Assembly: GCF_947489565.1 (NCBI RefSeq)
Contig: NZ_CANLEA010000028.1
Span: 1 to 62,085 of the forward strand
Source: an uncultured Kordia sp.
GTDB lineage: Bacteria; Bacteroidota; Bacteroidia; Flavobacteriales; Flavobacteriaceae
Direction of reading: 5' to 3'
DNA length: 62,085 nt
Made by a program: the position numbers and the translations under genes. Shown one piece after another: positions 1 to 62,085 of this stretch (position 1 is its first letter; each line of letters starts with the position of its first letter). Under the pieces are notes generated by a model. The model was not told where the DNA came from and did no database searches. It saw only the letters and a list, made by a program, of their open reading frames with translations.

Positions 1-40
1 TACTTTGATAAAATACATTACTTTACGATTTCTTAGCTGT

Positions 41-74
41 TCTCGATACAAATTTGTTCCACAAATTCACTCGA
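41..74. repeat. REP-like palindromic element, copy A
   Basis: A 34-base imperfect palindrome whose ends are TCGA and whose arms contain AAATTTGT and ACAAAT. The same 34 bases occur inverted at 25500-25533 with only two differences. No coding potential is seen. It lies in the leader region of the symporter gene at 182. Confidence 0.6.
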
Positions 75-181
75 ACTAATGTTTAGAATTGGCAGATTGT
101 GACATTATTTCAATCTTTTAATATTTCAATTCAAAAAAAGACACAGAAGTTTGTATTTTGCAATACAGAAAAATACAATAG

Positions 182-1816
182 ATGCAGCCGATTCACATTT
201 TACTACTGATTGCCGGATATTTTGGCGTTTTAATTTTAATCTCTTACTTCACTGGAAAAGACGATAGTAACGAAACATTTTTTAAAGCATCTCGAAAATC
301 GCCTTGGTATGTCGTAGCTTTTGGAATGATTGGCGCTTCCCTTTCGGGCGTTACGTTTATTTCAGTTCCTGGTTGGGTTCAAGCTTCCAAGTTTAGCTAT
401 ATGCAAGTTGTATTTGGTTATTTGGTCGGTTATTTTATTATTGCATACGTGTTGATGCCGATTTATTATCGCTTGAACGTGACGTCTATTTATCAGTATT
501 TGGAAGATCGTTTTGGAATGGTGAGTTATAAAACTGGTGCATTTTTCTTTCTGATTTCCAGAATTCTCGGTGCTTCGTTCCGATTGTATTTAGTTGCCAT
601 TGTATTACAACGCTATGTGTTTGATGCTTACGGAATTGATTTTGCAGTTACAGTAACCTTATCCATTGTGTTGATTTGGTTGTATACGTTTCGTGGCGGA
701 ATTAAAACGATTGTTTGGACAGATACGTTGCAAACACTGTTTATGCTGATTGCCGTTGGAGTTGCTATTTATTTGATTTTAGGTGATTTGAATTTGAGCT
801 TTGGCGAATTTTTCAATTCAGATGCTTTAAAAGAATACAGTCAAATTTGGTTTACCGAAGATGCCATGGCGAAGAATTATTTTATAAAGTCTTTCCTTGG
901 CGGATTGTTTATTGCAGTTTGTATGACAGGACTTGACCAAGATATGATGCAAAAGAATTTAACCTGTAAAAGTTTGGGCGATGCTCAGAAAAACATGGTG
1001 AGTTTTAGTGTGGTATTGATCGTGGTGAACTTTGTTTTTTTACTATTAGGAGCATTAGTATACATGTATGCTGCAAAACATAATATAGGAGTTCCTTTAA
1101 TGGATGGCAATGCCAAAACAGATTTGTTATTTCCTGAAATTGCGCTTAAAGGCGGATTGGGACTTTCCTTAGCAATTGTCTTTTTATTAGGATTAATTGC
1201 TGCTGCATATTCTAGTGCAGATTCTGCATTGACTTCGTTGACTACTTCATTTTCTGTCGATTTTCTAGATATTGAAAAAGAAGCTGGAAAAGAAAATAAA
1301 TTATCTCGTAACATCGTTCAAGTTGCAAAACCAATTGCAGTTTCGGCTGCTAGCTTTTTTAGTTTTAAAAAGAAAACTGAAGAAGAACCAAAACAAAAAC
1401 CTGTAAACGAGCAAAAACTAATACGTCAGGTAGTACATATTTTGATGTCTGTCGTATTAATTATTGTGGTGATTATTTTTAATAGTCTGAGTGATAAAAG
1501 TGTTATCGACAATTTATTGACCATTGCTGGTTATACATATGGCCCACTTTTAGGTTTATTTGCTTTTGGAATTTTCACTAAATATAAAGTGATTGATAAG
1601 TATGTATGGTTAGTTACACTACTTTCAATCACATTAACATACGTATTGGCCAATTTCGGTTCATACTATACATATTTTACCGAAGATGTGGCTAGTCTAG
1701 CGGAAGCTACAAAACTGTCCAAAGAAACATTTTATCAATTTGGATATGAATTATTGCCGATAAATGGTTTGCTTACTTTTATAGGTCTAGTAATTATTAG
1801 ACGCCAACATCACTAA
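182..1816 (+). CDS. Sodium:solute symporter (SSS family)
   Basis: A polytopic inner-membrane protein of 544 residues with about 13-14 hydrophobic segments, of the sodium/solute symporter family, which couples Na+ entry to uptake of sugars, amino acids or similar solutes. The first segments (residues 5-20, 45-65, 75-95), the GLDQDMMQK stretch near residue 253 and the [10 protein letters not shown] stretch near 345 are typical of the family. A hydrophilic insert of about 55 residues rich in Lys and Glu (about 365-420) separates the last membrane segments and probably faces the cytoplasm. The substrate cannot be deduced. Its 3' end overlaps the convergent gene below by 30 bases. No operon partner is seen. 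Confidence 0.9.
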
Positions 1817-2143
1817 AGTACAAGCGACTTCGCATTTGATATCTTTTTCATGTAATGCAGTACAAAAATCTGAATTTTCTGTACCTGGATTAAAAATTAC
1901 ACGTTTGGGTTGTAACGAAAAGATATACTCATAATAATCTGGTTGCACAGCAGGATTCAAATACAGTGTAACTGTATGAATATCTTCGTATTGTACTAAT
2001 TCTGTATCAATGGTAACGCCGTTAATTTCTCCTTCTTTAAGTCCAAAGGCAACGACTTCATGGTTATAGGCAACCAATTTATGTACGGCTTTATTAGAAA
2101 AGCGATGCGACTTCATAGAAGCGCCTAACACTAATGTTTTCAA
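1787..2143 (-). CDS. CoA-binding domain protein
   Basis: A 118-residue protein of the small CoA-binding (YccU-like) family, a single Rossmann-type fold. The N-terminal MKTLVLGAS gives the glycine-containing first strand and turn, and FNPGTEN near residue 85 matches the conserved motif of the family, followed by an expected Cys-containing region (CEVACTL). The enzymatic role of these stand-alone domains is not established; they bind coenzyme A. The gene is convergent with the symporter and overlaps its last 30 bases, so the two transcripts are antisense at their ends. Length is slightly shorter than common family members (about 120-140). Confidence 0.8.
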
Positions 2144-2302
2144 TAGGTAACGATATTTAGGTTTACGATTTAGGTATTTCTCACTGGTAATGAGGCTACA
2201 AATTTAGTAATTTTTGAGGTGCTACAGCTTTATTTGTTAAAATATGTTAAAAGTTGTCAAAAGGCGTAACATAATAGTAATTACTTCGTCAAGTATGCAT
2301 GA

Positions 2303-2318
2303 TTCTAGAAATCTAGAA
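2303..2318. promoter_or_regulatory. Palindrome upstream of the TonB-type receptor
   Basis: TTCTAGA-AA-TCTAGAA, a perfect 7+2+7 inverted repeat 35 bases before the receptor start codon. It could be an operator or a leader hairpin. No second copy was noticed in the window, so no regulator can be assigned. Confidence 0.3.
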
Positions 2319-2353
2319 CATCATCAAAAAAATTAAAAAACGAACTAATTAGA

Positions 2354-4822
2354 ATGAAAAAACTATTCTCACTATGCATGCTAATGCTATGCGTTACCTT
2401 GCATGCTCAAAACCCAGCCCCCAAAATCGGAACTGTTAAAGGAAAAGTCATAGATGCAACTTCTAAAGAAGCGATTCCTTATGCAACGATTGTCATTAAA
2501 TCAAAAGCAGATAGTAAAGTTATTACTGGAGCTATTTCTGATGACAACGGAAATTTTAAAATTGAAAAAATCCCTGCGGGAGCAATTATTGTGGATATTC
2601 AATTTATCGGTTACGAAACTATTTCAAAAGAAGCTACAATTTCAGCAGACAATAAGGTTATAGATGTTGGTACGGTTTCCATTGCAGAAAGTGCAACGGC
2701 GCTAAATGAAGTTGAAGTGGTTGCCGAACGAACTACAATTGAACAGAAAGTTGATAGAAAAGTAATTACGGTTGGAAAAGATTTGGTTACTAGTGGGCCA
2801 ACTGCTTCTGACATTATGAACAATTTACCTTCTGTAAATGTAGATCAGCAAACTGGAGCTATTAGTTTACGTGGAAACCAAAACGTACGTGTTATGGTTG
2901 ACGGAAAACTTTCAAACATTCCTACAGCACAGTTATTAAAGCAATTACCTTCCAATTCGATCAAAAAAATTGAATTGATCACAAATCCTTCTGCAAAGTA
3001 CAATCCTGAAGGAATGAGTGGAATTATCAATATCGTTTTACGTAAAAATGTAAATATTGGATTCAACGGAAATGTAAATATTGGTTTGACACGTGAGCGT
3101 GAAGCGAAGTTTAATAGTTCGCTTGATATGAACTATCGTAATGGAAAATTTAATGTTTTCGGAAACTATTCTAATAATATTTCTAAAAATGCAAACGCAG
3201 GAAACATTTTCCGTCCAGATGAAAATTCAGAACAAATATTTAGCTTTTTAGACAATCAAAAAACACACTTATTTAAAGTTGGAGTTGATATTTATTTAAA
3301 CGAGAAAAACACCGTTTCTTTCTTTACAAATCAAAATATTACAGATAGTAAGAATGATGGTATTACAGATGTATTTTTCTATGATGATTCGCAGTTTGAT
3401 ACTTTTCAAGATTTTATAGCGAAAAACGAAAACCTTGCTTCTCAATATAACTTTAACTATAAGTATGATATTAATGACGAAGGACATAATATTGAATTGG
3501 AAGTAGATTATAATGTTTTTGATGCAACTGATAATTTTGACTTTGTATTCTCAGGATTCAACACATTCCCTAATTATACTGATGACACAGAAACTGACAG
3601 AGATCGTACTACGATTAACTTAGATTATGTGCGTCCAATGAAAAATAAAGCAAAGTTAGAACTTGGTGCAGAAGCGCGTTTATTTAACTCTGGGATCGAT
3701 TACCAATCTACAGGATTTACATTTAATGAATTAGGAAACTTACGTAGAACTCCTAGTACTGATTTCAATTATAGTAGAGATATTTATTCAGTATATGGAA
3801 CTTATGGAAAGCAGTTTGACAAATGGTCGTACCAAATTGGTGTACGTGCAGAAAGTGTACAAGTAGACGCAAATGCTTTGTCAAGAGAGATTGTTTCAAC
3901 TGATGTTACAGATATTGTTTTTGAAAACGATTATATTCAGGTGTATCCGTCTGCGTTTTTCACGTATACTCCATCTGAAAAAAATTCATACCAAGTTAGT
4001 TACAGTCGTCGTGTAGATCGTCCTGGAATTGGACAAGTAAATCCTATTAGAGAATGGAGTACGCCTTTAATCTCTTCTTTTGGAAATATCAATTTAGAGC
4101 CACAATTTACTAACTCTATGGAAGTAAACTACACACGTAAGTTAGGAAACAAAGGAACTATTACTGGTGGTGTTTTTTACAGACTTATTGAAGATGAAAT
4201 TAACAGAGCTGTTTTTGTAGATCCAACAGATATCAACAGATTGATCTTAACACATGATAACTTCGATAATACATCTGCTTACGGAGTAGAAGTTTCAAGT
4301 AACTTTAGACCAACTAGCTGGTGGAGTTTTAACACAAGTTTTGATTTCTTTTCACAAACACAAAAAGGAATTACAGAATCATTAAATGCACCAACAGATG
4401 TTGCAACAGTTGATAATATTGTTCGTGAAACGGTAGAAGTTGACAATGCAGCTTGGAACTTTAGAATGTTTAACAACTTTAGAGTGACTAAAAAATTAAA
4501 CTTATCTGCTTTTGGTTTCTACAGAGGAAGTGTACAAGGATTACAATTTGAAATGCAACCAATGTATTTTGTAAATGTTGGAGCACGTTACTCATTTGCT
4601 CAAGGAAACGGAACATTAAGTGTGAATTATAATGATATTTTCAACACTATGGAATTTGGTTTTAATGGTCAAAGACCTTTCCGTCAAGAAGGAGCTTTTA
4701 GATGGGAAAGTAATACTGTAAATGTTAGTATTTCATACCGTTTTGGAGGTAGAAAGTATAGAGCAAAATCTCGTAAGAGACGTGATAATGACGAAAAGTC
4801 TGGAAGCGGCGGATTCCTATAA
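2354..4822 (+). CDS. TonB-dependent receptor / outer-membrane beta-barrel protein
   Basis: An 822-residue outer-membrane protein. A signal peptide (residues 1-18, ending HAQ) is followed by a carboxypeptidase-regulatory-like beta-sandwich (about 25-115), a plug-type domain (about 130-235, with LPSVNVDQQTGAISLRGNQN-like plug features and IKKIELITNPSAKY), and a barrel of aromatic-rich strands ending in a basic tail rather than the usual terminal aromatic. This layout matches the outer-membrane beta-barrel families of Bacteroidetes related to SusC/TonB receptors. There is no SusD-like partner beside it, so a polysaccharide-utilisation role is not indicated. It is monocistronic: a strong terminator follows at 4907. 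The substrate is unknown. Confidence 0.85.
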   Translation: MKKLFSLCMLMLCVTLHAQNPAPKIGTVKGKVIDATSKEAIPYATIVIKSKADSKVITGAISDDNGNFKIEKIPAGAIIVDIQFIGYETISKEATISADNKVIDVGTVSIAESATALNEVEVVAERTTIEQKVDRKVITVGKDLVTSGPTASDIMNNLPSVNVDQQTGAISLRGNQNVRVMVDGKLSNIPTAQLLKQLPSNSIKKIELITNPSAKYNPEGMSGIINIVLRKNVNIGFNGNVNIGLTREREAKFNSSLDMNYRNGKFNVFGNYSNNISKNANAGNIFRPDENSEQIFSFLDNQKTHLFKVGVDIYLNEKNTVSFFTNQNITDSKNDGITDVFFYDDSQFDTFQDFIAKNENLASQYNFNYKYDINDEGHNIELEVDYNVFDATDNFDFVFSGFNTFPNYTDDTETDRDRTTINLDYVRPMKNKAKLELGAEARLFNSGIDYQSTGFTFNELGNLRRTPSTDFNYSRDIYSVYGTYGKQFDKWSYQIGVRAESVQVDANALSREIVSTDVTDIVFENDYIQVYPSAFFTYTPSEKNSYQVSYSRRVDRPGIGQVNPIREWSTPLISSFGNINLEPQFTNSMEVNYTRKLGNKGTITGGVFYRLIEDEINRAVFVDPTDINRLILTHDNFDNTSAYGVEVSSNFRPTSWWSFNTSFDFFSQTQKGITESLNAPTDVATVDNIVRETVEVDNAAWNFRMFNNFRVTKKLNLSAFGFYRGSVQGLQFEMQPMYFVNVGARYSFAQGNGTLSVNYNDIFNTMEFGFNGQRPFRQEGAFRWESNTVNVSISYRFGGRKYRAKSRKRRDNDEKSGSGGFL

Positions 4823-4906
4823 GATTACATTAATTTACAATATATAAAAAGTTAATAGCTTCAATTATTATTGATGGTTAGTGTTAATTGAATGTTATTA
4901 ATAAAT

Positions 4907-4946
4907 GAAAACCTTAGTTGTGCACAACTAAGGTTTTCTGTTTTTT
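4907..4946 (+). terminator. Rho-independent terminator of the receptor gene
   Basis: A perfect 14-base-pair stem (left arm 4907-4920, right arm 4925-4938) with loop TGCA, followed by six T. It lies 85 bases after the receptor stop codon. Confidence 0.85.
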
Positions 4947-5160
4947 ATGGAGTATCTAATATACTCTTAATCCGTAAAGTAGCGCATTTTGACAAAAAAA
5001 CTGTTAAAATTACCCTTAGCAGTAATACAACCTGAAAAAAAACAACCTACTTTTGTACTATTATTAAAGTATACTGTATTGTTATTAAGTTGATTATTCG
5101 AATTTAGCACTCTAAAAACATCCATTATTGCAGAACGTATACTAGATTTTTATCTAAGAA
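4947..5160 (+). other. Intergenic stretch with a possible promoter
   Basis: No gene of convincing length is seen. TACTTTTG at 5048-5055 fits the Bacteroidetes -7 consensus TAnnTTTG, but no TTG lies at the right distance upstream. A transcript starting near 5062 would run about 130 bases into the hairpin at 5161-5200, so a small RNA is possible but unproven. Confidence 0.2.
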
Positions 5161-5200
5161 AAAATCCCAAGCGCGCTAGCACTTGGGATTTTATTTTTTT
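5161..5200. terminator. Bidirectional terminator
   Basis: An 11-base-pair stem (AAAATCCCAAG at 5161-5171 paired with 5182-5192) is flanked by T-rich sequence on the plus side (to 5200) and by T-rich sequence on the minus side. It lies 22 bases beyond the stop codon of fabH on the minus strand. Confidence 0.75.
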
Positions 5201-5221
5201 ATAATTTCTCGAGATCTTATA

Positions 5222-6238
5222 TTACCATTTTATAATGACACTTCCCCAAGTGAATCCACTTCCGAAAGCTGCCAATACTACGGTATCTCCTTCTTTAATT
5301 TTTCCTTCTTCCCATGCTTCTGTCAATGCAATTGGAATAGATGCTGCCGTGGTATTTCCGTAGCGCATGATGTTATTATATACTTGATCGTCTCCTAAAC
5401 CAAATTTTTTCTGAATGAATTGTGCGATTCGCAAGTTTGCTTGATGCGGAATCAACATGTCAATATCTTCTTTGTTCAATCCGTTTTGCGATAAACCTTC
5501 CATGATTACTTCGCTAAAACGAACCACTGCATTTTTGAATACAAATTGTCCATTCATATGTGGAAAATACGAGATATCTTCTACTCCTTTATCATGATCA
5601 TTCAAAATATCATTTACCCAACGTGTTCCCATACCTGGCGCTGTTAATGCTAATTCTTCTGCATGTTCTCCTTGCGAATGTAAATGTGTTGATAAAATTC
5701 CACGACTATCGTCTTCACTACGCGTCAAAATAGCGGCTCCTGCTCCATCACCAAAAATCACAGAAACTCCTCTTCCACGTGTGGTCATATCCAAACCATG
5801 AGAGTGTAATTCTGAACCAATCACCAGAATATTTTTATACATTCCAGTTTTAATAAATTGGTCTGCTACAGAAATTGCATATACAAATCCTGAGCATTGA
5901 TTACGTACATCAAGTGCTCCAACAGTTTTAATATCTAACTCTTTTTGTACCATGACACCTGGTCCTGGGAAATAATAATCTGGACTTAAGGTTGCAAAAA
6001 TGATAAAATCGATATCATCTTTGTCAATTCCTGCACGTTCAATAGCAACTTTAGCTGCTTTAATTCCCATACCAGAAGTTGTATCTTCTGTACCTTTTAC
6101 GGCAAATCTTCTTTCTTTAATTCCTGTACGTTCCTGTATCCATGCATCATTAGTATCCATTACTTTGGATAAATCTTCGTTGGTAACCACATTATCTGGA
6201 ACATAATGTCCTAATCCTATAATTCTAGATGTATACAT
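5222..6238 (-). CDS. fabH: 3-oxoacyl-ACP synthase III (KAS III)
   Basis: A 338-residue condensing enzyme of the FabH family, which joins an acyl-CoA primer to malonyl-ACP to start fatty-acid chains. The catalytic triad is present: Cys115 (in NQCSGF), His265 (in PHQAN) and Asn295 (in YGNTTAAS). The sequence before the Cys, DVRNQ, differs from the usual DVNAA and marks a subfamily I associate with Bacteroidetes. Length is close to the family norm (about 320-340). The gene stands alone; no other fatty-acid genes adjoin it, so a role outside the main pathway, for example in branched or specialised acyl chains, cannot be excluded. Confidence 0.92.
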   Translation of the reverse strand: MYTSRIIGLGHYVPDNVVTNEDLSKVMDTNDAWIQERTGIKERRFAVKGTEDTTSGMGIKAAKVAIERAGIDKDDIDFIIFATLSPDYYFPGPGVMVQKELDIKTVGALDVRNQCSGFVYAISVADQFIKTGMYKNILVIGSELHSHGLDMTTRGRGVSVIFGDGAGAAILTRSEDDSRGILSTHLHSQGEHAEELALTAPGMGTRWVNDILNDHDKGVEDISYFPHMNGQFVFKNAVVRFSEVIMEGLSQNGLNKEDIDMLIPHQANLRIAQFIQKKFGLGDDQVYNNIMRYGNTTAASIPIALTEAWEEGKIKEGDTVVLAAFGSGFTWGSVIIKW

Positions 6239-6360
6239 AAATTATCGACTTTTTATTTTTTAGTGTGAAAACGTCTCATAAAATTACGAATTCTCAAAAA
6301 TTCAAGCTACAAAATTAAGCATTAATAATTACATCTCAACTTTTAATTGGAGCTAGTTCA

Positions 6361-6396
6361 ACAAAAAAGCACATCTATGAAACATAAATGTGCTTT
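6361..6396 (-). terminator. Terminator-like hairpin, minus strand
   Basis: A 9-base-pair stem (AAAGCACAT at 6366-6374 with 6388-6396) followed on the minus strand by six T. No minus-strand gene lies immediately upstream (6400-6924), so it may be a relic or serve an unseen short transcript. Confidence 0.45.
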
Positions 6397-6590
6397 AAAA
6401 CAACCTAACCAATAAATAAACAATTGATTAAGGAATTATTCTTTTTTCTATAACAATCTCTATCCTTAATCACTAGAGAGTAAATCGAGAAGATTTATGA
6501 ATCCTTACAATAAAACATACTTTTTTTTACATATCTCGCTTTTTTTTAGATAGCTATATGCCTCATCAACTATAAACACAGGAAAAGACT

Positions 6591-6755
6591 ATGAAAAAAA
6601 CTTTTTTATTACTTCCATTTTTTAGATTAAACGCTCAAGAAAATATTGAATATCAAGAACTGCCACAGGAAATATTAAAACTCGCAAATGCAGAACCTGT
6701 AAGAACGCAACTCGTCTGCATCTCAACTCCAATTGATGTGACACGCTCGGTATAA
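6591..6755 (+). pseudogene. Short secreted-type ORF, possible remnant of an S9-type peptidase gene
   Basis: A 54-codon reading frame starting MKKTFLLLPFF with a signal-peptide-like start ending NAQ, then YQELPQEILKLANAEPV. The stretch after the signal resembles the N-terminus of Bacteroidetes prolyl-oligopeptidase-family (S9) proteins, where a similar PPKEILDLAD-type segment precedes the propeller domain. The frame stops soon after and nothing downstream resembles the rest of such an enzyme. I therefore read it as a decayed fragment, though a real small secreted peptide cannot be excluded. A terminator follows at 6775. The rest of 6239-6924 holds no recognisable gene. Confidence 0.35.
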
Positions 6756-6774
6756 TAGAATAATCTTTATAAAA

Positions 6775-6811
6775 AATAAAACTCCGTCGAAAAAGCGAAG
6801 TTTTATTTTTT
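6775..6811 (+). terminator. Terminator after the gene remnant
   Basis: A 12-base stem with one mismatch (6775-6786 with 6796-6807) followed by T residues; the minus strand also has a T run, so it may act both ways. Confidence 0.6.
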
Positions 6812-6924
6812 GTCCAATTTGACAGAAATTATGTCATCTTGTCATTTGTGTGAAGTTGGTATTTTTTTTGAAAAGAACCTTATCAAAGAATACTAATTTT
6901 AATCATAAACTAAAAAGATAACAA

Positions 6925-8802
6925 ATGGCAACAGGAAATATTAATGTATCTGTAGAAAATATTTTTCCTCTAATTAAGAAGTTCTTATACAGCGATCACG
7001 AAATCTTTTTACGAGAACTTATTTCTAATGCAACCGATGCGACACTTAAGCTAAAGCACTTAACAAACATTGGAGAAGTAAGTGTAGAGTATGGAAATCC
7101 AATCATTGAAGTTAAAGTAGATAAAGAAGGAAAAAAACTGCACATTATCGATCAAGGAATCGGAATGTCTGCAGAGGAAATTCAAAAATATATCAATGAA
7201 GTCGCTTTTTCAGGAGCAGAAGAGTTCTTAGAAAAATATAAAGATTCTGCAAAAGATTCAGGAATTATTGGACACTTTGGACTTGGTTTTTATTCTGCAT
7301 TTATGGTTGCAGAAAAAGTTGAAATCATTTCTAAAAGTCACGGTGACGCAAAAGCGGCACATTGGACATGTGATGGTTCTCCAGAATATACAATGGAAGA
7401 ACATGACAAAACGGAAAGAGGAACAGAAATTATTTTACACATCGCTGAAGATTCAACAGAATTCTTAGAAGATTCAAGAATCAGCGAATTGTTAGTGAAA
7501 TACAATAAGTTCATGCCAATTCCAATCAAATTTGGAACAAAAGAAGAAACATTACCACTTCCAGAAGATGCAGAAGAAGGTGCAGAAGCTGAGAAAATTA
7601 CGGTTGACAATATCATCAACAATCCTAATCCAGCATGGACAAAACAACCATCGGAATTGGAAGAAGGCGATTATAAAAGTTTTTACCACGAATTGTATCC
7701 AGCTCAATTTGAAGAGCCGTTATTCAACATTCACTTAAATGTAGATTATCCATTCAACTTAACAGGAATTTTATATTTCCCGAAGCTTGGAAACGATATG
7801 AACATGCAAAAGGATCGCATCCAATTATATCAAAACCAAGTTTTTGTAACGGATAATGTAGAAGGAATTGTACCGGAATTCTTAACCATGTTAAAAGGTG
7901 TGATTGATTCTCCAGACATTCCATTAAACGTATCTCGTTCGTACTTACAAGCCGATGGAAATGTAAAGAAAATCTCTTCATACATTACGCGTAAAGTTGC
8001 CGATAAATTAAACTCATTGTTTAAAAACAGCAGAGAAGACTTTGAAGCAAAGTGGGATGATATTAAGATTGTAATTGAATACGGAATGCTTTCAGAAGAA
8101 AAATTCTTTGATAAAGCTGACAAGTTTGCATTGTATCCAACAGTTGATGGAACGTATTATACATACGAAGAATTATACGAAAAAATTAAAGATACACAAA
8201 CAGATAAAGATGATAAAACCATCATCTTATACGCATCTAACAAAGATCAACAACACAGTTACATCCAAGCTGCAAAAGACAAAGGATACGAAGTATTGTT
8301 ATTAGATTCTCCTATTGTTTCACACTTAATTCAAAAGTTAGAAACCTCAAAAGAGAAGATTTCTTTTGCACGTGTCGATGCAGATCATGTTGACAACTTA
8401 ATTAAGAAAGACGAAGAGCAAATCTCAAAACTTTCTGATGAAGAAAAAGAGTCTTTAAAAACGACGTTAACTGAAGTTGTTCCTTCTGATAAATATACTG
8501 TACAGTTAGAAGCTATGGATTCTAATGCGTCACCATTTATGATTACACAACCAGAGTTTATGCGTCGTATGAAAGAAATGCAACAAACTGGTGGTGGCAT
8601 GTTTGGACATTTCCCAGAAATGTACAATTTAGTGGTTAACACAAATCACGAATTGGTGGGACAAATTCTAAACACAAAAACTAGAAAGAAACAAGAACGC
8701 TTAATCAAACAATCGTTGGATTTAGCACGTTTGTCACAAAACTTACTAACGGGAGAAGAATTGACACAGTTCATCAAGCGTAGTTATGAAATGATTAAAT
8801 AA
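6925..8802 (+). CDS. htpG: Molecular chaperone HtpG (Hsp90)
   Basis: A 625-residue cytosolic Hsp90 chaperone. The N-terminal GHKL ATPase domain shows ELISNATDA (residues about 28-36), DQGIGM (about 77-82) and the lid GHFGLGFYSAFMV (about 116-128). The middle domain contains LYFPK and the NVSRSYLQ arginine region, and the C-terminal dimerisation domain reaches the normal bacterial length. The acidic linker (PEDAEEGAEAEK, about 213-224) lies between the first two domains. As a dimer it remodels client proteins using ATP. The gene is monocistronic, with a strong terminator 22 bases after the stop. Confidence 0.97.
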   Translation: MATGNINVSVENIFPLIKKFLYSDHEIFLRELISNATDATLKLKHLTNIGEVSVEYGNPIIEVKVDKEGKKLHIIDQGIGMSAEEIQKYINEVAFSGAEEFLEKYKDSAKDSGIIGHFGLGFYSAFMVAEKVEIISKSHGDAKAAHWTCDGSPEYTMEEHDKTERGTEIILHIAEDSTEFLEDSRISELLVKYNKFMPIPIKFGTKEETLPLPEDAEEGAEAEKITVDNIINNPNPAWTKQPSELEEGDYKSFYHELYPAQFEEPLFNIHLNVDYPFNLTGILYFPKLGNDMNMQKDRIQLYQNQVFVTDNVEGIVPEFLTMLKGVIDSPDIPLNVSRSYLQADGNVKKISSYITRKVADKLNSLFKNSREDFEAKWDDIKIVIEYGMLSEEKFFDKADKFALYPTVDGTYYTYEELYEKIKDTQTDKDDKTIILYASNKDQQHSYIQAAKDKGYEVLLLDSPIVSHLIQKLETSKEKISFARVDADHVDNLIKKDEEQISKLSDEEKESLKTTLTEVVPSDKYTVQLEAMDSNASPFMITQPEFMRRMKEMQQTGGGMFGHFPEMYNLVVNTNHELVGQILNTKTRKKQERLIKQSLDLARLSQNLLTGEELTQFIKRSYEMIK

Positions 8803-8823
8803 ATCATATTAAATCAGTATCTT

Positions 8824-8854
8824 AAAAGCCTCTTCAATTGAAGAGGCTTTTTTT
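8824..8854 (+). terminator. Terminator of htpG
   Basis: A near-perfect palindrome (AAAAGCCTCTTC at 8824-8835 with its complement at 8840-8851) followed by T residues. Confidence 0.85.
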
Positions 8855-8921
8855 GTAACCATTTCCAAGTTCAGTCGTCATATTTATATTCAATCAAAAA
8901 AAACACTTAAATAAAGTACAC

Positions 8922-10577
8922 ATGAAAAAAACATTTATCCTCAAAGCATTCTTTTTGGTTCTTTTTATGGCGATTCCGTCCATAGATTATGCACAAAATA
9001 TAACTACTGAAATTGATCAATTAATGAACGATCAATACAAAGCAGATGGTTTTGGAGCAACAATTTTAGTCGCAAAAGAAGGCAAAGTTGTCTTTAAAAA
9101 AGCATACGGAAAAGCCAATATGGAACTCGATATTGATATGATTCCTGAAAATGTCTTTGAAATTGGCTCTATCACGAAGCAATTTACCGCAGTGGGAATT
9201 TTAATGTTATTGGAAGAAGGAAAGCTTTCGCTCGATGATGAAATCACGAAATACATTCCAGATTATCCAACACAAGGCACCAAGATTACAATTCATCATT
9301 TATTGACACATACGTCAGGAATTAAGAGTTATACTTCCATTCCATCTTTAAGAGATTTTGCTAGAAAGGATCTTTCTGTGACAGAACTTATTGACGCGTT
9401 TAAAGACGAGCCAATGGATTTTAAACCAAATGAGCAGTTTCGTTATAACAATTCTGGATATGTTCTTTTGGGATATATTATAGAAAAAATCACAGGCGAA
9501 TCGTATGCAACATTTGTACAAGAACGAATTTTTGACAAATTGAACATGAAGAGTTCGTATTACGGAAGCAAATCTCAGCTTATAAAAAATCGTGCCTACG
9601 GATATCAAGATCGTAACGAAAAATATGTAAATGCCGATTATATTAGCATGACCATTCCGTATGCAGCTGGTTCCTTAATGTCCACAGTAGATGATTTATT
9701 TACATGGAATACAGCGATTCGCAATCACAAATTAATTTCTAAAGAAAGTACGGAAAAAGCTTTTACAAACTATAAAATCGATAATGGAAATAACATCAAT
9801 TACGGCTATGGATGGTTTACAAACAGAATCAAAGATGTGCCTGTAATTGAGCATGGTGGCGGAATTTTTGGGTATACTTCACAAGGAATTTATGTGCCAA
9901 GCGACAATGTGTATGTTATTCTTTTAACGAATTGCGATTGTGTTTCGCCAACAGATATTGCATATAAAATAGCCGCGATTACTATTGGAAACTCATATCC
10001 GAAAGCAGCAGACGCGATTAAAATTAGTAAAGCAGATTTAGCACAATTTGTGGGCGCGTACAAATTTGAAGACGGCGCTGTTCGATTCGTCACTCAAGAA
10101 GGAAATCAATTGTACAGTCAACGTGGTGACAGTAATTCGAAGTTTAAAATTTATCCAATTTCTAAAAATCGTTTTTTCTTTGATGATAGTTTTGCTGAAT
10201 TAATTTTCCCTGATGGCACAAAAAAGCAAGTCATTTTTAGAGATAATACATCAGAAGCAAAAGGTGTTTGGAGCAATGAAAAGAAACCCGAAGCCAAAAA
10301 AGAAGTTCAACTTTCTGCAGAAGTTCTTAAAAAATATATTGGAACATACGAATTAGCACCTAATTTTACTATTGAAATTACAGTGGAAGGAGACAAAATT
10401 TTTGGACAACCAACGAATCAATCGAAAGTAGAATTATTTGCAGAATCTGAAGACAAATTCTTTTTAAAAGTAGTAGTTGCCACAGTTACTTTTCAAATTG
10501 ATGAAACTACAAAATTGCCTATTAGCTTAACCTTAGATCAAGGTGGCAATCAAACCGTAGGAAAAAAGATTAAGTAA
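8922..10577 (+). CDS. Secreted serine hydrolase, beta-lactamase/class C type
   Basis: A 551-residue exported enzyme of the penicillin-binding-protein-like (class C beta-lactamase) superfamily. A signal peptide covers residues 1-24 (ending DYAQ). The active-site motifs are all present: Ser83-x-x-Lys86 (SITK), Tyr175-x-Asn177 (YNN) and His311-Gly-Gly (HGG). After the hydrolase domain (about 30-370) come two lipocalin-like or DUF3471-like beta-rich segments (about 375-440 and 465-550), common in Bacteroidetes members. The substrate may be a D-amino acid peptide, ester or beta-lactam; the sequence does not decide. It is a single-gene unit ending in a terminator. Confidence 0.88.
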   Translation: MKKTFILKAFFLVLFMAIPSIDYAQNITTEIDQLMNDQYKADGFGATILVAKEGKVVFKKAYGKANMELDIDMIPENVFEIGSITKQFTAVGILMLLEEGKLSLDDEITKYIPDYPTQGTKITIHHLLTHTSGIKSYTSIPSLRDFARKDLSVTELIDAFKDEPMDFKPNEQFRYNNSGYVLLGYIIEKITGESYATFVQERIFDKLNMKSSYYGSKSQLIKNRAYGYQDRNEKYVNADYISMTIPYAAGSLMSTVDDLFTWNTAIRNHKLISKESTEKAFTNYKIDNGNNINYGYGWFTNRIKDVPVIEHGGGIFGYTSQGIYVPSDNVYVILLTNCDCVSPTDIAYKIAAITIGNSYPKAADAIKISKADLAQFVGAYKFEDGAVRFVTQEGNQLYSQRGDSNSKFKIYPISKNRFFFDDSFAELIFPDGTKKQVIFRDNTSEAKGVWSNEKKPEAKKEVQLSAEVLKKYIGTYELAPNFTIEITVEGDKIFGQPTNQSKVELFAESEDKFFLKVVVATVTFQIDETTKLPISLTLDQGGNQTVGKKIK

Positions 10578-10599
10578 AGTATTATATATAAAAATGTGA

Positions 10600-10640
10600 A
10601 AACACGAATTTGGCAATTGCTGAATTCGTGTTTTTATTTT
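10600..10640 (+). terminator. Terminator of the serine hydrolase gene
   Basis: An 11-base-pair stem (AAACACGAATT at 10600-10610 with 10623-10633) followed by TTATTTT. Confidence 0.8.
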
Positions 10641-10662
10641 GAGAAAAAGGAGATTCTAAGTT

Positions 10663-11088
10663 TTAATTTGTCAAAGCATCCGAAGTGACTATTTTTGTAC
10701 AATCAGCACTCCACGGACATTTGGTACATTTTTTTCCATCTTTATGAGGCACACAACCATCACTTGTAGCACAACTCTTTGAAGTACACGAAATTCCTGC
10801 ATACTTTAAATCTATACCATTTTCAACTTTCAATAATGTCGTTGTTATTTCGTCTCCGTGGTACGACGATAAATAATACGCATCGTCTATTTTTTTTAAC
10901 TTGACAGAATCAATCGTTATTTGTATGTTTTTTGCAATAGAAACATTCGTTTTCACCAATTTTACAATCGCATCTTGTTCAGATTTACTTAATGTCATTT
11001 CTTCAATGGTGAGATCGTCAGAAGAACAAGCAGTCATGAATATGGTGAGTACGCATAACAAAGAAAGTATGATTTGATTTTTTTTCAT
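10663..11088 (-). CDS. Small Cys-rich lipoprotein, unknown function
   Basis: A 141-residue predicted lipoprotein. The signal sequence MKKNQIILSLLCVL leads to a lipobox TAC-S (Cys21), followed by SSDD, the usual surface or periplasmic lipoprotein start in Flavobacteria. The last 45 residues hold six cysteines (SC, SC, GC, KC, KC, DC) in a short basic tail, which suggests disulphides or a metal site after export. I do not recognise a family. The neighbour at 11324 is also a short lipoprotein with a very similar start, so the two may be related in role. The serine hydrolase gene converges on it. Confidence 0.7.
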   Translation of the reverse strand: MKKNQIILSLLCVLTIFMTACSSDDLTIEEMTLSKSEQDAIVKLVKTNVSIAKNIQITIDSVKLKKIDDAYYLSSYHGDEITTTLLKVENGIDLKYAGISCTSKSCATSDGCVPHKDGKKCTKCPWSADCTKIVTSDALTN

Positions 11089-11323
11089 GATTTAATTAGT
11101 TGATTTTCCATCAAAAATATAGGATACATACAACTAATCCTTACGGAAAACCTTAAATAGTGAGATTTTTGTAAGATTTACTTTATTTTTAAAGAAGGGT
11201 AATGTTTTAATTTTAGAATTATTAGCCACGAATTTATGTAGTGAATTTTATGAAAAAGTAAAGGTCATGAAGACAACAACACCGTGACAATTGTTGCTTA
11301 AGAATACGCTTTGTTTTCTATGA

Positions 11324-11572
11324 TTAGTTTCTACGACGTCTAGGTGCCGAAGTATACTCTGTATTTTTTATTCTAGTATTTGTGATGTTGTCTACTCTAA
11401 TAGTAACTGAGTCTTTCTCCACACGAATACTAGTCGCAACAGGTTGTGTATTTCCTTGCAATTCTGACTGTCTTGTTGGTGACTCATCACCAGTGATATC
11501 ATCTGAAGTACAAGCTGTTACGAATATAACAAGCAAAAATATTGAGGGCAATAAATACTTTTTTACTTTCAT
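11324..11572 (-). CDS. Small lipoprotein, unknown function
   Basis: An 82-residue predicted lipoprotein with a hydrophobic signal and lipobox TAC (Cys21) followed by TSDD. The mature part is short, polar and Thr/Val-rich and ends in a basic run (RRRRN). No domain is recognised. It begins like the lipoprotein at 10663, but the mature parts are unrelated. The 235 bases between the two genes show no further ORF. Confidence 0.55.
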   Translation of the reverse strand: MKVKKYLLPSIFLLVIFVTACTSDDITGDESPTRQSELQGNTQPVATSIRVEKDSVTIRVDNITNTRIKNTEYTSAPRRRRN

Positions 11573-11648
11573 AATTGTTATTTAGAAGTATTAAATATAA
11601 GACATATTTTGTTAAAATTTATACACTACATAAAATAAAGCAATTATA

Positions 11649-12572
11649 ATGATTGTCAATCTCTATTTTTGCAAAAACTTTTCTTTGAAACTTATCGAAA
11701 CACATATTGTTCCAAAAGTCAATGCTACTGTACGTATACAGGAATATGATGTATCAAATTTCACATGCATTCTCACAAAAAGTGCCCTTAAAAAAAGTAT
11801 CAAAAAAAAATTGGTGACCATTAATGAAAAAACGGCAACTACGGCAATGTATGTTTCCGAAAATGACATTATTAAAATTTATGCAGAAGAAACGAGTGTC
11901 AAGAAAATATTCAAGCTGTCAATTGCTGTAATTTTTGAAGATGACGATATTGCAATCATCAATAAACCAGCAGGATTTCCCACCAATGGAAACTATTTTA
12001 AAACGATTGAAAATGCATTGCCACACAATCTTAAAGCAACAATAGCTATAGATGCACTCAACACTCCTAAACCTGTGCACCGATTGGACAATCCAACAAG
12101 TGGAATTCTAATCATAGCGAAAACAAAAAGTGCGCAAAGAGATTTATATCAGCAATTTGAACAACAAGAAATTACTAAAATATATCAAGCAATTGTAATT
12201 GGAAACACCAATGAAACAGGCAAAATTACTTCAGCTGTAGCTGACAAAGAAGCATTGACTACTTACGAAACAATACACACAGTAGCTTCCTTGCAAAATG
12301 GACATTTGTCACAGGTGCAATTATTTCCAAAAACAGGACGAACGCACCAATTGCGAATTCATTTAGCAAGTATTGGTCATCCTATTGTGGGCGATCAATT
12401 GTATGGAAAAAAGGAAGAGAATTATAAAAAAGGACTGTTTTTATGTGCAACTTCTATCGAATTTACACATCCTAAAACAAAAGAAAAATTAACGTTCTCC
12501 ATCCATCCGCCAAATAAATATGCTGCGCTTTTAGCACGAGAAGAAAAGCGTTTTTTGAAATTTAGGGATTAG
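11649..12572 (+). CDS. RNA pseudouridine synthase, RluA family
   Basis: A protein of up to 307 residues that isomerises uridine in rRNA or tRNA. An S4-like RNA-binding domain lies at about 14-85, and the catalytic domain at about 90-290 carries HRLDNPTSG with catalytic Asp147 (numbering from the ATG) plus the later GRTHQLRIHL motif, both diagnostic of RluA-type enzymes. The first ATG (11649) gives 12 extra residues of doubtful value; a TTG at 11685 would start directly at the conserved KLIETHIVPK stretch and may be the true start. A tandem repeat of TTAGACTTG type follows the stop codon. The exact RNA target is not deducible. Confidence 0.9.
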   Translation: MIVNLYFCKNFSLKLIETHIVPKVNATVRIQEYDVSNFTCILTKSALKKSIKKKLVTINEKTATTAMYVSENDIIKIYAEETSVKKIFKLSIAVIFEDDDIAIINKPAGFPTNGNYFKTIENALPHNLKATIAIDALNTPKPVHRLDNPTSGILIIAKTKSAQRDLYQQFEQQEITKIYQAIVIGNTNETGKITSAVADKEALTTYETIHTVASLQNGHLSQVQLFPKTGRTHQLRIHLASIGHPIVGDQLYGKKEENYKKGLFLCATSIEFTHPKTKEKLTFSIHPPNKYAALLAREEKRFLKFRD

Positions 12573-12573
12573 T

Positions 12574-12633
12574 TTGTTAGATTTTTAGACTTGTTAGACT
12601 TGTTAGACTTGCTTAGACTTGCTTAGACTTTTT
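12574..12633. repeat. TTAGACTTG-type tandem repeat, copy 1
   Basis: About five near-identical units of 9-10 bases (TTAGACTTG, some TTAGACTTGC) start within a few bases of the pseudouridine-synthase stop codon. The same unit recurs at 25391-25450 and 43384-43432. Confidence 0.75.
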
Positions 12634-12640
12634 GGATAAG

Positions 12641-12662
12641 AAAAGCGAACCGAAGTTCGCTT
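12641..12662 (-). terminator. Terminator of the 12684-12836 peptide gene
   Basis: AAGCGAAC, loop CGAA, GTTCGCTT; on the minus strand it is followed by TTTTCTT. A closely similar hairpin ends the next peptide unit at 12894-12922. Confidence 0.7.
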
Positions 12663-12683
12663 CTGTGTACATTTTTAAGAAGG

Positions 12684-12836
12684 TTATGATGAAATATATT
12701 GTGTCATGGCATTCATCGCTTTGTCAGCCATTTTTGCTTTATTCACAGTGACTTCAGCAGTTATTGAATGAATATCTGATCCTCCTAAGATTTGTGAAGC
12801 ATTTTTAATTTCGAATGTTGTTAACTTTTGAATCAT
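12684..12836 (-). CDS. Short peptide precursor with double-glycine leader
   Basis: A 50-residue peptide beginning MIQKLTTFEIKN and reaching a GG at residues 18-19 (LGGS), then a Cys-free tail rich in Ala, Met and Lys. The leader pattern (MIxKLxTFEIxN, then GG) matches the short gene at 12953-13039, so the two are paralogous leaders with different cores. Double-glycine leaders are usually removed by C39-peptidase ABC transporters; none is visible here. I chose the start at 12836 rather than an upstream in-frame ATG at 12893 because homology to the sibling begins here. A hairpin terminator follows. The function (bacteriocin-like, signalling or other) is unknown. Confidence 0.6.
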   Translation of the reverse strand: MIQKLTTFEIKNASQILGGSDIHSITAEVTVNKAKMADKAMNAMTQYISS

Positions 12837-12893
12837 CGTTTTGGTTTTTAGTGAGTTAATTTTCAATAAGATACAAAATTTCATAAAACCCAT

Positions 12894-12922
12894 AAAAAAA
12901 GCGAACCCAAAAGTTCGCCTTT
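12894..12922 (-). terminator. Terminator of the 12953-13039 peptide gene
   Basis: GCGAAC (12901-12906) pairs with GTTCGC (12913-12918), followed on the minus strand by seven T. Confidence 0.7.
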
Positions 12923-12952
12923 AATATTTTAGTACATATTTTACTAGAGTAT

Positions 12953-13039
12953 CTACAAAATAATATACTCAGTGGCTCCTGCGCCACCTGTTATTGATGT
13001 TACATTTGCAATTTCGAATGTTTTTAATTTTTCAATCAT
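12953..13039 (-). CDS. Very short double-glycine peptide precursor
   Basis: A 28-residue reading frame, MIEKLKTFEIANV then TSITGG, followed by only nine residues (AGATEYIIL). The leader is clearly related to the 12684-12836 peptide. The tiny core has no Cys and no Ser, so it is not a lanthionine substrate; it could be a decayed core or a small signalling peptide. It lies 54 bases downstream of the 53-residue precursor and is probably co-transcribed with it, ending at the hairpin at 12894-12922. Confidence 0.5.
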   Translation of the reverse strand: MIEKLKTFEIANVTSITGGAGATEYIIL

Positions 13040-13093
13040 ATATTTTCAGTTTTGTATTTTTTGTTTTAATGATTGCACATAGTTTACAACAAA

Positions 13094-13255
13094 CTATTGA
13101 GTTCCCTTACTAACTGTTGAAGTACAATTTGTATGACAACCTGTCAATTCGTTATTACTTTGTGTTCCTCTTGCTCTACCTTTTATGGCATTAGCATCAA
13201 ACTGAGAAATGGTCTCTTTTGCCAAATTCAAATTGGCTAATCTTTTTGATTTCAT
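13094..13255 (-). CDS. Lanthipeptide-type precursor peptide
   Basis: A 53-residue peptide. The leader MKSKRLANLNLAKETIS-QFD has the KLNLxKxTIS pattern of the class I lanthipeptide leaders found in Bacteroidetes (pinensin-like). The core region has two Cys (GCHTNC) with many Ser and Thr, enough to form two thioether rings. The expected GG cleavage site is replaced by KGRARG. No dehydratase (LanB), cyclase (LanC) or transporter gene lies in the window, so modification would need enzymes encoded elsewhere. It is the first gene of the minus-strand peptide cluster 13255-12684. Confidence 0.65.
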   Translation of the reverse strand: MKSKRLANLNLAKETISQFDANAIKGRARGTQSNNELTGCHTNCTSTVSKGTQ

Positions 13256-13391
13256 TGTGTAAATTTTAATTGTTAAAGATTAAATTTATGGAAACTAATA
13301 CGTAACCAATTACGGTAATACCATATTTACTTCACATGAAATCTAGTAATTTCTGGTTTTAAATAAAACAATAGCTCAGACCTAGTATTTA

Positions 13392-14066
13392 TTATCGTAC
13401 AGGAAAATCAAAGTACTGATCTCTATAAGGTTCGCCACGAAGTGTAAAATGCCACCATTCTTGCGGATAGTTTCGAAAACCATTTTGCAACATTGCTTCT
13501 TGTAGTAGTTTTCGATTGTGTAATTGTTCTTTTGTTAAATCTTGATACGCCACCCAGGATATTTTTCCAAAGAAATCATAGGAACTTCCCATGTCTAATT
13601 CCTTTTTGGTGTCCAAATTAATCAGCGTAATATCAACGGTACTTCCGCTACTGTGACGTGATTTGGTTGCAATATATTCAAGTCGAAATAAATCTTTTTT
13701 AGCGACAGTTGGATAGTATTCTTGCTTCATCAAAGTATCACTTAAATTTCTTGCCCAACGGCGAAAATGATCTACTGCGCGTTGTGGTCTGTAGGCATCA
13801 AATACTTTGATTCCCAAGTTTTTTTCTTTCAGGACTGCTTGTACTTTTTGTAATGCCAATGTTGCTGGCAATGATAAAATACATTTTTCTGCTTCGTAGC
13901 CATCAATATGTGTTCCGATGAAATTATCAGAGCAAAAATAACGCAACTCTAAAGAAATATCTGGAATATAATCAGTCACGTACACAAATCCTTTTGGAAG
14001 TTGCGATGATGATTGCAAGGTAAAAGCACTTACAAGAATTAATAGTATATTTATTGACTTAAGCAT
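13392..14066 (-). CDS. D-alanyl-D-alanine dipeptidase, VanX/DdpX type (M15D)
   Basis: A 224-residue exported zinc dipeptidase that splits D-Ala-D-Ala, usually for peptidoglycan recycling. A signal-like hydrophobic start (residues 1-20) is followed by the catalytic domain. The zinc ligands and base of the family are visible: His138 and Asp145 in SRHSSGSTVD, Glu203 and His206 in QEWWHF, and the substrate-positioning Arg93 in DAYRP. There is no VanH or VanA gene next to it, so vancomycin resistance is not implied. The gene is divergent from the TPR protein at 14109, 42 bases apart, leaving a short shared promoter region. Confidence 0.9.
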   Translation of the reverse strand: MLKSINILLILVSAFTLQSSSQLPKGFVYVTDYIPDISLELRYFCSDNFIGTHIDGYEAEKCILSLPATLALQKVQAVLKEKNLGIKVFDAYRPQRAVDHFRRWARNLSDTLMKQEYYPTVAKKDLFRLEYIATKSRHSSGSTVDITLINLDTKKELDMGSSYDFFGKISWVAYQDLTKEQLHNRKLLQEAMLQNGFRNYPQEWWHFTLRGEPYRDQYFDFPVR

Positions 14067-14108
14067 GATAATATTTCAACTGAATACAAACATACAGATT
14101 AAAAGTAC

Positions 14109-15296
14109 ATGAATAACCTTAATAACCAAAGTACGAACAGTTTTCAAAAAAATATGATCACAATAATTGTGGCTGGCATCGTACTTGTGGCTGCAGTTTA
14201 TTTCGGAAAAAAATATACTACCTCAAAAAAAGTAGCTGAGAATACTGAATATTATAATCAGTTTTCTGATGAAGCTTATATTGAATTTGCTAAAAAACTA
14301 GAACAATCAATTCACACTAAAAAACCAGATTTTTTTGATGAAAGTGTAAATCTCGCTTCATTTTTTAGCTTTTCACAGAAAGAATTGGAAGGAAGTCTCA
14401 ATAAAAGAAGAATCTTAAACGCCGCAAAACCAATTTTAAAATTTGGGAAAAATATTAGTTCCTCAATACTTTTTGAAAAGGATTTTAAGTTTGTTCGTTT
14501 TTATAAAGAAAATGGTGTCCCGCATATAATTTTTAGAATATACAGTCCGCAATTTATCAATTTTGTAGATTTTACTGTTGGTATAAAAAAAGATACCTTG
14601 GTTTTAAATGATGCGTATAACTTCATTTCTGGAATCAACTTTTCTGATATTATCTCTGATATTTATTACAAATCGATCAATAGCAACAGTGCTTCCCTTT
14701 CAAACGTAAAAACATACAGAAAAATTCAATCTGGTATAGAGGTTGGCACGTATGAAGAAGCATATAACTTACTTACTTCAATTCCTGAAAAGAATAGAGA
14801 TGCACTTCACTATCAATTTTTATTAATTGCAGCTTCCAATCTTGATGATGATAAATTTCTAGAAGTCATTGCACAATTGAAAGCACAAAAACCAGATGAC
14901 AAACGCTTACACGCTTATTTAGATTTTAGAAAAAATGTGATTACTGGTGATATCGATCAACTAAATACAGCTATTGATGCATTAAAAGAGTATGTCGGAG
15001 AAGATCCTGTTTTTGACCTGTTTAGAGGTTTGATGTATTATTATCAAGGTGATTCTGAAACTTCATCATCATTTTTTAATCACCTGATTGCCAATGTTCC
15101 TGATTTTTATGATGCATATTTATACAAACTCTGCAATTACATCCTTGATGATAAAACGACAGAAGCATTGGAAATTGTTGTGCAAATAAAAGATCGCTTT
15201 TCAATAGATGAAAAAGCCTTTACCGAAGAACTTTTTGAATTTAAAGCTTTCACCAGCTCAGAAGCTTTTAAAAATATTTTCAAAAGTGCAGAATAA
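14109..15296 (+). CDS. Membrane-anchored TPR-like protein, unknown function
   Basis: A 395-residue protein with one N-terminal membrane segment (about 15-33) and the rest outside the membrane. Residues about 40-195 form an alpha/beta region I do not recognise; about 205-395 is helical with the spacing of degenerate tetratricopeptide repeats (ALHYQFLLIAASN, VFDLFRGLMYYYQGD, AYLYKLCNYILDD). The role is not deducible. The next gene (AlkB) starts inside its last codons, so the two are translationally coupled. Confidence 0.7.
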   Translation: MNNLNNQSTNSFQKNMITIIVAGIVLVAAVYFGKKYTTSKKVAENTEYYNQFSDEAYIEFAKKLEQSIHTKKPDFFDESVNLASFFSFSQKELEGSLNKRRILNAAKPILKFGKNISSSILFEKDFKFVRFYKENGVPHIIFRIYSPQFINFVDFTVGIKKDTLVLNDAYNFISGINFSDIISDIYYKSINSNSASLSNVKTYRKIQSGIEVGTYEEAYNLLTSIPEKNRDALHYQFLLIAASNLDDDKFLEVIAQLKAQKPDDKRLHAYLDFRKNVITGDIDQLNTAIDALKEYVGEDPVFDLFRGLMYYYQGDSETSSSFFNHLIANVPDFYDAYLYKLCNYILDDKTTEALEIVVQIKDRFSIDEKAFTEELFEFKAFTSSEAFKNIFKSAE

Positions 15297-15888
15297 CCAA
15301 CATACACAAGGGTTTCCATTACATTTACCAGACGCGGACATTAGGTATTATCCAAATTTTATCAATAGTAAAGACGCCACAAGTATTTTTGAAACACTAT
15401 TACAAGAAACGCCTTGGCAACAAGATGATATTAAAGTTTTTGGGAAAGTGTACGCACAACCAAGGCTGACAGCTCTTTATGGAACAAATCTGAACACATA
15501 CAGTTATTCTAATATTGAAATGACGCCGCATCCATTAACAACTACACTAGCAGATTTAAAACAAAAAGTAGATCAAACCTGTGAGGCAAATTTTACCACA
15601 ATGCTCCTCAATTATTATAGAGATGGAAAAGATAGTAATGGTTGGCACGCAGATAACGAAAAAGAATTAGGCACTAATCCAGTCATTGCTTCTTTAAGTT
15701 TTGGGCAAGCACGTTTTTTTCATCTAAAACATCGTACCGATAAAACGCTAAAGCATAAACTTTTATTAGAACACGGAAGTTTATTATTGATGAAAGGTGA
15801 AACGCAGCATAAGTGGTTGCATCAAATTCCGAAAACGACCAAACAAATTCAAGGTCGCATCAATATTACATTTCGCATTATAACATAA
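15286..15888 (+). CDS. alkB: Alpha-ketoglutarate-dependent dioxygenase, AlkB family
   Basis: A 2-oxoglutarate/Fe(II) dioxygenase of about 200 residues that removes alkyl groups from damaged bases by oxidation. The iron ligands are the His and Asp of GWHADNE and the His of TQHKWLHQI, and the Arg of GRINITFR holds 2-oxoglutarate. An in-frame ATG at 15208 would overlap the previous gene by 89 bases; I prefer GTG at 15286 (11-base overlap) because the conserved family region begins soon after. The overlap implies translational coupling with the TPR gene. Confidence 0.88.
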   Translation: MQNNQHTQGFPLHLPDADIRYYPNFINSKDATSIFETLLQETPWQQDDIKVFGKVYAQPRLTALYGTNLNTYSYSNIEMTPHPLTTTLADLKQKVDQTCEANFTTMLLNYYRDGKDSNGWHADNEKELGTNPVIASLSFGQARFFHLKHRTDKTLKHKLLLEHGSLLLMKGETQHKWLHQIPKTTKQIQGRINITFRIIT

Positions 15889-15916
15889 AAAAGCATCCCG
15901 AAGGATGCTTTTTTCT
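15889..15916 (+). terminator. Terminator of alkB
   Basis: AAAAGCATCC, loop CGAA, GGATGCTTTT, then T residues, starting directly after the stop codon. Confidence 0.85.
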
Positions 15917-16176
15917 TTAACTAACCAACCAAAAATGTAACAAGCTCTTTTTAGAAAGTAACCAGCTTTGCTAAATGTCATTGCCTTGTTACACTTGTAT
16001 ATAAACAAACGGCGTGCCAAACTTTATTTTTCCTTTCAAAACGCATGAAGTAATTGATTCTAAATTGTACAAAAAAATGATACCTCCAAAAATATTTTGC
16101 CTAACCTCTTGGAAATTATCAATTTATTTTTATATATTTATGATATCATTTTAATATCAATCTAAAACATCTAAAC

Positions 16177-17037
16177 ATGAAAGAAGAGAAAATTATTGTG
16201 CCTGCTAATGGGTATTTAATGTTATTTATATTTTTTATCCTATTTTTTGGAAGCATTGCTACCATGATTGCCTTAGAAAATCCACTATTTATTCCAGGTA
16301 TTGTGATAGCCATTGTGCTAGCATTTGGGTTTTTAATGGTAAATCCAAACAACTCACGTGTACTCTTATTATTTGGTAAGTATGTAGGAACCGTAAAACA
16401 GAATGGTTTTTATTGGGTAAATCCTTTTTTCACAAAAAAGAAAATTTCTTTACGTGCAAGTAACTTTGATAGTGAACGTTTAAAAGTAAATGACAAGCTC
16501 GGAAATCCAATTATGATTAGTACCATTTTGGTTTGGAAAGTACACAATACCTACAAAGCTGCCTTTGATGTAGATAATTATGAGCATTTTGTACGTGTAC
16601 AAACAGATGCAGCAGTTCGTAAATTGGCAAGTATGTATCCGTACGATAATTTTGCTGATGAAGGACATGATGAAGACATTACTTTACGTTCTAGTGTGAA
16701 TGAAGTGAGTGAAGCTTTAGAGAAAGAATTGGAAGAGCGTTTGTCAATTGCTGGAATTGAAGTATTGGAAGCGCGCATTGGATATTTAGCCTACGCACAA
16801 GAAATTGCAAGTGCTATGCTAAAGAGACAACAAGCTACTGCTATTATTGCTGCAAGACATAAAATTGTGGAAGGTGCTGTAAGTATGGTAGAAATGGCAA
16901 TTAACGAACTTAACAAAAAAGAATTGCTCATACTTGATGAAGAGAAAAAAGCTGCTATGGTAAGTAACTTATTAGTGATTTTATGTGGAGATAAGGAAGC
17001 TTCTCCTGTAGTAAACACGGGAACTTTACATCAATAA
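16177..17037 (+). CDS. SPFH/band-7 domain membrane protein
   Basis: A 286-residue protein of the SPFH (stomatin/prohibitin/flotillin/HflK) superfamily. Two hydrophobic segments at about 9-30 and 35-55 are followed by the band-7 domain (about 55-230) with VLLLFGKYVGTVKQNGFYWV, which is a typical start of this branch, and a helical C-terminal tail. These proteins form oligomeric membrane platforms. The gene heads a tight five-gene operon (spacings 2, 21, 2 and 5 bases) that ends in an Arc-like DNA-binding protein; this combination with an SPFH gene recurs in many bacteria but its job is not established. Confidence 0.85.
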   Translation: MKEEKIIVPANGYLMLFIFFILFFGSIATMIALENPLFIPGIVIAIVLAFGFLMVNPNNSRVLLLFGKYVGTVKQNGFYWVNPFFTKKKISLRASNFDSERLKVNDKLGNPIMISTILVWKVHNTYKAAFDVDNYEHFVRVQTDAAVRKLASMYPYDNFADEGHDEDITLRSSVNEVSEALEKELEERLSIAGIEVLEARIGYLAYAQEIASAMLKRQQATAIIAARHKIVEGAVSMVEMAINELNKKELLILDEEKKAAMVSNLLVILCGDKEASPVVNTGTLHQ

Positions 17038-17039
17038 TA

Positions 17040-17222
17040 ATGAACAATAAACAAATCACAGCTATTGCGCTTGGCACAGCTTTAGGAACAAGCATAGGAA
17101 CCAGTATTGGTGCCGTTATGAGCGATGTAGCTATGGGCACATTGATCGGTTCCATTATAGGAACTAGTATTGGTGTCATATTAAGTTTTATTGTTTTTGA
17201 CGAGGATAAAGAAGAAAAGTAA
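17040..17222 (+). CDS. Glycine-zipper membrane peptide
   Basis: A 60-residue protein with two hydrophobic stretches rich in GxxxG spacing (GTALGTSIGTSIGAV and IGSIIGTSIGVIL), the glycine-zipper pattern that packs helices against each other in a membrane. The C-terminal DEDKEEK is acidic and charged. It starts three bases after the SPFH stop codon, so it is co-translated and may pack with it. Function unknown. Confidence 0.65.
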   Translation: MNNKQITAIALGTALGTSIGTSIGAVMSDVAMGTLIGSIIGTSIGVILSFIVFDEDKEEK

Positions 17223-17243
17223 AAACCATTAATTTTGTAAGTG

Positions 17244-17408
17244 ATGAAAGAATATAAAGTTGTAAAACCAAGTTTAGGTTGGAGAGACAGAAGCGAAAAA
17301 TTAGAAGAAATTCTAAATAATCATGCAAAACAAGGTTGGGTTTTACATACTGTCTCCAAACATGAAGGCTATGTACAAGTCATCTTTGAACGTAATAAAA
17401 ACAGATAA
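17244..17408 (+). CDS. DUF4177-type small protein
   Basis: A 54-residue protein, MKEYKVVKPSLGW...LEEILNNHAKQGW then VLHTV and VIFER. The YKVV start, the central ExxLNxxAxxGWxL motif and the final FER strand match the DUF4177 fold, a small beta-alpha-beta-beta domain of unknown function. It sits in the SPFH operon two bases before the next start codon. Confidence 0.7.
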   Translation: MKEYKVVKPSLGWRDRSEKLEEILNNHAKQGWVLHTVSKHEGYVQVIFERNKNR

Positions 17409-17410
17409 TT

Positions 17411-17929
17411 ATGTATGCAAACAGACCAAGAATAAAAGTGCCTTTAGCACCAATTGATACTATCTTAGAAAGCACCACAGCTGCATTGCTTGTTGTTTTG
17501 TGGGTATATGTAATTGTTTCCTATGCTTCTTTGCCAGAAATTGTGCCCACACATGTCGATTTAAGTGGGCAAGTAGATGGAACAGGCAACAAGACAACGA
17601 TATGGTTTTTACTTGGAATTACAACAGTTGTGACAATTGGTTTATACGCTTTAACAAAGTTTCCTCATATTCATAATTATATGGTAGAAATTACAGAAGA
17701 TAATGCCGAACACAACTACCAAATGAGCAATCGTTTATTGCGCTTTGTCAATATTTTAACCTTACTTTTGCTTGCGTATGTTTGCTATTCTATCATACAA
17801 AAAGCATTTGGGAACGACTTTTTCTTAGCGTCTACAATGATGTATGTAATTATTGGATATTCCGTGGCAATGCCTATTGTTTTAATTGTATTTATGTTGA
17901 AAAATCAAAAAGCTCCAAAGTCAAAATAA
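17411..17929 (+). CDS. DUF1648-domain membrane protein
   Basis: A 172-residue protein with four hydrophobic segments (about 25-45, 62-82, 110-130, 140-162). LPEIVPTHVDLSGQVDGTGNK between the first two is the signature of DUF1648, also found in SdpI immunity proteins. Alone it is not enough to claim an immunity role, but a DUF1648 protein together with an SPFH protein in one operon points to a membrane-related stress or defence job. Confidence 0.8.
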   Translation: MYANRPRIKVPLAPIDTILESTTAALLVVLWVYVIVSYASLPEIVPTHVDLSGQVDGTGNKTTIWFLLGITTVVTIGLYALTKFPHIHNYMVEITEDNAEHNYQMSNRLLRFVNILTLLLLAYVCYSIIQKAFGNDFFLASTMMYVIIGYSVAMPIVLIVFMLKNQKAPKSK

Positions 17930-17934
17930 GAATT

Positions 17935-18120
17935 ATGGCAAAAAAGAAAGCCTTTGCATTACGAATCAATGAAGAGATGTTGAAAGCTATTGAAAAATGG
18001 GCTGCGGACGAGTTTCGCAGCACCAATGGACAAATAGAATGGATGCTCATGCAAACGCTAAAAAATGCAAAAAGAGCTCCTAAAAAGAAACCTGATTCCT
18101 CACAGCAACCACCTGAATAA
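17935..18120 (+). CDS. Arc-like ribbon-helix-helix DNA-binding protein
   Basis: A 61-residue basic protein. MAKKKAFALRINEEM forms the ribbon strand, then LKAIEKWAADEFRST and NGQIEWMLMQTLKNA give the two helices of the Arc/MetJ fold, followed by a Lys/Pro-rich tail. It is the last gene of the SPFH operon, five bases after the DUF1648 stop, and is the obvious candidate for an autoregulator of this operon. The final codons lie inside the terminator stem. Confidence 0.75.
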   Translation: MAKKKAFALRINEEMLKAIEKWAADEFRSTNGQIEWMLMQTLKNAKRAPKKKPDSSQQPPE

Positions 18121-18146
18121 TTTTTAAGGTGCTTGCTGTATTTTTT
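18103..18146 (+). terminator. Terminator of the SPFH operon
   Basis: CAGCAACCACCT (18103-18114) pairs with 18127-18138 with one mismatch and is followed by TATTTTTT. The left arm lies within the last codons of the Arc-like gene. Confidence 0.8.
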
Positions 18147-18254
18147 CCTATTAATTGCATATTTCATCAATCTTAACATTAATTAACACTATAATCTGTT
18201 ACGTTTTCAAAAAAATCATACTAATTGCAGCATTGAATGTAAACAGAGAAAATC

Positions 18255-20132
18255 ATGCTTAGAAAAAATTTAGGAATTCTAGCAGCTGCACTCATCACCT
18301 TAGCAAGCTGTGGTCCTGGAAAAAACGGAACCGATACAAATAAAGATATTGTTGCTACTATTGACTTAGTCACAGTTGTAGACGATAAGGTAAAAGTAGA
18401 AGTCAATCCCGGAAAGTTTCAAACCGAAACCGCTACATTCAATATTCCTAAAACCGTTCCCGGAACCTATAGCGATGATAATTACGGAAGATATATAGAC
18501 GACTTTAAAGCGTATGATTATAAAGGAAATGAAGTCACTACTACACGTATCAATCAAAATTCATGGTTAATTTCCAATGCAAAAAAAGTAGATAAAGTCT
18601 CGTATTGGGTAAACGATACGTTTGATACGGAATATGAAGACAAAGCAAAAGTCTTCTCTCCTACGGGTTCTAATATTTTAGAAAACAAAAACTTTGTATT
18701 GAATCTTCATGCATTCGTGGGTTATTTCAGCGGAAGCGAACAAAATCCATATCAAATTGTAGTACAGTATCCGAAAAACTTAGAAGGTGTTACGTCTCTT
18801 CCTAAAATAGTTGCTGAAAAAGAAAACTATAATGTAGATACTTTTGGTGCAACACGTTACGCAGAAGTAACCGACAATCCTATTATGTATTCTGAACCAG
18901 ATATCGCGAGTTTTAAAGTAGGCGACATGAATATTACGCTCAGCGTATATTCGCCAACAGGCATTTATTCTGCGGAAAGTCTAAAAGAGAATATTGAAAA
19001 GATGATTATAGCACAAAAGAATTTCTTGGGTGACGTTGACGCTACAAAACAGTATACAATCTTATTGTACTTATCTACTCTTACTCAAACAGATGCTTCT
19101 GGTTTTGGTGCTTTAGAACACAATACCTCAACCACGGTAGTATTGCCTGAACAAATGCCAAAAGCTGCCATTGAAGATGCGTTGAAGGATGTAGTTTCGC
19201 ATGAGTTTTTTCATATTGTGACGCCTTTAAAAGTACATTCTGAAGAAATTCACTATTTCGATTACAACAATCCTAAAATGTCTAAACACTTATGGATGTA
19301 TGAAGGAGTTACAGAATATTTTGCAAATCTTTTTCAAATTAATCAAGGATTGATCGATGAAGAAGCTTTTTATGATAGAATCAACGAAAAAATTAAAGAA
19401 TCGCGTTTACGCTTTAACGATGCGTTATCATTCACAGAAATGAGCGCTAATATTCTTTCGGCTGAATATAAAGATGAATACGCTAATGTATATGAAAAAG
19501 GAACCTTAATTGCTATGATGATCGATTTAACGCTTCGCGCAGAAAGCAACGGGGAAACTGGAATTTTAGATTTAATGCAAAAACTCTCTATTGCCTATGG
19601 AAGCAAAAAACCTTTTAAAGACAATGAGCTTTTTGATAAAATTATAGAATTCACAACACCTGAATTGAGAAGCGTAATAGACACGTATATTGTTGGGAAT
19701 ACGCCAATTCCATACAATGACTTTTTACAGAAAGTTGGGTTGGAATTAGGAGAAACGGAAGTAACAACAGGATATTTCTTAGACGGACAAGTTCCATACA
19801 TTGGCGCCGATGAAAGCACGATGGAAATATTTATTCTGCCAGAAGGTCCTTTGAATTCGTTTATGACTGATTTAGGCTTGCAAAACGGAGATGTTATTGA
19901 TGAAATTAATGGTGTGAAATACAATCTTAAAAATGTATACGATCTTATTGGAGCTTCGAGAGGTTGGAATGTTGGCGATCCAATTACAATGACTGTAAAG
20001 CGTAATGGAGAAGTAAAAACATTGTCTGGGAATATTACAAAACCAACTATAAAAAGCGCAGGAATCATGGTAAAAGATTTACCTGAAAACAGCAAAGAAG
20101 TACAGTTACGAAAAGCGTGGCTTAAGAATTAG
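18255..20132 (+). CDS. M61-family glycyl aminopeptidase lipoprotein
   Basis: A 625-residue exported lipoprotein. The signal ends at the lipobox LASC (Cys20). After an N-terminal beta domain (about 30-240) comes the M61 peptidase core with HEFFH (His316, Glu317, His320) and the third ligand in MYEGVTEYF about 36 residues later. A PDZ domain occupies the C-terminus (about 535-610, with GLQNGDVIDEINGVK). M61 peptidases release N-terminal glycine or alanine from peptides and here would act outside the cytoplasm. The gene stands alone, followed by a 7-base tandem repeat and a bidirectional terminator. Confidence 0.9.
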   Translation: MLRKNLGILAAALITLASCGPGKNGTDTNKDIVATIDLVTVVDDKVKVEVNPGKFQTETATFNIPKTVPGTYSDDNYGRYIDDFKAYDYKGNEVTTTRINQNSWLISNAKKVDKVSYWVNDTFDTEYEDKAKVFSPTGSNILENKNFVLNLHAFVGYFSGSEQNPYQIVVQYPKNLEGVTSLPKIVAEKENYNVDTFGATRYAEVTDNPIMYSEPDIASFKVGDMNITLSVYSPTGIYSAESLKENIEKMIIAQKNFLGDVDATKQYTILLYLSTLTQTDASGFGALEHNTSTTVVLPEQMPKAAIEDALKDVVSHEFFHIVTPLKVHSEEIHYFDYNNPKMSKHLWMYEGVTEYFANLFQINQGLIDEEAFYDRINEKIKESRLRFNDALSFTEMSANILSAEYKDEYANVYEKGTLIAMMIDLTLRAESNGETGILDLMQKLSIAYGSKKPFKDNELFDKIIEFTTPELRSVIDTYIVGNTPIPYNDFLQKVGLELGETEVTTGYFLDGQVPYIGADESTMEIFILPEGPLNSFMTDLGLQNGDVIDEINGVKYNLKNVYDLIGASRGWNVGDPITMTVKRNGEVKTLSGNITKPTIKSAGIMVKDLPENSKEVQLRKAWLKN

Positions 20133-20135
20133 ATT

Positions 20136-20174
20136 TCTTGGGTCTTGGGTCTTGGGTCTTGGGTCTTGGGTCTT
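20136..20174. repeat. TCTTGGG tandem repeat
   Basis: About five and a half copies of the 7-base unit TCTTGGG begin three bases after the M61 stop codon, similar in placement to the TTAGACTTG arrays but with another unit. Confidence 0.75.
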
Positions 20175-20206
20175 AAAAAGTACGTTTATATCAACATATT
20201 TTAAAA

Positions 20207-20258
20207 CGTCAGATTGAGTAAAATTCTATAGAAAGTCACTCAATCTGACGCTTTTTAT
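20207..20258. terminator. Bidirectional terminator
   Basis: A 13-base-pair stem (20207-20219 with 20238-20250), T-rich on both outer sides. It can serve the M61 gene (plus) and the peptide gene at 20312 (minus). Confidence 0.8.
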
Positions 20259-20311
20259 TTGTGATTTTATTTTTTTAGTATGTCAATAAACGGACGTGTC
20301 CTTTATATAAT

Positions 20312-20542
20312 TTATCCACTTATTACATTACAGGTATCTCTTCCTGAGGCTCCACAATCATTATTTATATCCGTTTTTGGTTCTCCTATAGTACATGTAG
20401 TAGTGGCACAACTAGCTTGAATCGTTATGACTTCAGCACTTTGTTCTTCAGGAACATTCTCAGTACCACCTTTCAGAAAATATGCTGTTAACTTTGCTAC
20501 TTTAAACTTTCTTAATTGTAGTTGTCGTCTCTCTTTTTTCAT
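20312..20542 (-). CDS. Lanthipeptide-like Cys-containing precursor peptide
   Basis: A 76-residue peptide. The basic N-terminus (MKKERRQLQLRKFKVAKLTA) leads to LKGG (Gly25-Gly26), a double-glycine cleavage site. The predicted core of 50 residues has four Cys (SC, TC, DC, TC) among many Thr and Asp, consistent with thioether or disulphide rings. The leader differs from the KLNLxKxSIS type of the 22533 and 45753 genes. No modification enzyme lies nearby. It is 101 bases downstream of the TPR-AraC regulator on the same strand. Confidence 0.6.
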   Translation of the reverse strand: MKKERRQLQLRKFKVAKLTAYFLKGGTENVPEEQSAEVITIQASCATTTCTIGEPKTDINNDCGASGRDTCNVISG

Positions 20543-20643
20543 ACTTTAGTATCGATTATATAAATATTCTAACTTAAAACTACATATTGAAAACGTTATT
20601 CAAAAACTTAAGAATCATTTACCTATAACAATTCCGTGAATTG

Positions 20644-22341
20644 TTAGTCTTTTTGTTGATCTTGTTTAACTTTTTTAATAAAATATCCAGGTTTTAATCC
20701 TGTTCGCTTTTTAAAAACTCTGTAAAAAGCTTGCGGGTTTGAAAATCCACCTTCCGTCGCAATCGCATTGATCGTATATTTTTGATACACTGGATCATGT
20801 TGAATGCGATCTATCAAATAATCTATTCGTAAGTCATTAATGTAAGTCGTAAAGTTTTTTCCTTTGTATGAATTGATGATTTTTGATAAGTATTTTGAAT
20901 TGGTATTGACAATTTTTGCCACATCGCTCAAGGAAATTTGATTTTCCAAATATTGATGTGCTTTTTCAAATGTATCCAACTGCGCTAAAATCTCTTGTAC
21001 AACAGCATCGTCTATATCTACCGGAACTATAAGTGTATGAGTATCTTTTACATTTATCTCTTCTTCAATACTACTATTCGATTTTTCAACAATCTCGTCA
21101 TACAATTTTTTGTACTTCTTATATTTCAGTCTTGATTGATAGTAATATCCTAAAACCAAAAGCAACAAAATTGTTAGGTATATGCTTCCTTGAATAATCC
21201 AACTCTTTTCTTTTTCTACTACTGCTTTTTCTTCTTGTAATGATTGAATTAAACGATTTCTGTTTGCTACGAGTTCAAGATTATCATATTTTTTAGTCAT
21301 CGTATGCGAAAGGTATTTATAATCAGCATGAATGATACTATCTAGTTTTAATAATTGATTTGTGTAGTGTAACTGAAGTTTTAGATTTCCTTTGGTTTTC
21401 GAATCTTTTATCAAATACTCGTATGATTCACGTAATGGTGGCCATAAATCATTGGCTTCTGTAAACACGGAATCTATACGTTCAAAATAGTGCAGTGCTT
21501 TTTCCTTTTTCCCTAATGCATGATAACTTTTTGCCAAATAAAAATCGGCTACCACTTTGCTTTGTGCTGATAAATGCGGCGTTGCTTTTTGTATGCTATC
21601 TATAGAAGCTTGATATTCACCCTTAATATTCAGGTTGATTCCTTCATTGACAACAAAAAAATAAAATAATTTCTGCAAATTATGTTCTAACGCTAAGGAA
21701 ACGCCTTTTGTATTGATTGCTGAACATTTGGCTACTTGTCCAGATTCATAATACACCGAAGACAATTGAAACAAATTATGCAATTGCCCAACTACATACA
21801 TTTTATCCTGATTTTCATTATAGGCAATACATTCTTTAAACAGCGTTTCTGCTTCTGTGTAGTTGCCTAAAATTCGTTTTAGAGAAGCAATATTATATTT
21901 AATATCATACTTATAAGCATCATTCTCATGCAGTTTTGCTTTTGATTCTGCTATTATATAATTATCCAAAGCTTCTTGATAATCGCGTTGTGAGAATAAA
22001 ACACTTCCTTTTGCTATATAAGCTAGCATTGGAAAATCGCCAATCTTTTTTAAATCTTTGGTATAAAAAATAGTGCTATCTAAATAGTGAATTCGAGTAG
22101 TAGCATCAGGTGCTTTTAATCCTAAAATATAATAAGCTCGCCCAATTAATAGTTTTCTTTGGGCTTTTTTCACTTTTATTAGGTAATGCTCCACATCTGT
22201 TTTAAGATGCTCAAAACTGATATTTTTTCGATACATTTTTTCCGTCAACATTTCTATCTCATTCTGCAATGCATCATTCTTTTGTCCATAGGCAGAAATC
22301 ATCACAAAAAACAAACAAAAATATATAATCAATTTTTTCAT
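20644..22341 (-). CDS. Membrane TPR-AraC transcriptional regulator
   Basis: A 565-residue protein. A signal-like start (MKKLIIYFCLFFVMI, ending YGQ) and an N-terminal TPR region (about 25-370: repeats such as YYILGLKA, ALDNYIIAES, AETLFKECIAYN, ALHYFERID) would lie in the periplasm. One membrane helix (about 385-405, IYLTILLLLVLGYYYQ) precedes a cytoplasmic AraC-type helix-turn-helix (about 460-560, with IATEGGFSNPQAFYRVFKKR). This layout is common in Flavobacteria and suggests a one-component sensor of an extracytoplasmic ligand. An in-frame ATG at 22353 exists; I chose 22341 because it gives the signal directly. Two peptide precursors flank it. Confidence 0.8.
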   Translation of the reverse strand: MKKLIIYFCLFFVMISAYGQKNDALQNEIEMLTEKMYRKNISFEHLKTDVEHYLIKVKKAQRKLLIGRAYYILGLKAPDATTRIHYLDSTIFYTKDLKKIGDFPMLAYIAKGSVLFSQRDYQEALDNYIIAESKAKLHENDAYKYDIKYNIASLKRILGNYTEAETLFKECIAYNENQDKMYVVGQLHNLFQLSSVYYESGQVAKCSAINTKGVSLALEHNLQKLFYFFVVNEGINLNIKGEYQASIDSIQKATPHLSAQSKVVADFYLAKSYHALGKKEKALHYFERIDSVFTEANDLWPPLRESYEYLIKDSKTKGNLKLQLHYTNQLLKLDSIIHADYKYLSHTMTKKYDNLELVANRNRLIQSLQEEKAVVEKEKSWIIQGSIYLTILLLLVLGYYYQSRLKYKKYKKLYDEIVEKSNSSIEEEINVKDTHTLIVPVDIDDAVVQEILAQLDTFEKAHQYLENQISLSDVAKIVNTNSKYLSKIINSYKGKNFTTYINDLRIDYLIDRIQHDPVYQKYTINAIATEGGFSNPQAFYRVFKKRTGLKPGYFIKKVKQDQQKD

Positions 22342-22532
22342 TGAGCGAATCACGTTTCTAACAAATATAGTCCAAATGTATCTGCCGCTCTTTCAATTTT
22401 TAGGTGAAATTTTTCATAATTCACTGAATTCTAATCACAATTCAAGGAATTGATATAGGTGTTTATTGACTCTACTTATTTTTAGCTATTTATTTGTTAC
22501 TGAATTTATTACACACAAAAACTTATACAATT

Positions 22533-22727
22533 ATGAAAAAACAGGATTTAAAAAATTTGAAATTAAACAAGAAATCAATCTCTAACTTCAATCAAAGTAA
22601 GATTGTTGGTGCAGCGCCAAACACAAAAACATATTGCAATTGTGGACAAGCACCAGATCATCCCTTAACTATTGAAACTATTTGTTGGGGACCTTCTGGA
22701 ATGATGCAATGTGGAGGTTCATACTAA
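22533..22727 (+). CDS. Class I lanthipeptide-type precursor peptide
   Basis: A 64-residue peptide starting MKKQDLKNLKLNKKSISNFN, the canonical leader of Bacteroidetes class I lanthipeptides (KLxLxKxSISxxN). Instead of GG it has VGAA at the expected cleavage zone. The core holds four Cys (YC, NC, IC, QC) with Thr and Ser available for rings. The first ATG (22494) was rejected because the leader begins at 22533. A terminator follows at 22740. It is divergent from the TPR-AraC gene, sharing about 190 bases of upstream sequence. Confidence 0.7.
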   Translation: MKKQDLKNLKLNKKSISNFNQSKIVGAAPNTKTYCNCGQAPDHPLTIETICWGPSGMMQCGGSY

Positions 22728-22739
22728 CTCGTTTAATCA

Positions 22740-22776
22740 AAATAGTCGGAAATAGTATTCCGGCTATTTGATTTTT
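22740..22776 (+). terminator. Terminator of the 22533 peptide gene
   Basis: A 12-base-pair stem with one wobble pair (AAATAGTCGGAA at 22740-22751 with 22758-22769), then GATTTTT. Confidence 0.75.
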
Positions 22777-22920
22777 GAATATTTTAGAAAATGATTTCAT
22801 TATATCTTCTTAAAAATTATCCATCTTTTTAGAATAGAAATATAGTTTTAGCATTTAAAATTCATCATTTAACATTTATAATTTCAATTTTTGGTATTTT
22901 GCAGCATAAACCATCCGACT

Positions 22921-24636
22921 ATGTTCAAAAAAGCCACTGCTTTCGTTCTATTTTTTATTTCATTCACCATGTTTTCGCAACAGCTTACGGTGGGAAGTGT
23001 AGAAGGCAAACAACAAAACTTCAATACAAAAATTACCATTGACTCGCTTGATTTTACAGGATTTGAACTTAAAATAAAAGTCATTGATACCTTTGCAGAT
23101 CTTGCCAGTATTGAAAACATTAAAAATATCAACAAAGATTTTCTTAAGAACGGTGATTTTAGGTTTGATATAAAAAATTCTGAAGCAATTATTTCGTATC
23201 GCGGTTTTGCTAAAACTAGTACAAAGAAGCCTTTAGCGCTTTTTGATCTTCAAAGTAGTCCTAAAAAAGGGTTTTCAGAATTTATTTTCCAAGTCACAGA
23301 AGCTACATTTTATGATGGAAATCAAGCAATTCCAATTCCGAAAGACAAACAAAAAGTAAAGGTTACCATTATTTATGCAAAACCATTTTTTACTAGTGAC
23401 AAAGTTGTATTTGGAATTTTAATGTTGCTACTAGGATTTGTCTTTTATTCAGAAGCCAGCAAAAATGCTACTTGGAAAAAGTTTTATAAATATATTCCTG
23501 CTTTATTAATTTGCTATTTATTACCGGCAATTTTAAGTTCTTGCGGAATCATTTCAGATCATTATTCAAGTGCATATCTCATTGCAAGTCGCTTCTTATT
23601 ACCTGCGGCATTAATTTTAATGACTTTAAGTATCGATCTAAAAGGTGTCTTTAATTTAGGACCAAAAGCCTTAATTATGTTCTTTACAGGAACTGTCGGA
23701 ATTATTATTGGAGGTCCATTGGCTATTTTATTAATCTCTATAGTTTCTCCAGAAACTGTTGGTGGCGCAGGTCCAGATGCTGTTTGGCGTGGATTGTCAA
23801 CCTTGGCGGGAAGCTGGATTGGTGGTGGAGCCAATCAGGCAGCGATGTTAGAAATTTTTGAATATAGTCAAGATAAATACGGTGCGATGGTATTAGTTGA
23901 TATTGTCGTGGCAAATTTATGGATGGGTATTTTACTTTTTGGAATTGGAAAATCGAAAAAAATTGATGAAAAATTGAAAGCCGATAACTCTGCCATAGAA
24001 AGCTTAAAAGAACGTGTTTCTTCGTTTACAGATAAAATTAAAAGGAATCCTACGCTAACAGAATTGATGATTATTCTTGCCTTAGCGTTTGGAGGTGTTT
24101 CCTTAGCGCACTTTGGCGCCGGTATGATTACCGACTATTTGAATCAATTTGATATTGTAAAAAATGATGATGGCGCCTTGTCCTTTTTAGGTTCTTCTTT
24201 CTTCTGGATGATTACCATTGCAACTGCCTTCGGAATTATGCTTTCATATACCAAAGCAAAAAACTATGAAGGAGCTGGCGCAAGTAAAATTGGAAGTATT
24301 TTTATTTACATTTTAGTGGCTTCTATCGGAATGAAAATGAACTTGACAGAAGTATGGAAAAATCCAGGATTGATTGCTGTCGGATTGGTGTGGATGTCCA
24401 TTCATGCAGGTTTATTGATTTTGGTTGCAAAACTCATTCGTGCACCATATTTTTTCTTGGCTGTAGGAAGTCAGGCAAACGTTGGTGGAGCTGCTTCAGC
24501 ACCAATTGTTGCATCCGCATTTCATCCGTCATTAACGTCGGTTGGTGTATTGTTAGCTGTGTTTGGATATGTAGTAGGAACCTATGGAGCAATTTTGTGT
24601 ACAATTTTGATGCAAATGGCTTCAAAAGTTGCTTAA
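22921..24636 (+). CDS. DUF819-family membrane protein with N-terminal exported domain
   Basis: A 571-residue inner-membrane protein. Residues 1-18 form a signal (ending FSQ), about 20-150 a soluble beta-rich domain facing the periplasm, and about 155-570 carries 10-11 membrane helices of the DUF819 family (GPDAVWRGLSTLAGSWIGGGANQ and GSQANVGGAASAPIVASAFHP are its conserved loops). The transport role of DUF819 is not established. The extra N-terminal domain is not part of the usual DUF819 length (about 380-420). The start at 22921 was preferred to 22891 because it gives the signal. Confidence 0.85.
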   Translation: MFKKATAFVLFFISFTMFSQQLTVGSVEGKQQNFNTKITIDSLDFTGFELKIKVIDTFADLASIENIKNINKDFLKNGDFRFDIKNSEAIISYRGFAKTSTKKPLALFDLQSSPKKGFSEFIFQVTEATFYDGNQAIPIPKDKQKVKVTIIYAKPFFTSDKVVFGILMLLLGFVFYSEASKNATWKKFYKYIPALLICYLLPAILSSCGIISDHYSSAYLIASRFLLPAALILMTLSIDLKGVFNLGPKALIMFFTGTVGIIIGGPLAILLISIVSPETVGGAGPDAVWRGLSTLAGSWIGGGANQAAMLEIFEYSQDKYGAMVLVDIVVANLWMGILLFGIGKSKKIDEKLKADNSAIESLKERVSSFTDKIKRNPTLTELMIILALAFGGVSLAHFGAGMITDYLNQFDIVKNDDGALSFLGSSFFWMITIATAFGIMLSYTKAKNYEGAGASKIGSIFIYILVASIGMKMNLTEVWKNPGLIAVGLVWMSIHAGLLILVAKLIRAPYFFLAVGSQANVGGAASAPIVASAFHPSLTSVGVLLAVFGYVVGTYGAILCTILMQMASKVA

Positions 24637-24669
24637 AATTGTAGATATTTGCCTTCTTTAAAATTCAAT

Positions 24670-25386
24670 ATGATGTTCAAAAAATGTATGCTTGTCCTAG
24701 TAATTTTAGGATGTATTGCTTGTGGAAATGATAAAAAAGGAAACTTAACGATTTCTGGAAATATAGATGGTTTAAAAGAAGGAACCTTATTTCTGCAAAA
24801 AATACAAGATACGACCTTGGTAACAATAGATTCTCTTGTGGTGAATGGTGATGCTCATTTTACCTTTAACACTACAATTGAAGAACCTGAAGTATTGTAT
24901 TTCTATTTGTCAAAAAAAGATTTTAATGATTTGAATGATCGTGTGGAATTCTTTGCTGAACCTGGCGAAATGACTTTTAATACGACCTTACGTAGGTTTG
25001 TAAAGGATGCGAAAGTTACGGGTTCCAACAATCAGAAAGATTTAGTGACTTTTAAAGAATATATGACCAAGTACAACACCAGAGAATTGATGTTGTTACG
25101 TGACGGAATGGACGCTCAGAAAGAAGAAGACACAAAAACAGTCATAGAAATCAATGATAAAATTGCGCGTTATGCGAAAAGTCGTATGCAGTATATTTTG
25201 AATTATGCGATTACGAATGGTGACAAAGAAATTTCACCATATGTAGTTACTACAGAAACTTACGATGCCAATTCGCGCTTTTTAGATACTATCTACAAAC
25301 GCTTGACGCCAAAGATTGCAGCTTCTAAGTATGGAAAAAAATTAAAAGATTTGGTAGAGAAACGTAAAGTTGAAGAAACGAAGTAG
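24670..25386 (+). CDS. DUF4369-domain lipoprotein
   Basis: A lipoprotein of about 238 residues with lipobox CIAC and the DUF4369 beta-sandwich in its first 120 mature residues (ISGNIDGLKEGTLFLQK, then IDSLVVNGDAHFTF). DUF4369 domains are common in the N-terminus of Bacteroidetes thiol-disulphide oxidoreductases, but this protein has no thioredoxin domain; a helical tail follows instead. Two adjacent ATGs (24670 and 24673) give nearly the same signal. It lies 33 bases after the DUF819 gene and may be co-transcribed with it. Confidence 0.75.
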   Translation: MMFKKCMLVLVILGCIACGNDKKGNLTISGNIDGLKEGTLFLQKIQDTTLVTIDSLVVNGDAHFTFNTTIEEPEVLYFYLSKKDFNDLNDRVEFFAEPGEMTFNTTLRRFVKDAKVTGSNNQKDLVTFKEYMTKYNTRELMLLRDGMDAQKEEDTKTVIEINDKIARYAKSRMQYILNYAITNGDKEISPYVVTTETYDANSRFLDTIYKRLTPKIAASKYGKKLKDLVEKRKVEETK

Positions 25387-25390
25387 TTTT

Positions 25391-25450
25391 TTAGACTTTG
25401 TTAGACTTTGTTAGACTTGTTAGACTTGTTAGACTTGTTAGACTTGTTAG
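25391..25450. repeat. TTAGACTTG-type tandem repeat, copy 2
   Basis: Six to seven units of TTAGACTTTG or TTAGACTTG start five bases after the DUF4369 stop codon. Confidence 0.75.
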
Positions 25451-25499
25451 AATATTAGATTTTTAGAATCTTTATTTAATAGGAATTGCTAGCGTCTGA

Positions 25500-25533
25500 T
25501 CGAGTGGATTTGTGCAACAAATTTGTATCGAGA
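25500..25533. repeat. REP-like palindromic element, copy B
   Basis: Inverted copy of the element at 41-74 with 32 of 34 bases identical. It lies in a 379-base gene-free stretch (25387-25765) made up mostly of repeats. Confidence 0.65.
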
Positions 25534-25573
25534 TCTGCTCAAAAACTAAAATTTACTTTTAAGTAATTCATTT

Positions 25574-25659
25574 CGTCACCTTGAACTTGATTCATGGTCG
25601 CATAATTTATTTCGTTATTTCATTGCTTTATGTGATGCTGAATCAAGTTCAGCATGACG
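25574..25659. repeat. Paired REP-like elements
   Basis: ATGCTGAATCAAG-TTCAGCAT (25635-25655) is a hairpin unit of the kind scattered through flavobacterial genomes; a partially inverted partner (CCTTGAACTTGATTCATGG) lies at 25579-25597. No gene is seen in or between them. Confidence 0.55.
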
Positions 25660-25765
25660 TTTTTTAGACTTGTTAGATATTTGTCACATACTATTTCTAT
25701 ATAAACATAAAAAAATCCCAGCTTCTTAATTAAAGTTGTTTTTTTTTATGCTTTTATTTTTAGAT

Positions 25766-26092
25766 CTACTCACAAATTTCGTCAAGCCATTTGTCATCTA
25801 TTTTGCCATTAGTAATGTGAAATACAGCGCCAAATGGACAGCCTTTTACACCTGTAGAATCTACTAGATATCTGTAATCAAATCCCATGTCAATAGGTTC
25901 TCCTAGTATTTTTTTGACATACGAAGTATCTGATTCCAATTTTACAAGTTCCACTACCTTGCTGAGACTTTTGTAGTCTTTATATTTTTGGTAATGGTCT
26001 CCATACGTTTCAATTTCTGATTTCTGTGCACATCCAACTATCAATACTAATACAATAGTGATTGCAATATAATTATTTGTTTTCCTCATCAT
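25766..26092 (-). CDS. Small lipoprotein, possibly SmpA/BamE-like
   Basis: A 108-residue predicted lipoprotein with lipobox VGC (Cys21). The central VVELVKLESDTSYVKKILGEP segment looks like the start of the SmpA/BamE-type fold (a helix-turn with a conserved LGxP), and two Cys near the end (GCPFG and EICE) could pair. The resemblance is weak. It sits two bases downstream of the HEAT-like gene on the same strand, so the two are co-transcribed. Confidence 0.5.
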   Translation of the reverse strand: MMRKTNNYIAITIVLVLIVGCAQKSEIETYGDHYQKYKDYKSLSKVVELVKLESDTSYVKKILGEPIDMGFDYRYLVDSTGVKGCPFGAVFHITNGKIDDKWLDEICE

Positions 26093-26094
26093 AG

Positions 26095-27513
26095 TTATAT
26101 ATTAATCCCATACTTTTCAAAAAGCTCTTTAAAAGATGCTGACCAAATTCCATCATCCCAATTTTTTTGAGATGCGGATAATATTCTTTCTATTTCTTTA
26201 TGCAATGATTTGTCTTTAAAAGAAAGTAAGGTTCTTGTCAAATGAAATGTTTCAAAAGGATAGGTCTTCTTCTCTAGTCGAGTCATTAAAGGTTGTTTTG
26301 CTGCTTCAATTTTATCTTCTATAATGAATTCTAAGAACACAACTAAATGAATAAATTCTGCTTTTGACACATTATAAACACATATTTCTGGCATTCTTTC
26401 TGGTTGATATTTTTTTATGTTTTTTAGCAGTAATGGCAACACCGAATCTTTACTTGAAAACGACAGATAATCATCTAAAAAATTATTTCCGTTATCAGTC
26501 AGTAATCCATCTATAAAGTAAGGTAATGACTCTTTTGGTGCAATTTTTAATAACTTTTTTGCGTGGTTAAAATTGATCAATTTAGTATCTGCAAAGATTT
26601 CTAGGGTTAGTTTTTTGTATTTCGGACAATACAATTCAATGATAGCTTCGGCTAAGCTTGTAATCCCTTTTCTTTCCTCTTTTATGAATGTTTTATAAAT
26701 ACTTCTTAATGTTTGTGTTGCTTCCTCATTTTGAAACGCTGCAATAGCTTTAAAATAGTCTAAAGAGTTTGCTGTGGTTTTGTGTTTCATTAAAAAATTC
26801 CAAAACCTAGGATTCGGAAAATGTGACATTGCTTTAAAAGCGACTGTTCCTTTTTCTAAGATGATATCAATATCGCTTTCTTTTTGATACTTTGCCAATT
26901 CAGCTAATGCACCTACATTACCATCTTCCAAAGCAAGTGATTTTATAATGGCATAATTTTCAGGATTCGCTTGGTTATTTTCAAGTGCAATTCTTAGTAA
27001 AAAAGTTTGCTCTCTTTTTCTGAGTATGATCTTATCAAATTTTTGAATCTGTTCTTTATAATATTTTTTATCTGCTTCAGTTACTGCAATTTCATGACTC
27101 GGATATACTATATGTGAATATAATGTCCAAGCTAAAAGATCTTCTGAAATAATACAACCACGCTGCGTTTGCACAAATTCTTTAGTATTTAGAAATGTAT
27201 TAAAAACTGAAACAAGTTTATGATATTTTTTGTCAGCCAACGCCCAAGCTGCATATCCTTTTACAATAGGGTTTTCATGTTGAAGCAATGTCAAAAGTTC
27301 TTTTTCTGTAGTTGTTTTTTTAAGTTTCTCAAATCTGGAATATTGACTGGATGACATTCCTCCAAAACCTATGCGCGGACCTTCTAACTGTTTTCCTTTG
27401 GAAATAGCTTCTGTTATTTTTTTGATTTCAGGACGTATATTTTGACCAAATGTTTGGGTACTTACTAGTAATAAGAATAGATATAATACAACTTTTCTAT
27501 CGGTTAGCTTCAT
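26095..27513 (-). CDS. Exported HEAT-repeat-like protein
   Basis: A 472-residue protein with a signal peptide (about 1-23, ending FGQ). The mature part is almost entirely helical, with repeated pairs such as LLTLLQHENPIVKGYAAWAL, the layout of HEAT/ARM-type solenoids, which bind proteins. No catalytic motif is seen. It begins the minus-strand pair with the small lipoprotein at 25766. It is separated by 72 bases from the EF-Tu-like gene upstream. Confidence 0.6.
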   Translation of the reverse strand: MKLTDRKVVLYLFLLLVSTQTFGQNIRPEIKKITEAISKGKQLEGPRIGFGGMSSSQYSRFEKLKKTTTEKELLTLLQHENPIVKGYAAWALADKKYHKLVSVFNTFLNTKEFVQTQRGCIISEDLLAWTLYSHIVYPSHEIAVTEADKKYYKEQIQKFDKIILRKREQTFLLRIALENNQANPENYAIIKSLALEDGNVGALAELAKYQKESDIDIILEKGTVAFKAMSHFPNPRFWNFLMKHKTTANSLDYFKAIAAFQNEEATQTLRSIYKTFIKEERKGITSLAEAIIELYCPKYKKLTLEIFADTKLINFNHAKKLLKIAPKESLPYFIDGLLTDNGNNFLDDYLSFSSKDSVLPLLLKNIKKYQPERMPEICVYNVSKAEFIHLVVFLEFIIEDKIEAAKQPLMTRLEKKTYPFETFHLTRTLLSFKDKSLHKEIERILSASQKNWDDGIWSASFKELFEKYGINI

Positions 27514-27584
27514 ATTAAAAAGGTTCGTTGTTATTATATGTAACGGTATATATGGAATAAAAGTTTATTTAGTTTCCATAAAAT

Positions 27585-27914
27585 TTATTCTCTTAGTGTA
27601 TCATTTACTATTTTTAAAACGATTCCTGTCGCTACAATACGGTATCCTTCTCGAAGTTCAAAATGCATTCTTGTTTTTAATTGTTTTTCAAAAAATTGAG
27701 GTGATAGCATTATAATTTCTACCACGATAGTTTCTCCGGGATAAACAGTATCTTTTCCTATAAAATTTTGCATCCCAGAAATCATTTGTTTTGAAAAAGG
27801 AAATTTTATTTGCGGTCTGTATCCAGAACTAGCTGGTGTACTTCTTCCTCCTTCTTCAGTAGTTATATAATGAACTTGTGCTATAAAATCTGGTGAAAAT
27901 TGCTTTTCTTCCAT
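27585..27914 (-). CDS. Stand-alone EF-Tu domain III-like protein
   Basis: A protein of about 109 residues made of a single beta barrel that follows the C-terminal domain of elongation factor Tu. The tract ITTEEGGRSTPASSGYRPQ, then DTVYPGETIVVEI and FELREGYRIVATGIVLKI match the EF-Tu order EEGGR-TPF-GYRPQ, MPGDN and REGGRTVGAGVV. The GTPase domain and domain II are absent. The upstream stop codon directly abuts an in-frame TTG at 27926; ATG at 27914 was chosen. It is probably co-translated with the 27927 lipoprotein. Function unknown; it might bind tRNA, EF-Ts or a partner as a decoy of EF-Tu. Confidence 0.7.
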   Translation of the reverse strand: MEEKQFSPDFIAQVHYITTEEGGRSTPASSGYRPQIKFPFSKQMISGMQNFIGKDTVYPGETIVVEIIMLSPQFFEKQLKTRMHFELREGYRIVATGIVLKIVNDTLRE

Positions 27915-27926
27915 CGATAAATTCAA

Positions 27927-28475
27927 TTACAATTTATCCAAAACTTTCAAAATTTCGCGCTTAAATTTTTCGGTTTCTAGCGGACTGTGTTTGTATCGAT
28001 AATGTTCTAATGTTTTGCGTGTTTTCTTTTCATTATCAATCAAAATAAGATTCACGACGCCTCTTTCTATTTCGCCAAAATAACCGTTGGTACTTATCAA
28101 TATGCTGTATCTTTTTCCTGCGGTCAAAATTTCTGCTGGTGCTTTTTTCTTTTTGTAATTGAGTTCGGTTTCTAACACTTTATTAATCGTATACGAACCT
28201 TTGTATAAAAATGGCACCTCAACATACGGCTGGTCTGGGAACTTTATTCGGATGGCTTGTAATGCCAGTTTTCGTAGTTCTTCACGTTTTTCAGGATGTT
28301 TTAAGAATTTCCCACTTTTCTTCTCACTCAATTCGATGTTGGGCGTGATGATTTGTATATCGTTTTTATCGATTTTTAAGTTTTTGGTGAGATTTGGATT
28401 TCCCGCTACTTCATTTTTTGTAGTTGCACAACTCACAAAACAAAGTATTAATAATAATTTGATGGTTATTTTCAT
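27927..28475 (-). CDS. Lipoprotein of unknown function
   Basis: A 182-residue predicted lipoprotein (lipobox VSC at Cys17). The mature part is basic with alternating helices and strands (RKLALQAIRIKFPDQPYVEVPF, later VNLILIDNEKKTRKTLEHYRY); no family is recognised. It lies between the EF-Tu-like gene, which starts right after its stop, and the 305-residue gene 9 bases upstream, so all three form one transcript. Confidence 0.6.
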   Translation of the reverse strand: MKITIKLLLILCFVSCATTKNEVAGNPNLTKNLKIDKNDIQIITPNIELSEKKSGKFLKHPEKREELRKLALQAIRIKFPDQPYVEVPFLYKGSYTINKVLETELNYKKKKAPAEILTAGKRYSILISTNGYFGEIERGVVNLILIDNEKKTRKTLEHYRYKHSPLETEKFKREILKVLDKL

Positions 28476-28484
28476 AGTATATTT

Positions 28485-29402
28485 TTAATTGGTTTGAGAA
28501 GGTTTTCTATTTTCAAAAAAGCTCGGATGAAACTTTGCTGTATCATCTTTTTTCATAATATTTTCAGCGAAACTTTTCGGATCAAACGTATCGTCTTTAT
28601 GTAGTATTTTTAGAATTTGCTGTTCCACTTCTGCTGCTGTCATTTTCAGTTTTGCAGTATCAATTCCTGCTTTTTCTAAAATACTGATATATCCATAATC
28701 GCCGACATCGATGCTCCAATCTTTCCAGACGTTTGCAAGTTTTTCTTTGAAACCTCCATGCACATAATTAATAATGAGTTTCCGCTGATCGCAATCGATT
28801 ACCATCACATCTTGCACATCTTTTTCGAAGTGCTCAGAGATATCAAAGGTTGGTCGTTGGTTTAGTATTTCTAAAATTTGAGTTCCAAAAAATATAAATT
28901 CTTGCACATCATAATCATACGAACATTTTACTTGAACGTTTCCGTCTTTTATATAAACAATAATACAAGTTTCATAGTCATCAACCTCTTCATTCTTGAA
29001 ATCTTCCAAGGTAACGTCATATTCATAATCGTACTCTTGTTCAATGGCATATTGAATATTCATTTTTGCTTCAATATCATACATTTCTTGTACTGCATAC
29101 TGCACGCTCCAACCTTTCCATAGTTGCTTTAATAATTCCATATAGCGCCTTCTGACGGAAGTCAAAGTTAAATCCTCACCTTCCCAAAAAAGCAATGATT
29201 TTGTGTCTATATCAATGTGTACACAAGATTCTATCCAAGGTTCGCTGGTTAGATAGGTTCTTTTTTCAAATCCTTGTATGAACTCGATATATTTTTCGGG
29301 TCCCAACATTAAATCATCTGCAACATGAATTGATCGCCAATGTGTATAGTAGATTTGAGTTTTGGCATTCGATTTTATAACATAGTTTCCGCGTTGTCCC
29401 AT
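28485..29402 (-). CDS. Hypothetical protein with an internal WKxWS duplication
   Basis: A 305-residue cytoplasmic protein starting MGQRGNYVIK. Two halves share a pattern: a 'KSLLFW' or 'RKLIINY' strand is followed about 20 residues later by WKGWSV (Trp95, Trp98) and WKDWSI (Trp226, Trp229). A very acidic, Tyr-rich linker (about 115-145) joins them. The N-terminal MGQR start and the WKxW pattern remind me of a family of uncharacterised proteins, but I cannot name it. It heads the transcript with the lipoprotein and the EF-Tu-like protein. Confidence 0.6.
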   Translation of the reverse strand: MGQRGNYVIKSNAKTQIYYTHWRSIHVADDLMLGPEKYIEFIQGFEKRTYLTSEPWIESCVHIDIDTKSLLFWEGEDLTLTSVRRRYMELLKQLWKGWSVQYAVQEMYDIEAKMNIQYAIEQEYDYEYDVTLEDFKNEEVDDYETCIIVYIKDGNVQVKCSYDYDVQEFIFFGTQILEILNQRPTFDISEHFEKDVQDVMVIDCDQRKLIINYVHGGFKEKLANVWKDWSIDVGDYGYISILEKAGIDTAKLKMTAAEVEQQILKILHKDDTFDPKSFAENIMKKDDTAKFHPSFFENRKPSQTN

Positions 29403-29511
29403 ACATGTTTAGTAAGTCATTTGAGTAAATTTACAAATTACATTTTCAATTCTTAAGAAAGTACGTGTCAAAAACTTAAAGATTCTGCTCTTCAATGTGA
29501 TGAATTATAAT

Positions 29512-29550
29512 ATCAAAAAAAAAGAGATGGCGTAAAACCATCTCTTTTCT
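29512..29550. terminator. Terminator, minus strand (probably bidirectional)
   Basis: AAAAGAGATGG (29520-29530) pairs with 29538-29548; the minus strand continues with a run of T. It ends the 29574 gene. Confidence 0.75.
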
Positions 29551-29573
29551 TTTATATATTGATTAGAGTTTTT

Positions 29574-29927
29574 CTAATTGAGTCCATCCATAAATTCTAG
29601 CTTGACTTTTGCTTTTTGTTCAGTATCAAAATACAATTCGTTTCCTTTAGCTAAGGCAATCTTTGTTGATTTTCCTGCAGCTAAACTTCTAGTTTTGATC
29701 ACTTTTCCATCGCGTTGAATGCGAATTGAAAATTCATTTTGACCAATGTTTTTAATAAGTGCAATGCTATTTCCATCTTTATACGGATTGATAGCGCCAT
29801 CTTGCCCAATGCCTTTTCCGGTCATTAACATGCTTTGAGATGGATTGATTTCAAAAACTGTTTTGTCTTTTTGTGCATACGATTGTAAAGCAAACAGCAT
29901 CGCCAAAAGGAATATATATTTTTTCAT
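29574..29927 (-). CDS. Secreted protein of unknown function
   Basis: A 117-residue protein with signal peptide MKKYIFLLAMLFALQSYAQ. The mature 98 residues are beta-rich, with SIRIQRDGKVIKTRSL and TKIALAKGNELYFD giving a likely small beta sandwich. No family recognised. An in-frame ATG at 30050 would add 41 residues before the signal and is unlikely. It is 132 bases downstream of the phosphoesterase gene. Confidence 0.6.
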   Translation of the reverse strand: MKKYIFLLAMLFALQSYAQKDKTVFEINPSQSMLMTGKGIGQDGAINPYKDGNSIALIKNIGQNEFSIRIQRDGKVIKTRSLAAGKSTKIALAKGNELYFDTEQKAKVKLEFMDGLN

Positions 29928-30059
29928 TTGTGAATGATTAAATTGTGATTTCGTTTTCTGATTGTAAGATACAATATATTTAAAGTTTTTAAAAAAAAGT
30001 CGCTCTAGACATTTGACAACTCCGATAAGTTTATCAAAATCTACGTTCAATTGATTGTT

Positions 30060-30626
30060 TTACATTTCTAAAGGGCCAAATGGTGGTTTCCAAGTCTTTT
30101 TTTCCATAATGGCTTTGACTTCATCATACGAAAGCGGATAAAAGTCATGACAATCCACACCAATGTCAAAACAGTAGCGATCTTCCAAATCGGGTAAGTT
30201 TCCATGACTATGTCCGTACAAATGCCAAGTTCCTCTATAATCACCACGCCAAACGCGCATTGCATAATGAAATAAAATGATGCGTTGTACTCCATTTTTG
30301 CAGCTATCATCTTTTACTTTGAGTTCAAAATAATCTTTGATCCACTTGAATTTTTTTCGGTGATTGAGTGCTGCTCCTTCATGATTTCCAACAATTAAAT
30401 AGATGGTTCCGTTCAAGCGATCTAAGATGTCTAAAATCATTTCGCGATCTTTTGTCATTCCAAAATCACCCAAATGATAAACCTCATCTTCTGGACTAAT
30501 TTTTTCGTTCCAACGTTGAATTAAGACTTCGTTCATTTCTTCAACCGTTTCAAAAGGTCGATCGCAAAATTTTATCACATTGGTATGTCCAAAATGATGA
30601 TCAGAAGTAAAAAATAATTTCGACAT
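30060..30626 (-). CDS. Calcineurin-like metallophosphoesterase
   Basis: A 188-residue cytosolic phosphoesterase. All metal-binding motifs of the family are visible: DHHFGH (Asp9, His11), LGDFG, GNHE, the His of LFHYAM and GHSHG. The short single-domain form, with a Trp/Arg-rich RVWRGDYRGTWHLYGHSHG segment, resembles phage-type and bacterial orphan phosphoesterases whose natural substrate is not known. It stands alone with short spacers on both sides. Confidence 0.85.
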   Translation of the reverse strand: MSKLFFTSDHHFGHTNVIKFCDRPFETVEEMNEVLIQRWNEKISPEDEVYHLGDFGMTKDREMILDILDRLNGTIYLIVGNHEGAALNHRKKFKWIKDYFELKVKDDSCKNGVQRIILFHYAMRVWRGDYRGTWHLYGHSHGNLPDLEDRYCFDIGVDCHDFYPLSYDEVKAIMEKKTWKPPFGPLEM

Positions 30627-30678
30627 GATCGTTTTCTGTTTTTATTAAGAACACGAAACTACTAAAATTTGTTAATTA

Positions 30679-31389
30679 TTAAGGTGTTGGAAACTCATGA
30701 ATTCTTTTGAAGGTTCTCGTTACCAAACTATCCGAATTTAATAATTTTAAGGTAATGGAATTTTCTTCAAATTGAATGTTCCAAAAGCTTCGTTTTAGTT
30801 CTTTGTTATATGGAATCAATTGAACTTCTGATTTGTGTCCGTGTGCATTGTAGATTCCGCTTATACTGCCATTTCCAGTTCTAATTCTAAAACGTTTGTC
30901 CCATCCGAAATAAAGAGAAGTATTTGATGTTTCTGAATTGGAAAAATAGTCTTCTTTCCCAACAGCCTTTTCTAGTTTCCATAAACCCAATAGTTGATCG
31001 CCATAGGTTGTGGGAAGTGTTTCTATTCTTTGTAAATGAACGGTAATGGTTTCGCCTTCTTCTTCTCTACTCCAAGTCATTTTATTTTGGTTGATTTTTA
31101 TTTGAAACGGATCTGCCAGATCTTTTAAACCATTTGTATTTACAATTGATAATTCGTTTGTTGTTTCATTCAAATTCCACGTTCCAATTGAATGTTGAAA
31201 CCAACCATTGCCTGATTGTTGTGTTGCATCTGCATTGAATTGAACCCAACGTGCATTTGGAGTCATTTCGTTTTTGCCTGCAGTTACGGAAGTCACATGC
31301 CAAAGCCCTTCAATAGATGATGTTGGTTTGTTTTCGCAACTTGTTAAAAAAATAATGCCTAAAAATAGTAGTGTATAAACGGTTTTCAT
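30679..31389 (-). CDS. Lipoprotein with lipocalin-like repeats, unknown function
   Basis: A 236-residue predicted lipoprotein (lipobox TSC, Cys18). Two similar beta-rich halves each begin with a GLWHVTSV- or LLGLWKLEKA-type strand, the start seen in lipocalin-like domains (one turn GxW); an unwound loop, TNELSIVNTNGLKD, lies between. The mature protein probably folds as two beta barrels or sandwiches. It sits 16 bases downstream of the phosphodiester glycosidase gene and is likely co-transcribed with it. Confidence 0.6.
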   Translation of the reverse strand: MKTVYTLLFLGIIFLTSCENKPTSSIEGLWHVTSVTAGKNEMTPNARWVQFNADATQQSGNGWFQHSIGTWNLNETTNELSIVNTNGLKDLADPFQIKINQNKMTWSREEEGETITVHLQRIETLPTTYGDQLLGLWKLEKAVGKEDYFSNSETSNTSLYFGWDKRFRIRTGNGSISGIYNAHGHKSEVQLIPYNKELKRSFWNIQFEENSITLKLLNSDSLVTRTFKRIHEFPTP

Positions 31390-31405
31390 GGTATGAGATA
31401 TTGGT

Positions 31406-32146
31406 TTAGTTTGTTTTTATTGCACCAATAATTACGCCAAAATTACCATCCATTTGTTCGTATTTTTTTTCTGGAAGATAAGTTTTAGAGACAAATCCGT
31501 CAAGGTATAAAGCATTTTGACAACCATTTTCCTTAAAATAAGTAGCAAAGTCGTAGAAGTTGATTTTCTCTTTGCTCATGGCAAATAACAAATTTCCGTT
31601 GGGCAATACACCTACACCATTCCGAATATTGAGGTTTTTAGAGCCTTTGGTGAGTTTTGCATGAAGCTTCCCATCAATTACTAACATTGGACCAGATTGA
31701 GTAGCATATTTTATACTTCTTATCGCAGTATTTAAAGAATCTGTAATGCAAATAGTGGCAACATTATCTTTTGTAATATAAAAAATACCATTCGGTTGTA
31801 AATAGAAGTTTCCGTATCCTTCTTCCTTACGATCTAATGGCGCTAGGATTTTTCCTTTTTCAATGTATAAACCTTGTGGCGATTGATCTTTTTTATACAT
31901 GCCGCCATTCATTGCAAAGATGAGTTCTTGCTTGTTGGCTTGAAGCTGCGTTTTTAGATTTTTAGCATTTCCATAGATTTGTCCCTGCTCATTTTTCCAG
32001 TAGAAATGTAATTGAGCCTTTTTTGGATTGACTTCGTATGCTAGAATTCGGGTAGTATCATATTGTTTTTTGGGTGATTCTTTTGTGCAAGAAATAATAC
32101 CTGTAGAGATTGTAAGAAGTATTAAATATAGTTTTTTGAAGGTCAT
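31406..32146 (-). CDS. Phosphodiester glycosidase family lipoprotein
   Basis: A 246-residue predicted lipoprotein (lipobox ISC, Cys20). The conserved NAGPA/DUF2233 pattern is seen: AMNGGMYKKD and SPQGLYIEKGK, TQSGPMLV, NIRNGVGV and the closing ALYLDG. In animals this fold exposes mannose-6-phosphate by removing N-acetylglucosamine; the bacterial substrate is unknown. It is exported and probably faces the periplasm or surface. Confidence 0.8.
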   Translation of the reverse strand: MTFKKLYLILLTISTGIISCTKESPKKQYDTTRILAYEVNPKKAQLHFYWKNEQGQIYGNAKNLKTQLQANKQELIFAMNGGMYKKDQSPQGLYIEKGKILAPLDRKEEGYGNFYLQPNGIFYITKDNVATICITDSLNTAIRSIKYATQSGPMLVIDGKLHAKLTKGSKNLNIRNGVGVLPNGNLLFAMSKEKINFYDFATYFKENGCQNALYLDGFVSKTYLPEKKYEQMDGNFGVIIGAIKTN

Positions 32147-32260
32147 CTGATGGTTTTACTACTTTTAAAGATATAAAAAGTCATCAAAATAAGTTCCTAC
32201 CTACACAAGAATGGCTCAGTATAAAAACAAAAACTGCAACTAATCAATCTATTCAAAGAA

Positions 32261-33292
32261 CTACTTTATCAGAAACTTTAACCGTACAATTTCGCCTTCT
32301 CTATCGTTTTTCAAACTTCCAATTTCATGATCAAATAATCCATTTAAATTATTTCCTGAAGGATCTGCTAGTCTTGAATTTACAGTAATGAAATACGTTC
32401 CTTTTTTCCATGTTTTTTCAGGAATGAAACTCCATGTTTTTTCTTGGTTTTCAATTTGCATTTTCCCTCTGATCAGTTTGTTTTCTGCATTGAAAATTTG
32501 AATTCGTGTTTGTAAAGACATTTTATCCACCGTATCAAAAAAGTGTAGTTTTAGTGGTTTCATACTTTCTATCACTGGAATTTCTATTTTCCAAATTGTA
32601 GTATCAGGTGCTATAGTATCTGCGGAAAATACCGAAAAGGCTTTCATATATGGTTTTTCTAATTTTTCACCATAAATATCTTCCAAATTATCAATGACAA
32701 GTGTAAAAGTTTTGTTAGGTGTTAAGGCACGTCCAAGAGTTTCATTAGCTATCAAACCTGTTTTCACTCTTGCTGGATCAAAAATTATTGTGAGTTGCGT
32801 TTGTGATGCATCCCAAAGTTCATGTACATTATTAAAAATAGCACCTTTTACTTCTTTTCCATTTTCATCTATTAATTTTATGTTTTCTAAATTCCCAATA
32901 GTTTTCATAGGTTGTGAAAACTGTATATACATCCGCAACAAATTTTCGGGCAACTTATTAGCACTCGGAAATATAGCCGTTACTTTAGGCAATTCTGAAT
33001 TCTCTCTGGGAAGCGAAAAGTCTTTTTTGAATTGTTCAAACACAAATACATAATTTCTAGTTTGAAGTAAGGGAAATTGCGGTATAAATACTAGATCATT
33101 TTCTGCTTTGTAGAAATTTCCATGAATCGGTATACGATCTGTTTTGTCAAAAACAAAAATAGAAGCATCAATACTATTCGCTTGCCAATTGTGAAATGTA
33201 ACACTATTTTTTTCCACAGAAATAGAGTCCATTTGAGCAAATACACTATTCCATATACATACTAAACTCAGTATAAAAAATTGTAGTTTCAT
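32261..33292 (-). CDS. Secreted Ig-like domain protein
   Basis: A 343-residue secreted protein with signal peptide (about 1-19, ending FAQ). It consists of beta-sandwich domains; VTAIFPSANKLPENLLRMYI followed by QFSQPM is the start of the bacterial Ig-like fold (SbsA type), and a second copy begins near residue 215. No catalytic residues are visible. It is the last gene of the run that starts with the alginate-export protein, so it may help at the surface with a polymer substrate. Confidence 0.65.
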   Translation of the reverse strand: MKLQFFILSLVCIWNSVFAQMDSISVEKNSVTFHNWQANSIDASIFVFDKTDRIPIHGNFYKAENDLVFIPQFPLLQTRNYVFVFEQFKKDFSLPRENSELPKVTAIFPSANKLPENLLRMYIQFSQPMKTIGNLENIKLIDENGKEVKGAIFNNVHELWDASQTQLTIIFDPARVKTGLIANETLGRALTPNKTFTLVIDNLEDIYGEKLEKPYMKAFSVFSADTIAPDTTIWKIEIPVIESMKPLKLHFFDTVDKMSLQTRIQIFNAENKLIRGKMQIENQEKTWSFIPEKTWKKGTYFITVNSRLADPSGNNLNGLFDHEIGSLKNDREGEIVRLKFLIK

Positions 33293-33344
33293 CTTTGTAT
33301 TGAAAGTGAGAGCAGTTATAACACTGCCCTCTTTTTAATATTTA

Positions 33345-34634
33345 TTATTTTTCTTTAATCAGCTCAGGAAAGCCTTCCATTGGTTTTACCATATTGTGAA
33401 AATCTTTCCAAACTTTTCCACCTTCTGTGTATTTATAATCTGGAAATTCATATTCACTATCAAAGTTGCTTAGTCTAAAGTATGCTCCTTTTAACTCAGA
33501 AAGTAAATCAACACTACCTGAATCTATATTTCTTTGTAAAGTAGTTAACATCATCTGATTTTGTTCGGCAACTTGCATCGTTCCAGACATCGGCACGGGA
33601 AATATTTTCACTCCTTCTGGCCCCATAGAAAAACCTTCTAACCCCTTTCCTTTGTTAGCTTCTGCGAAATCTTTTAAGGAAATTAAACTCGCACTACGCT
33701 CTTTGTTGATGATTAATAGTTTTTTATCAAATGACCCATCTTGTTCTTGCGCTGTAAACGTAATCATATCAATTGGTGTATTTCCATACCCTAATTCTGC
33801 AATTGTTTTGGCTTTTACATGATTGCCTTCTTTGATTTCTGAAGTTGGAATGCTTACCAAAGGCGTACAGGTATAAGCTGCAATTAATGTTGATTCTCCA
33901 TTGATTTCCTCAAATGCCATCGTTCTAATAGGTGCTCTGGTTTCTTTTTGAAGATGTACTGCATGATACATTTCTATTCCAGAAACAGTTTCTTGTTTGT
34001 TAGAAAACGGATATGCAATTTTTCGCAAAGTAGAAGCAAATTCACCATTGGTCAACCCAGCTACATAAATATATCCGTCATGATAATCGATATCTGTAAT
34101 GTTGAGTCGACTTGATGGTCTTTTATAAATTTCAAACGCATCGGTTCTAATGTTTTTAACTTGCACTTGCGTTTTTTTGCTTAGATCAATTAAACGCACA
34201 TTACTATCTGCAGGGCTTACTGCTACAATTACTGCTGGTGCATCTGGTGCAAAACCTCTTTGAACAGCAATATAGGCTTCTTGACTTACAGGATGTATTT
34301 GCATGTCATTGAAAATTAAATCGGAAGTTGATACTCCTAATTTTTTAGCAATTATTCTATCTACTCCTTTTAGGTTGAATGATATTGGATCTTTTAAGAC
34401 TTTTGCTTGGGTTTCAATAGCATATATAACACCTGCTTTACTATCTCCTACAAATAATACATTATTAGGACCGAATGTCATAACAGAAGCTCCTGGCAAT
34501 AGTGTTTGTAAGCTATTAGTCGTTACTAAAGCTTCACTAGATGCTCCTTTTTTCATTACATTTTGTTGTGCTTTACAGCTATACATACATAGTACTGCTA
34601 GCAAGATGATTGATAGGTTTTTTATTGTTTTCAT
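33345..34634 (-). CDS. Propeller-like lipoprotein, unknown function
   Basis: A 429-residue predicted lipoprotein (lipobox YSC-KA, Cys20). The mature protein consists of repeated four-strand units (ASVMTFGPNNVLFVGDSKAG, ITDIDYHDGYIYVAGLTNGE) consistent with a beta propeller. No family is named with certainty. It lies between the alginate-export gene (42 bases upstream) and the Ig-like gene, all on one strand, so it is probably part of that operon. Confidence 0.6.
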   Translation of the reverse strand: MKTIKNLSIILLAVLCMYSCKAQQNVMKKGASSEALVTTNSLQTLLPGASVMTFGPNNVLFVGDSKAGVIYAIETQAKVLKDPISFNLKGVDRIIAKKLGVSTSDLIFNDMQIHPVSQEAYIAVQRGFAPDAPAVIVAVSPADSNVRLIDLSKKTQVQVKNIRTDAFEIYKRPSSRLNITDIDYHDGYIYVAGLTNGEFASTLRKIAYPFSNKQETVSGIEMYHAVHLQKETRAPIRTMAFEEINGESTLIAAYTCTPLVSIPTSEIKEGNHVKAKTIAELGYGNTPIDMITFTAQEQDGSFDKKLLIINKERSASLISLKDFAEANKGKGLEGFSMGPEGVKIFPVPMSGTMQVAEQNQMMLTTLQRNIDSGSVDLLSELKGAYFRLSNFDSEYEFPDYKYTEGGKVWKDFHNMVKPMEGFPELIKEK

Positions 34635-34676
34635 TTTTTAAATTATTTAATGTTTGAATTTCTATTGTTTTTATGA

Positions 34677-36092
34677 TTAAAATTTATAACTCAGTGTTGG
34701 AGCGAAATGGAAAATATTTTCGGATGCTTCACTCGTTTTTTGGAATTTACCAGCAATAAAGTAGCTGATATCCAAATCGAACGAAAGATGTTTGTTGAAT
34801 TCGTATGATGCTTTGAATCCAAATTGACTTCCTAAGTCTTTTTCTCCAGATCCGTTGGCTGGCTGATTTAAAAATCGAGGTGGTTGATATAGTCCATCAT
34901 TTTTTGAAGCTCTCCAAAAGAATGCCCACTCTGTATATAGCATTAGTTTTTCTGTAGGTTTTACAGAAATTGAAGGATGCACAGATAACAAGTTGATAGG
35001 TGTGATTGTAGCAGCTAGACTATAATATGCTGGATTTACAAATAGTGGATTGAATGAATTTATTTTTCCATCACCTCTATTTTTATCTCCACTTGTGTAT
35101 TCTAATTTTAGCCCTGGATTCCATAACCAAATTGTATTGATGAGTTTGTAATGCCAGTCAGTTTCAATATTAAAGGCATTTATATCTGCATTCCCCAATT
35201 CTCCAAATTGATAGATGATCTCTGTATTGTACTGAAAACGCTTGCCTAGTTTTCCAAAACGTCTCAAACCTATAGAATGTCTATTTTCCTTTCCTAAAAC
35301 ATCATTGAATCTTGCATTCTGGTTTTGATATCCTATGTAAAATACTTCATTTAAACCTGTAAAACCTTTTATTTTGAACTGACTGTAGACTCCCCAAAGT
35401 TTTGGGTTTATAGCATCATCGTCAAAAAGGGTAAATTTATTATCAAAAGCTTCAAACGTTGGACGTACTTCATGCCCATAAAATGCTTGAATATTGGTTT
35501 GCCCATGCTTATAAACAAATCTAGCAGCATCAAAAGTTCTTCGAATGTTTGGACCTTCTCTAAAACCTATTAATCGTGCTGATCCATAGGCAAGTTCTTG
35601 CCGTCCTAAGACTATAGATGCATTGTTATTGTTTTTTAATGGCAGCTTAAATTCTATGAAAGCTTGGTGAATATCCACCTCATCATATTCTACAAATTCT
35701 TTTTCATGACTTGTGTACCCATGATACAATTCCCCGAAAACGCGAACATATTTTCCGAATACTAAATTGGCATGAAATGCTAGTCGTTGCGAATAAAAAT
35801 TTTGATCTTCTTCAGCATTCCATAATCTATTAGAATAGTGTTCGAAACGTGGTCTAAACTGTCCTCCAAAAGATACATAAATGCTCTTTTGATCATTCAA
35901 TGCTATAAATTTAATTGCATCAAATGCACCTTTTTTAAATTCATTTTGATCTTTATCTTTTAAATATTCATAATTTTCGGTAGCTCTGAACAGGCTATAT
36001 GCTGGAGCTTCTTTTTTTTCGATCGCCTCTTGCCCAAATACATATTGAAGACAAAACATGACAATGAATAGGCTGATTTTTTTAGTTTTCAT
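34677..36092 (-). CDS. Alginate-export-family outer-membrane porin
   Basis: A 471-residue outer-membrane barrel. A signal peptide (about 1-20, ending VFG) is followed by the alginate_exp region with VLGRQELAYGSARLIGFREG and NIRRTFDAARFVY, and the protein ends in an aromatic residue (LSYKF), typical of outer-membrane barrels. Despite the name, members outside Pseudomonas often have unknown substrates, so alginate export is not shown here. A palindrome (36113-36127) lies just ahead of its start, matching the one ahead of the MarR gene, so it is likely repressed by that regulator. Confidence 0.8.
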   Translation of the reverse strand: MKTKKISLFIVMFCLQYVFGQEAIEKKEAPAYSLFRATENYEYLKDKDQNEFKKGAFDAIKFIALNDQKSIYVSFGGQFRPRFEHYSNRLWNAEEDQNFYSQRLAFHANLVFGKYVRVFGELYHGYTSHEKEFVEYDEVDIHQAFIEFKLPLKNNNNASIVLGRQELAYGSARLIGFREGPNIRRTFDAARFVYKHGQTNIQAFYGHEVRPTFEAFDNKFTLFDDDAINPKLWGVYSQFKIKGFTGLNEVFYIGYQNQNARFNDVLGKENRHSIGLRRFGKLGKRFQYNTEIIYQFGELGNADINAFNIETDWHYKLINTIWLWNPGLKLEYTSGDKNRGDGKINSFNPLFVNPAYYSLAATITPINLLSVHPSISVKPTEKLMLYTEWAFFWRASKNDGLYQPPRFLNQPANGSGEKDLGSQFGFKASYEFNKHLSFDLDISYFIAGKFQKTSEASENIFHFAPTLSYKF

Positions 36093-36112
36093 TTTATTTG
36101 TTTTAAACTAAT

Positions 36113-36127
36113 GTTGTTTTAAACAAC
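36113..36127. promoter_or_regulatory. MarR-type operator, copy 1
   Basis: GTTGTT-TTA-AACAAC, an inverted repeat 20 bases upstream of the porin start. Extended by one more pair on each side it becomes ATGTTGTTT-T-AAACAACAT. The arms are identical to copy 2 at 36607-36621. Confidence 0.65.
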
Positions 36128-36143
36128 ATTTTATATAAATTTT

Positions 36144-36596
36144 TTATAATTGTACTTTATTCAAAATTCGAAACAACTCTCTGGCTTCTTCTTCTGAAAT
36201 ATAATCTTCAAAATAATTTTTTACAGATTTTTTAGCTTTACTATGTGCCGCATAAAATAATTCGATTCCTTTATCTGTCACTGTGATATCTAATTTTCTT
36301 CTATTATCTAAACAAGTTTCTCTTTTTACCAATTCTTTCTTTACCAATCTATCTAGCAAGCGTGTTAAATCTGGACTTGGTACAATCAGTTTTTCCTTTA
36401 TCGTTTTTGCATCTAAAGGATTTGGATGGTTTTTTACTAAAAGATTAAGAACATTTAACTGTGAATGAGTTACTCCAAACTCTTTTAAGGTTTTTTTCAA
36501 CTGAACATCTACTTTACCACTGACTTGCAAGAACTTAAAATATCCTCTAGCATGCCAGTTTTTAGCTTCGTCCTTAAAAAGATTCTCTTCACTCAT
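36144..36596 (-). CDS. MarR-family transcriptional regulator
   Basis: A 150-residue winged-helix regulator. The DNA-binding region holds SQLNVLNLLVKNHP, the recognition helix (SPDLTRLLDRLVKKELVKRE) and the wing (NRRKLDITVTDKG). MarR proteins bind short palindromes as dimers and usually repress their own gene and a neighbour until a small ligand binds. Two identical-arm palindromes, one 10 bases upstream of this gene and one upstream of the porin, are the expected targets. Confidence 0.9.
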   Translation of the reverse strand: MSEENLFKDEAKNWHARGYFKFLQVSGKVDVQLKKTLKEFGVTHSQLNVLNLLVKNHPNPLDAKTIKEKLIVPSPDLTRLLDRLVKKELVKRETCLDNRRKLDITVTDKGIELFYAAHSKAKKSVKNYFEDYISEEEARELFRILNKVQL

Positions 36597-36606
36597 TTAA
36601 ACAATA

Positions 36607-36621
36607 GTTGTTTATAACAAC
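36607..36621. promoter_or_regulatory. MarR-type operator, copy 2
   Basis: GTTGTT-TAT-AACAAC, 11 bases before the MarR start codon. Same arms and spacing as copy 1 at 36113-36127. Confidence 0.65.
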
Positions 36622-36756
36622 AAAAGTAAGTGAAATTATTTAGAACACAAATTTTTTTTTGTTTTAGTGTATTTAAGAATCAAAAAATACTTGGCAAAAT
36701 AGGATACTTTTTCAAATCTTAGAGAAAAAGTCAAAAACTCTCAAACAATAATCTTT

Positions 36757-37992
36757 TCAGTACCAGCGTTTTTTCTTCTTTTTAGAAGCTTCTGACTTAC
36801 GTCCTTTTTTGTATTTGCTTCCTTTCTTTTTGTGGACTTGCGGTTTTGCTTTTGGATCGAGTGGATACGGATGCTCTTGTTCTACATGAATTGAAGTGTT
36901 TATTAATTCTTGAATGTCTTTGATATATCCTTTTTCATCAGCAGAACAGAATGATAATGCCATTCCTGATGCGCCAGCTCTCGCCGTTCTTCCTACTCTA
37001 TGCACATAGGTTTCGGATACATTTGGAATGTCAAAATTAATAACAGTATCTACATTTTTAATATCTATTCCTCTTGAAGCCACATCAGTCGCGATAAAAA
37101 TATTGGCTTCTCCGTTTTTGAAATCGTTTAATGCTTGTTGTCGTAAACTTTGCGATTTGTCTCCATGAATGCTCGCAACTTTATAGTTATTGTTAAGCAA
37201 TGTTTTTTCCAATTTGTCTACACCGTACTTGGTGCGTCTAAAAATGATGACACTTCCTTTGATGGTATTTCGCAATAAATGCAAACACAGTTCAATCTTT
37301 TTTGGTTTCGGCACATAATACAATACTTGATTTACGCCTTTTGCTGCAGAAGAAGTTGGAGATACTTCAATGTATTCTGGTGCTCTTAAAATTGAATTTG
37401 CTAAGTGTTCTACTTTGTATGGCATTGTGGCTGAAAACAATAAAATTTGCTTCTCATCAGGACACAACCGCTCTATTTTTTTGACATCATCGATGAATCC
37501 CATGTCTAACATTAAATCGGCTTCATCTAATACTAAGGTTTCTATATAATCCAGATTGACTAGATCTTGTTTGTGTAAATCTAGCAGTCGTCCTGGTGTA
37601 GCCACCAAAATATCTACTCCTTTTTTGAGCATGTCTTTTTGTGGTTCTATCGAAGCACCACCAAAAACTACACCTGTACGTAAATTGGTATAGTTACTAT
37701 AGTTTTTGAAATTTTCTTCAATCTGAATCGCCAATTCGCGTGTTGGACACACAACTAAGGCACGTATTTTTTTCCCTTTTTTGGGCGCATCTTGCTTATC
37801 GAACAGTAATTGCAAAATAGGCAATGCAAACGCAGCTGTTTTTCCTGTTCCTGTTTGTGCAGATACAATGATATCTTTTTTCTCTAATATTATAGGAATG
37901 GCACGTTCTTGAACTAAAGTTGGATCTTCGTAGCCTTTTTCAGATAGTGCTCGGACGAGGTGTTTGTTTAATTTTAGTTCTTTGAAGTTCAT
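36757..37992 (-). CDS. DEAD-box ATP-dependent RNA helicase
   Basis: A 411-residue RNA helicase. Core motifs are present in order: Q motif region, AQTGTGKT (I), PTRELA (Ia), TPGR (Ib), DEAD (II), SAT (III), ATDVASRGID (V) and HRVGRTARAG (VI). The C-terminus is a basic, Lys/Arg-rich tail of about 40 residues that would bind RNA. Length and tail fit the RhlE/CsdA-like helicases of Bacteroidetes, which act in ribosome assembly and cold growth, but the RNA target is not deducible. Confidence 0.93.
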   Translation of the reverse strand: MNFKELKLNKHLVRALSEKGYEDPTLVQERAIPIILEKKDIIVSAQTGTGKTAAFALPILQLLFDKQDAPKKGKKIRALVVCPTRELAIQIEENFKNYSNYTNLRTGVVFGGASIEPQKDMLKKGVDILVATPGRLLDLHKQDLVNLDYIETLVLDEADLMLDMGFIDDVKKIERLCPDEKQILLFSATMPYKVEHLANSILRAPEYIEVSPTSSAAKGVNQVLYYVPKPKKIELCLHLLRNTIKGSVIIFRRTKYGVDKLEKTLLNNNYKVASIHGDKSQSLRQQALNDFKNGEANIFIATDVASRGIDIKNVDTVINFDIPNVSETYVHRVGRTARAGASGMALSFCSADEKGYIKDIQELINTSIHVEQEHPYPLDPKAKPQVHKKKGSKYKKGRKSEASKKKKKRWY

Positions 37993-38085
37993 TCAGCTAA
38001 TTTTTTATAGAAACAATTTTGCGCAAAGATACAGGAAGCTGCGCTTTATGCACTATTGTTTTCTAAAAAGTAACAAATCTGTTGT

Positions 38086-39345
38086 TTATCTATTTTTTCG
38101 CAATATCATTATGTTATCTATTTCCACATCTACATTGGAATCTACTCCTAAAACTGCTCCATTTCCACAAACATCTGCTTTTACGCTTGCTACTAATTTT
38201 TTATTGATGTAGTATTTACAAACACCATTTTCATAAATAATTTGCAAGTATACTCTATTTCTTTTCCCAAATGTAAATTTCCCTTCTTTTCCTATACTCC
38301 CAAGTTCTGAACTTCTGTTATGATGTAATACCAAATATTCACCATCTGATGTAAAACGAATACTGTTAGAGAATTGTTCATAAGAGCCATCTGCATCAGT
38401 TTCACCTTTACAGGAGTCCCAATTTACTTCAAATTCTCCTGTGTATAAATTGAATACCGTTGAAATTTCAAAATTATTATTTGCATCGAACCTTAATTGT
38501 TTAGTTCCTATGTCACCTTTTCCATAATCACCGCTACTTTTAATGACGTATTTTCCATTAGACATTGCATGGGTTACGTTTAGTGTAGTGATTTCTCCAT
38601 CTGAAGAAAATTTATATTTTTTGTAATCTCTACCAATCTTCCAATTGTTTTTATTGTTGTTAAAATCTTCTACCAAAATTGATGTATAAGGCAATTGATT
38701 TCGTAAAGAATTGTTTTGTCTTTGTATATCTATAGGGTTTACTGATTGAAATTCTCCATTATTGAGTCGGTCATTGACACTATTGAATCCTCTTAACACC
38801 GTTTGCGCTCTTTTTTGAGGCGATGAATGTGTATTTCCAGATGAGTTAGGGAGCGAACGTAAGTAAGTTACAACCGCTTGTACATCATATCTGTATTGTG
38901 CTAAAAACTGTCCTGCATAGTAATCTGCTTCGTCTTCATATTGTGTGCTAGATGTTCGTACTCGCCATTGACTTCCTTGTGGTTTGTACATGTTAGGCTG
39001 ATGTCCTAGTGCTTGATGTCCCCATTCGTGTGCAAATACAAAAGCGAGCACATCTTTTTCTTTGTGTATGGTTGAATAATCTAAAATGATCAATCCGCCA
39101 TAATGTGCTTCTCCCCAATGAAATGTTTGATTGAATACTACGGGAAAGTTCATTCCTGAATATTCCGCTAATTTTCTATATACAGTTTCTGTTTTATAAT
39201 AATTATTTGCAAACATAATTTGTCCGCCATAAGCATCTCTTAATTCTTTAAGAAAATATTGCTGTGATTCTGTCAAGTTAGATTGCGCAGTTGTCATTTG
39301 CGTGTAGGACACAAAGACTAATAAAATGATAATGATTCTTTTCAT
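38086..39345 (-). CDS. Secreted zinc metallopeptidase with C-terminal lectin-like domain
   Basis: A 419-residue secreted protein with signal peptide (about 1-20, ending TTA). HEWGH (His106, Glu107, His110) and the downstream third ligand, Glu137 in EDEAD, form a M48-like zinc site. The C-terminal half (about 215-415) is beta-rich with EDFNNNKNNWKIG and KYYINKKLVA, typical of concanavalin A-like lectin folds that bind carbohydrate or anchor the enzyme. The combination suggests a secreted peptidase that attaches to a substrate surface. Confidence 0.75.
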   Translation of the reverse strand: MKRIIIILLVFVSYTQMTTAQSNLTESQQYFLKELRDAYGGQIMFANNYYKTETVYRKLAEYSGMNFPVVFNQTFHWGEAHYGGLIILDYSTIHKEKDVLAFVFAHEWGHQALGHQPNMYKPQGSQWRVRTSSTQYEDEADYYAGQFLAQYRYDVQAVVTYLRSLPNSSGNTHSSPQKRAQTVLRGFNSVNDRLNNGEFQSVNPIDIQRQNNSLRNQLPYTSILVEDFNNNKNNWKIGRDYKKYKFSSDGEITTLNVTHAMSNGKYVIKSSGDYGKGDIGTKQLRFDANNNFEISTVFNLYTGEFEVNWDSCKGETDADGSYEQFSNSIRFTSDGEYLVLHHNRSSELGSIGKEGKFTFGKRNRVYLQIIYENGVCKYYINKKLVASVKADVCGNGAVLGVDSNVDVEIDNIMILRKNR

Positions 39346-39494
39346 CTTTTGAATTTAGTAGAAGTGTTTGTATTTATTTGTTGTTAAAACTATTAGAATA
39401 TATTTTAATAACAAAATGTCGGTGTTTATTATTTGTATGAAGTGAAATTCATGTTGAGAACCTCACTTTGTTTTAACTTAAAAACAAATAGTTT

Positions 39495-39550
39495 AACTTA
39501 ATTTTAAGTTGAATAACGTATAAATAAGTTTGTTAACTTAAAATTAAGTT
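39495..39550. promoter_or_regulatory. Two BlaI-type operator palindromes
   Basis: AACTTAA-TT-TTAAGTT at 39495-39510 and AACTTAA-AA-TTAAGTT at 39535-39550, spaced 40 bases apart, plus a half site AACTTA at 39475-39480. They lie 40-95 bases ahead of the BlaI-type repressor gene. Confidence 0.65.
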
Positions 39551-39589
39551 GTATAATTGTAGTGCTAATTAATTAAAACTCATAAAGTA

Positions 39590-39961
39590 ATGATCACGTT
39601 AACTAAAGGAGAAGAGAAAATAATGAAAATTCTCTGGGATATTGAAAAAGGTTTTATCAAAGATATTATTGAACAATATCCGAATCCAAAGCCGCCTTAC
39701 AATTCTGTATCTACAATTGTACGCGTGTTGGTTCAAAAGGAAATTGTAGGTTATAAAGCCTATGGAAATTCACACCAATACTATCCATTAATTAGTAAGA
39801 AAGAATATAGTAAAGGGCAAATGAAGCGCTTAGTAACTGATTATTATAATAATTCACTTTCTCAAGTAGTTAATTTTTTTACGGAAAGCAAAAAACTAGA
39901 TGAGAAGGAATTGGATGAGGCAATGAGAATGTTAGAAGAACTAAAAGCTAAGAAAAAATGA
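39590..39961 (+). CDS. BlaI/MecI/CopY-family repressor
   Basis: A 123-residue winged-helix repressor. TKGEEKIMKILWDIEKGFIKDI and PYNSVSTIVRVLVQKEIVG are the first helices and recognition helix of the Penicillinase_R family; the C-terminal helix dimerises. These repressors bind palindromes until a partner protease clears them. The partner (M56 sensor) begins four bases before this gene's end. Two AACTTAA palindromes lie upstream as the expected operators. Confidence 0.9.
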   Translation: MITLTKGEEKIMKILWDIEKGFIKDIIEQYPNPKPPYNSVSTIVRVLVQKEIVGYKAYGNSHQYYPLISKKEYSKGQMKRLVTDYYNNSLSQVVNFFTESKKLDEKELDEAMRMLEELKAKKK

Positions 39962-41637
39962 TCAAATTTCTCATATATCTTTTAGAGTCTAGTGCCATAT
40001 TAGCCGTATTTTATCTACTCTATGTTGTGATGAAAAAGGAGACTTTTTTTAATTTGAATCGGTTTTTCCTTCTGGGAATTGTCGTTTTTTCATTGCTATT
40101 GCCTTTAATGAGTTTTGATTTTAGCCAAGGTAAAATAGCTGTGATAGATAACTCTATTGAGCAGTTTAGTAAGTTTAGAATGTCTTTTTATGAAAATGCA
40201 GAAGCATTAGAGTATCAGGTTTATAAAAACCCAGTTTCTCTGGATGACTCTACTACAAAAGTAATTGAAACCGCTTCTATCGATTGGATATCCATTTTAT
40301 TGATGGCCATAATTGGCATCTATATTATTGGAGTTTTATTCTGTTTGTCCAAACTGTTTTGGAATTTTAGAAGGCTTCGGAAAATGATTTTGATGCATCC
40401 TCAGGAACAAATAAATGGAATAACAGTTGTGAAGGTTTCACAGCCAATTGCACCTTTTTCATTTTTAACATATGCTTTTGTGTATGATAAAGTAATTGAT
40501 ACGCCAGAAATTGATCAGATTATTGCCCATGAAAAAGCACATATTGAACAGAAGCATTCTATTGATTTAATATGTATACAATTTTTAGCAGCATTTCTGT
40601 GGTTCAATCCACTGATTTGGATGCTTATTAACTCTTTAAAAGCAGTACATGAATATATAGTAGACAAGAAAATAATTAAAGCAGGTTATTCTTTAGTTGA
40701 TTACCAGACCTTACTTTTGAGACAATTAGTTAGCAACAACTCATGCGGGTTGGTACACAATTTTAATTTATCATTTATAAAAAAAAGAATCACCATGATG
40801 AAAAGTAATAAATCAGGATTTAAAGGAAAATTAAAAGTAGCGCTGACAATAACTTGTACTATCTTATTTAGTCTACTATTATTTCAATGTAATTCGAAAA
40901 CTGATGAAGCAGAAGCGCTTTTAAACAAGTATGAGAAAGATAGAGGTATTGTAATGAATATGTCTGATACTGGTTTTCTTCGTCCTCCAGTATTTGCTGT
41001 AGCAAACGATAAGCTTACAGTAAATGGAAAACCTTTTACGATTGCAGAAATAGAAGCTGCGGTTAAAGATTTATTGACTCATGGCGTAATTCCCATGAGA
41101 ATTGACCGTAATCAAAACATGAAAAAGGTACGAGAAATACAGAATGAGTTTAGAAAGTTCGATAAAAGAAAAGTGATCTATTATGGTGAAACAGCTTCTG
41201 GCAAACAAATGATTCAGCCGTTTTTAGTTCCTCCTTTGTATTGGGCAGATCCTTCTCATGATGATACTTTACCTGCGAGAATTGATTTGACAAATGCCAC
41301 AATAGAAGGTAATGTAGCGACACTAAATGGTATTGAATATCTTCAACTTAATGTAAGTAGTACAGGAGTAAATTATAAAGAAGAAGTATATAGGTTCGTA
41401 AAAAAGCATGTTGATAAAAAATCAAGAGCATATTTAATCAGCATAACATACGATGATAATGATGTTTTTGAAAATTATCTAACAAATCTTGCAGCTGTAT
41501 TTCAAGGTTTCGAAAAAATATATGACGTACGTGCTCAGGAATTGTTTGGTAAAGATCGTCGTGAATTAGTAGAGAGATCAGAATTTTTAAAAATTTCCGA
41601 AGGAGTTTACAAAGGAGTTTTTATAGCTGAAAGGTAA
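39958..41637 (+). CDS. BlaR1-like M56 metallopeptidase sensor
   Basis: A 559-residue membrane protein with a four-helix N-terminal part (about 3-22, 36-55, 110-132 and about 285-302) and the M56 zinc site HEKAH (His191, Glu192, His195), as in BlaR1/MecR1. The C-terminal extracytoplasmic region (about 305-559) is not a penicillin-binding domain by eye, so the signal need not be a beta-lactam. The gene overlaps the repressor by four bases (ATGA type), a standard bla operon layout, so the pair acts as sensor and repressor. No obvious target gene besides the operon itself is seen. Confidence 0.88.
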   Translation: MIKFLIYLLESSAILAVFYLLYVVMKKETFFNLNRFFLLGIVVFSLLLPLMSFDFSQGKIAVIDNSIEQFSKFRMSFYENAEALEYQVYKNPVSLDDSTTKVIETASIDWISILLMAIIGIYIIGVLFCLSKLFWNFRRLRKMILMHPQEQINGITVVKVSQPIAPFSFLTYAFVYDKVIDTPEIDQIIAHEKAHIEQKHSIDLICIQFLAAFLWFNPLIWMLINSLKAVHEYIVDKKIIKAGYSLVDYQTLLLRQLVSNNSCGLVHNFNLSFIKKRITMMKSNKSGFKGKLKVALTITCTILFSLLLFQCNSKTDEAEALLNKYEKDRGIVMNMSDTGFLRPPVFAVANDKLTVNGKPFTIAEIEAAVKDLLTHGVIPMRIDRNQNMKKVREIQNEFRKFDKRKVIYYGETASGKQMIQPFLVPPLYWADPSHDDTLPARIDLTNATIEGNVATLNGIEYLQLNVSSTGVNYKEEVYRFVKKHVDKKSRAYLISITYDDNDVFENYLTNLAAVFQGFEKIYDVRAQELFGKDRRELVERSEFLKISEGVYKGVFIAER

Positions 41638-41671
41638 TAGTAAACTGAAAGTATTAAATATTAATCATTTG

Positions 41672-41777
41672 TCAGTTCGAGCATTATCGTAGATACCGAG
41701 CGTAGCTCATGAGAACACTGGAAAAACTATAATTTCAATTGAATCTCGACTGCGCTCGATTTGACATTTGGTGTAAG
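41672..41777. repeat. REP-like inverted elements
   Basis: GTCAGTTCGAGC (41672-41683) and TCTCGACTGCGCTCGATTTGA (41744-41764, quoted in part) form an inverted pair of the REP type common in Flavobacteria. The gene-free stretch 41638-42077 is filled by this pair and the tandem duplication that follows. Confidence 0.5.
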
Positions 41778-41863
41778 TTTATAAAAATCAAACATATGGC
41801 AAATTAGTTATATCAAACTCACGTTTATTATTATTCCTTCTAGGTTTACACCAATCTGGAATT

Positions 41864-42093
41864 TCCTTCGACTGCGCTCAGGATAAACTTCTCGTCCTAA
41901 CATAATTTTAGCGTACAAAAAAAGCAGCAATCGTGAAGATTACTGCTTAATTTATTACTTTGAGCCGATGGAGGGACTTCCTTCGACTGCGCTCTGGATA
42001 AACTTCTCGTCCTAACATAATTTTAGCGTACAAAAAAAGCAGTAACCATGAAGATTACTGCTTAATTTATTACTTTGAGCCGATGGAGGGACT
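41864..42093. repeat. 115-base tandem duplication carrying a tRNA-Thr 3' end
   Basis: Two copies (41864-41978 and 41979-42093) differ at four positions. Each begins with the REP piece CCTTCGACTGCGCTC, contains the terminator hairpin and ends inside the tRNA-Thr 3' end (GAGCCGATGGAGGGACT). The inner copy is the functional one; the outer copy holds only the last 16 tRNA bases. Confidence 0.85.
42032..42063 (-). terminator. Terminator of tRNA-Thr
   Basis: AAGCAGTAA...TTACTGCTT (stem 42038-42063), followed on the minus strand by seven T. A diverged copy lies at about 41917-41948 in the outer repeat unit. Confidence 0.8.
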
Positions 42094-42151
42094 CGAACCC
42101 ACGACCTGCTGATTACAAATCAGCTGCTCTAGCCAGCTGAGCTACATCGGC
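42078..42151 (-). tRNA. tRNA-Thr (anticodon UGU)
   Basis: A complete 74-base cloverleaf on the minus strand. The acceptor stem is GCCGATG with CATCGGC, the anticodon loop is TTTGTAA with anticodon TGT, the T arm holds GGTTCGAGTCC, and the D arm is GCTCAGCTGGCTAGAGC. No CCA is encoded. Its terminator follows, and its last 16 bases are repeated once further downstream. Confidence 0.95.
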
Positions 42152-42208
42152 AAAGCGGTTGCAAATATAAAAAGCTTTTTATTTTTTGCAAACCTTTTTT
42201 TTATTTTT

Positions 42209-42475
42209 TTAAAGACTGTTGATTTTTGTTACCAATTCTGTTGCTTTTGTCTCTAATGATTGTCTGATTCCTTTGAAGTGTGTTTTTACATTTTCAACAC
42301 CTCTTTTGTTAGTTTCTGCGATCAATTCATCAAAGCCTTTGATAGATTCGTCAATGATTTCTTCACTCTTAGTAGCATCTGCATCCGGATTTGCCATTTG
42401 CCATAATAAAGCTGCGTCAATGATATCTCCAAAAACGTAGTTTAAGTCCTTTTTTAAATCTCTTTTATTCGACAT
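42209..42475 (-). CDS. Small conserved helical protein, unknown function
   Basis: An 88-residue, Lys/Glu-rich, fully helical cytosolic protein (KKDLNYVFGDIIDAALLWQM near residues 8-27, then ETKATELVTKIN at the end). No motif or family is recognised. It sits 57 bases upstream of tRNA-Thr on the same strand. Its coding-like composition and length suggest a real gene. Confidence 0.6.
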   Translation of the reverse strand: MSNKRDLKKDLNYVFGDIIDAALLWQMANPDADATKSEEIIDESIKGFDELIAETNKRGVENVKTHFKGIRQSLETKATELVTKINSL

Positions 42476-42576
42476 GGTGTATATTTTTTTGCAAATTTAA
42501 ACTAAAATGGTATATAATTTGTTATAAACATCACAAATGTTAGTAGGTTTAAGTTTAATTTTTTAGTTTTATACCA

Positions 42577-42702
42577 ATGAATGCTTTAGTACAATTATAT
42601 CGCCAATTTATGAATCGTAACGCACAAACGAAGTGCGCCATGATCTATATTCCCGTATCGAATTCAAAACGTACCTATAATAAGCATCGACATAAGTATT
42701 AG
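42577..42702 (+). CDS. Small ORF of 41 codons, leader-peptide candidate
   Basis: A 41-residue reading frame (MNALVQLYRQFM start, ends KHRHKY), basic and without recognised homology. It ends 33 bases before a terminator-like hairpin (42735-42764), followed by another small ORF at 42799 and the 124-residue gene at 42934. The order resembles a leader with attenuation. There is no independent proof that it is translated. Confidence 0.3.
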   Translation: MNALVQLYRQFMNRNAQTKCAMIYIPVSNSKRTYNKHRHKY

Positions 42703-42734
42703 TTAACAATTCAATATCTATATTATAAACTTAC

Positions 42735-42764
42735 AAAGGTGCTTTTTACAAAGCACCTTTTTTA
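42735..42764 (+). terminator. Terminator-like hairpin upstream of small ORF 2
   Basis: AAAGGTGCTTT (42735-42745) pairs with 42750-42760, then TTTT. It would end a transcript coming from 42577 or attenuate read-through into 42799. Confidence 0.7.
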
Positions 42765-42798
42765 TTTTTAACCTGTTTAATTTTTAAAATTATTTATT

Positions 42799-42921
42799 AT
42801 GAAATCCACAAAAAATATTACCCAGATGATCGCCATGACAATTCGAATTTTACAACCCTTTTTCGGGATGCAAAAATCCTATACGCCTATTGAACCGATA
42901 CCTCTATTGTTACACCATTAA
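42799..42921 (+). CDS. Small ORF of 40 codons
   Basis: A 40-residue reading frame (MKSTKNITQMIAM start, ends IPLLLHH), 12 bases before the start of the 124-residue gene at 42934. It may be translationally coupled to it or be a chance frame. No homology recognised. Confidence 0.3.
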   Translation: MKSTKNITQMIAMTIRILQPFFGMQKSYTPIEPIPLLLHH

Positions 42922-42933
42922 ATTTTTTACATT

Positions 42934-43308
42934 ATGAACACATTAGCACAAAATAAAATACAAACAAATATTCAGTTTTTAGTTACGAAGAAAGTAACAA
43001 ACCGCAATGGATTTTTACATCCACATATTCTTTTTGACAAAATTCAAAAAGTAGCCACGTATCCGATTAGAGAATTTTATATTCATGAAGTTCCTTCTAT
43101 TGTCGATTATACGTTTAAAATGACCAAAAGCGCTCGTTTAAACGATTCTTTGACAATTCAAGCACAATTGATTCAACAGGACGAAAAAAAGTTAATGGTG
43201 CGCATTATAGTCACCAAACCAAAAAAGAAATCAAAAACCGAAGAAGTCATTTGTAATGCTTTGTTTGGCTTTCCACTGTTGGAGAAACCTATACGTAAAG
43301 TTTCGTGA
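42934..43308 (+). CDS. Hotdog-fold (acyl-CoA thioesterase-like) protein, tentative
   Basis: A 124-residue protein with one helix (GFLHPHILFDKIQKVATYPI, about 27-46) followed by four or five long beta strands (VDYTFKMTKSARL, SLTIQAQLIQQD, KLMVRIIVTKP, VICNALFGFPL), the order and lengths of a hotdog fold. Family members often hydrolyse acyl-CoA or bind acyl-ACP, but catalytic residues are not clear here. The two small ORFs upstream share its strand. A terminator follows directly. Confidence 0.45.
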   Translation: MNTLAQNKIQTNIQFLVTKKVTNRNGFLHPHILFDKIQKVATYPIREFYIHEVPSIVDYTFKMTKSARLNDSLTIQAQLIQQDEKKLMVRIIVTKPKKKSKTEEVICNALFGFPLLEKPIRKVS

Positions 43309-43316
43309 GTTATAAG

Positions 43317-43351
43317 ATTCCCAAGTTGTTTACTGCTTGGGATTTTTTTTT
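43317..43351 (+). terminator. Terminator of the 42934 gene
   Basis: CCCAAG (43320-43325) pairs with CTTGGG (43336-43341), followed by nine T from 43343. Confidence 0.75.
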
Positions 43352-43491
43352 AGCACGAGTTGGAAACTCGCGCTAGCTTCTGGTTAGATTTCTTAGACTT
43401 GATTAGACTTCTTAGACTTACTTAGACTTTTAGATTGTTGGACTGTTAGTATTTTTATTTTTTTTAGCACGAGTTGGAAACTCGCACTAGC
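43352..43491. repeat. REP-like pair with TTAGACTT tandem repeats (copy 3)
   Basis: Two copies of AGCACGAGTTGGAAACTCGC, at 43352-43371 and 43466-43485, flank a run of TTAGACTT-type units (43384-43432). The REP unit itself is a hairpin (GCGAGTTT/AACTCGTG type). The combined block separates the hotdog gene and manA. Confidence 0.65.
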
Positions 43492-43535
43492 TTCTCAATA
43501 CTAATATCTTAATACTCAATACTAACTCCTCAATA

Positions 43536-44510
43536 CTACTTAATATATACTTCCAACAATTCAGAAGCTTCGTCTGTGCTTATTTTTATGTTTTTGAGGG
43601 AAGCTGGTAGTAATAATGTTTCTCCAAACTTGAGTACTTCTTTGTACAAGTTTGTTTCAAAGGTTACGTTTCCTTTTACACACATGTATATGACAAAAGA
43701 ATCTTTGTCGTCATGATTCAATATTAATTCTCCTGTGAATGGAATGAGATTCGTAGTGAAATATGGACAGTCTACAATGGTTGTGACTTCGTTTTCTGCT
43801 TCTTTGTAGTCCGTTTTATAGTTTTTATGCAATGTATAGTCAATTGCATCTAAAGCTAAAGCTGTGTGCAATTCACGACCGTTTCCTTGTGCATCTACTC
43901 GATTCCAATCGTAAATGCGATAGGTAATATCTGAAGTTTGTTGAATTTCCGCTAAGACAATTCCGCCACCAATGGCATGAATTCTGCCCGTAGGCAAAAA
44001 ATATACATCTCCTTTTTTTACTTCTTCAAAGTTGAGAATTTCTGTAAGTGTATTGTCTTCCAGATGTTTTTGATATTGTTCTTTGGTGACTTCCTGATTG
44101 AAACCAACCATTAATTTTGCACCTTCATCCGCCTGCATTACATACCACATTTCAGTTTTTCCAAATGAGTTGTGACGTTCTTTGGCCAATTGATCATTAG
44201 GATGTACTTGAATCGATAAGTCGCTTTTAGCATCTATGTATTTGATGAGCAGCGGAAATTTTGTTCCAAATGCATCGTATACTTTTTTTCCTAGTAATGC
44301 TGATTGATAGGTTTCGCTCAATTCTTGAAGCGTTTTCCCTTTTAGAACACCTTCAGCAACGACAGAAGGTTCTCCTTTTACATCCGATAGTTCCCAACTT
44401 TCACCAATAGCTTCTCCCGAAACATTTTTATTGAGTTGTGTTTGCAGTTTTTCTCCGCCCCAAATACGTTCTTTATAGATTGGCTCGAATTTTAAAGGAT
44501 GTAGTATCAT
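43536..44510 (-). CDS. manA: Mannose-6-phosphate isomerase, type I
   Basis: A 324-residue cytosolic zinc enzyme converting mannose 6-phosphate and fructose 6-phosphate. [14 protein letters not shown] and the [28 protein letters not shown] stretch carry the zinc ligands and active-site residues of the type I family. It starts 8 bases after the stop of the next-upstream gene on the minus strand (QueD-like), so both may share a transcript. It feeds mannose units into cell-surface polysaccharides. Confidence 0.93.
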   Translation of the reverse strand: [324 protein letters not shown]

Positions 44511-44518
44511 ATTTTTTG

Positions 44519-44929
44519 TTATTCTCCGGTGTATTTTACAAAGTTTCTAGGTGTTTCATACAATACTACTTCTAATTCTAGTGAAGTACTGATATGCTTT
44601 CTTAGTTTGTTCCAAATGACTACCACAATGTTTTCTGCTGTTGGATTTAAGTTTTTAAACTCCGGAACATCTAAGTTTAGGTTTTTATGATCAAAGGCAT
44701 CTTCCACTTCCGAACGAATGAGGTCTTTGAGAATTTTTACATCCATCACATATCCCGTTTCTGGATCTATGGGACCTTTTACACTCACAATCATTTCGTA
44801 ATTGTGCCCATGAAAGTTTGGATTGTTACATTTACCAAAAACTTCGTTGTTTTTAGCATCGTCCCAATCTGGTCGATATAATCGGTGCGCTGCGTTAAAG
44901 TGTGCTCTTCTACTTACGGTAACTTTCAT
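44519..44929 (-). CDS. 6-pyruvoyl-tetrahydropterin synthase / 6-carboxy-tetrahydropterin synthase (QueD-like)
   Basis: A 136-residue zinc enzyme of the PTPS/QueD family, acting on dihydroneopterin triphosphate in queuosine or tetrahydrobiopterin synthesis. The zinc ligands are FNAAHRL and HGH (NFHGHNYE) and the active-site Cys is in GKCNNPN. An in-frame ATG at 44953 would add eight residues; 44929 matches the family start. Lengths of 120-150 are usual. Which of the two reactions it performs cannot be told from the sequence alone, although queuosine synthesis is the more common bacterial role. Confidence 0.85.
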   Translation of the reverse strand: MKVTVSRRAHFNAAHRLYRPDWDDAKNNEVFGKCNNPNFHGHNYEMIVSVKGPIDPETGYVMDVKILKDLIRSEVEDAFDHKNLNLDVPEFKNLNPTAENIVVVIWNKLRKHISTSLELEVVLYETPRNFVKYTGE

Positions 44930-45015
44930 GTGTATATATTGTTTGTTTTTCATTGGTTACATGCTGTTCACTAATAATCAATGTATTTAGTAATAAACTT
45001 TTTAACATGCTCGTT

Positions 45016-45540
45016 TCATATATCCACTTTTATGTGTTCATAAAATTTTTCAAATATTATTTTAAACCAAGCTGTATATGCATCTGGATTTGCCGCAATA
45101 TCATCTTTTACCGCTTGCACGTCCATCCATTTCCAAGAAGCGACTTCATCAGGATTGATTGTAGGTTCATCATTGTATGTTCCTATCATTACATGATCGT
45201 ATTCATGTTCGGTTAATCCGTTGTCAAAAGCTGCTTTGTATATGAACGAAACTGCTTCCGCAAGTTCCGTAACAAATCCCATTTCTTCTTGCAATCTTCG
45301 TTTACCCGCAGCAATGTTACTTTCACCTTCGCGTTGGTGACTGCAACATGTATTGGTCCATAGTCCTGGAGAATGGTATTTGTGTAAGGCGCGTTGTTGA
45401 AGCATTAATTCGCCTTTATCGTTGAGAATGAATACAGAGAAAGCCCTGTGAAGCAATGCTTTTTCATGCGCCTCGATTTTTTCCATTAGACCGATTTGCT
45501 CATCATTTTCGTTTACTAGAATTACGTTTTCTTTTGTCAT
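45016..45540 (-). CDS. idi: Isopentenyl-diphosphate delta-isomerase, type 1
   Basis: A 174-residue Nudix-fold isomerase converting isopentenyl to dimethylallyl diphosphate, needed for isoprenoids. The active-site Cys lies in NTCCSHQ (Cys65/Cys66) and the catalytic Glu in EHEYDH; metal-binding LQEEMGF and the WTNTCCSH stretch agree with type 1 enzymes. It ends 87 bases from the QueD-like gene on the same strand. It stands apart from other isoprenoid genes. Confidence 0.93.
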   Translation of the reverse strand: MTKENVILVNENDEQIGLMEKIEAHEKALLHRAFSVFILNDKGELMLQQRALHKYHSPGLWTNTCCSHQREGESNIAAGKRRLQEEMGFVTELAEAVSFIYKAAFDNGLTEHEYDHVMIGTYNDEPTINPDEVASWKWMDVQAVKDDIAANPDAYTAWFKIIFEKFYEHIKVDI

Positions 45541-45752
45541 ATTTTTTGTTGGAACACAAATTTACGAAATAGCTTTCTGTGTATATTATACTTATTTGCT
45601 ATTTTTTAGTTAAAATTAACATAAAGCATCTAATTTATTGATAAATGAATTTTGTTTCTTATGTGTCTTTTAAAGAAATACTACACTTTGCACGATTTGA
45701 AGAATATTGTTTTGCTCTAGTTTTATCGTAATTAATTTTTAAAACTTTTATT

Positions 45753-45908
45753 ATGAAAAAACAACATTTAAATTCATTACACTTAAACAAAAGAGCCGTT
45801 TCTAATTTTAAATCTACTACAATAACAGGAGGCGGAAAGATTCCTTTAACGATAGCTAAATCATGCTTAGGTATTTGCTATAGTGATCTTTGTGATACAA
45901 CTGATTAA
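45753..45908 (+). CDS. Class I lanthipeptide-type precursor peptide
   Basis: A 51-residue peptide starting MKKQHLNSLHLNKRAVSNFK, the same leader type as the 22533 gene. A clear double-glycine stretch (ITGGGK) ends the leader. The 23-residue core has three Cys (KSC, GIC, DLC), plus Ser and Thr that could form thioether rings. No modification enzyme is nearby. The gene is isolated between idi and a tautomerase gene and has its own terminator at 45956. Confidence 0.7.
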   Translation: MKKQHLNSLHLNKRAVSNFKSTTITGGGKIPLTIAKSCLGICYSDLCDTTD

Positions 45909-45955
45909 GCTTTATAGGTAAGCCTGAAACATATTTTGAGGCTGATTTGAAAATT

Positions 45956-45986
45956 AAAACCTCCGATGTAACGGAGGTTTTTTTTA
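45956..45986 (+). terminator. Terminator of the 45753 peptide gene
   Basis: AAAACCTCCG (45956-45965) pairs with CGGAGGTTTT (45972-45981), then T residues. Confidence 0.85.
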
Positions 45987-46057
45987 TTATTTTCAATAAC
46001 TATAAATTTACTTCTTTTATTAAGTTGGTGTTTTTCTTCTGTACATTTTCATCATTG

Positions 46058-46252
46058 TTACTTTTTCTTTTTTAGTGTTTGTTCTCCATTATAACCCCAA
46101 TTTTCAACGGAGACTTCATCGATTATTATATGTGTGGTTTTTGGATCTTTGTCTAATACATCTACTAACAATTGTGTAACTCCTTGGATTAGTTGGAGTT
46201 TTTCTTCTTTTGTGACGTCTTCGTCTGTGATTCTAATATTTACGTATGGCAT
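46058..46252 (-). CDS. 4-oxalocrotonate tautomerase-family protein
   Basis: A 64-residue tautomerase-family subunit. The N-terminal Pro after Met (MPYVNIRIT) is the catalytic base of this family, and EKLQLIQGVTQLLVDVL and THIIIDEV are the conserved helix and strand. Such proteins form hexamers and act on enol/keto acids. The substrate is unknown. It is 24 bases downstream of the DoxX gene and probably co-transcribed with it. Confidence 0.85.
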   Translation of the reverse strand: MPYVNIRITDEDVTKEEKLQLIQGVTQLLVDVLDKDPKTTHIIIDEVSVENWGYNGEQTLKKKK

Positions 46253-46276
46253 AATTTTATGATTTAAGAGTTTATA

Positions 46277-46693
46277 TTAATCCCATTTTGAGTCTGTTGA
46301 TAGCGCATAGTTTCCTGCGCCTGTAAAGAATAGCGTTATTGCACCAAATAAGTACACTACTTGCAGCTCTATGGCCCAGCCACCAAATTGATTGAGTGCA
46401 AATATATCTGAGCTATGTGCTAGCAGAATTGCTACGAGAAAGTTAAAAGCTATAATCAAACCACTACCTCTGACTTTATAACCTATGATGATTAAAATAG
46501 GCGCTATGATTTCTCCGACAAAAACACCATACGCTAGAAAGCTTGGAATGTGATATCCTTGCAATACTTGCTTGATAAAAGCATAGTTAGAAGTCAGGTT
46601 TGCGATTCCATGAAATAGGATAAGTATTCCGATAGTAATTCTTAGTAACAACAATCCGATGTGATGATACTGTTCTTTTTTTTGTGCATTCAT
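46277..46693 (-). CDS. DoxX-family membrane protein
   Basis: A 138-residue membrane protein with four helices (about 12-28, 52-70, 75-95, 105-125). GLLLLRITIGILILFHGIANL and the SYAFIKQVLQ-to-FLAYGVFVGEIIAPILI segment match the DoxX/SURF4-like family, of unclear role, sometimes linked to oxidative stress. It shares a strand with the tautomerase gene downstream. Confidence 0.85.
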   Translation of the reverse strand: MNAQKKEQYHHIGLLLLRITIGILILFHGIANLTSNYAFIKQVLQGYHIPSFLAYGVFVGEIIAPILIIIGYKVRGSGLIIAFNFLVAILLAHSSDIFALNQFGGWAIELQVVYLFGAITLFFTGAGNYALSTDSKWD

Positions 46694-46955
46694 ATTTCAT
46701 TGTTTTAAAATTAGTATGATGCAAATTTCTGTGATTGACTCGCTATACAATAGGAGCTACATCACGTTTTTGAAGTGATGTATGTCACTTTTTTATTGAT
46801 GAGGATGAGTGAAATTCTATAAAAAAAACAGTTGTTACTCAGTACTACGACAAGTAGAAAATAATCATTGACTTAATATGGTAAGTAGAACATACGTAAA
46901 TAGGTTGCGTAGACATTTTGTTTATTTGCCTTATTATTTAGAAAATTATTAAGAC

Positions 46956-47495
46956 ATGTACAATTTAGATATACCAAATTCTCTACATTTTTACACTTAT
47001 TATGAACATTCTTATAGTTTGAAGTTAGCAGCTGATGAAAATTCAAATATGTTTTCATCTATAGCTACTCAACCATTAACTGAGAACAATCGTCTTAAAG
47101 GAATAGGTTTGTTTAATGCTTCAATGTTACTCTATGCAGTAAGTGTAGAGTTAATATTAAAAGCAAGAGCTCTTTTCGAAGAAAAAGATAGAATTAAAAA
47201 TGGTGAAATTAAAAACTTAAAAGACTTTTTAAAGACTTGGAAAGGTGATAGTAATGGACATGATTTTTTTCAAATTATAAAGTACTATAAAATTGATGTG
47301 TCTGAAGAACATCATAATATTTTCCTAGAGTTAAAAGAATACGCACAATGGGCTGGTAGATTTCCGTTTTCATTAAAATATAATGATACTAAGCAGTTAG
47401 GCTCAAATAATAGAAGTCCTGGTGGATTAAAGCAGATTTATAATAAAAAAATCAATGAATTCATAGAATCTCAAAAAATAATAATGGGCATATAA
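46956..47495 (+). CDS. HEPN-like protein, tentative
   Basis: A 179-residue helical cytosolic protein. LFNASMLLYAVSVELILKARAL (about 53-74) followed by GHDFFQIIKYYKID and LKEYAQWAGRFPF (about 130-142) gives the order of helices and the WAGR-YP-like motif I associate with HEPN-type families of bacterial genomes. HEPN RNases usually carry an RxxxxH motif; I see no convincing one here, so an RNase role is not shown. The gene is isolated, with no toxin or antitoxin partner visible. Codon use is AT-rich like its neighbours. Confidence 0.4.
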   Translation: MYNLDIPNSLHFYTYYEHSYSLKLAADENSNMFSSIATQPLTENNRLKGIGLFNASMLLYAVSVELILKARALFEEKDRIKNGEIKNLKDFLKTWKGDSNGHDFFQIIKYYKIDVSEEHHNIFLELKEYAQWAGRFPFSLKYNDTKQLGSNNRSPGGLKQIYNKKINEFIESQKIIMGI

Positions 47496-47651
47496 ACGCT
47501 TTATAAAGACTTTATTTAATCTTTAATTTTCGATTAATGTGAAAAAGTAATCACCCAAGGCCTTTATCTTAAAATAACTTACCACAAATCGACATCTAAT
47601 AAGTACTGATTTTTTTATGACTAAAATTAAAAGGCGTATTTCTCAACTGTA

Positions 47652-47674
47652 TTTCGATTGCGTTCGAAATGACG
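47652..47674. repeat. REP-like element
   Basis: TTTCGATTGCGTTCGAAATGACG, related to the CGACTGCGCTCGA-type units at 41744 and 41865. It is an inverted repeat with core TTCGA...TCGAA. Confidence 0.5.
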
Positions 47675-47702
47675 TATGTTCAGTGTTATACATTATTTGT
47701 AA

Positions 47703-48266
47703 TTAAGAATTGAGCCTGCTCAACGTTTCCCTAGAAACACCCAAATACGCTGCAATCATTTTTTTAGGAACCCGTTGAAAGAGTTTTGGATATTGTTCTA
47801 GCAATAGTTCATATTGTTCTTTTGTCGAATTTTTAAGGAGTGATAAGACTCTGTTTTGGAGTGCAATGCGACCTTTTTTGCTTTTTTTCGCCCAAAAACG
47901 TTCCATTTTGTGCATTTCTGCTGTTAGCTTTTCTCGGTTTTCATAGTTAATATATAAGAGTTCGCTATCTTCTATGCAGTCAATTGAGATTTTAGATTTT
48001 GTTTGTTTTATAAAGGCTTCATAATCTGTAATCCACCAATTTTCCATTCCAAATTGCAGAATGTGTTCTTTTCCTTTATCAGTGATAAAATAGCTTTTCA
48101 AACAACCTTTGATGATCCAATATTCTTTATTGACATATTCTCCTTCTTGAACAATATACTGATGTTTCCGTTTTTTTACGGTTTGAAAATGACCTAATAT
48201 AAACTCAAATTCCGCATCCGTAAGCGGAATGATTTCTTCTATATGTTGTCGCAACGGATGTGTCAT
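47703..48266 (-). CDS. Crp/Fnr-family transcriptional regulator
   Basis: A 187-residue regulator. Residues about 15-125 form the cyclic-nucleotide-binding beta roll (IVQEGEYVNKEYWIIKGCLKSY), and the C-terminal helix-turn-helix is at about 165-187 (KKMIAAYLGVSRETLSRLNS). The wing after the recognition helix is truncated compared with longer Crp family members, but this short form is common in Bacteroidetes. The ligand and targets are unknown. Confidence 0.88.
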   Translation of the reverse strand: MTHPLRQHIEEIIPLTDAEFEFILGHFQTVKKRKHQYIVQEGEYVNKEYWIIKGCLKSYFITDKGKEHILQFGMENWWITDYEAFIKQTKSKISIDCIEDSELLYINYENREKLTAEMHKMERFWAKKSKKGRIALQNRVLSLLKNSTKEQYELLLEQYPKLFQRVPKKMIAAYLGVSRETLSRLNS

Positions 48267-48331
48267 TTTTATTGCAGTTCAGTTTTGTATAAATCGAAAC
48301 TACTTCTTTCTCGATTAAAATCAAAATCCAT

Positions 48332-48368
48332 AAAAAAAAGCATCCTAATATAAAATTAGAATGCTTTT
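48332..48368 (-). terminator. Terminator of the OmpA-family gene
   Basis: Stem from AAAAGCATCCTAAT (48337-48350) with 48355-48368 (one wobble on the minus strand), followed on the minus strand by eight T. Confidence 0.75.
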
Positions 48369-48394
48369 AAGAATGAGTGTATGATTAGTTAGTT

Positions 48395-50341
48395 TTATCT
48401 TTCTATAACTATAAATTCACTACGTCTGTTAAGTTGGTGTTCTTCTTCTGTACATTTTACACCGTTGCTACATTGGTTTACAAGACGTTCTTCTCCATAA
48501 CCTGCTCCTATAAGTCTGCTTGCATCAATTCCTCTTGATACAATATAATCACGCGTAGATTTGTTTCTTCTCTGTGATAGTTTCTTATTGTAAGCATCTC
48601 TACCACGACTGTCTGTATGCGAACGTACGTCAATTTTGAGTGTTGGATATTTTCTCATAACCGCCACTACTTTTTCTAATTCTGCAGCAGCGTCCGGACG
48701 AATATTCGATTTATCAAAGTCAAAGTAAATGATTGGAATGTTTAGGATTTTAGCTAAATCGTCACCTACTTTAAAAGGAACTTCTTCTTTTTCAAGTAAT
48801 AAAACTGTTGAGCGTAATCCAGGTTCTTCTTGTTTTGGCAACAATACTTCTGCCGGCGTATAATCTTTTTTCGATGCTCTTACAAAGTATACTTCGTCAC
48901 ACGCTAACAGTGCTTTAAATCTAAATGTACCTTGATCATCACTATAGGTATTTTCTAGCTCTTTGTTGTCTTTATCAAATAGAACAACTTGCGCTCCCGT
49001 TAAAATTTCATTGGTTTTATTATCTTTTACAATACCTGCAATTTCTTGCTCACATGACCATTGAATTGGCTTTATTTCAAGAAACGAATAGATATCGTCA
49101 TCTCCTTGTCCTCCATCTCGATTGGAAGCAAAGTATCCTTTTCCTGTTTTTGTGTTGATAATGAACGAGAAATCATCTACAGGACTGTTTACGGGTTCTC
49201 CAACATTGTATATTATTTGTTCTTCATCGTCTAAACGCATTACAAAAATATCCAATCCACCTAAACCTACATGTCCATCTGAAGCAAAGTACAGTTCATT
49301 GTCTTGGCTCACAAATGGGAAGTTTTCTCTTGCTTCCGTGTTGATACTTTTTCCTAGATTTTTTGGTTCGCCATACGTGCCGTCATCATTAATATCTACG
49401 ACATATAAATCTGATTGTCCAACAGAACCTGGCATGTCTGAAGCAAAGTAGAGTTTTTTCTCGTCTACGCTTAACGCTGGATGTGCTACAGAGTATAAAT
49501 CACTGTTGAATGGTAATTCTTCAATGTTTGTCCAACGATCGTTTTCACGTGTTGCTCTGAATATTTTTAGTTTGTTAATTCCTTTTCTGTCTTTTTTGTA
49601 TTTTCCTTTGTAATAGTTGTTACGTGTAAAATACATGGTGTTTCCATCTTTGGTAAACACTGTGGTAGACTCATGATATTTTGTATTGAGTTTACCTGAG
49701 AATTTATCAACGTTTGATAAGCTTCCGTTATCGGCAACTTCGGCTCCGTATAAATCTAAAAATGGACGTGCATTCCATTTGTGCTTGTAGCGTTTGGTAA
49801 CTCCTGTATCTCTTGCGGAAGAGAATACTAAGTTATTTTCTAAATAGAATGATGGTGCAAAGTCTGAATACGGCGAGTTTACACCTAAGTTTTCAATACG
49901 AAAACGACCCGATTGTTCTGCAATTTGATCTAGATAGTTGCGTGTATTCATAAACTTCGTTCCACGAATATCGTTTCCTGTAAGTTTATTGAACTCTTGC
50001 ATTTTCTTGTCGGATTCTGCATAGCGTTTTTCTGCTTTTAAAGCTTGTGCATAACGGAAATAGTATTCTGGTGCTACTTCTTCTCCTAGACTGAATAATT
50101 CGCCATACCATTTTGAAGCGTTTGCTAAATCGGCATTATAATAATATGCATTTCCTAGTTTTTCAAACAGTTCTTTTGATTTGTATCCTTCTTCTGCAAC
50201 TTCTTCATAGATTTCTATGGCGTTGATAAAAGCATAGCTATCATATTTTTTATCTGCTTTGTCAAGTTTTCGTTCTTGTGCATAACCAACAAGGACGAAT
50301 AAAGATATTACAGTGTATATGAGATATTTTGTTCGTGTCAT
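48395..50341 (-). CDS. OmpA-family outer-membrane protein with TPR and PD40-like repeats (PorE-like)
   Basis: A 648-residue exported protein. Signal peptide about 1-20 (ending YAQ); TPR-like segments (about 25-130); repeated WD40/PD40-type strands (about 150-420, e.g. TMYFTRNNYY, KLYFASDMPG, ELYFASDGH); a carboxypeptidase-regulatory domain (about 435-520); and the C-terminal OmpA domain (about 535-648, with YFDFDKSNIR and SHTDSRGRDAYN) that grips peptidoglycan. This domain order matches PorE-type partners of the type IX secretion system. It lies 12 bases downstream of the SprF gene and 72 bases plus one gene from the giant adhesin, so all three probably form one transcript. Confidence 0.85.
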   Translation of the reverse strand: MTRTKYLIYTVISLFVLVGYAQERKLDKADKKYDSYAFINAIEIYEEVAEEGYKSKELFEKLGNAYYYNADLANASKWYGELFSLGEEVAPEYYFRYAQALKAEKRYAESDKKMQEFNKLTGNDIRGTKFMNTRNYLDQIAEQSGRFRIENLGVNSPYSDFAPSFYLENNLVFSSARDTGVTKRYKHKWNARPFLDLYGAEVADNGSLSNVDKFSGKLNTKYHESTTVFTKDGNTMYFTRNNYYKGKYKKDRKGINKLKIFRATRENDRWTNIEELPFNSDLYSVAHPALSVDEKKLYFASDMPGSVGQSDLYVVDINDDGTYGEPKNLGKSINTEARENFPFVSQDNELYFASDGHVGLGGLDIFVMRLDDEEQIIYNVGEPVNSPVDDFSFIINTKTGKGYFASNRDGGQGDDDIYSFLEIKPIQWSCEQEIAGIVKDNKTNEILTGAQVVLFDKDNKELENTYSDDQGTFRFKALLACDEVYFVRASKKDYTPAEVLLPKQEEPGLRSTVLLLEKEEVPFKVGDDLAKILNIPIIYFDFDKSNIRPDAAAELEKVVAVMRKYPTLKIDVRSHTDSRGRDAYNKKLSQRRNKSTRDYIVSRGIDASRLIGAGYGEERLVNQCSNGVKCTEEEHQLNRRSEFIVIER

Positions 50342-50352
50342 CGTAGTTAGTT

Positions 50353-51288
50353 TTAGAAGAATCTTGGTGAGATAATTTTATCACGGTTATTAAACAGTTC
50401 AAAGCGTAAAAAGACTTCGTATGAACCATCGTTAAATTGTGTATTTCCTAATTCAGTTGTTTCACGATCATAGGCAAAACCTACCATAAAACTATCTGAT
50501 AGTTGTAATCCAACCAATCCACTAAAGGCGGCACTCCATCTGTAGGCGGCTCCTAGTGTTAGTTTGTCATTGATTAGAAAGTTAGCGGATAAATCTGCCT
50601 GTAAAGGCGCTCCAGATACTGCTTTGAATAGTACTGCTGGTTTAAACTTTACACTATCACTCATGTCAAATACATATCCACCAATTAAATAAAAGTTGAT
50701 ACGTTCTTTGGCCGTTGACAATGACGATTCATCAAAGTGTTTTGTTTCTAATAAGTTTGGTGCTGATAGTCCAACATACCATTTTTCAGAATTTCGATAG
50801 TAGATTCCGGCTCCGACATTTGGAGAGAATTTATTATCAATATTACTCTGTAGTAATAAATCATTTGGATTGTACTGATTTAAACAATCAAAACATACAT
50901 CTAATAAATGCCCACCAGCTTTTACACCAAAAGAAAGTTTTCCATTCTCTGATGTATTGACTGTATATGAGAAATCAATATCGAAATAGGTTTCATCGGT
51001 TGGTCCTAATTTATCATTTACGATAGAGACACCGAGTCCTACTTTTCCTGTTTTTCCTATTGGCGTATGTAAGTTTAGTGTTTGCGTTTGTGGTGCACCT
51101 TCTAAACCTACCCATTGTGAACGATGTAATCCCGCAATACTAAATACTCCTCTAGATCCGGCATAAGCTGGATTGATACTTATGGTGTTGTACATGTACT
51201 GCGTATACTGAGCGTCCTGCTGTCCGTAACTTTCTATTGAAAATACAGTGCTCAATAAGACTATGATGATGATGATTTTATTTCTCAT
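50353..51288 (-). CDS. Type IX secretion membrane protein, PorP/SprF family
   Basis: A 311-residue outer-membrane protein (signal about 1-22, ending YGQ). AQYTQYMYNTISINPAYAGSRG and GLHRSQWVGLEGAPQTQTLNLHTPIG are the signature PorP/SprF start. Such proteins are needed to put a specific type IX substrate on the surface, and each often pairs with the gene upstream, here the giant adhesin. It ends in a Phe (RFF), as expected for an outer-membrane barrel. Confidence 0.9.
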   Translation of the reverse strand: MRNKIIIIIVLLSTVFSIESYGQQDAQYTQYMYNTISINPAYAGSRGVFSIAGLHRSQWVGLEGAPQTQTLNLHTPIGKTGKVGLGVSIVNDKLGPTDETYFDIDFSYTVNTSENGKLSFGVKAGGHLLDVCFDCLNQYNPNDLLLQSNIDNKFSPNVGAGIYYRNSEKWYVGLSAPNLLETKHFDESSLSTAKERINFYLIGGYVFDMSDSVKFKPAVLFKAVSGAPLQADLSANFLINDKLTLGAAYRWSAAFSGLVGLQLSDSFMVGFAYDRETTELGNTQFNDGSYEVFLRFELFNNRDKIISPRFF

Positions 51289-51360
51289 TATAGTATGCTG
51301 TGTTTTTGTTTATTAGTTATAGCGTACATACTACCGAAATAGTATGCACGCTTGTATTGT

Positions 51361-54300
51361 TTATCGTTGTATGTATAAGTAACCTGCTCTGCTCTTGCTT
51401 ACACCGTTGGCTACATAATCAACAACGTAGTAATATGTTCCTACTGGTAACAGTTTGTTTTTCTGAATTGTAACTCGACCATTAGATATTCCTGTGAAAT
51501 AGTTTCCATTTTGTCCATATCCGTTTGTCTCGTATACTAAAACTCCCCATCTGTTATAGATTCGTACTGTGTTGTCTGGGAATAATTCAATGTTTCTAAT
51601 TGTGAACACATCATTATCTCCATCTCCGTTTGGCGTTACCGCGTTAAAGATTTCCAGATCATCTTCTGACGGTGATGCATTGTTAGGTTCCAAGTAATCT
51701 GGAATATCATTCGCATTTGCGTCTGTAGCATCACTGTTGTCTCCATCTCCATTTGGATCAGGGTTTTCGTCTGATGTTGGTAAACCGTCACCATCATCAT
51801 CGTCGTCTCTATAATCTTGATCTTCTGTTCCGTCTGTATCAGGTAAATCGTTTGTTGGATCGTCTACAGCTGCTCCATTTGGATCACCATATCCTGTTAA
51901 GTCTCCATCAAATGCATCATCTACACCATCATTATCAACATCATTTCCTGAAGGCATTACATCTGGAATTCCATCTCCGTCATAATCATGACCTTCAACG
52001 ATATCTAATGCTCCATCATTATCACTGTCTGTATCAATATAATCTGGGTTATCAGTTCCATCTGTGTTAACTGGATCAATTCCTTCGCCAGATCCTGGTG
52101 TTACTTCGTACGCATCATCTAGTCCGTTACCATCAGCATCATTTCCACTTGGTGGTACATATCCATCCGTAGTTTGTGCTTCAACGTTATCTAAGATACC
52201 ATCGTCATCACTGTCTTGATCTAGATAGTCTGGAATCATATCTCCATCCGTATCAACTGGCATCGTTGGATCGTTTCCTGCTTCTATTGTATCAATAATT
52301 CCATCGTCGTCACTATCAATATCTAAGAAATCAGGGATTCCATCGCCGTCAGTGTCTTGTGTTCCTTCTACATCATTTGGTATTCCGTCACCGTCACAGT
52401 CATCTGCTAACCATTCGTCACTTTGTACCAAAGATATATCATCTGCATTTAAATCACATGGATCATTTGGATCTGTTGGTGTTCCTCCGTTTGGTGGATT
52501 CAACTCGTCTCCGTTTGTTACTCCGTCTCCATCACAGTCTGCTGCTAAGTAGTCTCCTGATGGTGTTACAGAGATATCATCCACATTAGAATCACACGGA
52601 TCGTTCGGATCTGTTGGTGTTCCTCCGTTTGGTGGATTCAACTCGTCTCCATTCGTTACTCCGTCTCCATCACAGTCTGCCGCTAACCAGTCTCCTGATT
52701 GTGCTACTGAAATATCACCCGCATTTAAGCTACATGGATCGTTTGGATCTGTTGGTGTTCCTCCGTTTGGTGGATTCAACTCGTCTCCATTTGTTACTCC
52801 ATCTCCATCACAGTCCGCTGCTAAGTAATCTCCGCTTACTGCAACACTTTGGTCGCCATCGTTGAAATCACATGGGTCAGCTGGATCAGTTGGTGTTCCG
52901 CCGTTTGGTGGATTCAATTCGTCTCCATTTGTCACTCCATCTCCGTCACAGTCAGCTGCTAACCAGTCTCCTGATTGTGCTACTGAAATATCATCCATAT
53001 TTAAACTACATGGATCGTTTGGATCTGTTGGTGTTCCTCCGTTTGGTGGATTCAATTCGTCTCCGTTTGTTACTCCATCTCCATCACAGTCTGCTGCTAA
53101 GTAATCTCCTGATACAGCTACACTTTGGTCGCCGTCGTTGAAGCTACATGGATCGTTTGGATCGGTTGGTGTTCCGCCGTTTGGTGGATTTAACTCATCT
53201 CCATTGGTTACTCCGTCTCCATCACAGTCTGCTGCTAAGTAGTCTCCGCTTACTGCTACACTTTGGTCGCCGTCGTTGAAGCTACATGGATCATTTGGAT
53301 CGGTTGGTGTTCCGCCGTTTGGTGGATTCAACTCATCTCCGTTTGTTACTCCGTCTCCATCACAGTCCGCTGCTAACCAGTCTCCTGATTGTGCTACTGA
53401 AATATCATCCATATTTAAACTACATGGATCATTTGGATCTGTTGGTGTTCCGCCGTTTGGTGGATTCAACTCGTCTCCATTGGTTACTCCATCTCCGTCA
53501 CAGTCTGCTGCTAAGTAGTCTCCTGATACTGCTACACTTTGGTCGCCATCATTGAAGCTACATGGATCGTTTGGATCGGTTGGTGTTCCGCCGTTTGGTG
53601 GATTCAATTCGTCTCCATTTGTCACTCCATCTCCGTCACAGTCCGCTGCTAACCAGTCTCCTGATTGTGCTACTGAAATATCATCCATATTTAAACTACA
53701 TGGATCATTTGGATCTGTTGGTGTTCCGCCGTTTGGTGGATTCAACTCATCTCCGTTTGTTACTCCGTCTCCATCACAGTCCGCTGCTAACCAGTCTCCT
53801 GATTGTGCTACTGAAATATCATCCATATTTAAACTACATGGATCGTTTGGATCTGTTGGTGTTCCTCCATTTGGTGGATTCAATTCGTCTCCATTTGTTA
53901 CTCCATCTCCATCACAGTCTGCTGCTAAGTAGTCTCCGCTTACTGCTACACTTTGGTCGCCGTCGTTGAAGCTACATGGATCATTTGGATCTGTTGGTGT
54001 TCCGCCATTTGGTGGATTCAATTCGTCTCCGTTTGTTACTCCATCTCCATCACAGTCTGCTGCTAAGTAATCTCCACTTACTGCTACACTTTGGTCGCCA
54101 TCGTTGAAATCACATGGATCAGCTGGATCAGTTGGTGTTCCGCCGTTTGGTGGATTCAATTCGTCTCCATTGGTTACTCCGTCTCCATCACAGTCCGCTG
54201 CTAACCAGTCTCCTGATTGTGCTACTGAAATATCATCCATATTTAAACTACATGGATCATTTGGATCTGTTGGTGTTCCGCCGTTTGGTGGATTTAATTC

Positions 54301-57300
54301 GTCACCGTTTGTTACTCCATCTCCATCACAGTCTGCTGCTAAGTAATCTCCACTTACTGCTACACTTTGGTCGCCGTCGTTGAAGCTACATGGATCATTT
54401 GGATCTGTTGGTGTTCCGCCATTTGGTGGATTCAACTCGTCTCCATTGGTTACTCCATCTCCGTCACAGTCTGCTGCTAAGTAGTCTCCTGATACAGCTA
54501 CACTTTGGTCGCCATCATTGAAGCTACATGGATCATTTGGATCTGTTGGTGTTCCTCCATTTGGTGGATTCAACTCGTCTCCGTTTGTTACTCCATCTCC
54601 ATCACAGTCTGCTGCTAAGTAGTCTCCACTTACTGCTACACTTTGGTCGCCATCGTTGAAGCTACATGGATCATTTGGATCTGTTGGTGTTCCTCCGTTT
54701 GGTGGATTTAACTCGTCTCCGTTTGTTACTCCGTCTCCATCACAGTCTGCTGCTAAGTAGTCTCCTGATACAGCTACACTTTGGTCGCCATCGTTGAAGC
54801 TACATGGATCATTTGGATCTGTTGGTGTTCCTCCATTTGGTGGATTCAACTCGTCTCCATTAGTTACTCCGTCTCCATCACAGTCTGCTGCTAAGTAGTC
54901 TCCTGATACTGCTACACTTTGGTCGCCATCATTGAAGCTACATGGATCATTTGGATCTGTTGGTGTTCCTCCGTTTGGTGGATTCAACTCATCTCCGTTT
55001 GTTACTCCATCTCCATCACAGTCTGTAGCTGGATCAGATGTACAAACATCATTATCTATAATTGTAACTGTTCCACTTGGATCAGTATTACTTGTGTTAC
55101 CACTTGTTACGTTTCCATCTACTGTAAAGTTTTCATCTCCTTCATCTAAAACATCATCCGTGATAGGAATCGATACATCTACCGTCGTTTGTCCTGCAGG
55201 AATTGTAGCCGTTACTGTTGTCTCTGTGTAATCGTCTGTTCCTGCTGTTCCTGTAGATGTTGTAATGCTTACTACCGTATCTACACTACTTGGTGTATCT
55301 ATACTTACTGGTACAGTTGCCGTACCATCACCTTCATCAACCGTTACATCTCCGATAGTCACCATTGGTAATCCATCGTTGTCTGTAATAGTTACCGTTC
55401 CACTTGGATCTGTATTTGAAGTGTTCCCACTTGTTACAGTTCCATTGACTGTGAAGTCCTCTGCTGGCTCATCAATACCATCATCTGTGATTGGAATCAT
55501 CACATCTACAGTTGTCTGTCCTGCTGGGATCGTTGCTGTTACGGTCGTTTCTGTATAATCATCCGTTCCTGCTGTTCCTGTTGTGGTCGTGATACTTACT
55601 ACCGTATCCTCATCACTTGGGTTGCTGATTGTTACTGGAACTACTGCATTACCTGCGCCTTCATCTACCGTTACATCGCCGATTACTATCGATGGTGTAT
55701 CATTATCAGTGATCGTTACCGTTCCACTTGGATCTGTGTTGCTTGTGTTGCCACTTGTAACTGTTCCGTTTACAGTAAAGTCTTCAGTATCTTCTCCTAC
55801 AGTATCATCTACTATTGGAATACTTACATCTACAGTTGTCTGTCCCGCTGGGATCGTTACTGTGACTGTTGTGGTTGTATAATCATCTGGATTTGTTGCA
55901 CTGTTATCAGTCGTGGTGATTGACACTACCGTATCTACACTACTTGGTGTATCGATACTTACTGGTACAGTTGCCGTGCCATCTGTCTCATCAACTGTTA
56001 CATCTCCGATAGTCACCATTGGTAATCCATCGTTGTCTGTAATAGTTACCGTTCCACTTGGATCTGTATTTGAAGTGTTCCCACTTGTTACAGTTCCATT
56101 AACTGTGAAGTCCTCTGCTGGCTCATCTATACCATCATCTGTGATTGGAATCATCACATCTACAGTCGTTTGTCCTGCTGGGATTGTTGCTGTTACGGTT
56201 GTCTCTGTATAATCATCCGTTCCTGCTGTTCCTGTTGTGGTGGTGATACTTACTACCGTATCCTCATCACTTGGGTTGCTGATTGTTACTGGAACTACTG
56301 CATTACCTGCGCCTTCATCTACCGTTACATCTCCGATTACTATCGATGGTGTATCGTTATCAGTAATTGTTACTGTTCCACTTGGATCTGTATTACTTGT
56401 GTTGCCACTTGTCACAGTTCCATTAACTGTAAAGTCTTCAGTATCTTCTCCAATTGTATCATCTACTATTGGAATCGATACATCTACAGTCGTTTGTCCC
56501 GCTGGGATTGTTGCTGTTACGGTCGTAGTGGTATAATCATCTGTACTTACTGCACTGTTATCAGTCGTAGTAATACTTACTACCGTATCTACACTACTTG
56601 GTGTATCGATACTTACTGGTACCGTTGCTGTGCCGTCTGTCTCATCAACTGTTACATCGCCGATAGTCACCATTGGTAATCCATCGTTGTCTGTAATCGT
56701 TACTGTTCCACTTGGATCTGTGTTACTTGTGTTGCCACTTGTTACAGTTCCATTGACTGTAAAGTCCTCTGCTGGCTCATCAATACCATCATCCGTGATT
56801 GGAATCATCACATCTACAGTGGTCTGTCCTGCTGGGATCGTTGCTGTTACGGTTGTCTCGGTATAATCATCCGTTCCTGCTGTTCCTGTCGTCGTGGTGA
56901 TACTTACTACCGTATCCTCATCACTTGGGTTGCTGATCGTTACTGGAACTACTGCATTACCTGCGCCTTCATCTACCGTTACATCGCCGATTACTATCGA
57001 TGGTGTATCGTTATCAGTAATTGTTACTGTTCCACTTGGATCTGTATTACTTGTGTTTCCACTTGTCACAGTTCCATTAACTGTGAAGTCTTCAGTATCT
57101 TCTCCAATGGTATCATCTACTATTGGAATCGATACATCTACAGTCGTTTGTCCCGCTGGGATTGTTGCTGTTACTGTTGTGGTTGTATAATCATCTGGAT
57201 TCGTCGCACTGTTATCAGTCGTCGTAATACTTACTACCGTATCTACACTACTTGGTGTATCAATACTTACTGGTACAGTTGCTGTGCCGTCTGTCTCATC

Positions 57301-60300
57301 AACTGTTACATCGCCGATAGTCACCATTGGTAATCCATCGTTGTCTGTAATCGTTACTGTTCCACTTGGATCTGTGTTACTTGTGTTGCCACTTGTTACA
57401 GTTCCATTGACTGTAAAGTCCTCTGCTGGCTCATCAATACCATCATCCGTGATTGGAATCATCACATCTACAGTGGTCTGTCCTGCTGGGATCGTTGCTG
57501 TTACGGTTGTCTCGGTATAATCATCCGTTCCTGCTGTTCCTGTCGTCGTGGTGATACTTACTACCGTATCCTCATCACTTGGGTTGCTGATCGTTACTGG
57601 AACTACTGCATTACCATCGCCTTCATCTACCGTTACATCGTCGATTACTATCGATGGTGTATCGTTATCAGTAATTGTTACTGTTCCACTTGGATCTGTA
57701 TTACTTGTGTTTCCACTTGTCACAGTTCCATTAACTGTGAAGTCTTCAGTATCTTCTCCAATGGTATCATCTACTATTGGAATCGATACATCTACAGTCG
57801 TTTGTCCCGCTGGGATTGTTGCTGTTACTGTTGTGGTTGTATAATCATCTGGATTCGTCGCACTGTTATCAGTCGTCGTAATACTTACTACCGTATCTAC
57901 ACTACTTGGTGTATCAATACTTACTGGTACAGTTGCCGTACCATCTCCTTCATCAACTGTTACGTCTCCGATTGTTACCATTGGTAATCCATCGTTGTCT
58001 GTAATAGTTACTGTTCCACTTGGATCTGTATTTGAAGTGTTGCCACTTGTTACGTTTCCATTAACTGTGAAGTCCTCTGCTGGTTCATCGATACCATCAT
58101 CCGTGATTGGAATCATCACATCTACAGTGGTCTGTCCTGCTGGGATCGTTGCTGTTACGGTTGTTTCCGTGTAATCATCCGTTCCTGCTGTTCCTGTTGT
58201 GGTGGTGATACTAACTACCGTATCCTCATCACTTGGGTTGCTGATCGTTACTGGAACTACTGCATTACCTGCGCCTTCATCTACCGTTACATCGCCGATT
58301 ACTATCGATGGTGTATCGTTATCAGTGATCGTTACTGTTCCACTTGGATCTGTGTTTGAAGTGTTACCACTTGTCACTGTTCCGTTGACTGTAAAGTCTT
58401 CAGTATCTTCTCCAATCGTATCATCTACTATTGGAATACTAATATCTACAGTCGTCTGTCCCGCTGGGATTGTTGCTGTAACTGTTGTGGTCGTATAATC
58501 ATCTGGATTCGTTGCACTGTTATCAGTCGTCGTAATACTTACTACCGTATCTACACTACTTGGTGTATCAATACTTACTGGTACAGTTGCTGTGCCGTCT
58601 GTCTCATCAACTGTTACATCGCCGATAGTTACCATTGGTAATCCATCGTTGTCTGTAATCGTTACCGTTCCACTTGGATCTGTATTTGAAGTGTTCCCAC
58701 TTGTTACAGTTCCATTTACAGTAAAGTCCTCTGCTGGTTCATCAATACCATCATCTGTGATTGGAATCATCACATCTACAGTTGTCTGCCCTGCTGGGAT
58801 CGTTGCTGTTACGGTTGTCTCGGTATAATCATCCGTTCCTGCTGTTCCTGTTGTGGTGGTGATACTTACTATCGTATCCTCATCACTAGGGTTGCTGATC
58901 GTTACTGGAACTACTGCATTGCCTGCGCCTTCATCTACTGTTACATCACCAATTACTATCGATGGTGTATCGTTATCATTGATCGTTACGGTTCCACTTG
59001 GATCTGTATTTGAAGTGTTTCCACTTGTTACGGTTCCGTTCACAGTAAAGTCTTCAGTATCTTCTCCTACAGTATCATCTACTATTGGAATACTAATATC
59101 AACTGTGGTTTGTCCCGCTGGAATCGTTGCTGTAACTGTTGTGGTTGTATAATCATCTGGATTCGTCGCACTGTTATCTGTGGTAGTAATACTTACTACC
59201 GTATCTACACTACTTGGTGTATCAATACTTACTGGTACCGTTGCCGTACCGTCTGTCTCATCAACTGTTACATCGCCGATAGTTACCATTGGTAATCCAT
59301 CGTTGTCTGTAATCGTTACCGTTCCACTTGGATCTGTATTTGAAGTGTTCCCACTTGTTACAGTTCCATTGACTGTAAAGTCCTCTGCTGGTTCATCAAT
59401 ACCATCATCTGTGATTGGAATCATCACATCTACAGTGGTCTGTCCTGCTGGGATCGTTGCTGTTACGGTCGTTTCTGTATAATCATCCGTTCCTGCTGTT
59501 CCTGTGGTGGTGGTGATACTTACTACGGTATCTACACTACTTGGGTTGCTGATCGTTACTGGAACTACTGCATTACCATCGCCTTCATCTACCGTTACAT
59601 CACCGATTACTATTGATGGTGTATCATTATCAGTGATCGTTACTGTTCCACTTGGATCTGTATTACTTGTGTTTCCACTTGTAACTGTTCCATTAACCGT
59701 AAAGTCTTCAGTATCTTCTCCAATGGTATCATCTACTATTGGAATACTAATATCTACAGTTGTTTGTCCCGCTGGAATCGTTGCTGTAACTGTTGTGGTT
59801 GTATAATCATCTGTACTTACTGCACTGTTATCAGTCGTAGTGATACTTACTACCGTATCTACACTACTTGGTGTATCGATACTTACTGGTACCGTTGCTG
59901 TGCCATCTGTCTCATCAACTGTTACATCGCCGATAGTCACCATTGGTGCTCCATCGTTGTCTGTAATCGTTACTGTTCCACTTGGATCTGTATTTGAAGT
60001 GTTGCCACTTGTTACAGTTCCATTGACAGTAAAGTCCTCTGCTGGTTCATCGATACCATCATCTGTGATTGGAATCATCACATCTACAGTCGTTTGTCCT
60101 GCTGGGATCGTTGCTGTTACGGTCGTTTCTGTATAATCATCCGTTCCTGCTGTTCCTGTAGTAGTCGTGATACTTACTACTGTATCCTCATCACTTGGGT
60201 TGCTGATTGTTACTGGAACTACTGCATTACCATCGCCTTCATCTACCGTTACATCTCCAATTACTATCGATGGTGTATCATTATCATTGATCGTTACTGT

Positions 60301-62085
60301 TCCACTTGGATCTGTATTACTTGTATTGCCACTTGTCACAGTTCCGTTGACTGTAAAGTCTTCAGTATCTTCTCCTACAGTATCATCTACTATTGGAATC
60401 GATACATCTACAGTTGTTTGTCCCGCTGGGATCGTTGCTGTAACTGTTGTGGTTGTATAATCATCTGTACTTACTGCACTGTTATCAGTCGTCGTAATAC
60501 TTACTACCGTATCTACACTACTTGGTGTATCTATACTTACTGGTACAGTTGCCGTACCATCTGTCTCATCTACCGTTACATCTCCGATAGTCACCATTGG
60601 TAATCCATCGTTGTCTGTAATCGTTACCGTTCCACTTGGATCTGTATTTGAAGTGTTGCCACTTGTTACAGTTCCATTTACAGTAAAGTCCTCTGCTGGC
60701 TCATCAATACCATCATCTGTGATTGGAATCATCACATCTACTGTGGTCTGTCCTGCTGGGATCGTTGCTGTTACGGTTGTTTCCGTGTAATCATCCGTTC
60801 CTGCTGTTCCTGTTGTAGTCGTGATACTTACTACCGTATCCTCATCACTTGGGTTGCTGATCGTTACTGGAACTACTGCATTACCATCGCCTTCATCTAC
60901 CGTTACATCGCCGATTACTATCGATGGTGTATCATTATCAGTGATCGTTACTGTTCCACTTGGATCTGTATTACTTGTGTTGCCACTTGTCACAGTTCCG
61001 TTTACTGTAAAGTCTTCAGTATCTTCTCCTACAGTATCATCTACTATTGGAATCGATACATCTACAGTTGTTTGTCCCGCTGGGATCGTTGCTGTTACTG
61101 TTGTGGTGGTATAATCATCTGTACTTACTGCACTGTTATCAGTCGTCGTAATACTTACTACCGTATCTACACTACTTGGTGTATCGATACTTACTGGTAC
61201 CGTTGCTGTGCCATCTGTCTCATCAACTGTTACATCGCCGATAGTCACCATTGGTGCTCCATCATTGTCTGTAATAGTTACCGTTCCACTTGGATCTGTA
61301 TTTGAAGTGTTGCCACTTGTTACGTTTCCATTTACAGTAAAGTCCTCTGCTGGTTCATCGATACCATCATCCGTGATTGGAATCATCACATCTACTGTGG
61401 TCTGTCCTGCTGGGATCGTTGCTGTTACTGTCGTCTCTGTATAATCATCCGTTCCTGCTGTTCCTGTAGTGGTGGTAATACTTACTACCGTATCCTCATC
61501 ACTTGGGTTGCTGATTGTTACTGGAACTACTGCATTACCTGCGCCTTCATCTACCGTTACATCACCAATTACTATCGATGGTGTATCGTTATCATTGATC
61601 GTTACTGTTCCACTATCATTTGTGTTTGAAGTGTTTCCACTAGTAACTGTTCCATTTACAGTGAAGTCCTCTGTTGGTTCACCGGTAGTATCATCTATAA
61701 TTGGAATACTTACATCTACTGTCGTTTGTCCCGCTGGGATCGTTGCTGTAACTGTTGTAGTGGTATAATCATCTGGATTGGTCGCACTGTTATCGGTTGT
61801 CGTGATACTTACAACGGTATCTACACTACTTGGATTGTCTATGCTTACAGCTACACTCGCTGTTCCTGCATCTTCCGCTACCGTTACATCACCTACACTC
61901 ATTGCTGGTGTATCGTTATCAGTGATCGTTACTGTTCCACTATCGTTCGTGTTTGAAGTGTTTCCACTTGTTACAGTTCCATTTACCGTGAAGTCCTCTG
62001 TTGGTTCACCGGTAGTATCATCTGTAATTGGAATACTTACATCTACTGTCGTTTGTCCCGCTGGGATCGTTGCTGTAACTGTTGT
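51361..62085 (-). CDS. Giant surface adhesin with Calx-beta and Ca-binding repeats, type IX type-B sorting (partial)
   Basis: A secreted repeat protein whose N-terminus lies beyond the right edge; at least 3,574 codons are inside the window. The order from the N-terminal side is: 21 complete Calx-beta-like repeats of about 109 residues plus one partial repeat (acidic, no Cys; DVTVDEGxG, [15 protein letters not shown], [20 protein letters not shown]), then 19 identical-length repeats of 46 residues ([18 protein letters not shown] core, thrombospondin type 3-like, one Cys pair each), then DTDGDG-type Ca-binding repeats, then the gliding-motility type-B sorting domain of about 90 residues ([19 protein letters not shown], ending GYLYIQR). 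It is followed by SprF and a PorE-like gene. It is probably a gliding or attachment adhesin, by analogy with SprB. Confidence 0.9.
52399..55020 (-). repeat. 19 tandem 138-base coding repeats (thrombospondin type 3-like)
   Basis: Nineteen in-frame units of 46 codons without length variation. The C-terminal sub-types alternate: SFNDGDQ (eight plus two with a CDFNDGDQ start), SLNMDD (five), then degenerate SLNA, CDSN and CDLN units at the C-terminal end. Base identity between many units is very high, suggesting recent duplication or gene conversion. Confidence 0.95.
55048..62085 (-). repeat. Calx-beta coding repeats, alternating A/B pattern
   Basis: Twenty-one complete units of about 327 bases plus one partial. 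Two unit types alternate: one beginning SIVIGDV with [11 protein letters not shown], the other beginning MVTIGDV with TTDNSA(T/V). The higher-order period is therefore about 654 bases (two units). Stop codons are rare on the complementary strand, giving long open frames there that are not genes. Confidence 0.95.

Follow-up and report, generated by a model that had tools for sequence, protein, structure and literature searches.

Four short open reading frames (ORFs) in the window, that is, the whole 62,085-nucleotide stretch analysed here, which is contig C28 of the 6.42 Mb genome (G000) of an uncultured Kordia sp., are likely to belong to a family of class I-type lanthipeptide precursors that is hyper-expanded across the genome and would be modified by one LanB. 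The family is supported by a shared leader, unrelated cores rich in Cys and Thr, wide scatter across the genome and a single LanB locus. Under the mechanism we propose, the leader, with the pattern LxLxKx5[L/F] and usually a GG end, would bring each peptide to the single LanB, which would dehydrate Ser and Thr residues through Glu-tRNA; LanC would then close the thioether rings, and a C39 exporter would cleave at GG and export the peptide. At about 30 loci, a TPR-AraC regulator encoded directly upstream would control its own precursor.

So what does the window itself contain? The six short ORFs of the original prediction are all present and intergenic, their predicted translations are as described, and the leader patterns and core Cys counts reported for them (2, 4, 3 and 4) are correct; their strands, which it did not give, are minus for four (13094, 12684, 12953 and 20312) and plus for two (22533 and 45753) (Table 1). 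What has to be abandoned is the treatment of the six as one kind: four share one leader family and two are Cys-free double-glycine peptides.

Table 1. Positions in the window of the short ORFs and of the regulator gene paired with one of them.
Feature	Coordinates	Strand	Description
Type A precursor	13094..13255	-	53 aa; leader MKSKRLANLNLAKETISQF; 2 core Cys
Type A precursor	22533..22727	+	64 aa; leader MKKQDLKNLKLNKKSISNF; 4 core Cys
Type A precursor	45753..45908	+	51 aa; leader MKKQHLNSLHLNKRAVSNF; 3 core Cys
Type B precursor	20312..20542	-	76 aa; leader MKKERRQLQLRKFKVAKL...LKGG; 4 core Cys
Cys-free double-glycine-leader peptide	12684..12836	-	50 aa; outside lanthipeptide leader family
Cys-free double-glycine-leader peptide	12953..13039	-	28 aa; end ATEYIIL
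TPR-transmembrane-AraC-type regulator	20644..22353	-	paired with precursor 20312-20542

Against a leader model built from the same genome, 22533-22727 scores 39.3 bits, 45753-45908 scores 37.0 bits and 20312-20542 scores 16.3 bits, these three peptides being outside the training set; the 34.2 bits of 13094-13255 are not independent because this peptide was in the training set. With the same model, no ORF in the 1.88 Mb of reversed DNA reaches at least 12 bits (best 11.4), so the leader likeness of the four ORFs exceeds chance. A single family for all six is ruled out by the 0.7 bits of 12684-12836; the 28-residue 12953-13039 lies below the length range of the scan (ORFs of 38-130 aa). The LxLxKx5L leader motif described for class I LanAs of Bacteroidetes, often together with GG and C39 (Walker 2020), fits 20312-20542 exactly (LQLRKFKVAKL), and in 13094-13255, 22533-22727 and 45753-45908 its last L is replaced by F. 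All four cores combine Cys with Ser/Thr. Judged by their sequences, the four ORFs are thus of the Bacteroidota class I lanthipeptide leader type. Counted against this explanation is the NCBIfam model NF038153, which matches three of the six window ORFs with 12, 13.2 and 15.9 bits, under its curated cut-off of 22, and gives no match to 20312-20542 at E 1; genome-wide, 36 of the 150 scored matches stand at 22 bits or more as printed.

Selection by the leader model alone, with no core criteria, yields 252 precursor ORFs in 1.88 Mb (29% of the genome), and every one of the 252 cores contains Cys together with Ser/Thr. Cys accounts for 11.2% of core residues, compared with 0.09% in leaders and 0.82% in long ORFs; in the subset not used for training, all 110 ORFs contain it (two or more in 109), whereas among the remaining small ORFs the figure is 2419 of 4754. 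The leaders, of which 213 of 252 end in GG, average 47% identity (27% when shuffled), whereas the cores, at 27.7% versus 26.3% for shuffled ones, fall into 230 clusters. Extrapolation from the 1.88 Mb gives roughly 310-485 precursors for the whole genome. The original prediction of lone precursors scattered far from their enzymes holds with respect to the scatter, given that only 7 of the 252 have a LanB or LanC gene within 10 kb; 20312-20542, being linked to a regulator, is not alone. The expected tendency of Ser/Thr to precede Cys in the cores (0.224 versus 0.210, about 2.2 SD of the shuffles) was too weak to be used as support, which counts against the explanation, and was set aside.

No LanB, LanC or C39 gene had been recognised in the window, and the enzymes were to be sought in the rest of the genome. 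The matches to LanB-N, LanC and C39 (E <= 0.001) are indeed all on contigs other than C28, and they include one LanB-N gene and several LanC genes, so the genome does not lack a lanthipeptide synthetase. A profile search of the genome finds exactly one LanB (PF04738). At this locus LanB is split, with PF14028 encoded separately from PF04738, and it is accompanied by LanC and a C39 exporter; precursors belonging to the locus lie next to a C39 gene and carry the same leader. The idea of one central modification machinery accordingly agrees with the single LanB and the gene content around it, and we infer from these the modification itself. Exactly one PF04738 gene is found in each of the 11 Kordia genomes examined, along with 23-60 matches to the L1a leader (E <= 0.01) per genome, a combination that we count in favour of the central-LanB model. 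We count in the same way the single-contig genome G003, which encodes one LanB and, in total, one LanC-domain protein, yet has 87 leader matches, which are spread over 57 loci and all lie at least 20 kb from both genes.

Could the scattered peptides be modified mainly by lanthionine systems other than LanB? Such systems exist, and their presence counts against our explanation. A class V-like trio of kinase, HopA1 lyase and LanC is found in G000 (on C16), G002 and G006, and a LanC resembling the class V-like one in size and score occurs in 10 of the 11 genomes; LanC associated with a nucleotidyltransferase forms satellites on C2, C6 and C27 of G000; and LanC frames of LanM size (974-982 aa) are present in G001, G005 and G007. 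Every locus of the trio or satellite kind in G000 adjoins a precursor of the same leader type, and because the trio adjoins an L1a precursor, a second system could take part. However, G003 has no LanC for either the trio or the satellites and still has many precursors, and no PF04738 dehydratase accompanies the satellites. A new dehydration route involving the nucleotidyltransferase was considered and rejected: related proteins are encoded in or beside the class I LanB/LanC clusters of Flavobacterium sp. ASV13 and Chryseobacterium paridis, two other genera, and the protein is therefore more likely a class I accessory. That these systems, rather than LanB, do most of the work appears improbable.

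We consider it equally improbable that the cores never become lanthipeptides, with the leader serving only as a C39 export signal for Cys-rich peptides that are held by disulfides or stay reduced. The frequent GG ends, the existence of C39 proteins and the weakness of the Ser/Thr-before-Cys asymmetry are all compatible with this scenario. Nevertheless, an odd number of core Cys residues in 108 of the 252 ORFs argues against plain disulfide peptides, Thr is enriched in the cores (12.7% versus 6.2% in long ORFs), the leader is of the same type as that of the precursors at the LanB locus, and one LanB is retained in every genome examined.

Modification by the single LanB, our preferred explanation, also draws on conservation at the window loci. 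Orthologues of 13094-13255 occupy the corresponding locus in G003, G005 and G007 (4 of 11 genomes in all), with dN of 0.05-0.33 against dS of 0.42-1.77 (dS saturated in two of the six pairs). Those of 45753-45908 are found in G005 and G009 (3 of 11 genomes in all); they share with it a neighbouring gene that, by eye, is isopentenyl-diphosphate-isomerase-like, keep all three core Cys and show dN of 0.08-0.10 against dS of 0.52-1.2. These low dN values count for the explanation. At the 22533 locus, G002 and G003 carry other precursors whose cores have no detectable likeness to that of 22533-22727, and the other eight relatives have no precursor within the flank examined. Although this turnover and the 230 core clusters would suit a decaying, repeat-like family of relics with little function, this reading is very hard to credit in view of the Cys in every core, the conserved Cys and low dN of the two window genes and the fixed spacing of precursors behind regulators.

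The Cys-free pair, 12684-12836 and 12953-13039, shares a separate pattern, MIxKLxxFEI..GG, with no NCBIfam or Pfam match at E 1. Relatives of the former are encoded at the matching locus of G005, G006 and G008; those of the latter, in G005 and G007, end in ATEYIILL. Lacking Cys, these peptides would need only export by C39. They resemble the double-glycine peptides of C39 ABC transporters in their GG leaders and in the presence of C39 genes in the genome, but the contig on which they lie has no C39 gene.

The closest known parallel is the prochlorosin/ProcM system, with SyncM, of marine picocyanobacteria, in which one promiscuous synthetase serves many precursors that share a leader family, a large number of them encoded at a distance from the enzyme (Walker 2020; 2025 review). 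Kordia likewise combines one LanB, scattered precursors, a conserved leader and unrelated cores, but also has other LanC systems. Prochlorosins depend on a class II LanM and Nif11-type leaders, whereas Kordia has class I LanB/LanC and a different leader; in G000, the LanC-domain frames, at 340-427 aa, are too short for LanM, and only the three relatives noted above have frames of that size. By gene content, this is a class I counterpart of the prochlorosins, with modification being what we infer. With 252 precursors counted, the library is apparently several times larger than those reported from cyanobacteria, the published prochlorosin-type counts being 29 and 79. The Kordia peptides resemble the class I lanthipeptides of Bacteroidota, such as the pinensins (Walker 2020) and the NF038153 leader type, in the LxLxKx5L motif, GG end, C39, LanB and LanC. 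Those are described as clusters, however, whereas 245 of the 252 Kordia precursors have neither LanB nor LanC within 10 kb. No LanB or LanC gene adjoins the window peptides; both genes, with the PF14028 partner, are encoded elsewhere in the genome. The survey of Walker (2020) set a limit on how far a precursor could lie from the LanC gene, and mining confined to synthetase neighbourhoods would overlook nearly all of these genes. Among the titles and abstract openings searched, drawn largely from open-access journals, there is no report of scattered Bacteroidota precursors. The abstract of PMC10783134 calls the function of prochlorosins unknown, and why one promiscuous synthetase should serve a large peptide library is an open question of that field; Kordia presents the same design with other enzymes and, in G003, a genome that has a single LanB and a single LanC.

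The regulators may help to show under what conditions, and to what end, individual peptides are produced. The product of 20644-22353 matches PF12833 (E 1.2e-12), PF00165 and several TPR families and, in a crude test, shows a hydrophobic segment near residue 380 but none at the N terminus; 20312-20542 lies 101 bp downstream of this gene. The 1.88 Mb encode 32 such regulators, of which 28 are closely followed by a scored precursor, and about 30 precursors sit at a fixed spacing of about 100 bp behind one. Each regulator probably controls its own downstream precursor. By the crude test, 15 of 29 regulators combine an N-terminal hydrophobic stretch with an inner membrane segment. Similarity between sensors correlates with that between cores (r 0.25, p 0.0006, same-locus pairs excluded), beyond shuffles, and with that between leaders (r 0.21, p 0.006); for the DNA-binding half, the correlation with cores is weaker (r 0.13, p 0.037). 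We rejected this as proof of receptor pairing because shared duplication history explains these correlations too. A bolder proposal is that one class I LanB modifies, in trans, some 300-480 precursors per genome, nearly all with private cores, which would make this the largest known lanthipeptide library of a single enzyme; about 30 of the precursors would each be paired privately with a TPR-transmembrane-AraC receptor that senses its own exported, modified peptide, so that the library would partly be a signal-receptor set. This proposal is tentative and, as we see it, rather unlikely.

An upstream element, ATCCTTC, present at 10 of 29 regulator-linked precursors and 0 of 463 other genes, was discarded since it seems to be part of the regulator's coding sequence, close to its end, and by eye would encode Tyr-Pro-Ser there; its core, TCCTTC, occurs between regulator and precursor genes in none of the 29 pairs. 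The flavobacterial promoter word TANNTTTG is not enriched before lone precursors (14%, versus 25% before other genes), and it is found before 31% of the regulator-linked ones.

All six short ORFs of the original prediction are present in the window, but only four of them share one leader of the L1a type, the class I lanthipeptide type of Bacteroidota, whereas 12684-12836 and 12953-13039, which have relatives at the matching position in sister genomes, are a double-glycine peptide family apart from the leader family. The L1a model NF038153 detects three of the four leader-family peptides, all under its cut-off. The scores in the table come from a leader model trained on 142 leaders from the same genome as the window; on reversed DNA (1.88 Mb), no ORF reaches 12 bits with this model, the top score being 11.4. 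The window is contig C28 of a 6.42 Mb Kordia genome. Its largest ORF, 51361-61902 on the minus strand, encodes a highly repetitive protein of 3513 aa.

Peptide genes and regulator module of the window
Feature	Position	Strand	Leader and core	Genome leader model
Precursor	13094-13255	-		34.2 bits; among its 142 training leaders
Precursor	22533-22727	+		39.3 bits; outside training set
Precursor	45753-45908	+		37.0 bits; outside training set
Precursor	20312-20542	-		16.3 bits; outside training set
Double-glycine peptide	12684-12836		GG leader, Cys-free	0.7 bits
Double-glycine peptide	12953-13039		GG leader, Cys-free	below length range of the scan
Regulator module	20644-22353 with 20312-20542

Across the genome, NF038153 gave 150 scored matches among 289 candidates (36 with a printed score of at least 22 bits). 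Of the 150, 142 have the expected architecture of a short precursor ORF; the other eight were set aside, including one on contig C31, at 12861, that appears real but has no visible ATG start. At a threshold of 12 bits, the leader model found 241 ORFs (217 at 20 bits) in 1.477 Mb made up of the hit stretches, the window and the enzyme loci, DNA that was selected for hits and is therefore precursor-rich, and 11 (six at 20 bits) in 20 random tiles elsewhere (400 kb, drawn from 29 contigs that make up 5.77 of the 6.42 Mb). The firm count is 252 precursors in 1.877 Mb, on 28 contigs and in 123 loci, 60 of which are singletons. Scaled to the other 4.95 Mb, the tile density corresponds to about 136 further precursors (Poisson range 68-244), which extrapolates to a whole-genome total of roughly 310-485. 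Just seven of the 252 counted precursors have a LanB or LanC gene within 10 kb, in agreement with the idea of scattered precursors far from their enzymes.

The leader model scores the leader alone and is blind to the core, and both Cys and Ser/Thr are found in the core of every one of the 252 ORFs. Cysteine makes up 11.2% of the cores, 0.09% of the leaders and 0.82% of long ORFs, and is present in 110/110 precursors outside the training set vs 2419/4754 other small ORFs. Mean identity is 47% between leaders (27% when shuffled) and 27.7% between cores (26.3% when shuffled), and the 252 cores form 230 clusters at 60% identity; 108 of the 252 cores have an odd number of Cys. Judging by these sequences, the leader-model ORFs look real and lanthipeptide-like, although Ser/Thr is just slightly more frequent on the N-terminal side of Cys, which counts against the latter reading.

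The synthetase sought elsewhere in the genome exists, as one LanB and six LanC-domain matches. The LanB N-terminal domain occurs in a single protein of the whole genome, on contig C2, where LanC is followed by LanB and a separate elimination-domain protein (PF14028) and, further on, by two precursors with the same leader and by a precursor of type B, the type of 20312-20542, that lies behind a TPR-AraC regulator. Also downstream are a protein that resembles HlyD by eye and a C39 protein, the end of which looks by eye like an ABC-type ATPase. The lanthipeptide enzymes of this locus resemble proteins of solved structure, namely NisB-type dehydratases at E 3e-23 and, less strongly, NisC at E 1e-7, and the LanC retains the WCYG and CHG motifs, which hold the zinc. 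Apart from this class I LanC, one match belongs to a class V-like trio of APH-type kinase, HopA1 and LanC (64.9 bits with the LxmK model, cut-off 315), and four lie at three satellite loci. Each of these loci also has a nucleotidyltransferase and a precursor of the L1a type, but a genome search with PF04738 found no dehydratase there.

The DNA itself shows the family of leaders, the composition of the cores, the one LanB, the scatter and the spacing behind regulators; beyond that, the pathway is modelled on known class I enzymes: LanB would bind the leader and dehydrate the peptide, LanC would cyclise it, and the C39 protein would cleave at GG and export the product. Class I LanAs of Bacteroidetes with the same leader motif, GG and C39 are described in Walker 2020, where the search bounded the distance from LanC gene to precursor (PMC7268733). 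Two further papers, one on a Kordia genome and one a survey of Flavobacteriaceae, speak of lanthipeptide or RiPP clusters, and their accessible portions name no scattered precursors (PMC7477175, PMC10734526). The Kordia system is like the prochlorosins in gene content, falls outside that family and has a leader of class I type. Given the motif of Walker 2020 and the largest one-enzyme precursor families in the available text, of 29 and 79 precursors, both class II (PMC12328550), the scattered Kordia precursors would appear to be a class I-leader counterpart to the prochlorosins by gene content.

One group of long ORFs, the top one of 28 sequence groups tested, is enriched near precursors (35/53 within 1.5 kb vs 362/1299 for all ORFs, p 3.8e-9). 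Single linkage had merged histidine kinases into this group, the core of which consists of TPR-AraC proteins, mostly of 540-630 aa. A model of this core, which was trained on regulator-precursor pairs and scores the protein, not gene position, matches 33 proteins, one of them a kinase judging by its sequence end; 28 of the other 32 are followed within 300 bp by a scored precursor in the same orientation, and a further two by a similar ORF without a score. Among the 29 seed pairs, 28 have a spacing of 75-135 bp and one has 257 bp; in stretches from relatives, 6/6 regulators have a similar ORF 86-96 bp downstream. The module is found in the LanB locus of all five Kordia genomes examined (G000, the genome of the window, and G002, G003, G006 and G009). 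Mean identity between regulators is 21% in the sensor halves and 51% in the DNA-binding halves, and sensor similarity correlates with core similarity at r 0.25 and with leader similarity at r 0.21; that the regulator senses its peptide is our guess.

Exactly one LanB is encoded in each of the 11 Kordia genomes compared, together with 23-60 leader matches at E<=0.01. In the single-contig genome G003, the sole LanC-domain protein adjoins LanB, and none of 87 leader matches at E<=10 (some uncertain), in 57 loci, lies within 20 kb of LanB/LanC, the median distance being 802 kb; the LanB locus holds one type B precursor behind a regulator, outside these 87. The leader loci are unevenly placed along this chromosome (KS p 0.005), and a random 400 kb of it contains six leader ORFs vs zero in the reversed copy. 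A LanC of class V-like size and score is present in 10/11 Kordia (the trio itself was seen in G000, G002 and G006), and LanM-size frames in 3/11. Among 299 Flavobacteriaceae genomes, with at most 25 candidates scored in each, 17 have a leader match at E<=0.01; the two Kordia drawn in this sample, including that of the window, have 24 and 20 matches, and the best others 14 and 10, so the expansion is strongest in Kordia in this sample.

Orthologues of 45753-45908, next to the same neighbour gene, are present in 2/10 relatives with all three core Cys kept (dN 0.08-0.10, dS 0.52-1.2), and those of 13094-13255 in 3/10, whereas at the 22533 locus two relatives have precursors whose cores do not detectably resemble that of the window gene (scores reached by 149 and 357 out of 1000 shuffles) and none was found within the flank examined in the other eight. 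Thus, some precursor genes persist between species and others turn over. A different precursor, its core of the CNTW(W/F)DCWL type, occupies the 13094 locus in 7/11 Kordia, with the window's genome not among them (stretches L195-L205).

Directly before the class V-like trio in three Kordia lies a GPTGTQGC-type repeat protein of 585, 329 or 435 aa (L044 7829-9586, on contig C16 of the window's genome; L236 2502-3491; L237 2008-3315), with 60 Cys, 102 Thr and 6 Ser in the window's genome, which may be a giant many-ring substrate; ahead of it are an S8-family peptidase (tested in the window's genome) and a protein of 138-144 aa. The triads of LanC, nucleotidyltransferase and L1a-type precursor (L045, L046, L048; L129-L136) recur at the same site in several Kordia, with no dehydratase nearby and with cores that are alike between Kordia, unlike those of most scattered precursors. 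Related nucleotidyltransferases (37% and 32% identity) adjoin LanC/LanB in Flavobacterium sp. ASV13 and Chryseobacterium paridis (L209 6001-11691, L210 5974-12649), which makes this protein look like an accessory component in class I clusters. In the cyclase alignment, the LanC-like proteins at L048 9950-11011, at L045 8833-9852 and in L129-L131 lack the WCYG and CHG motifs that the others carry. Finally, three ORFs on contig C5 (273695-274910, stretch L080) contain VELxEEQLExVAGG stretches, which we take to resemble nitrile-hydratase-leader (proteusin) precursors.
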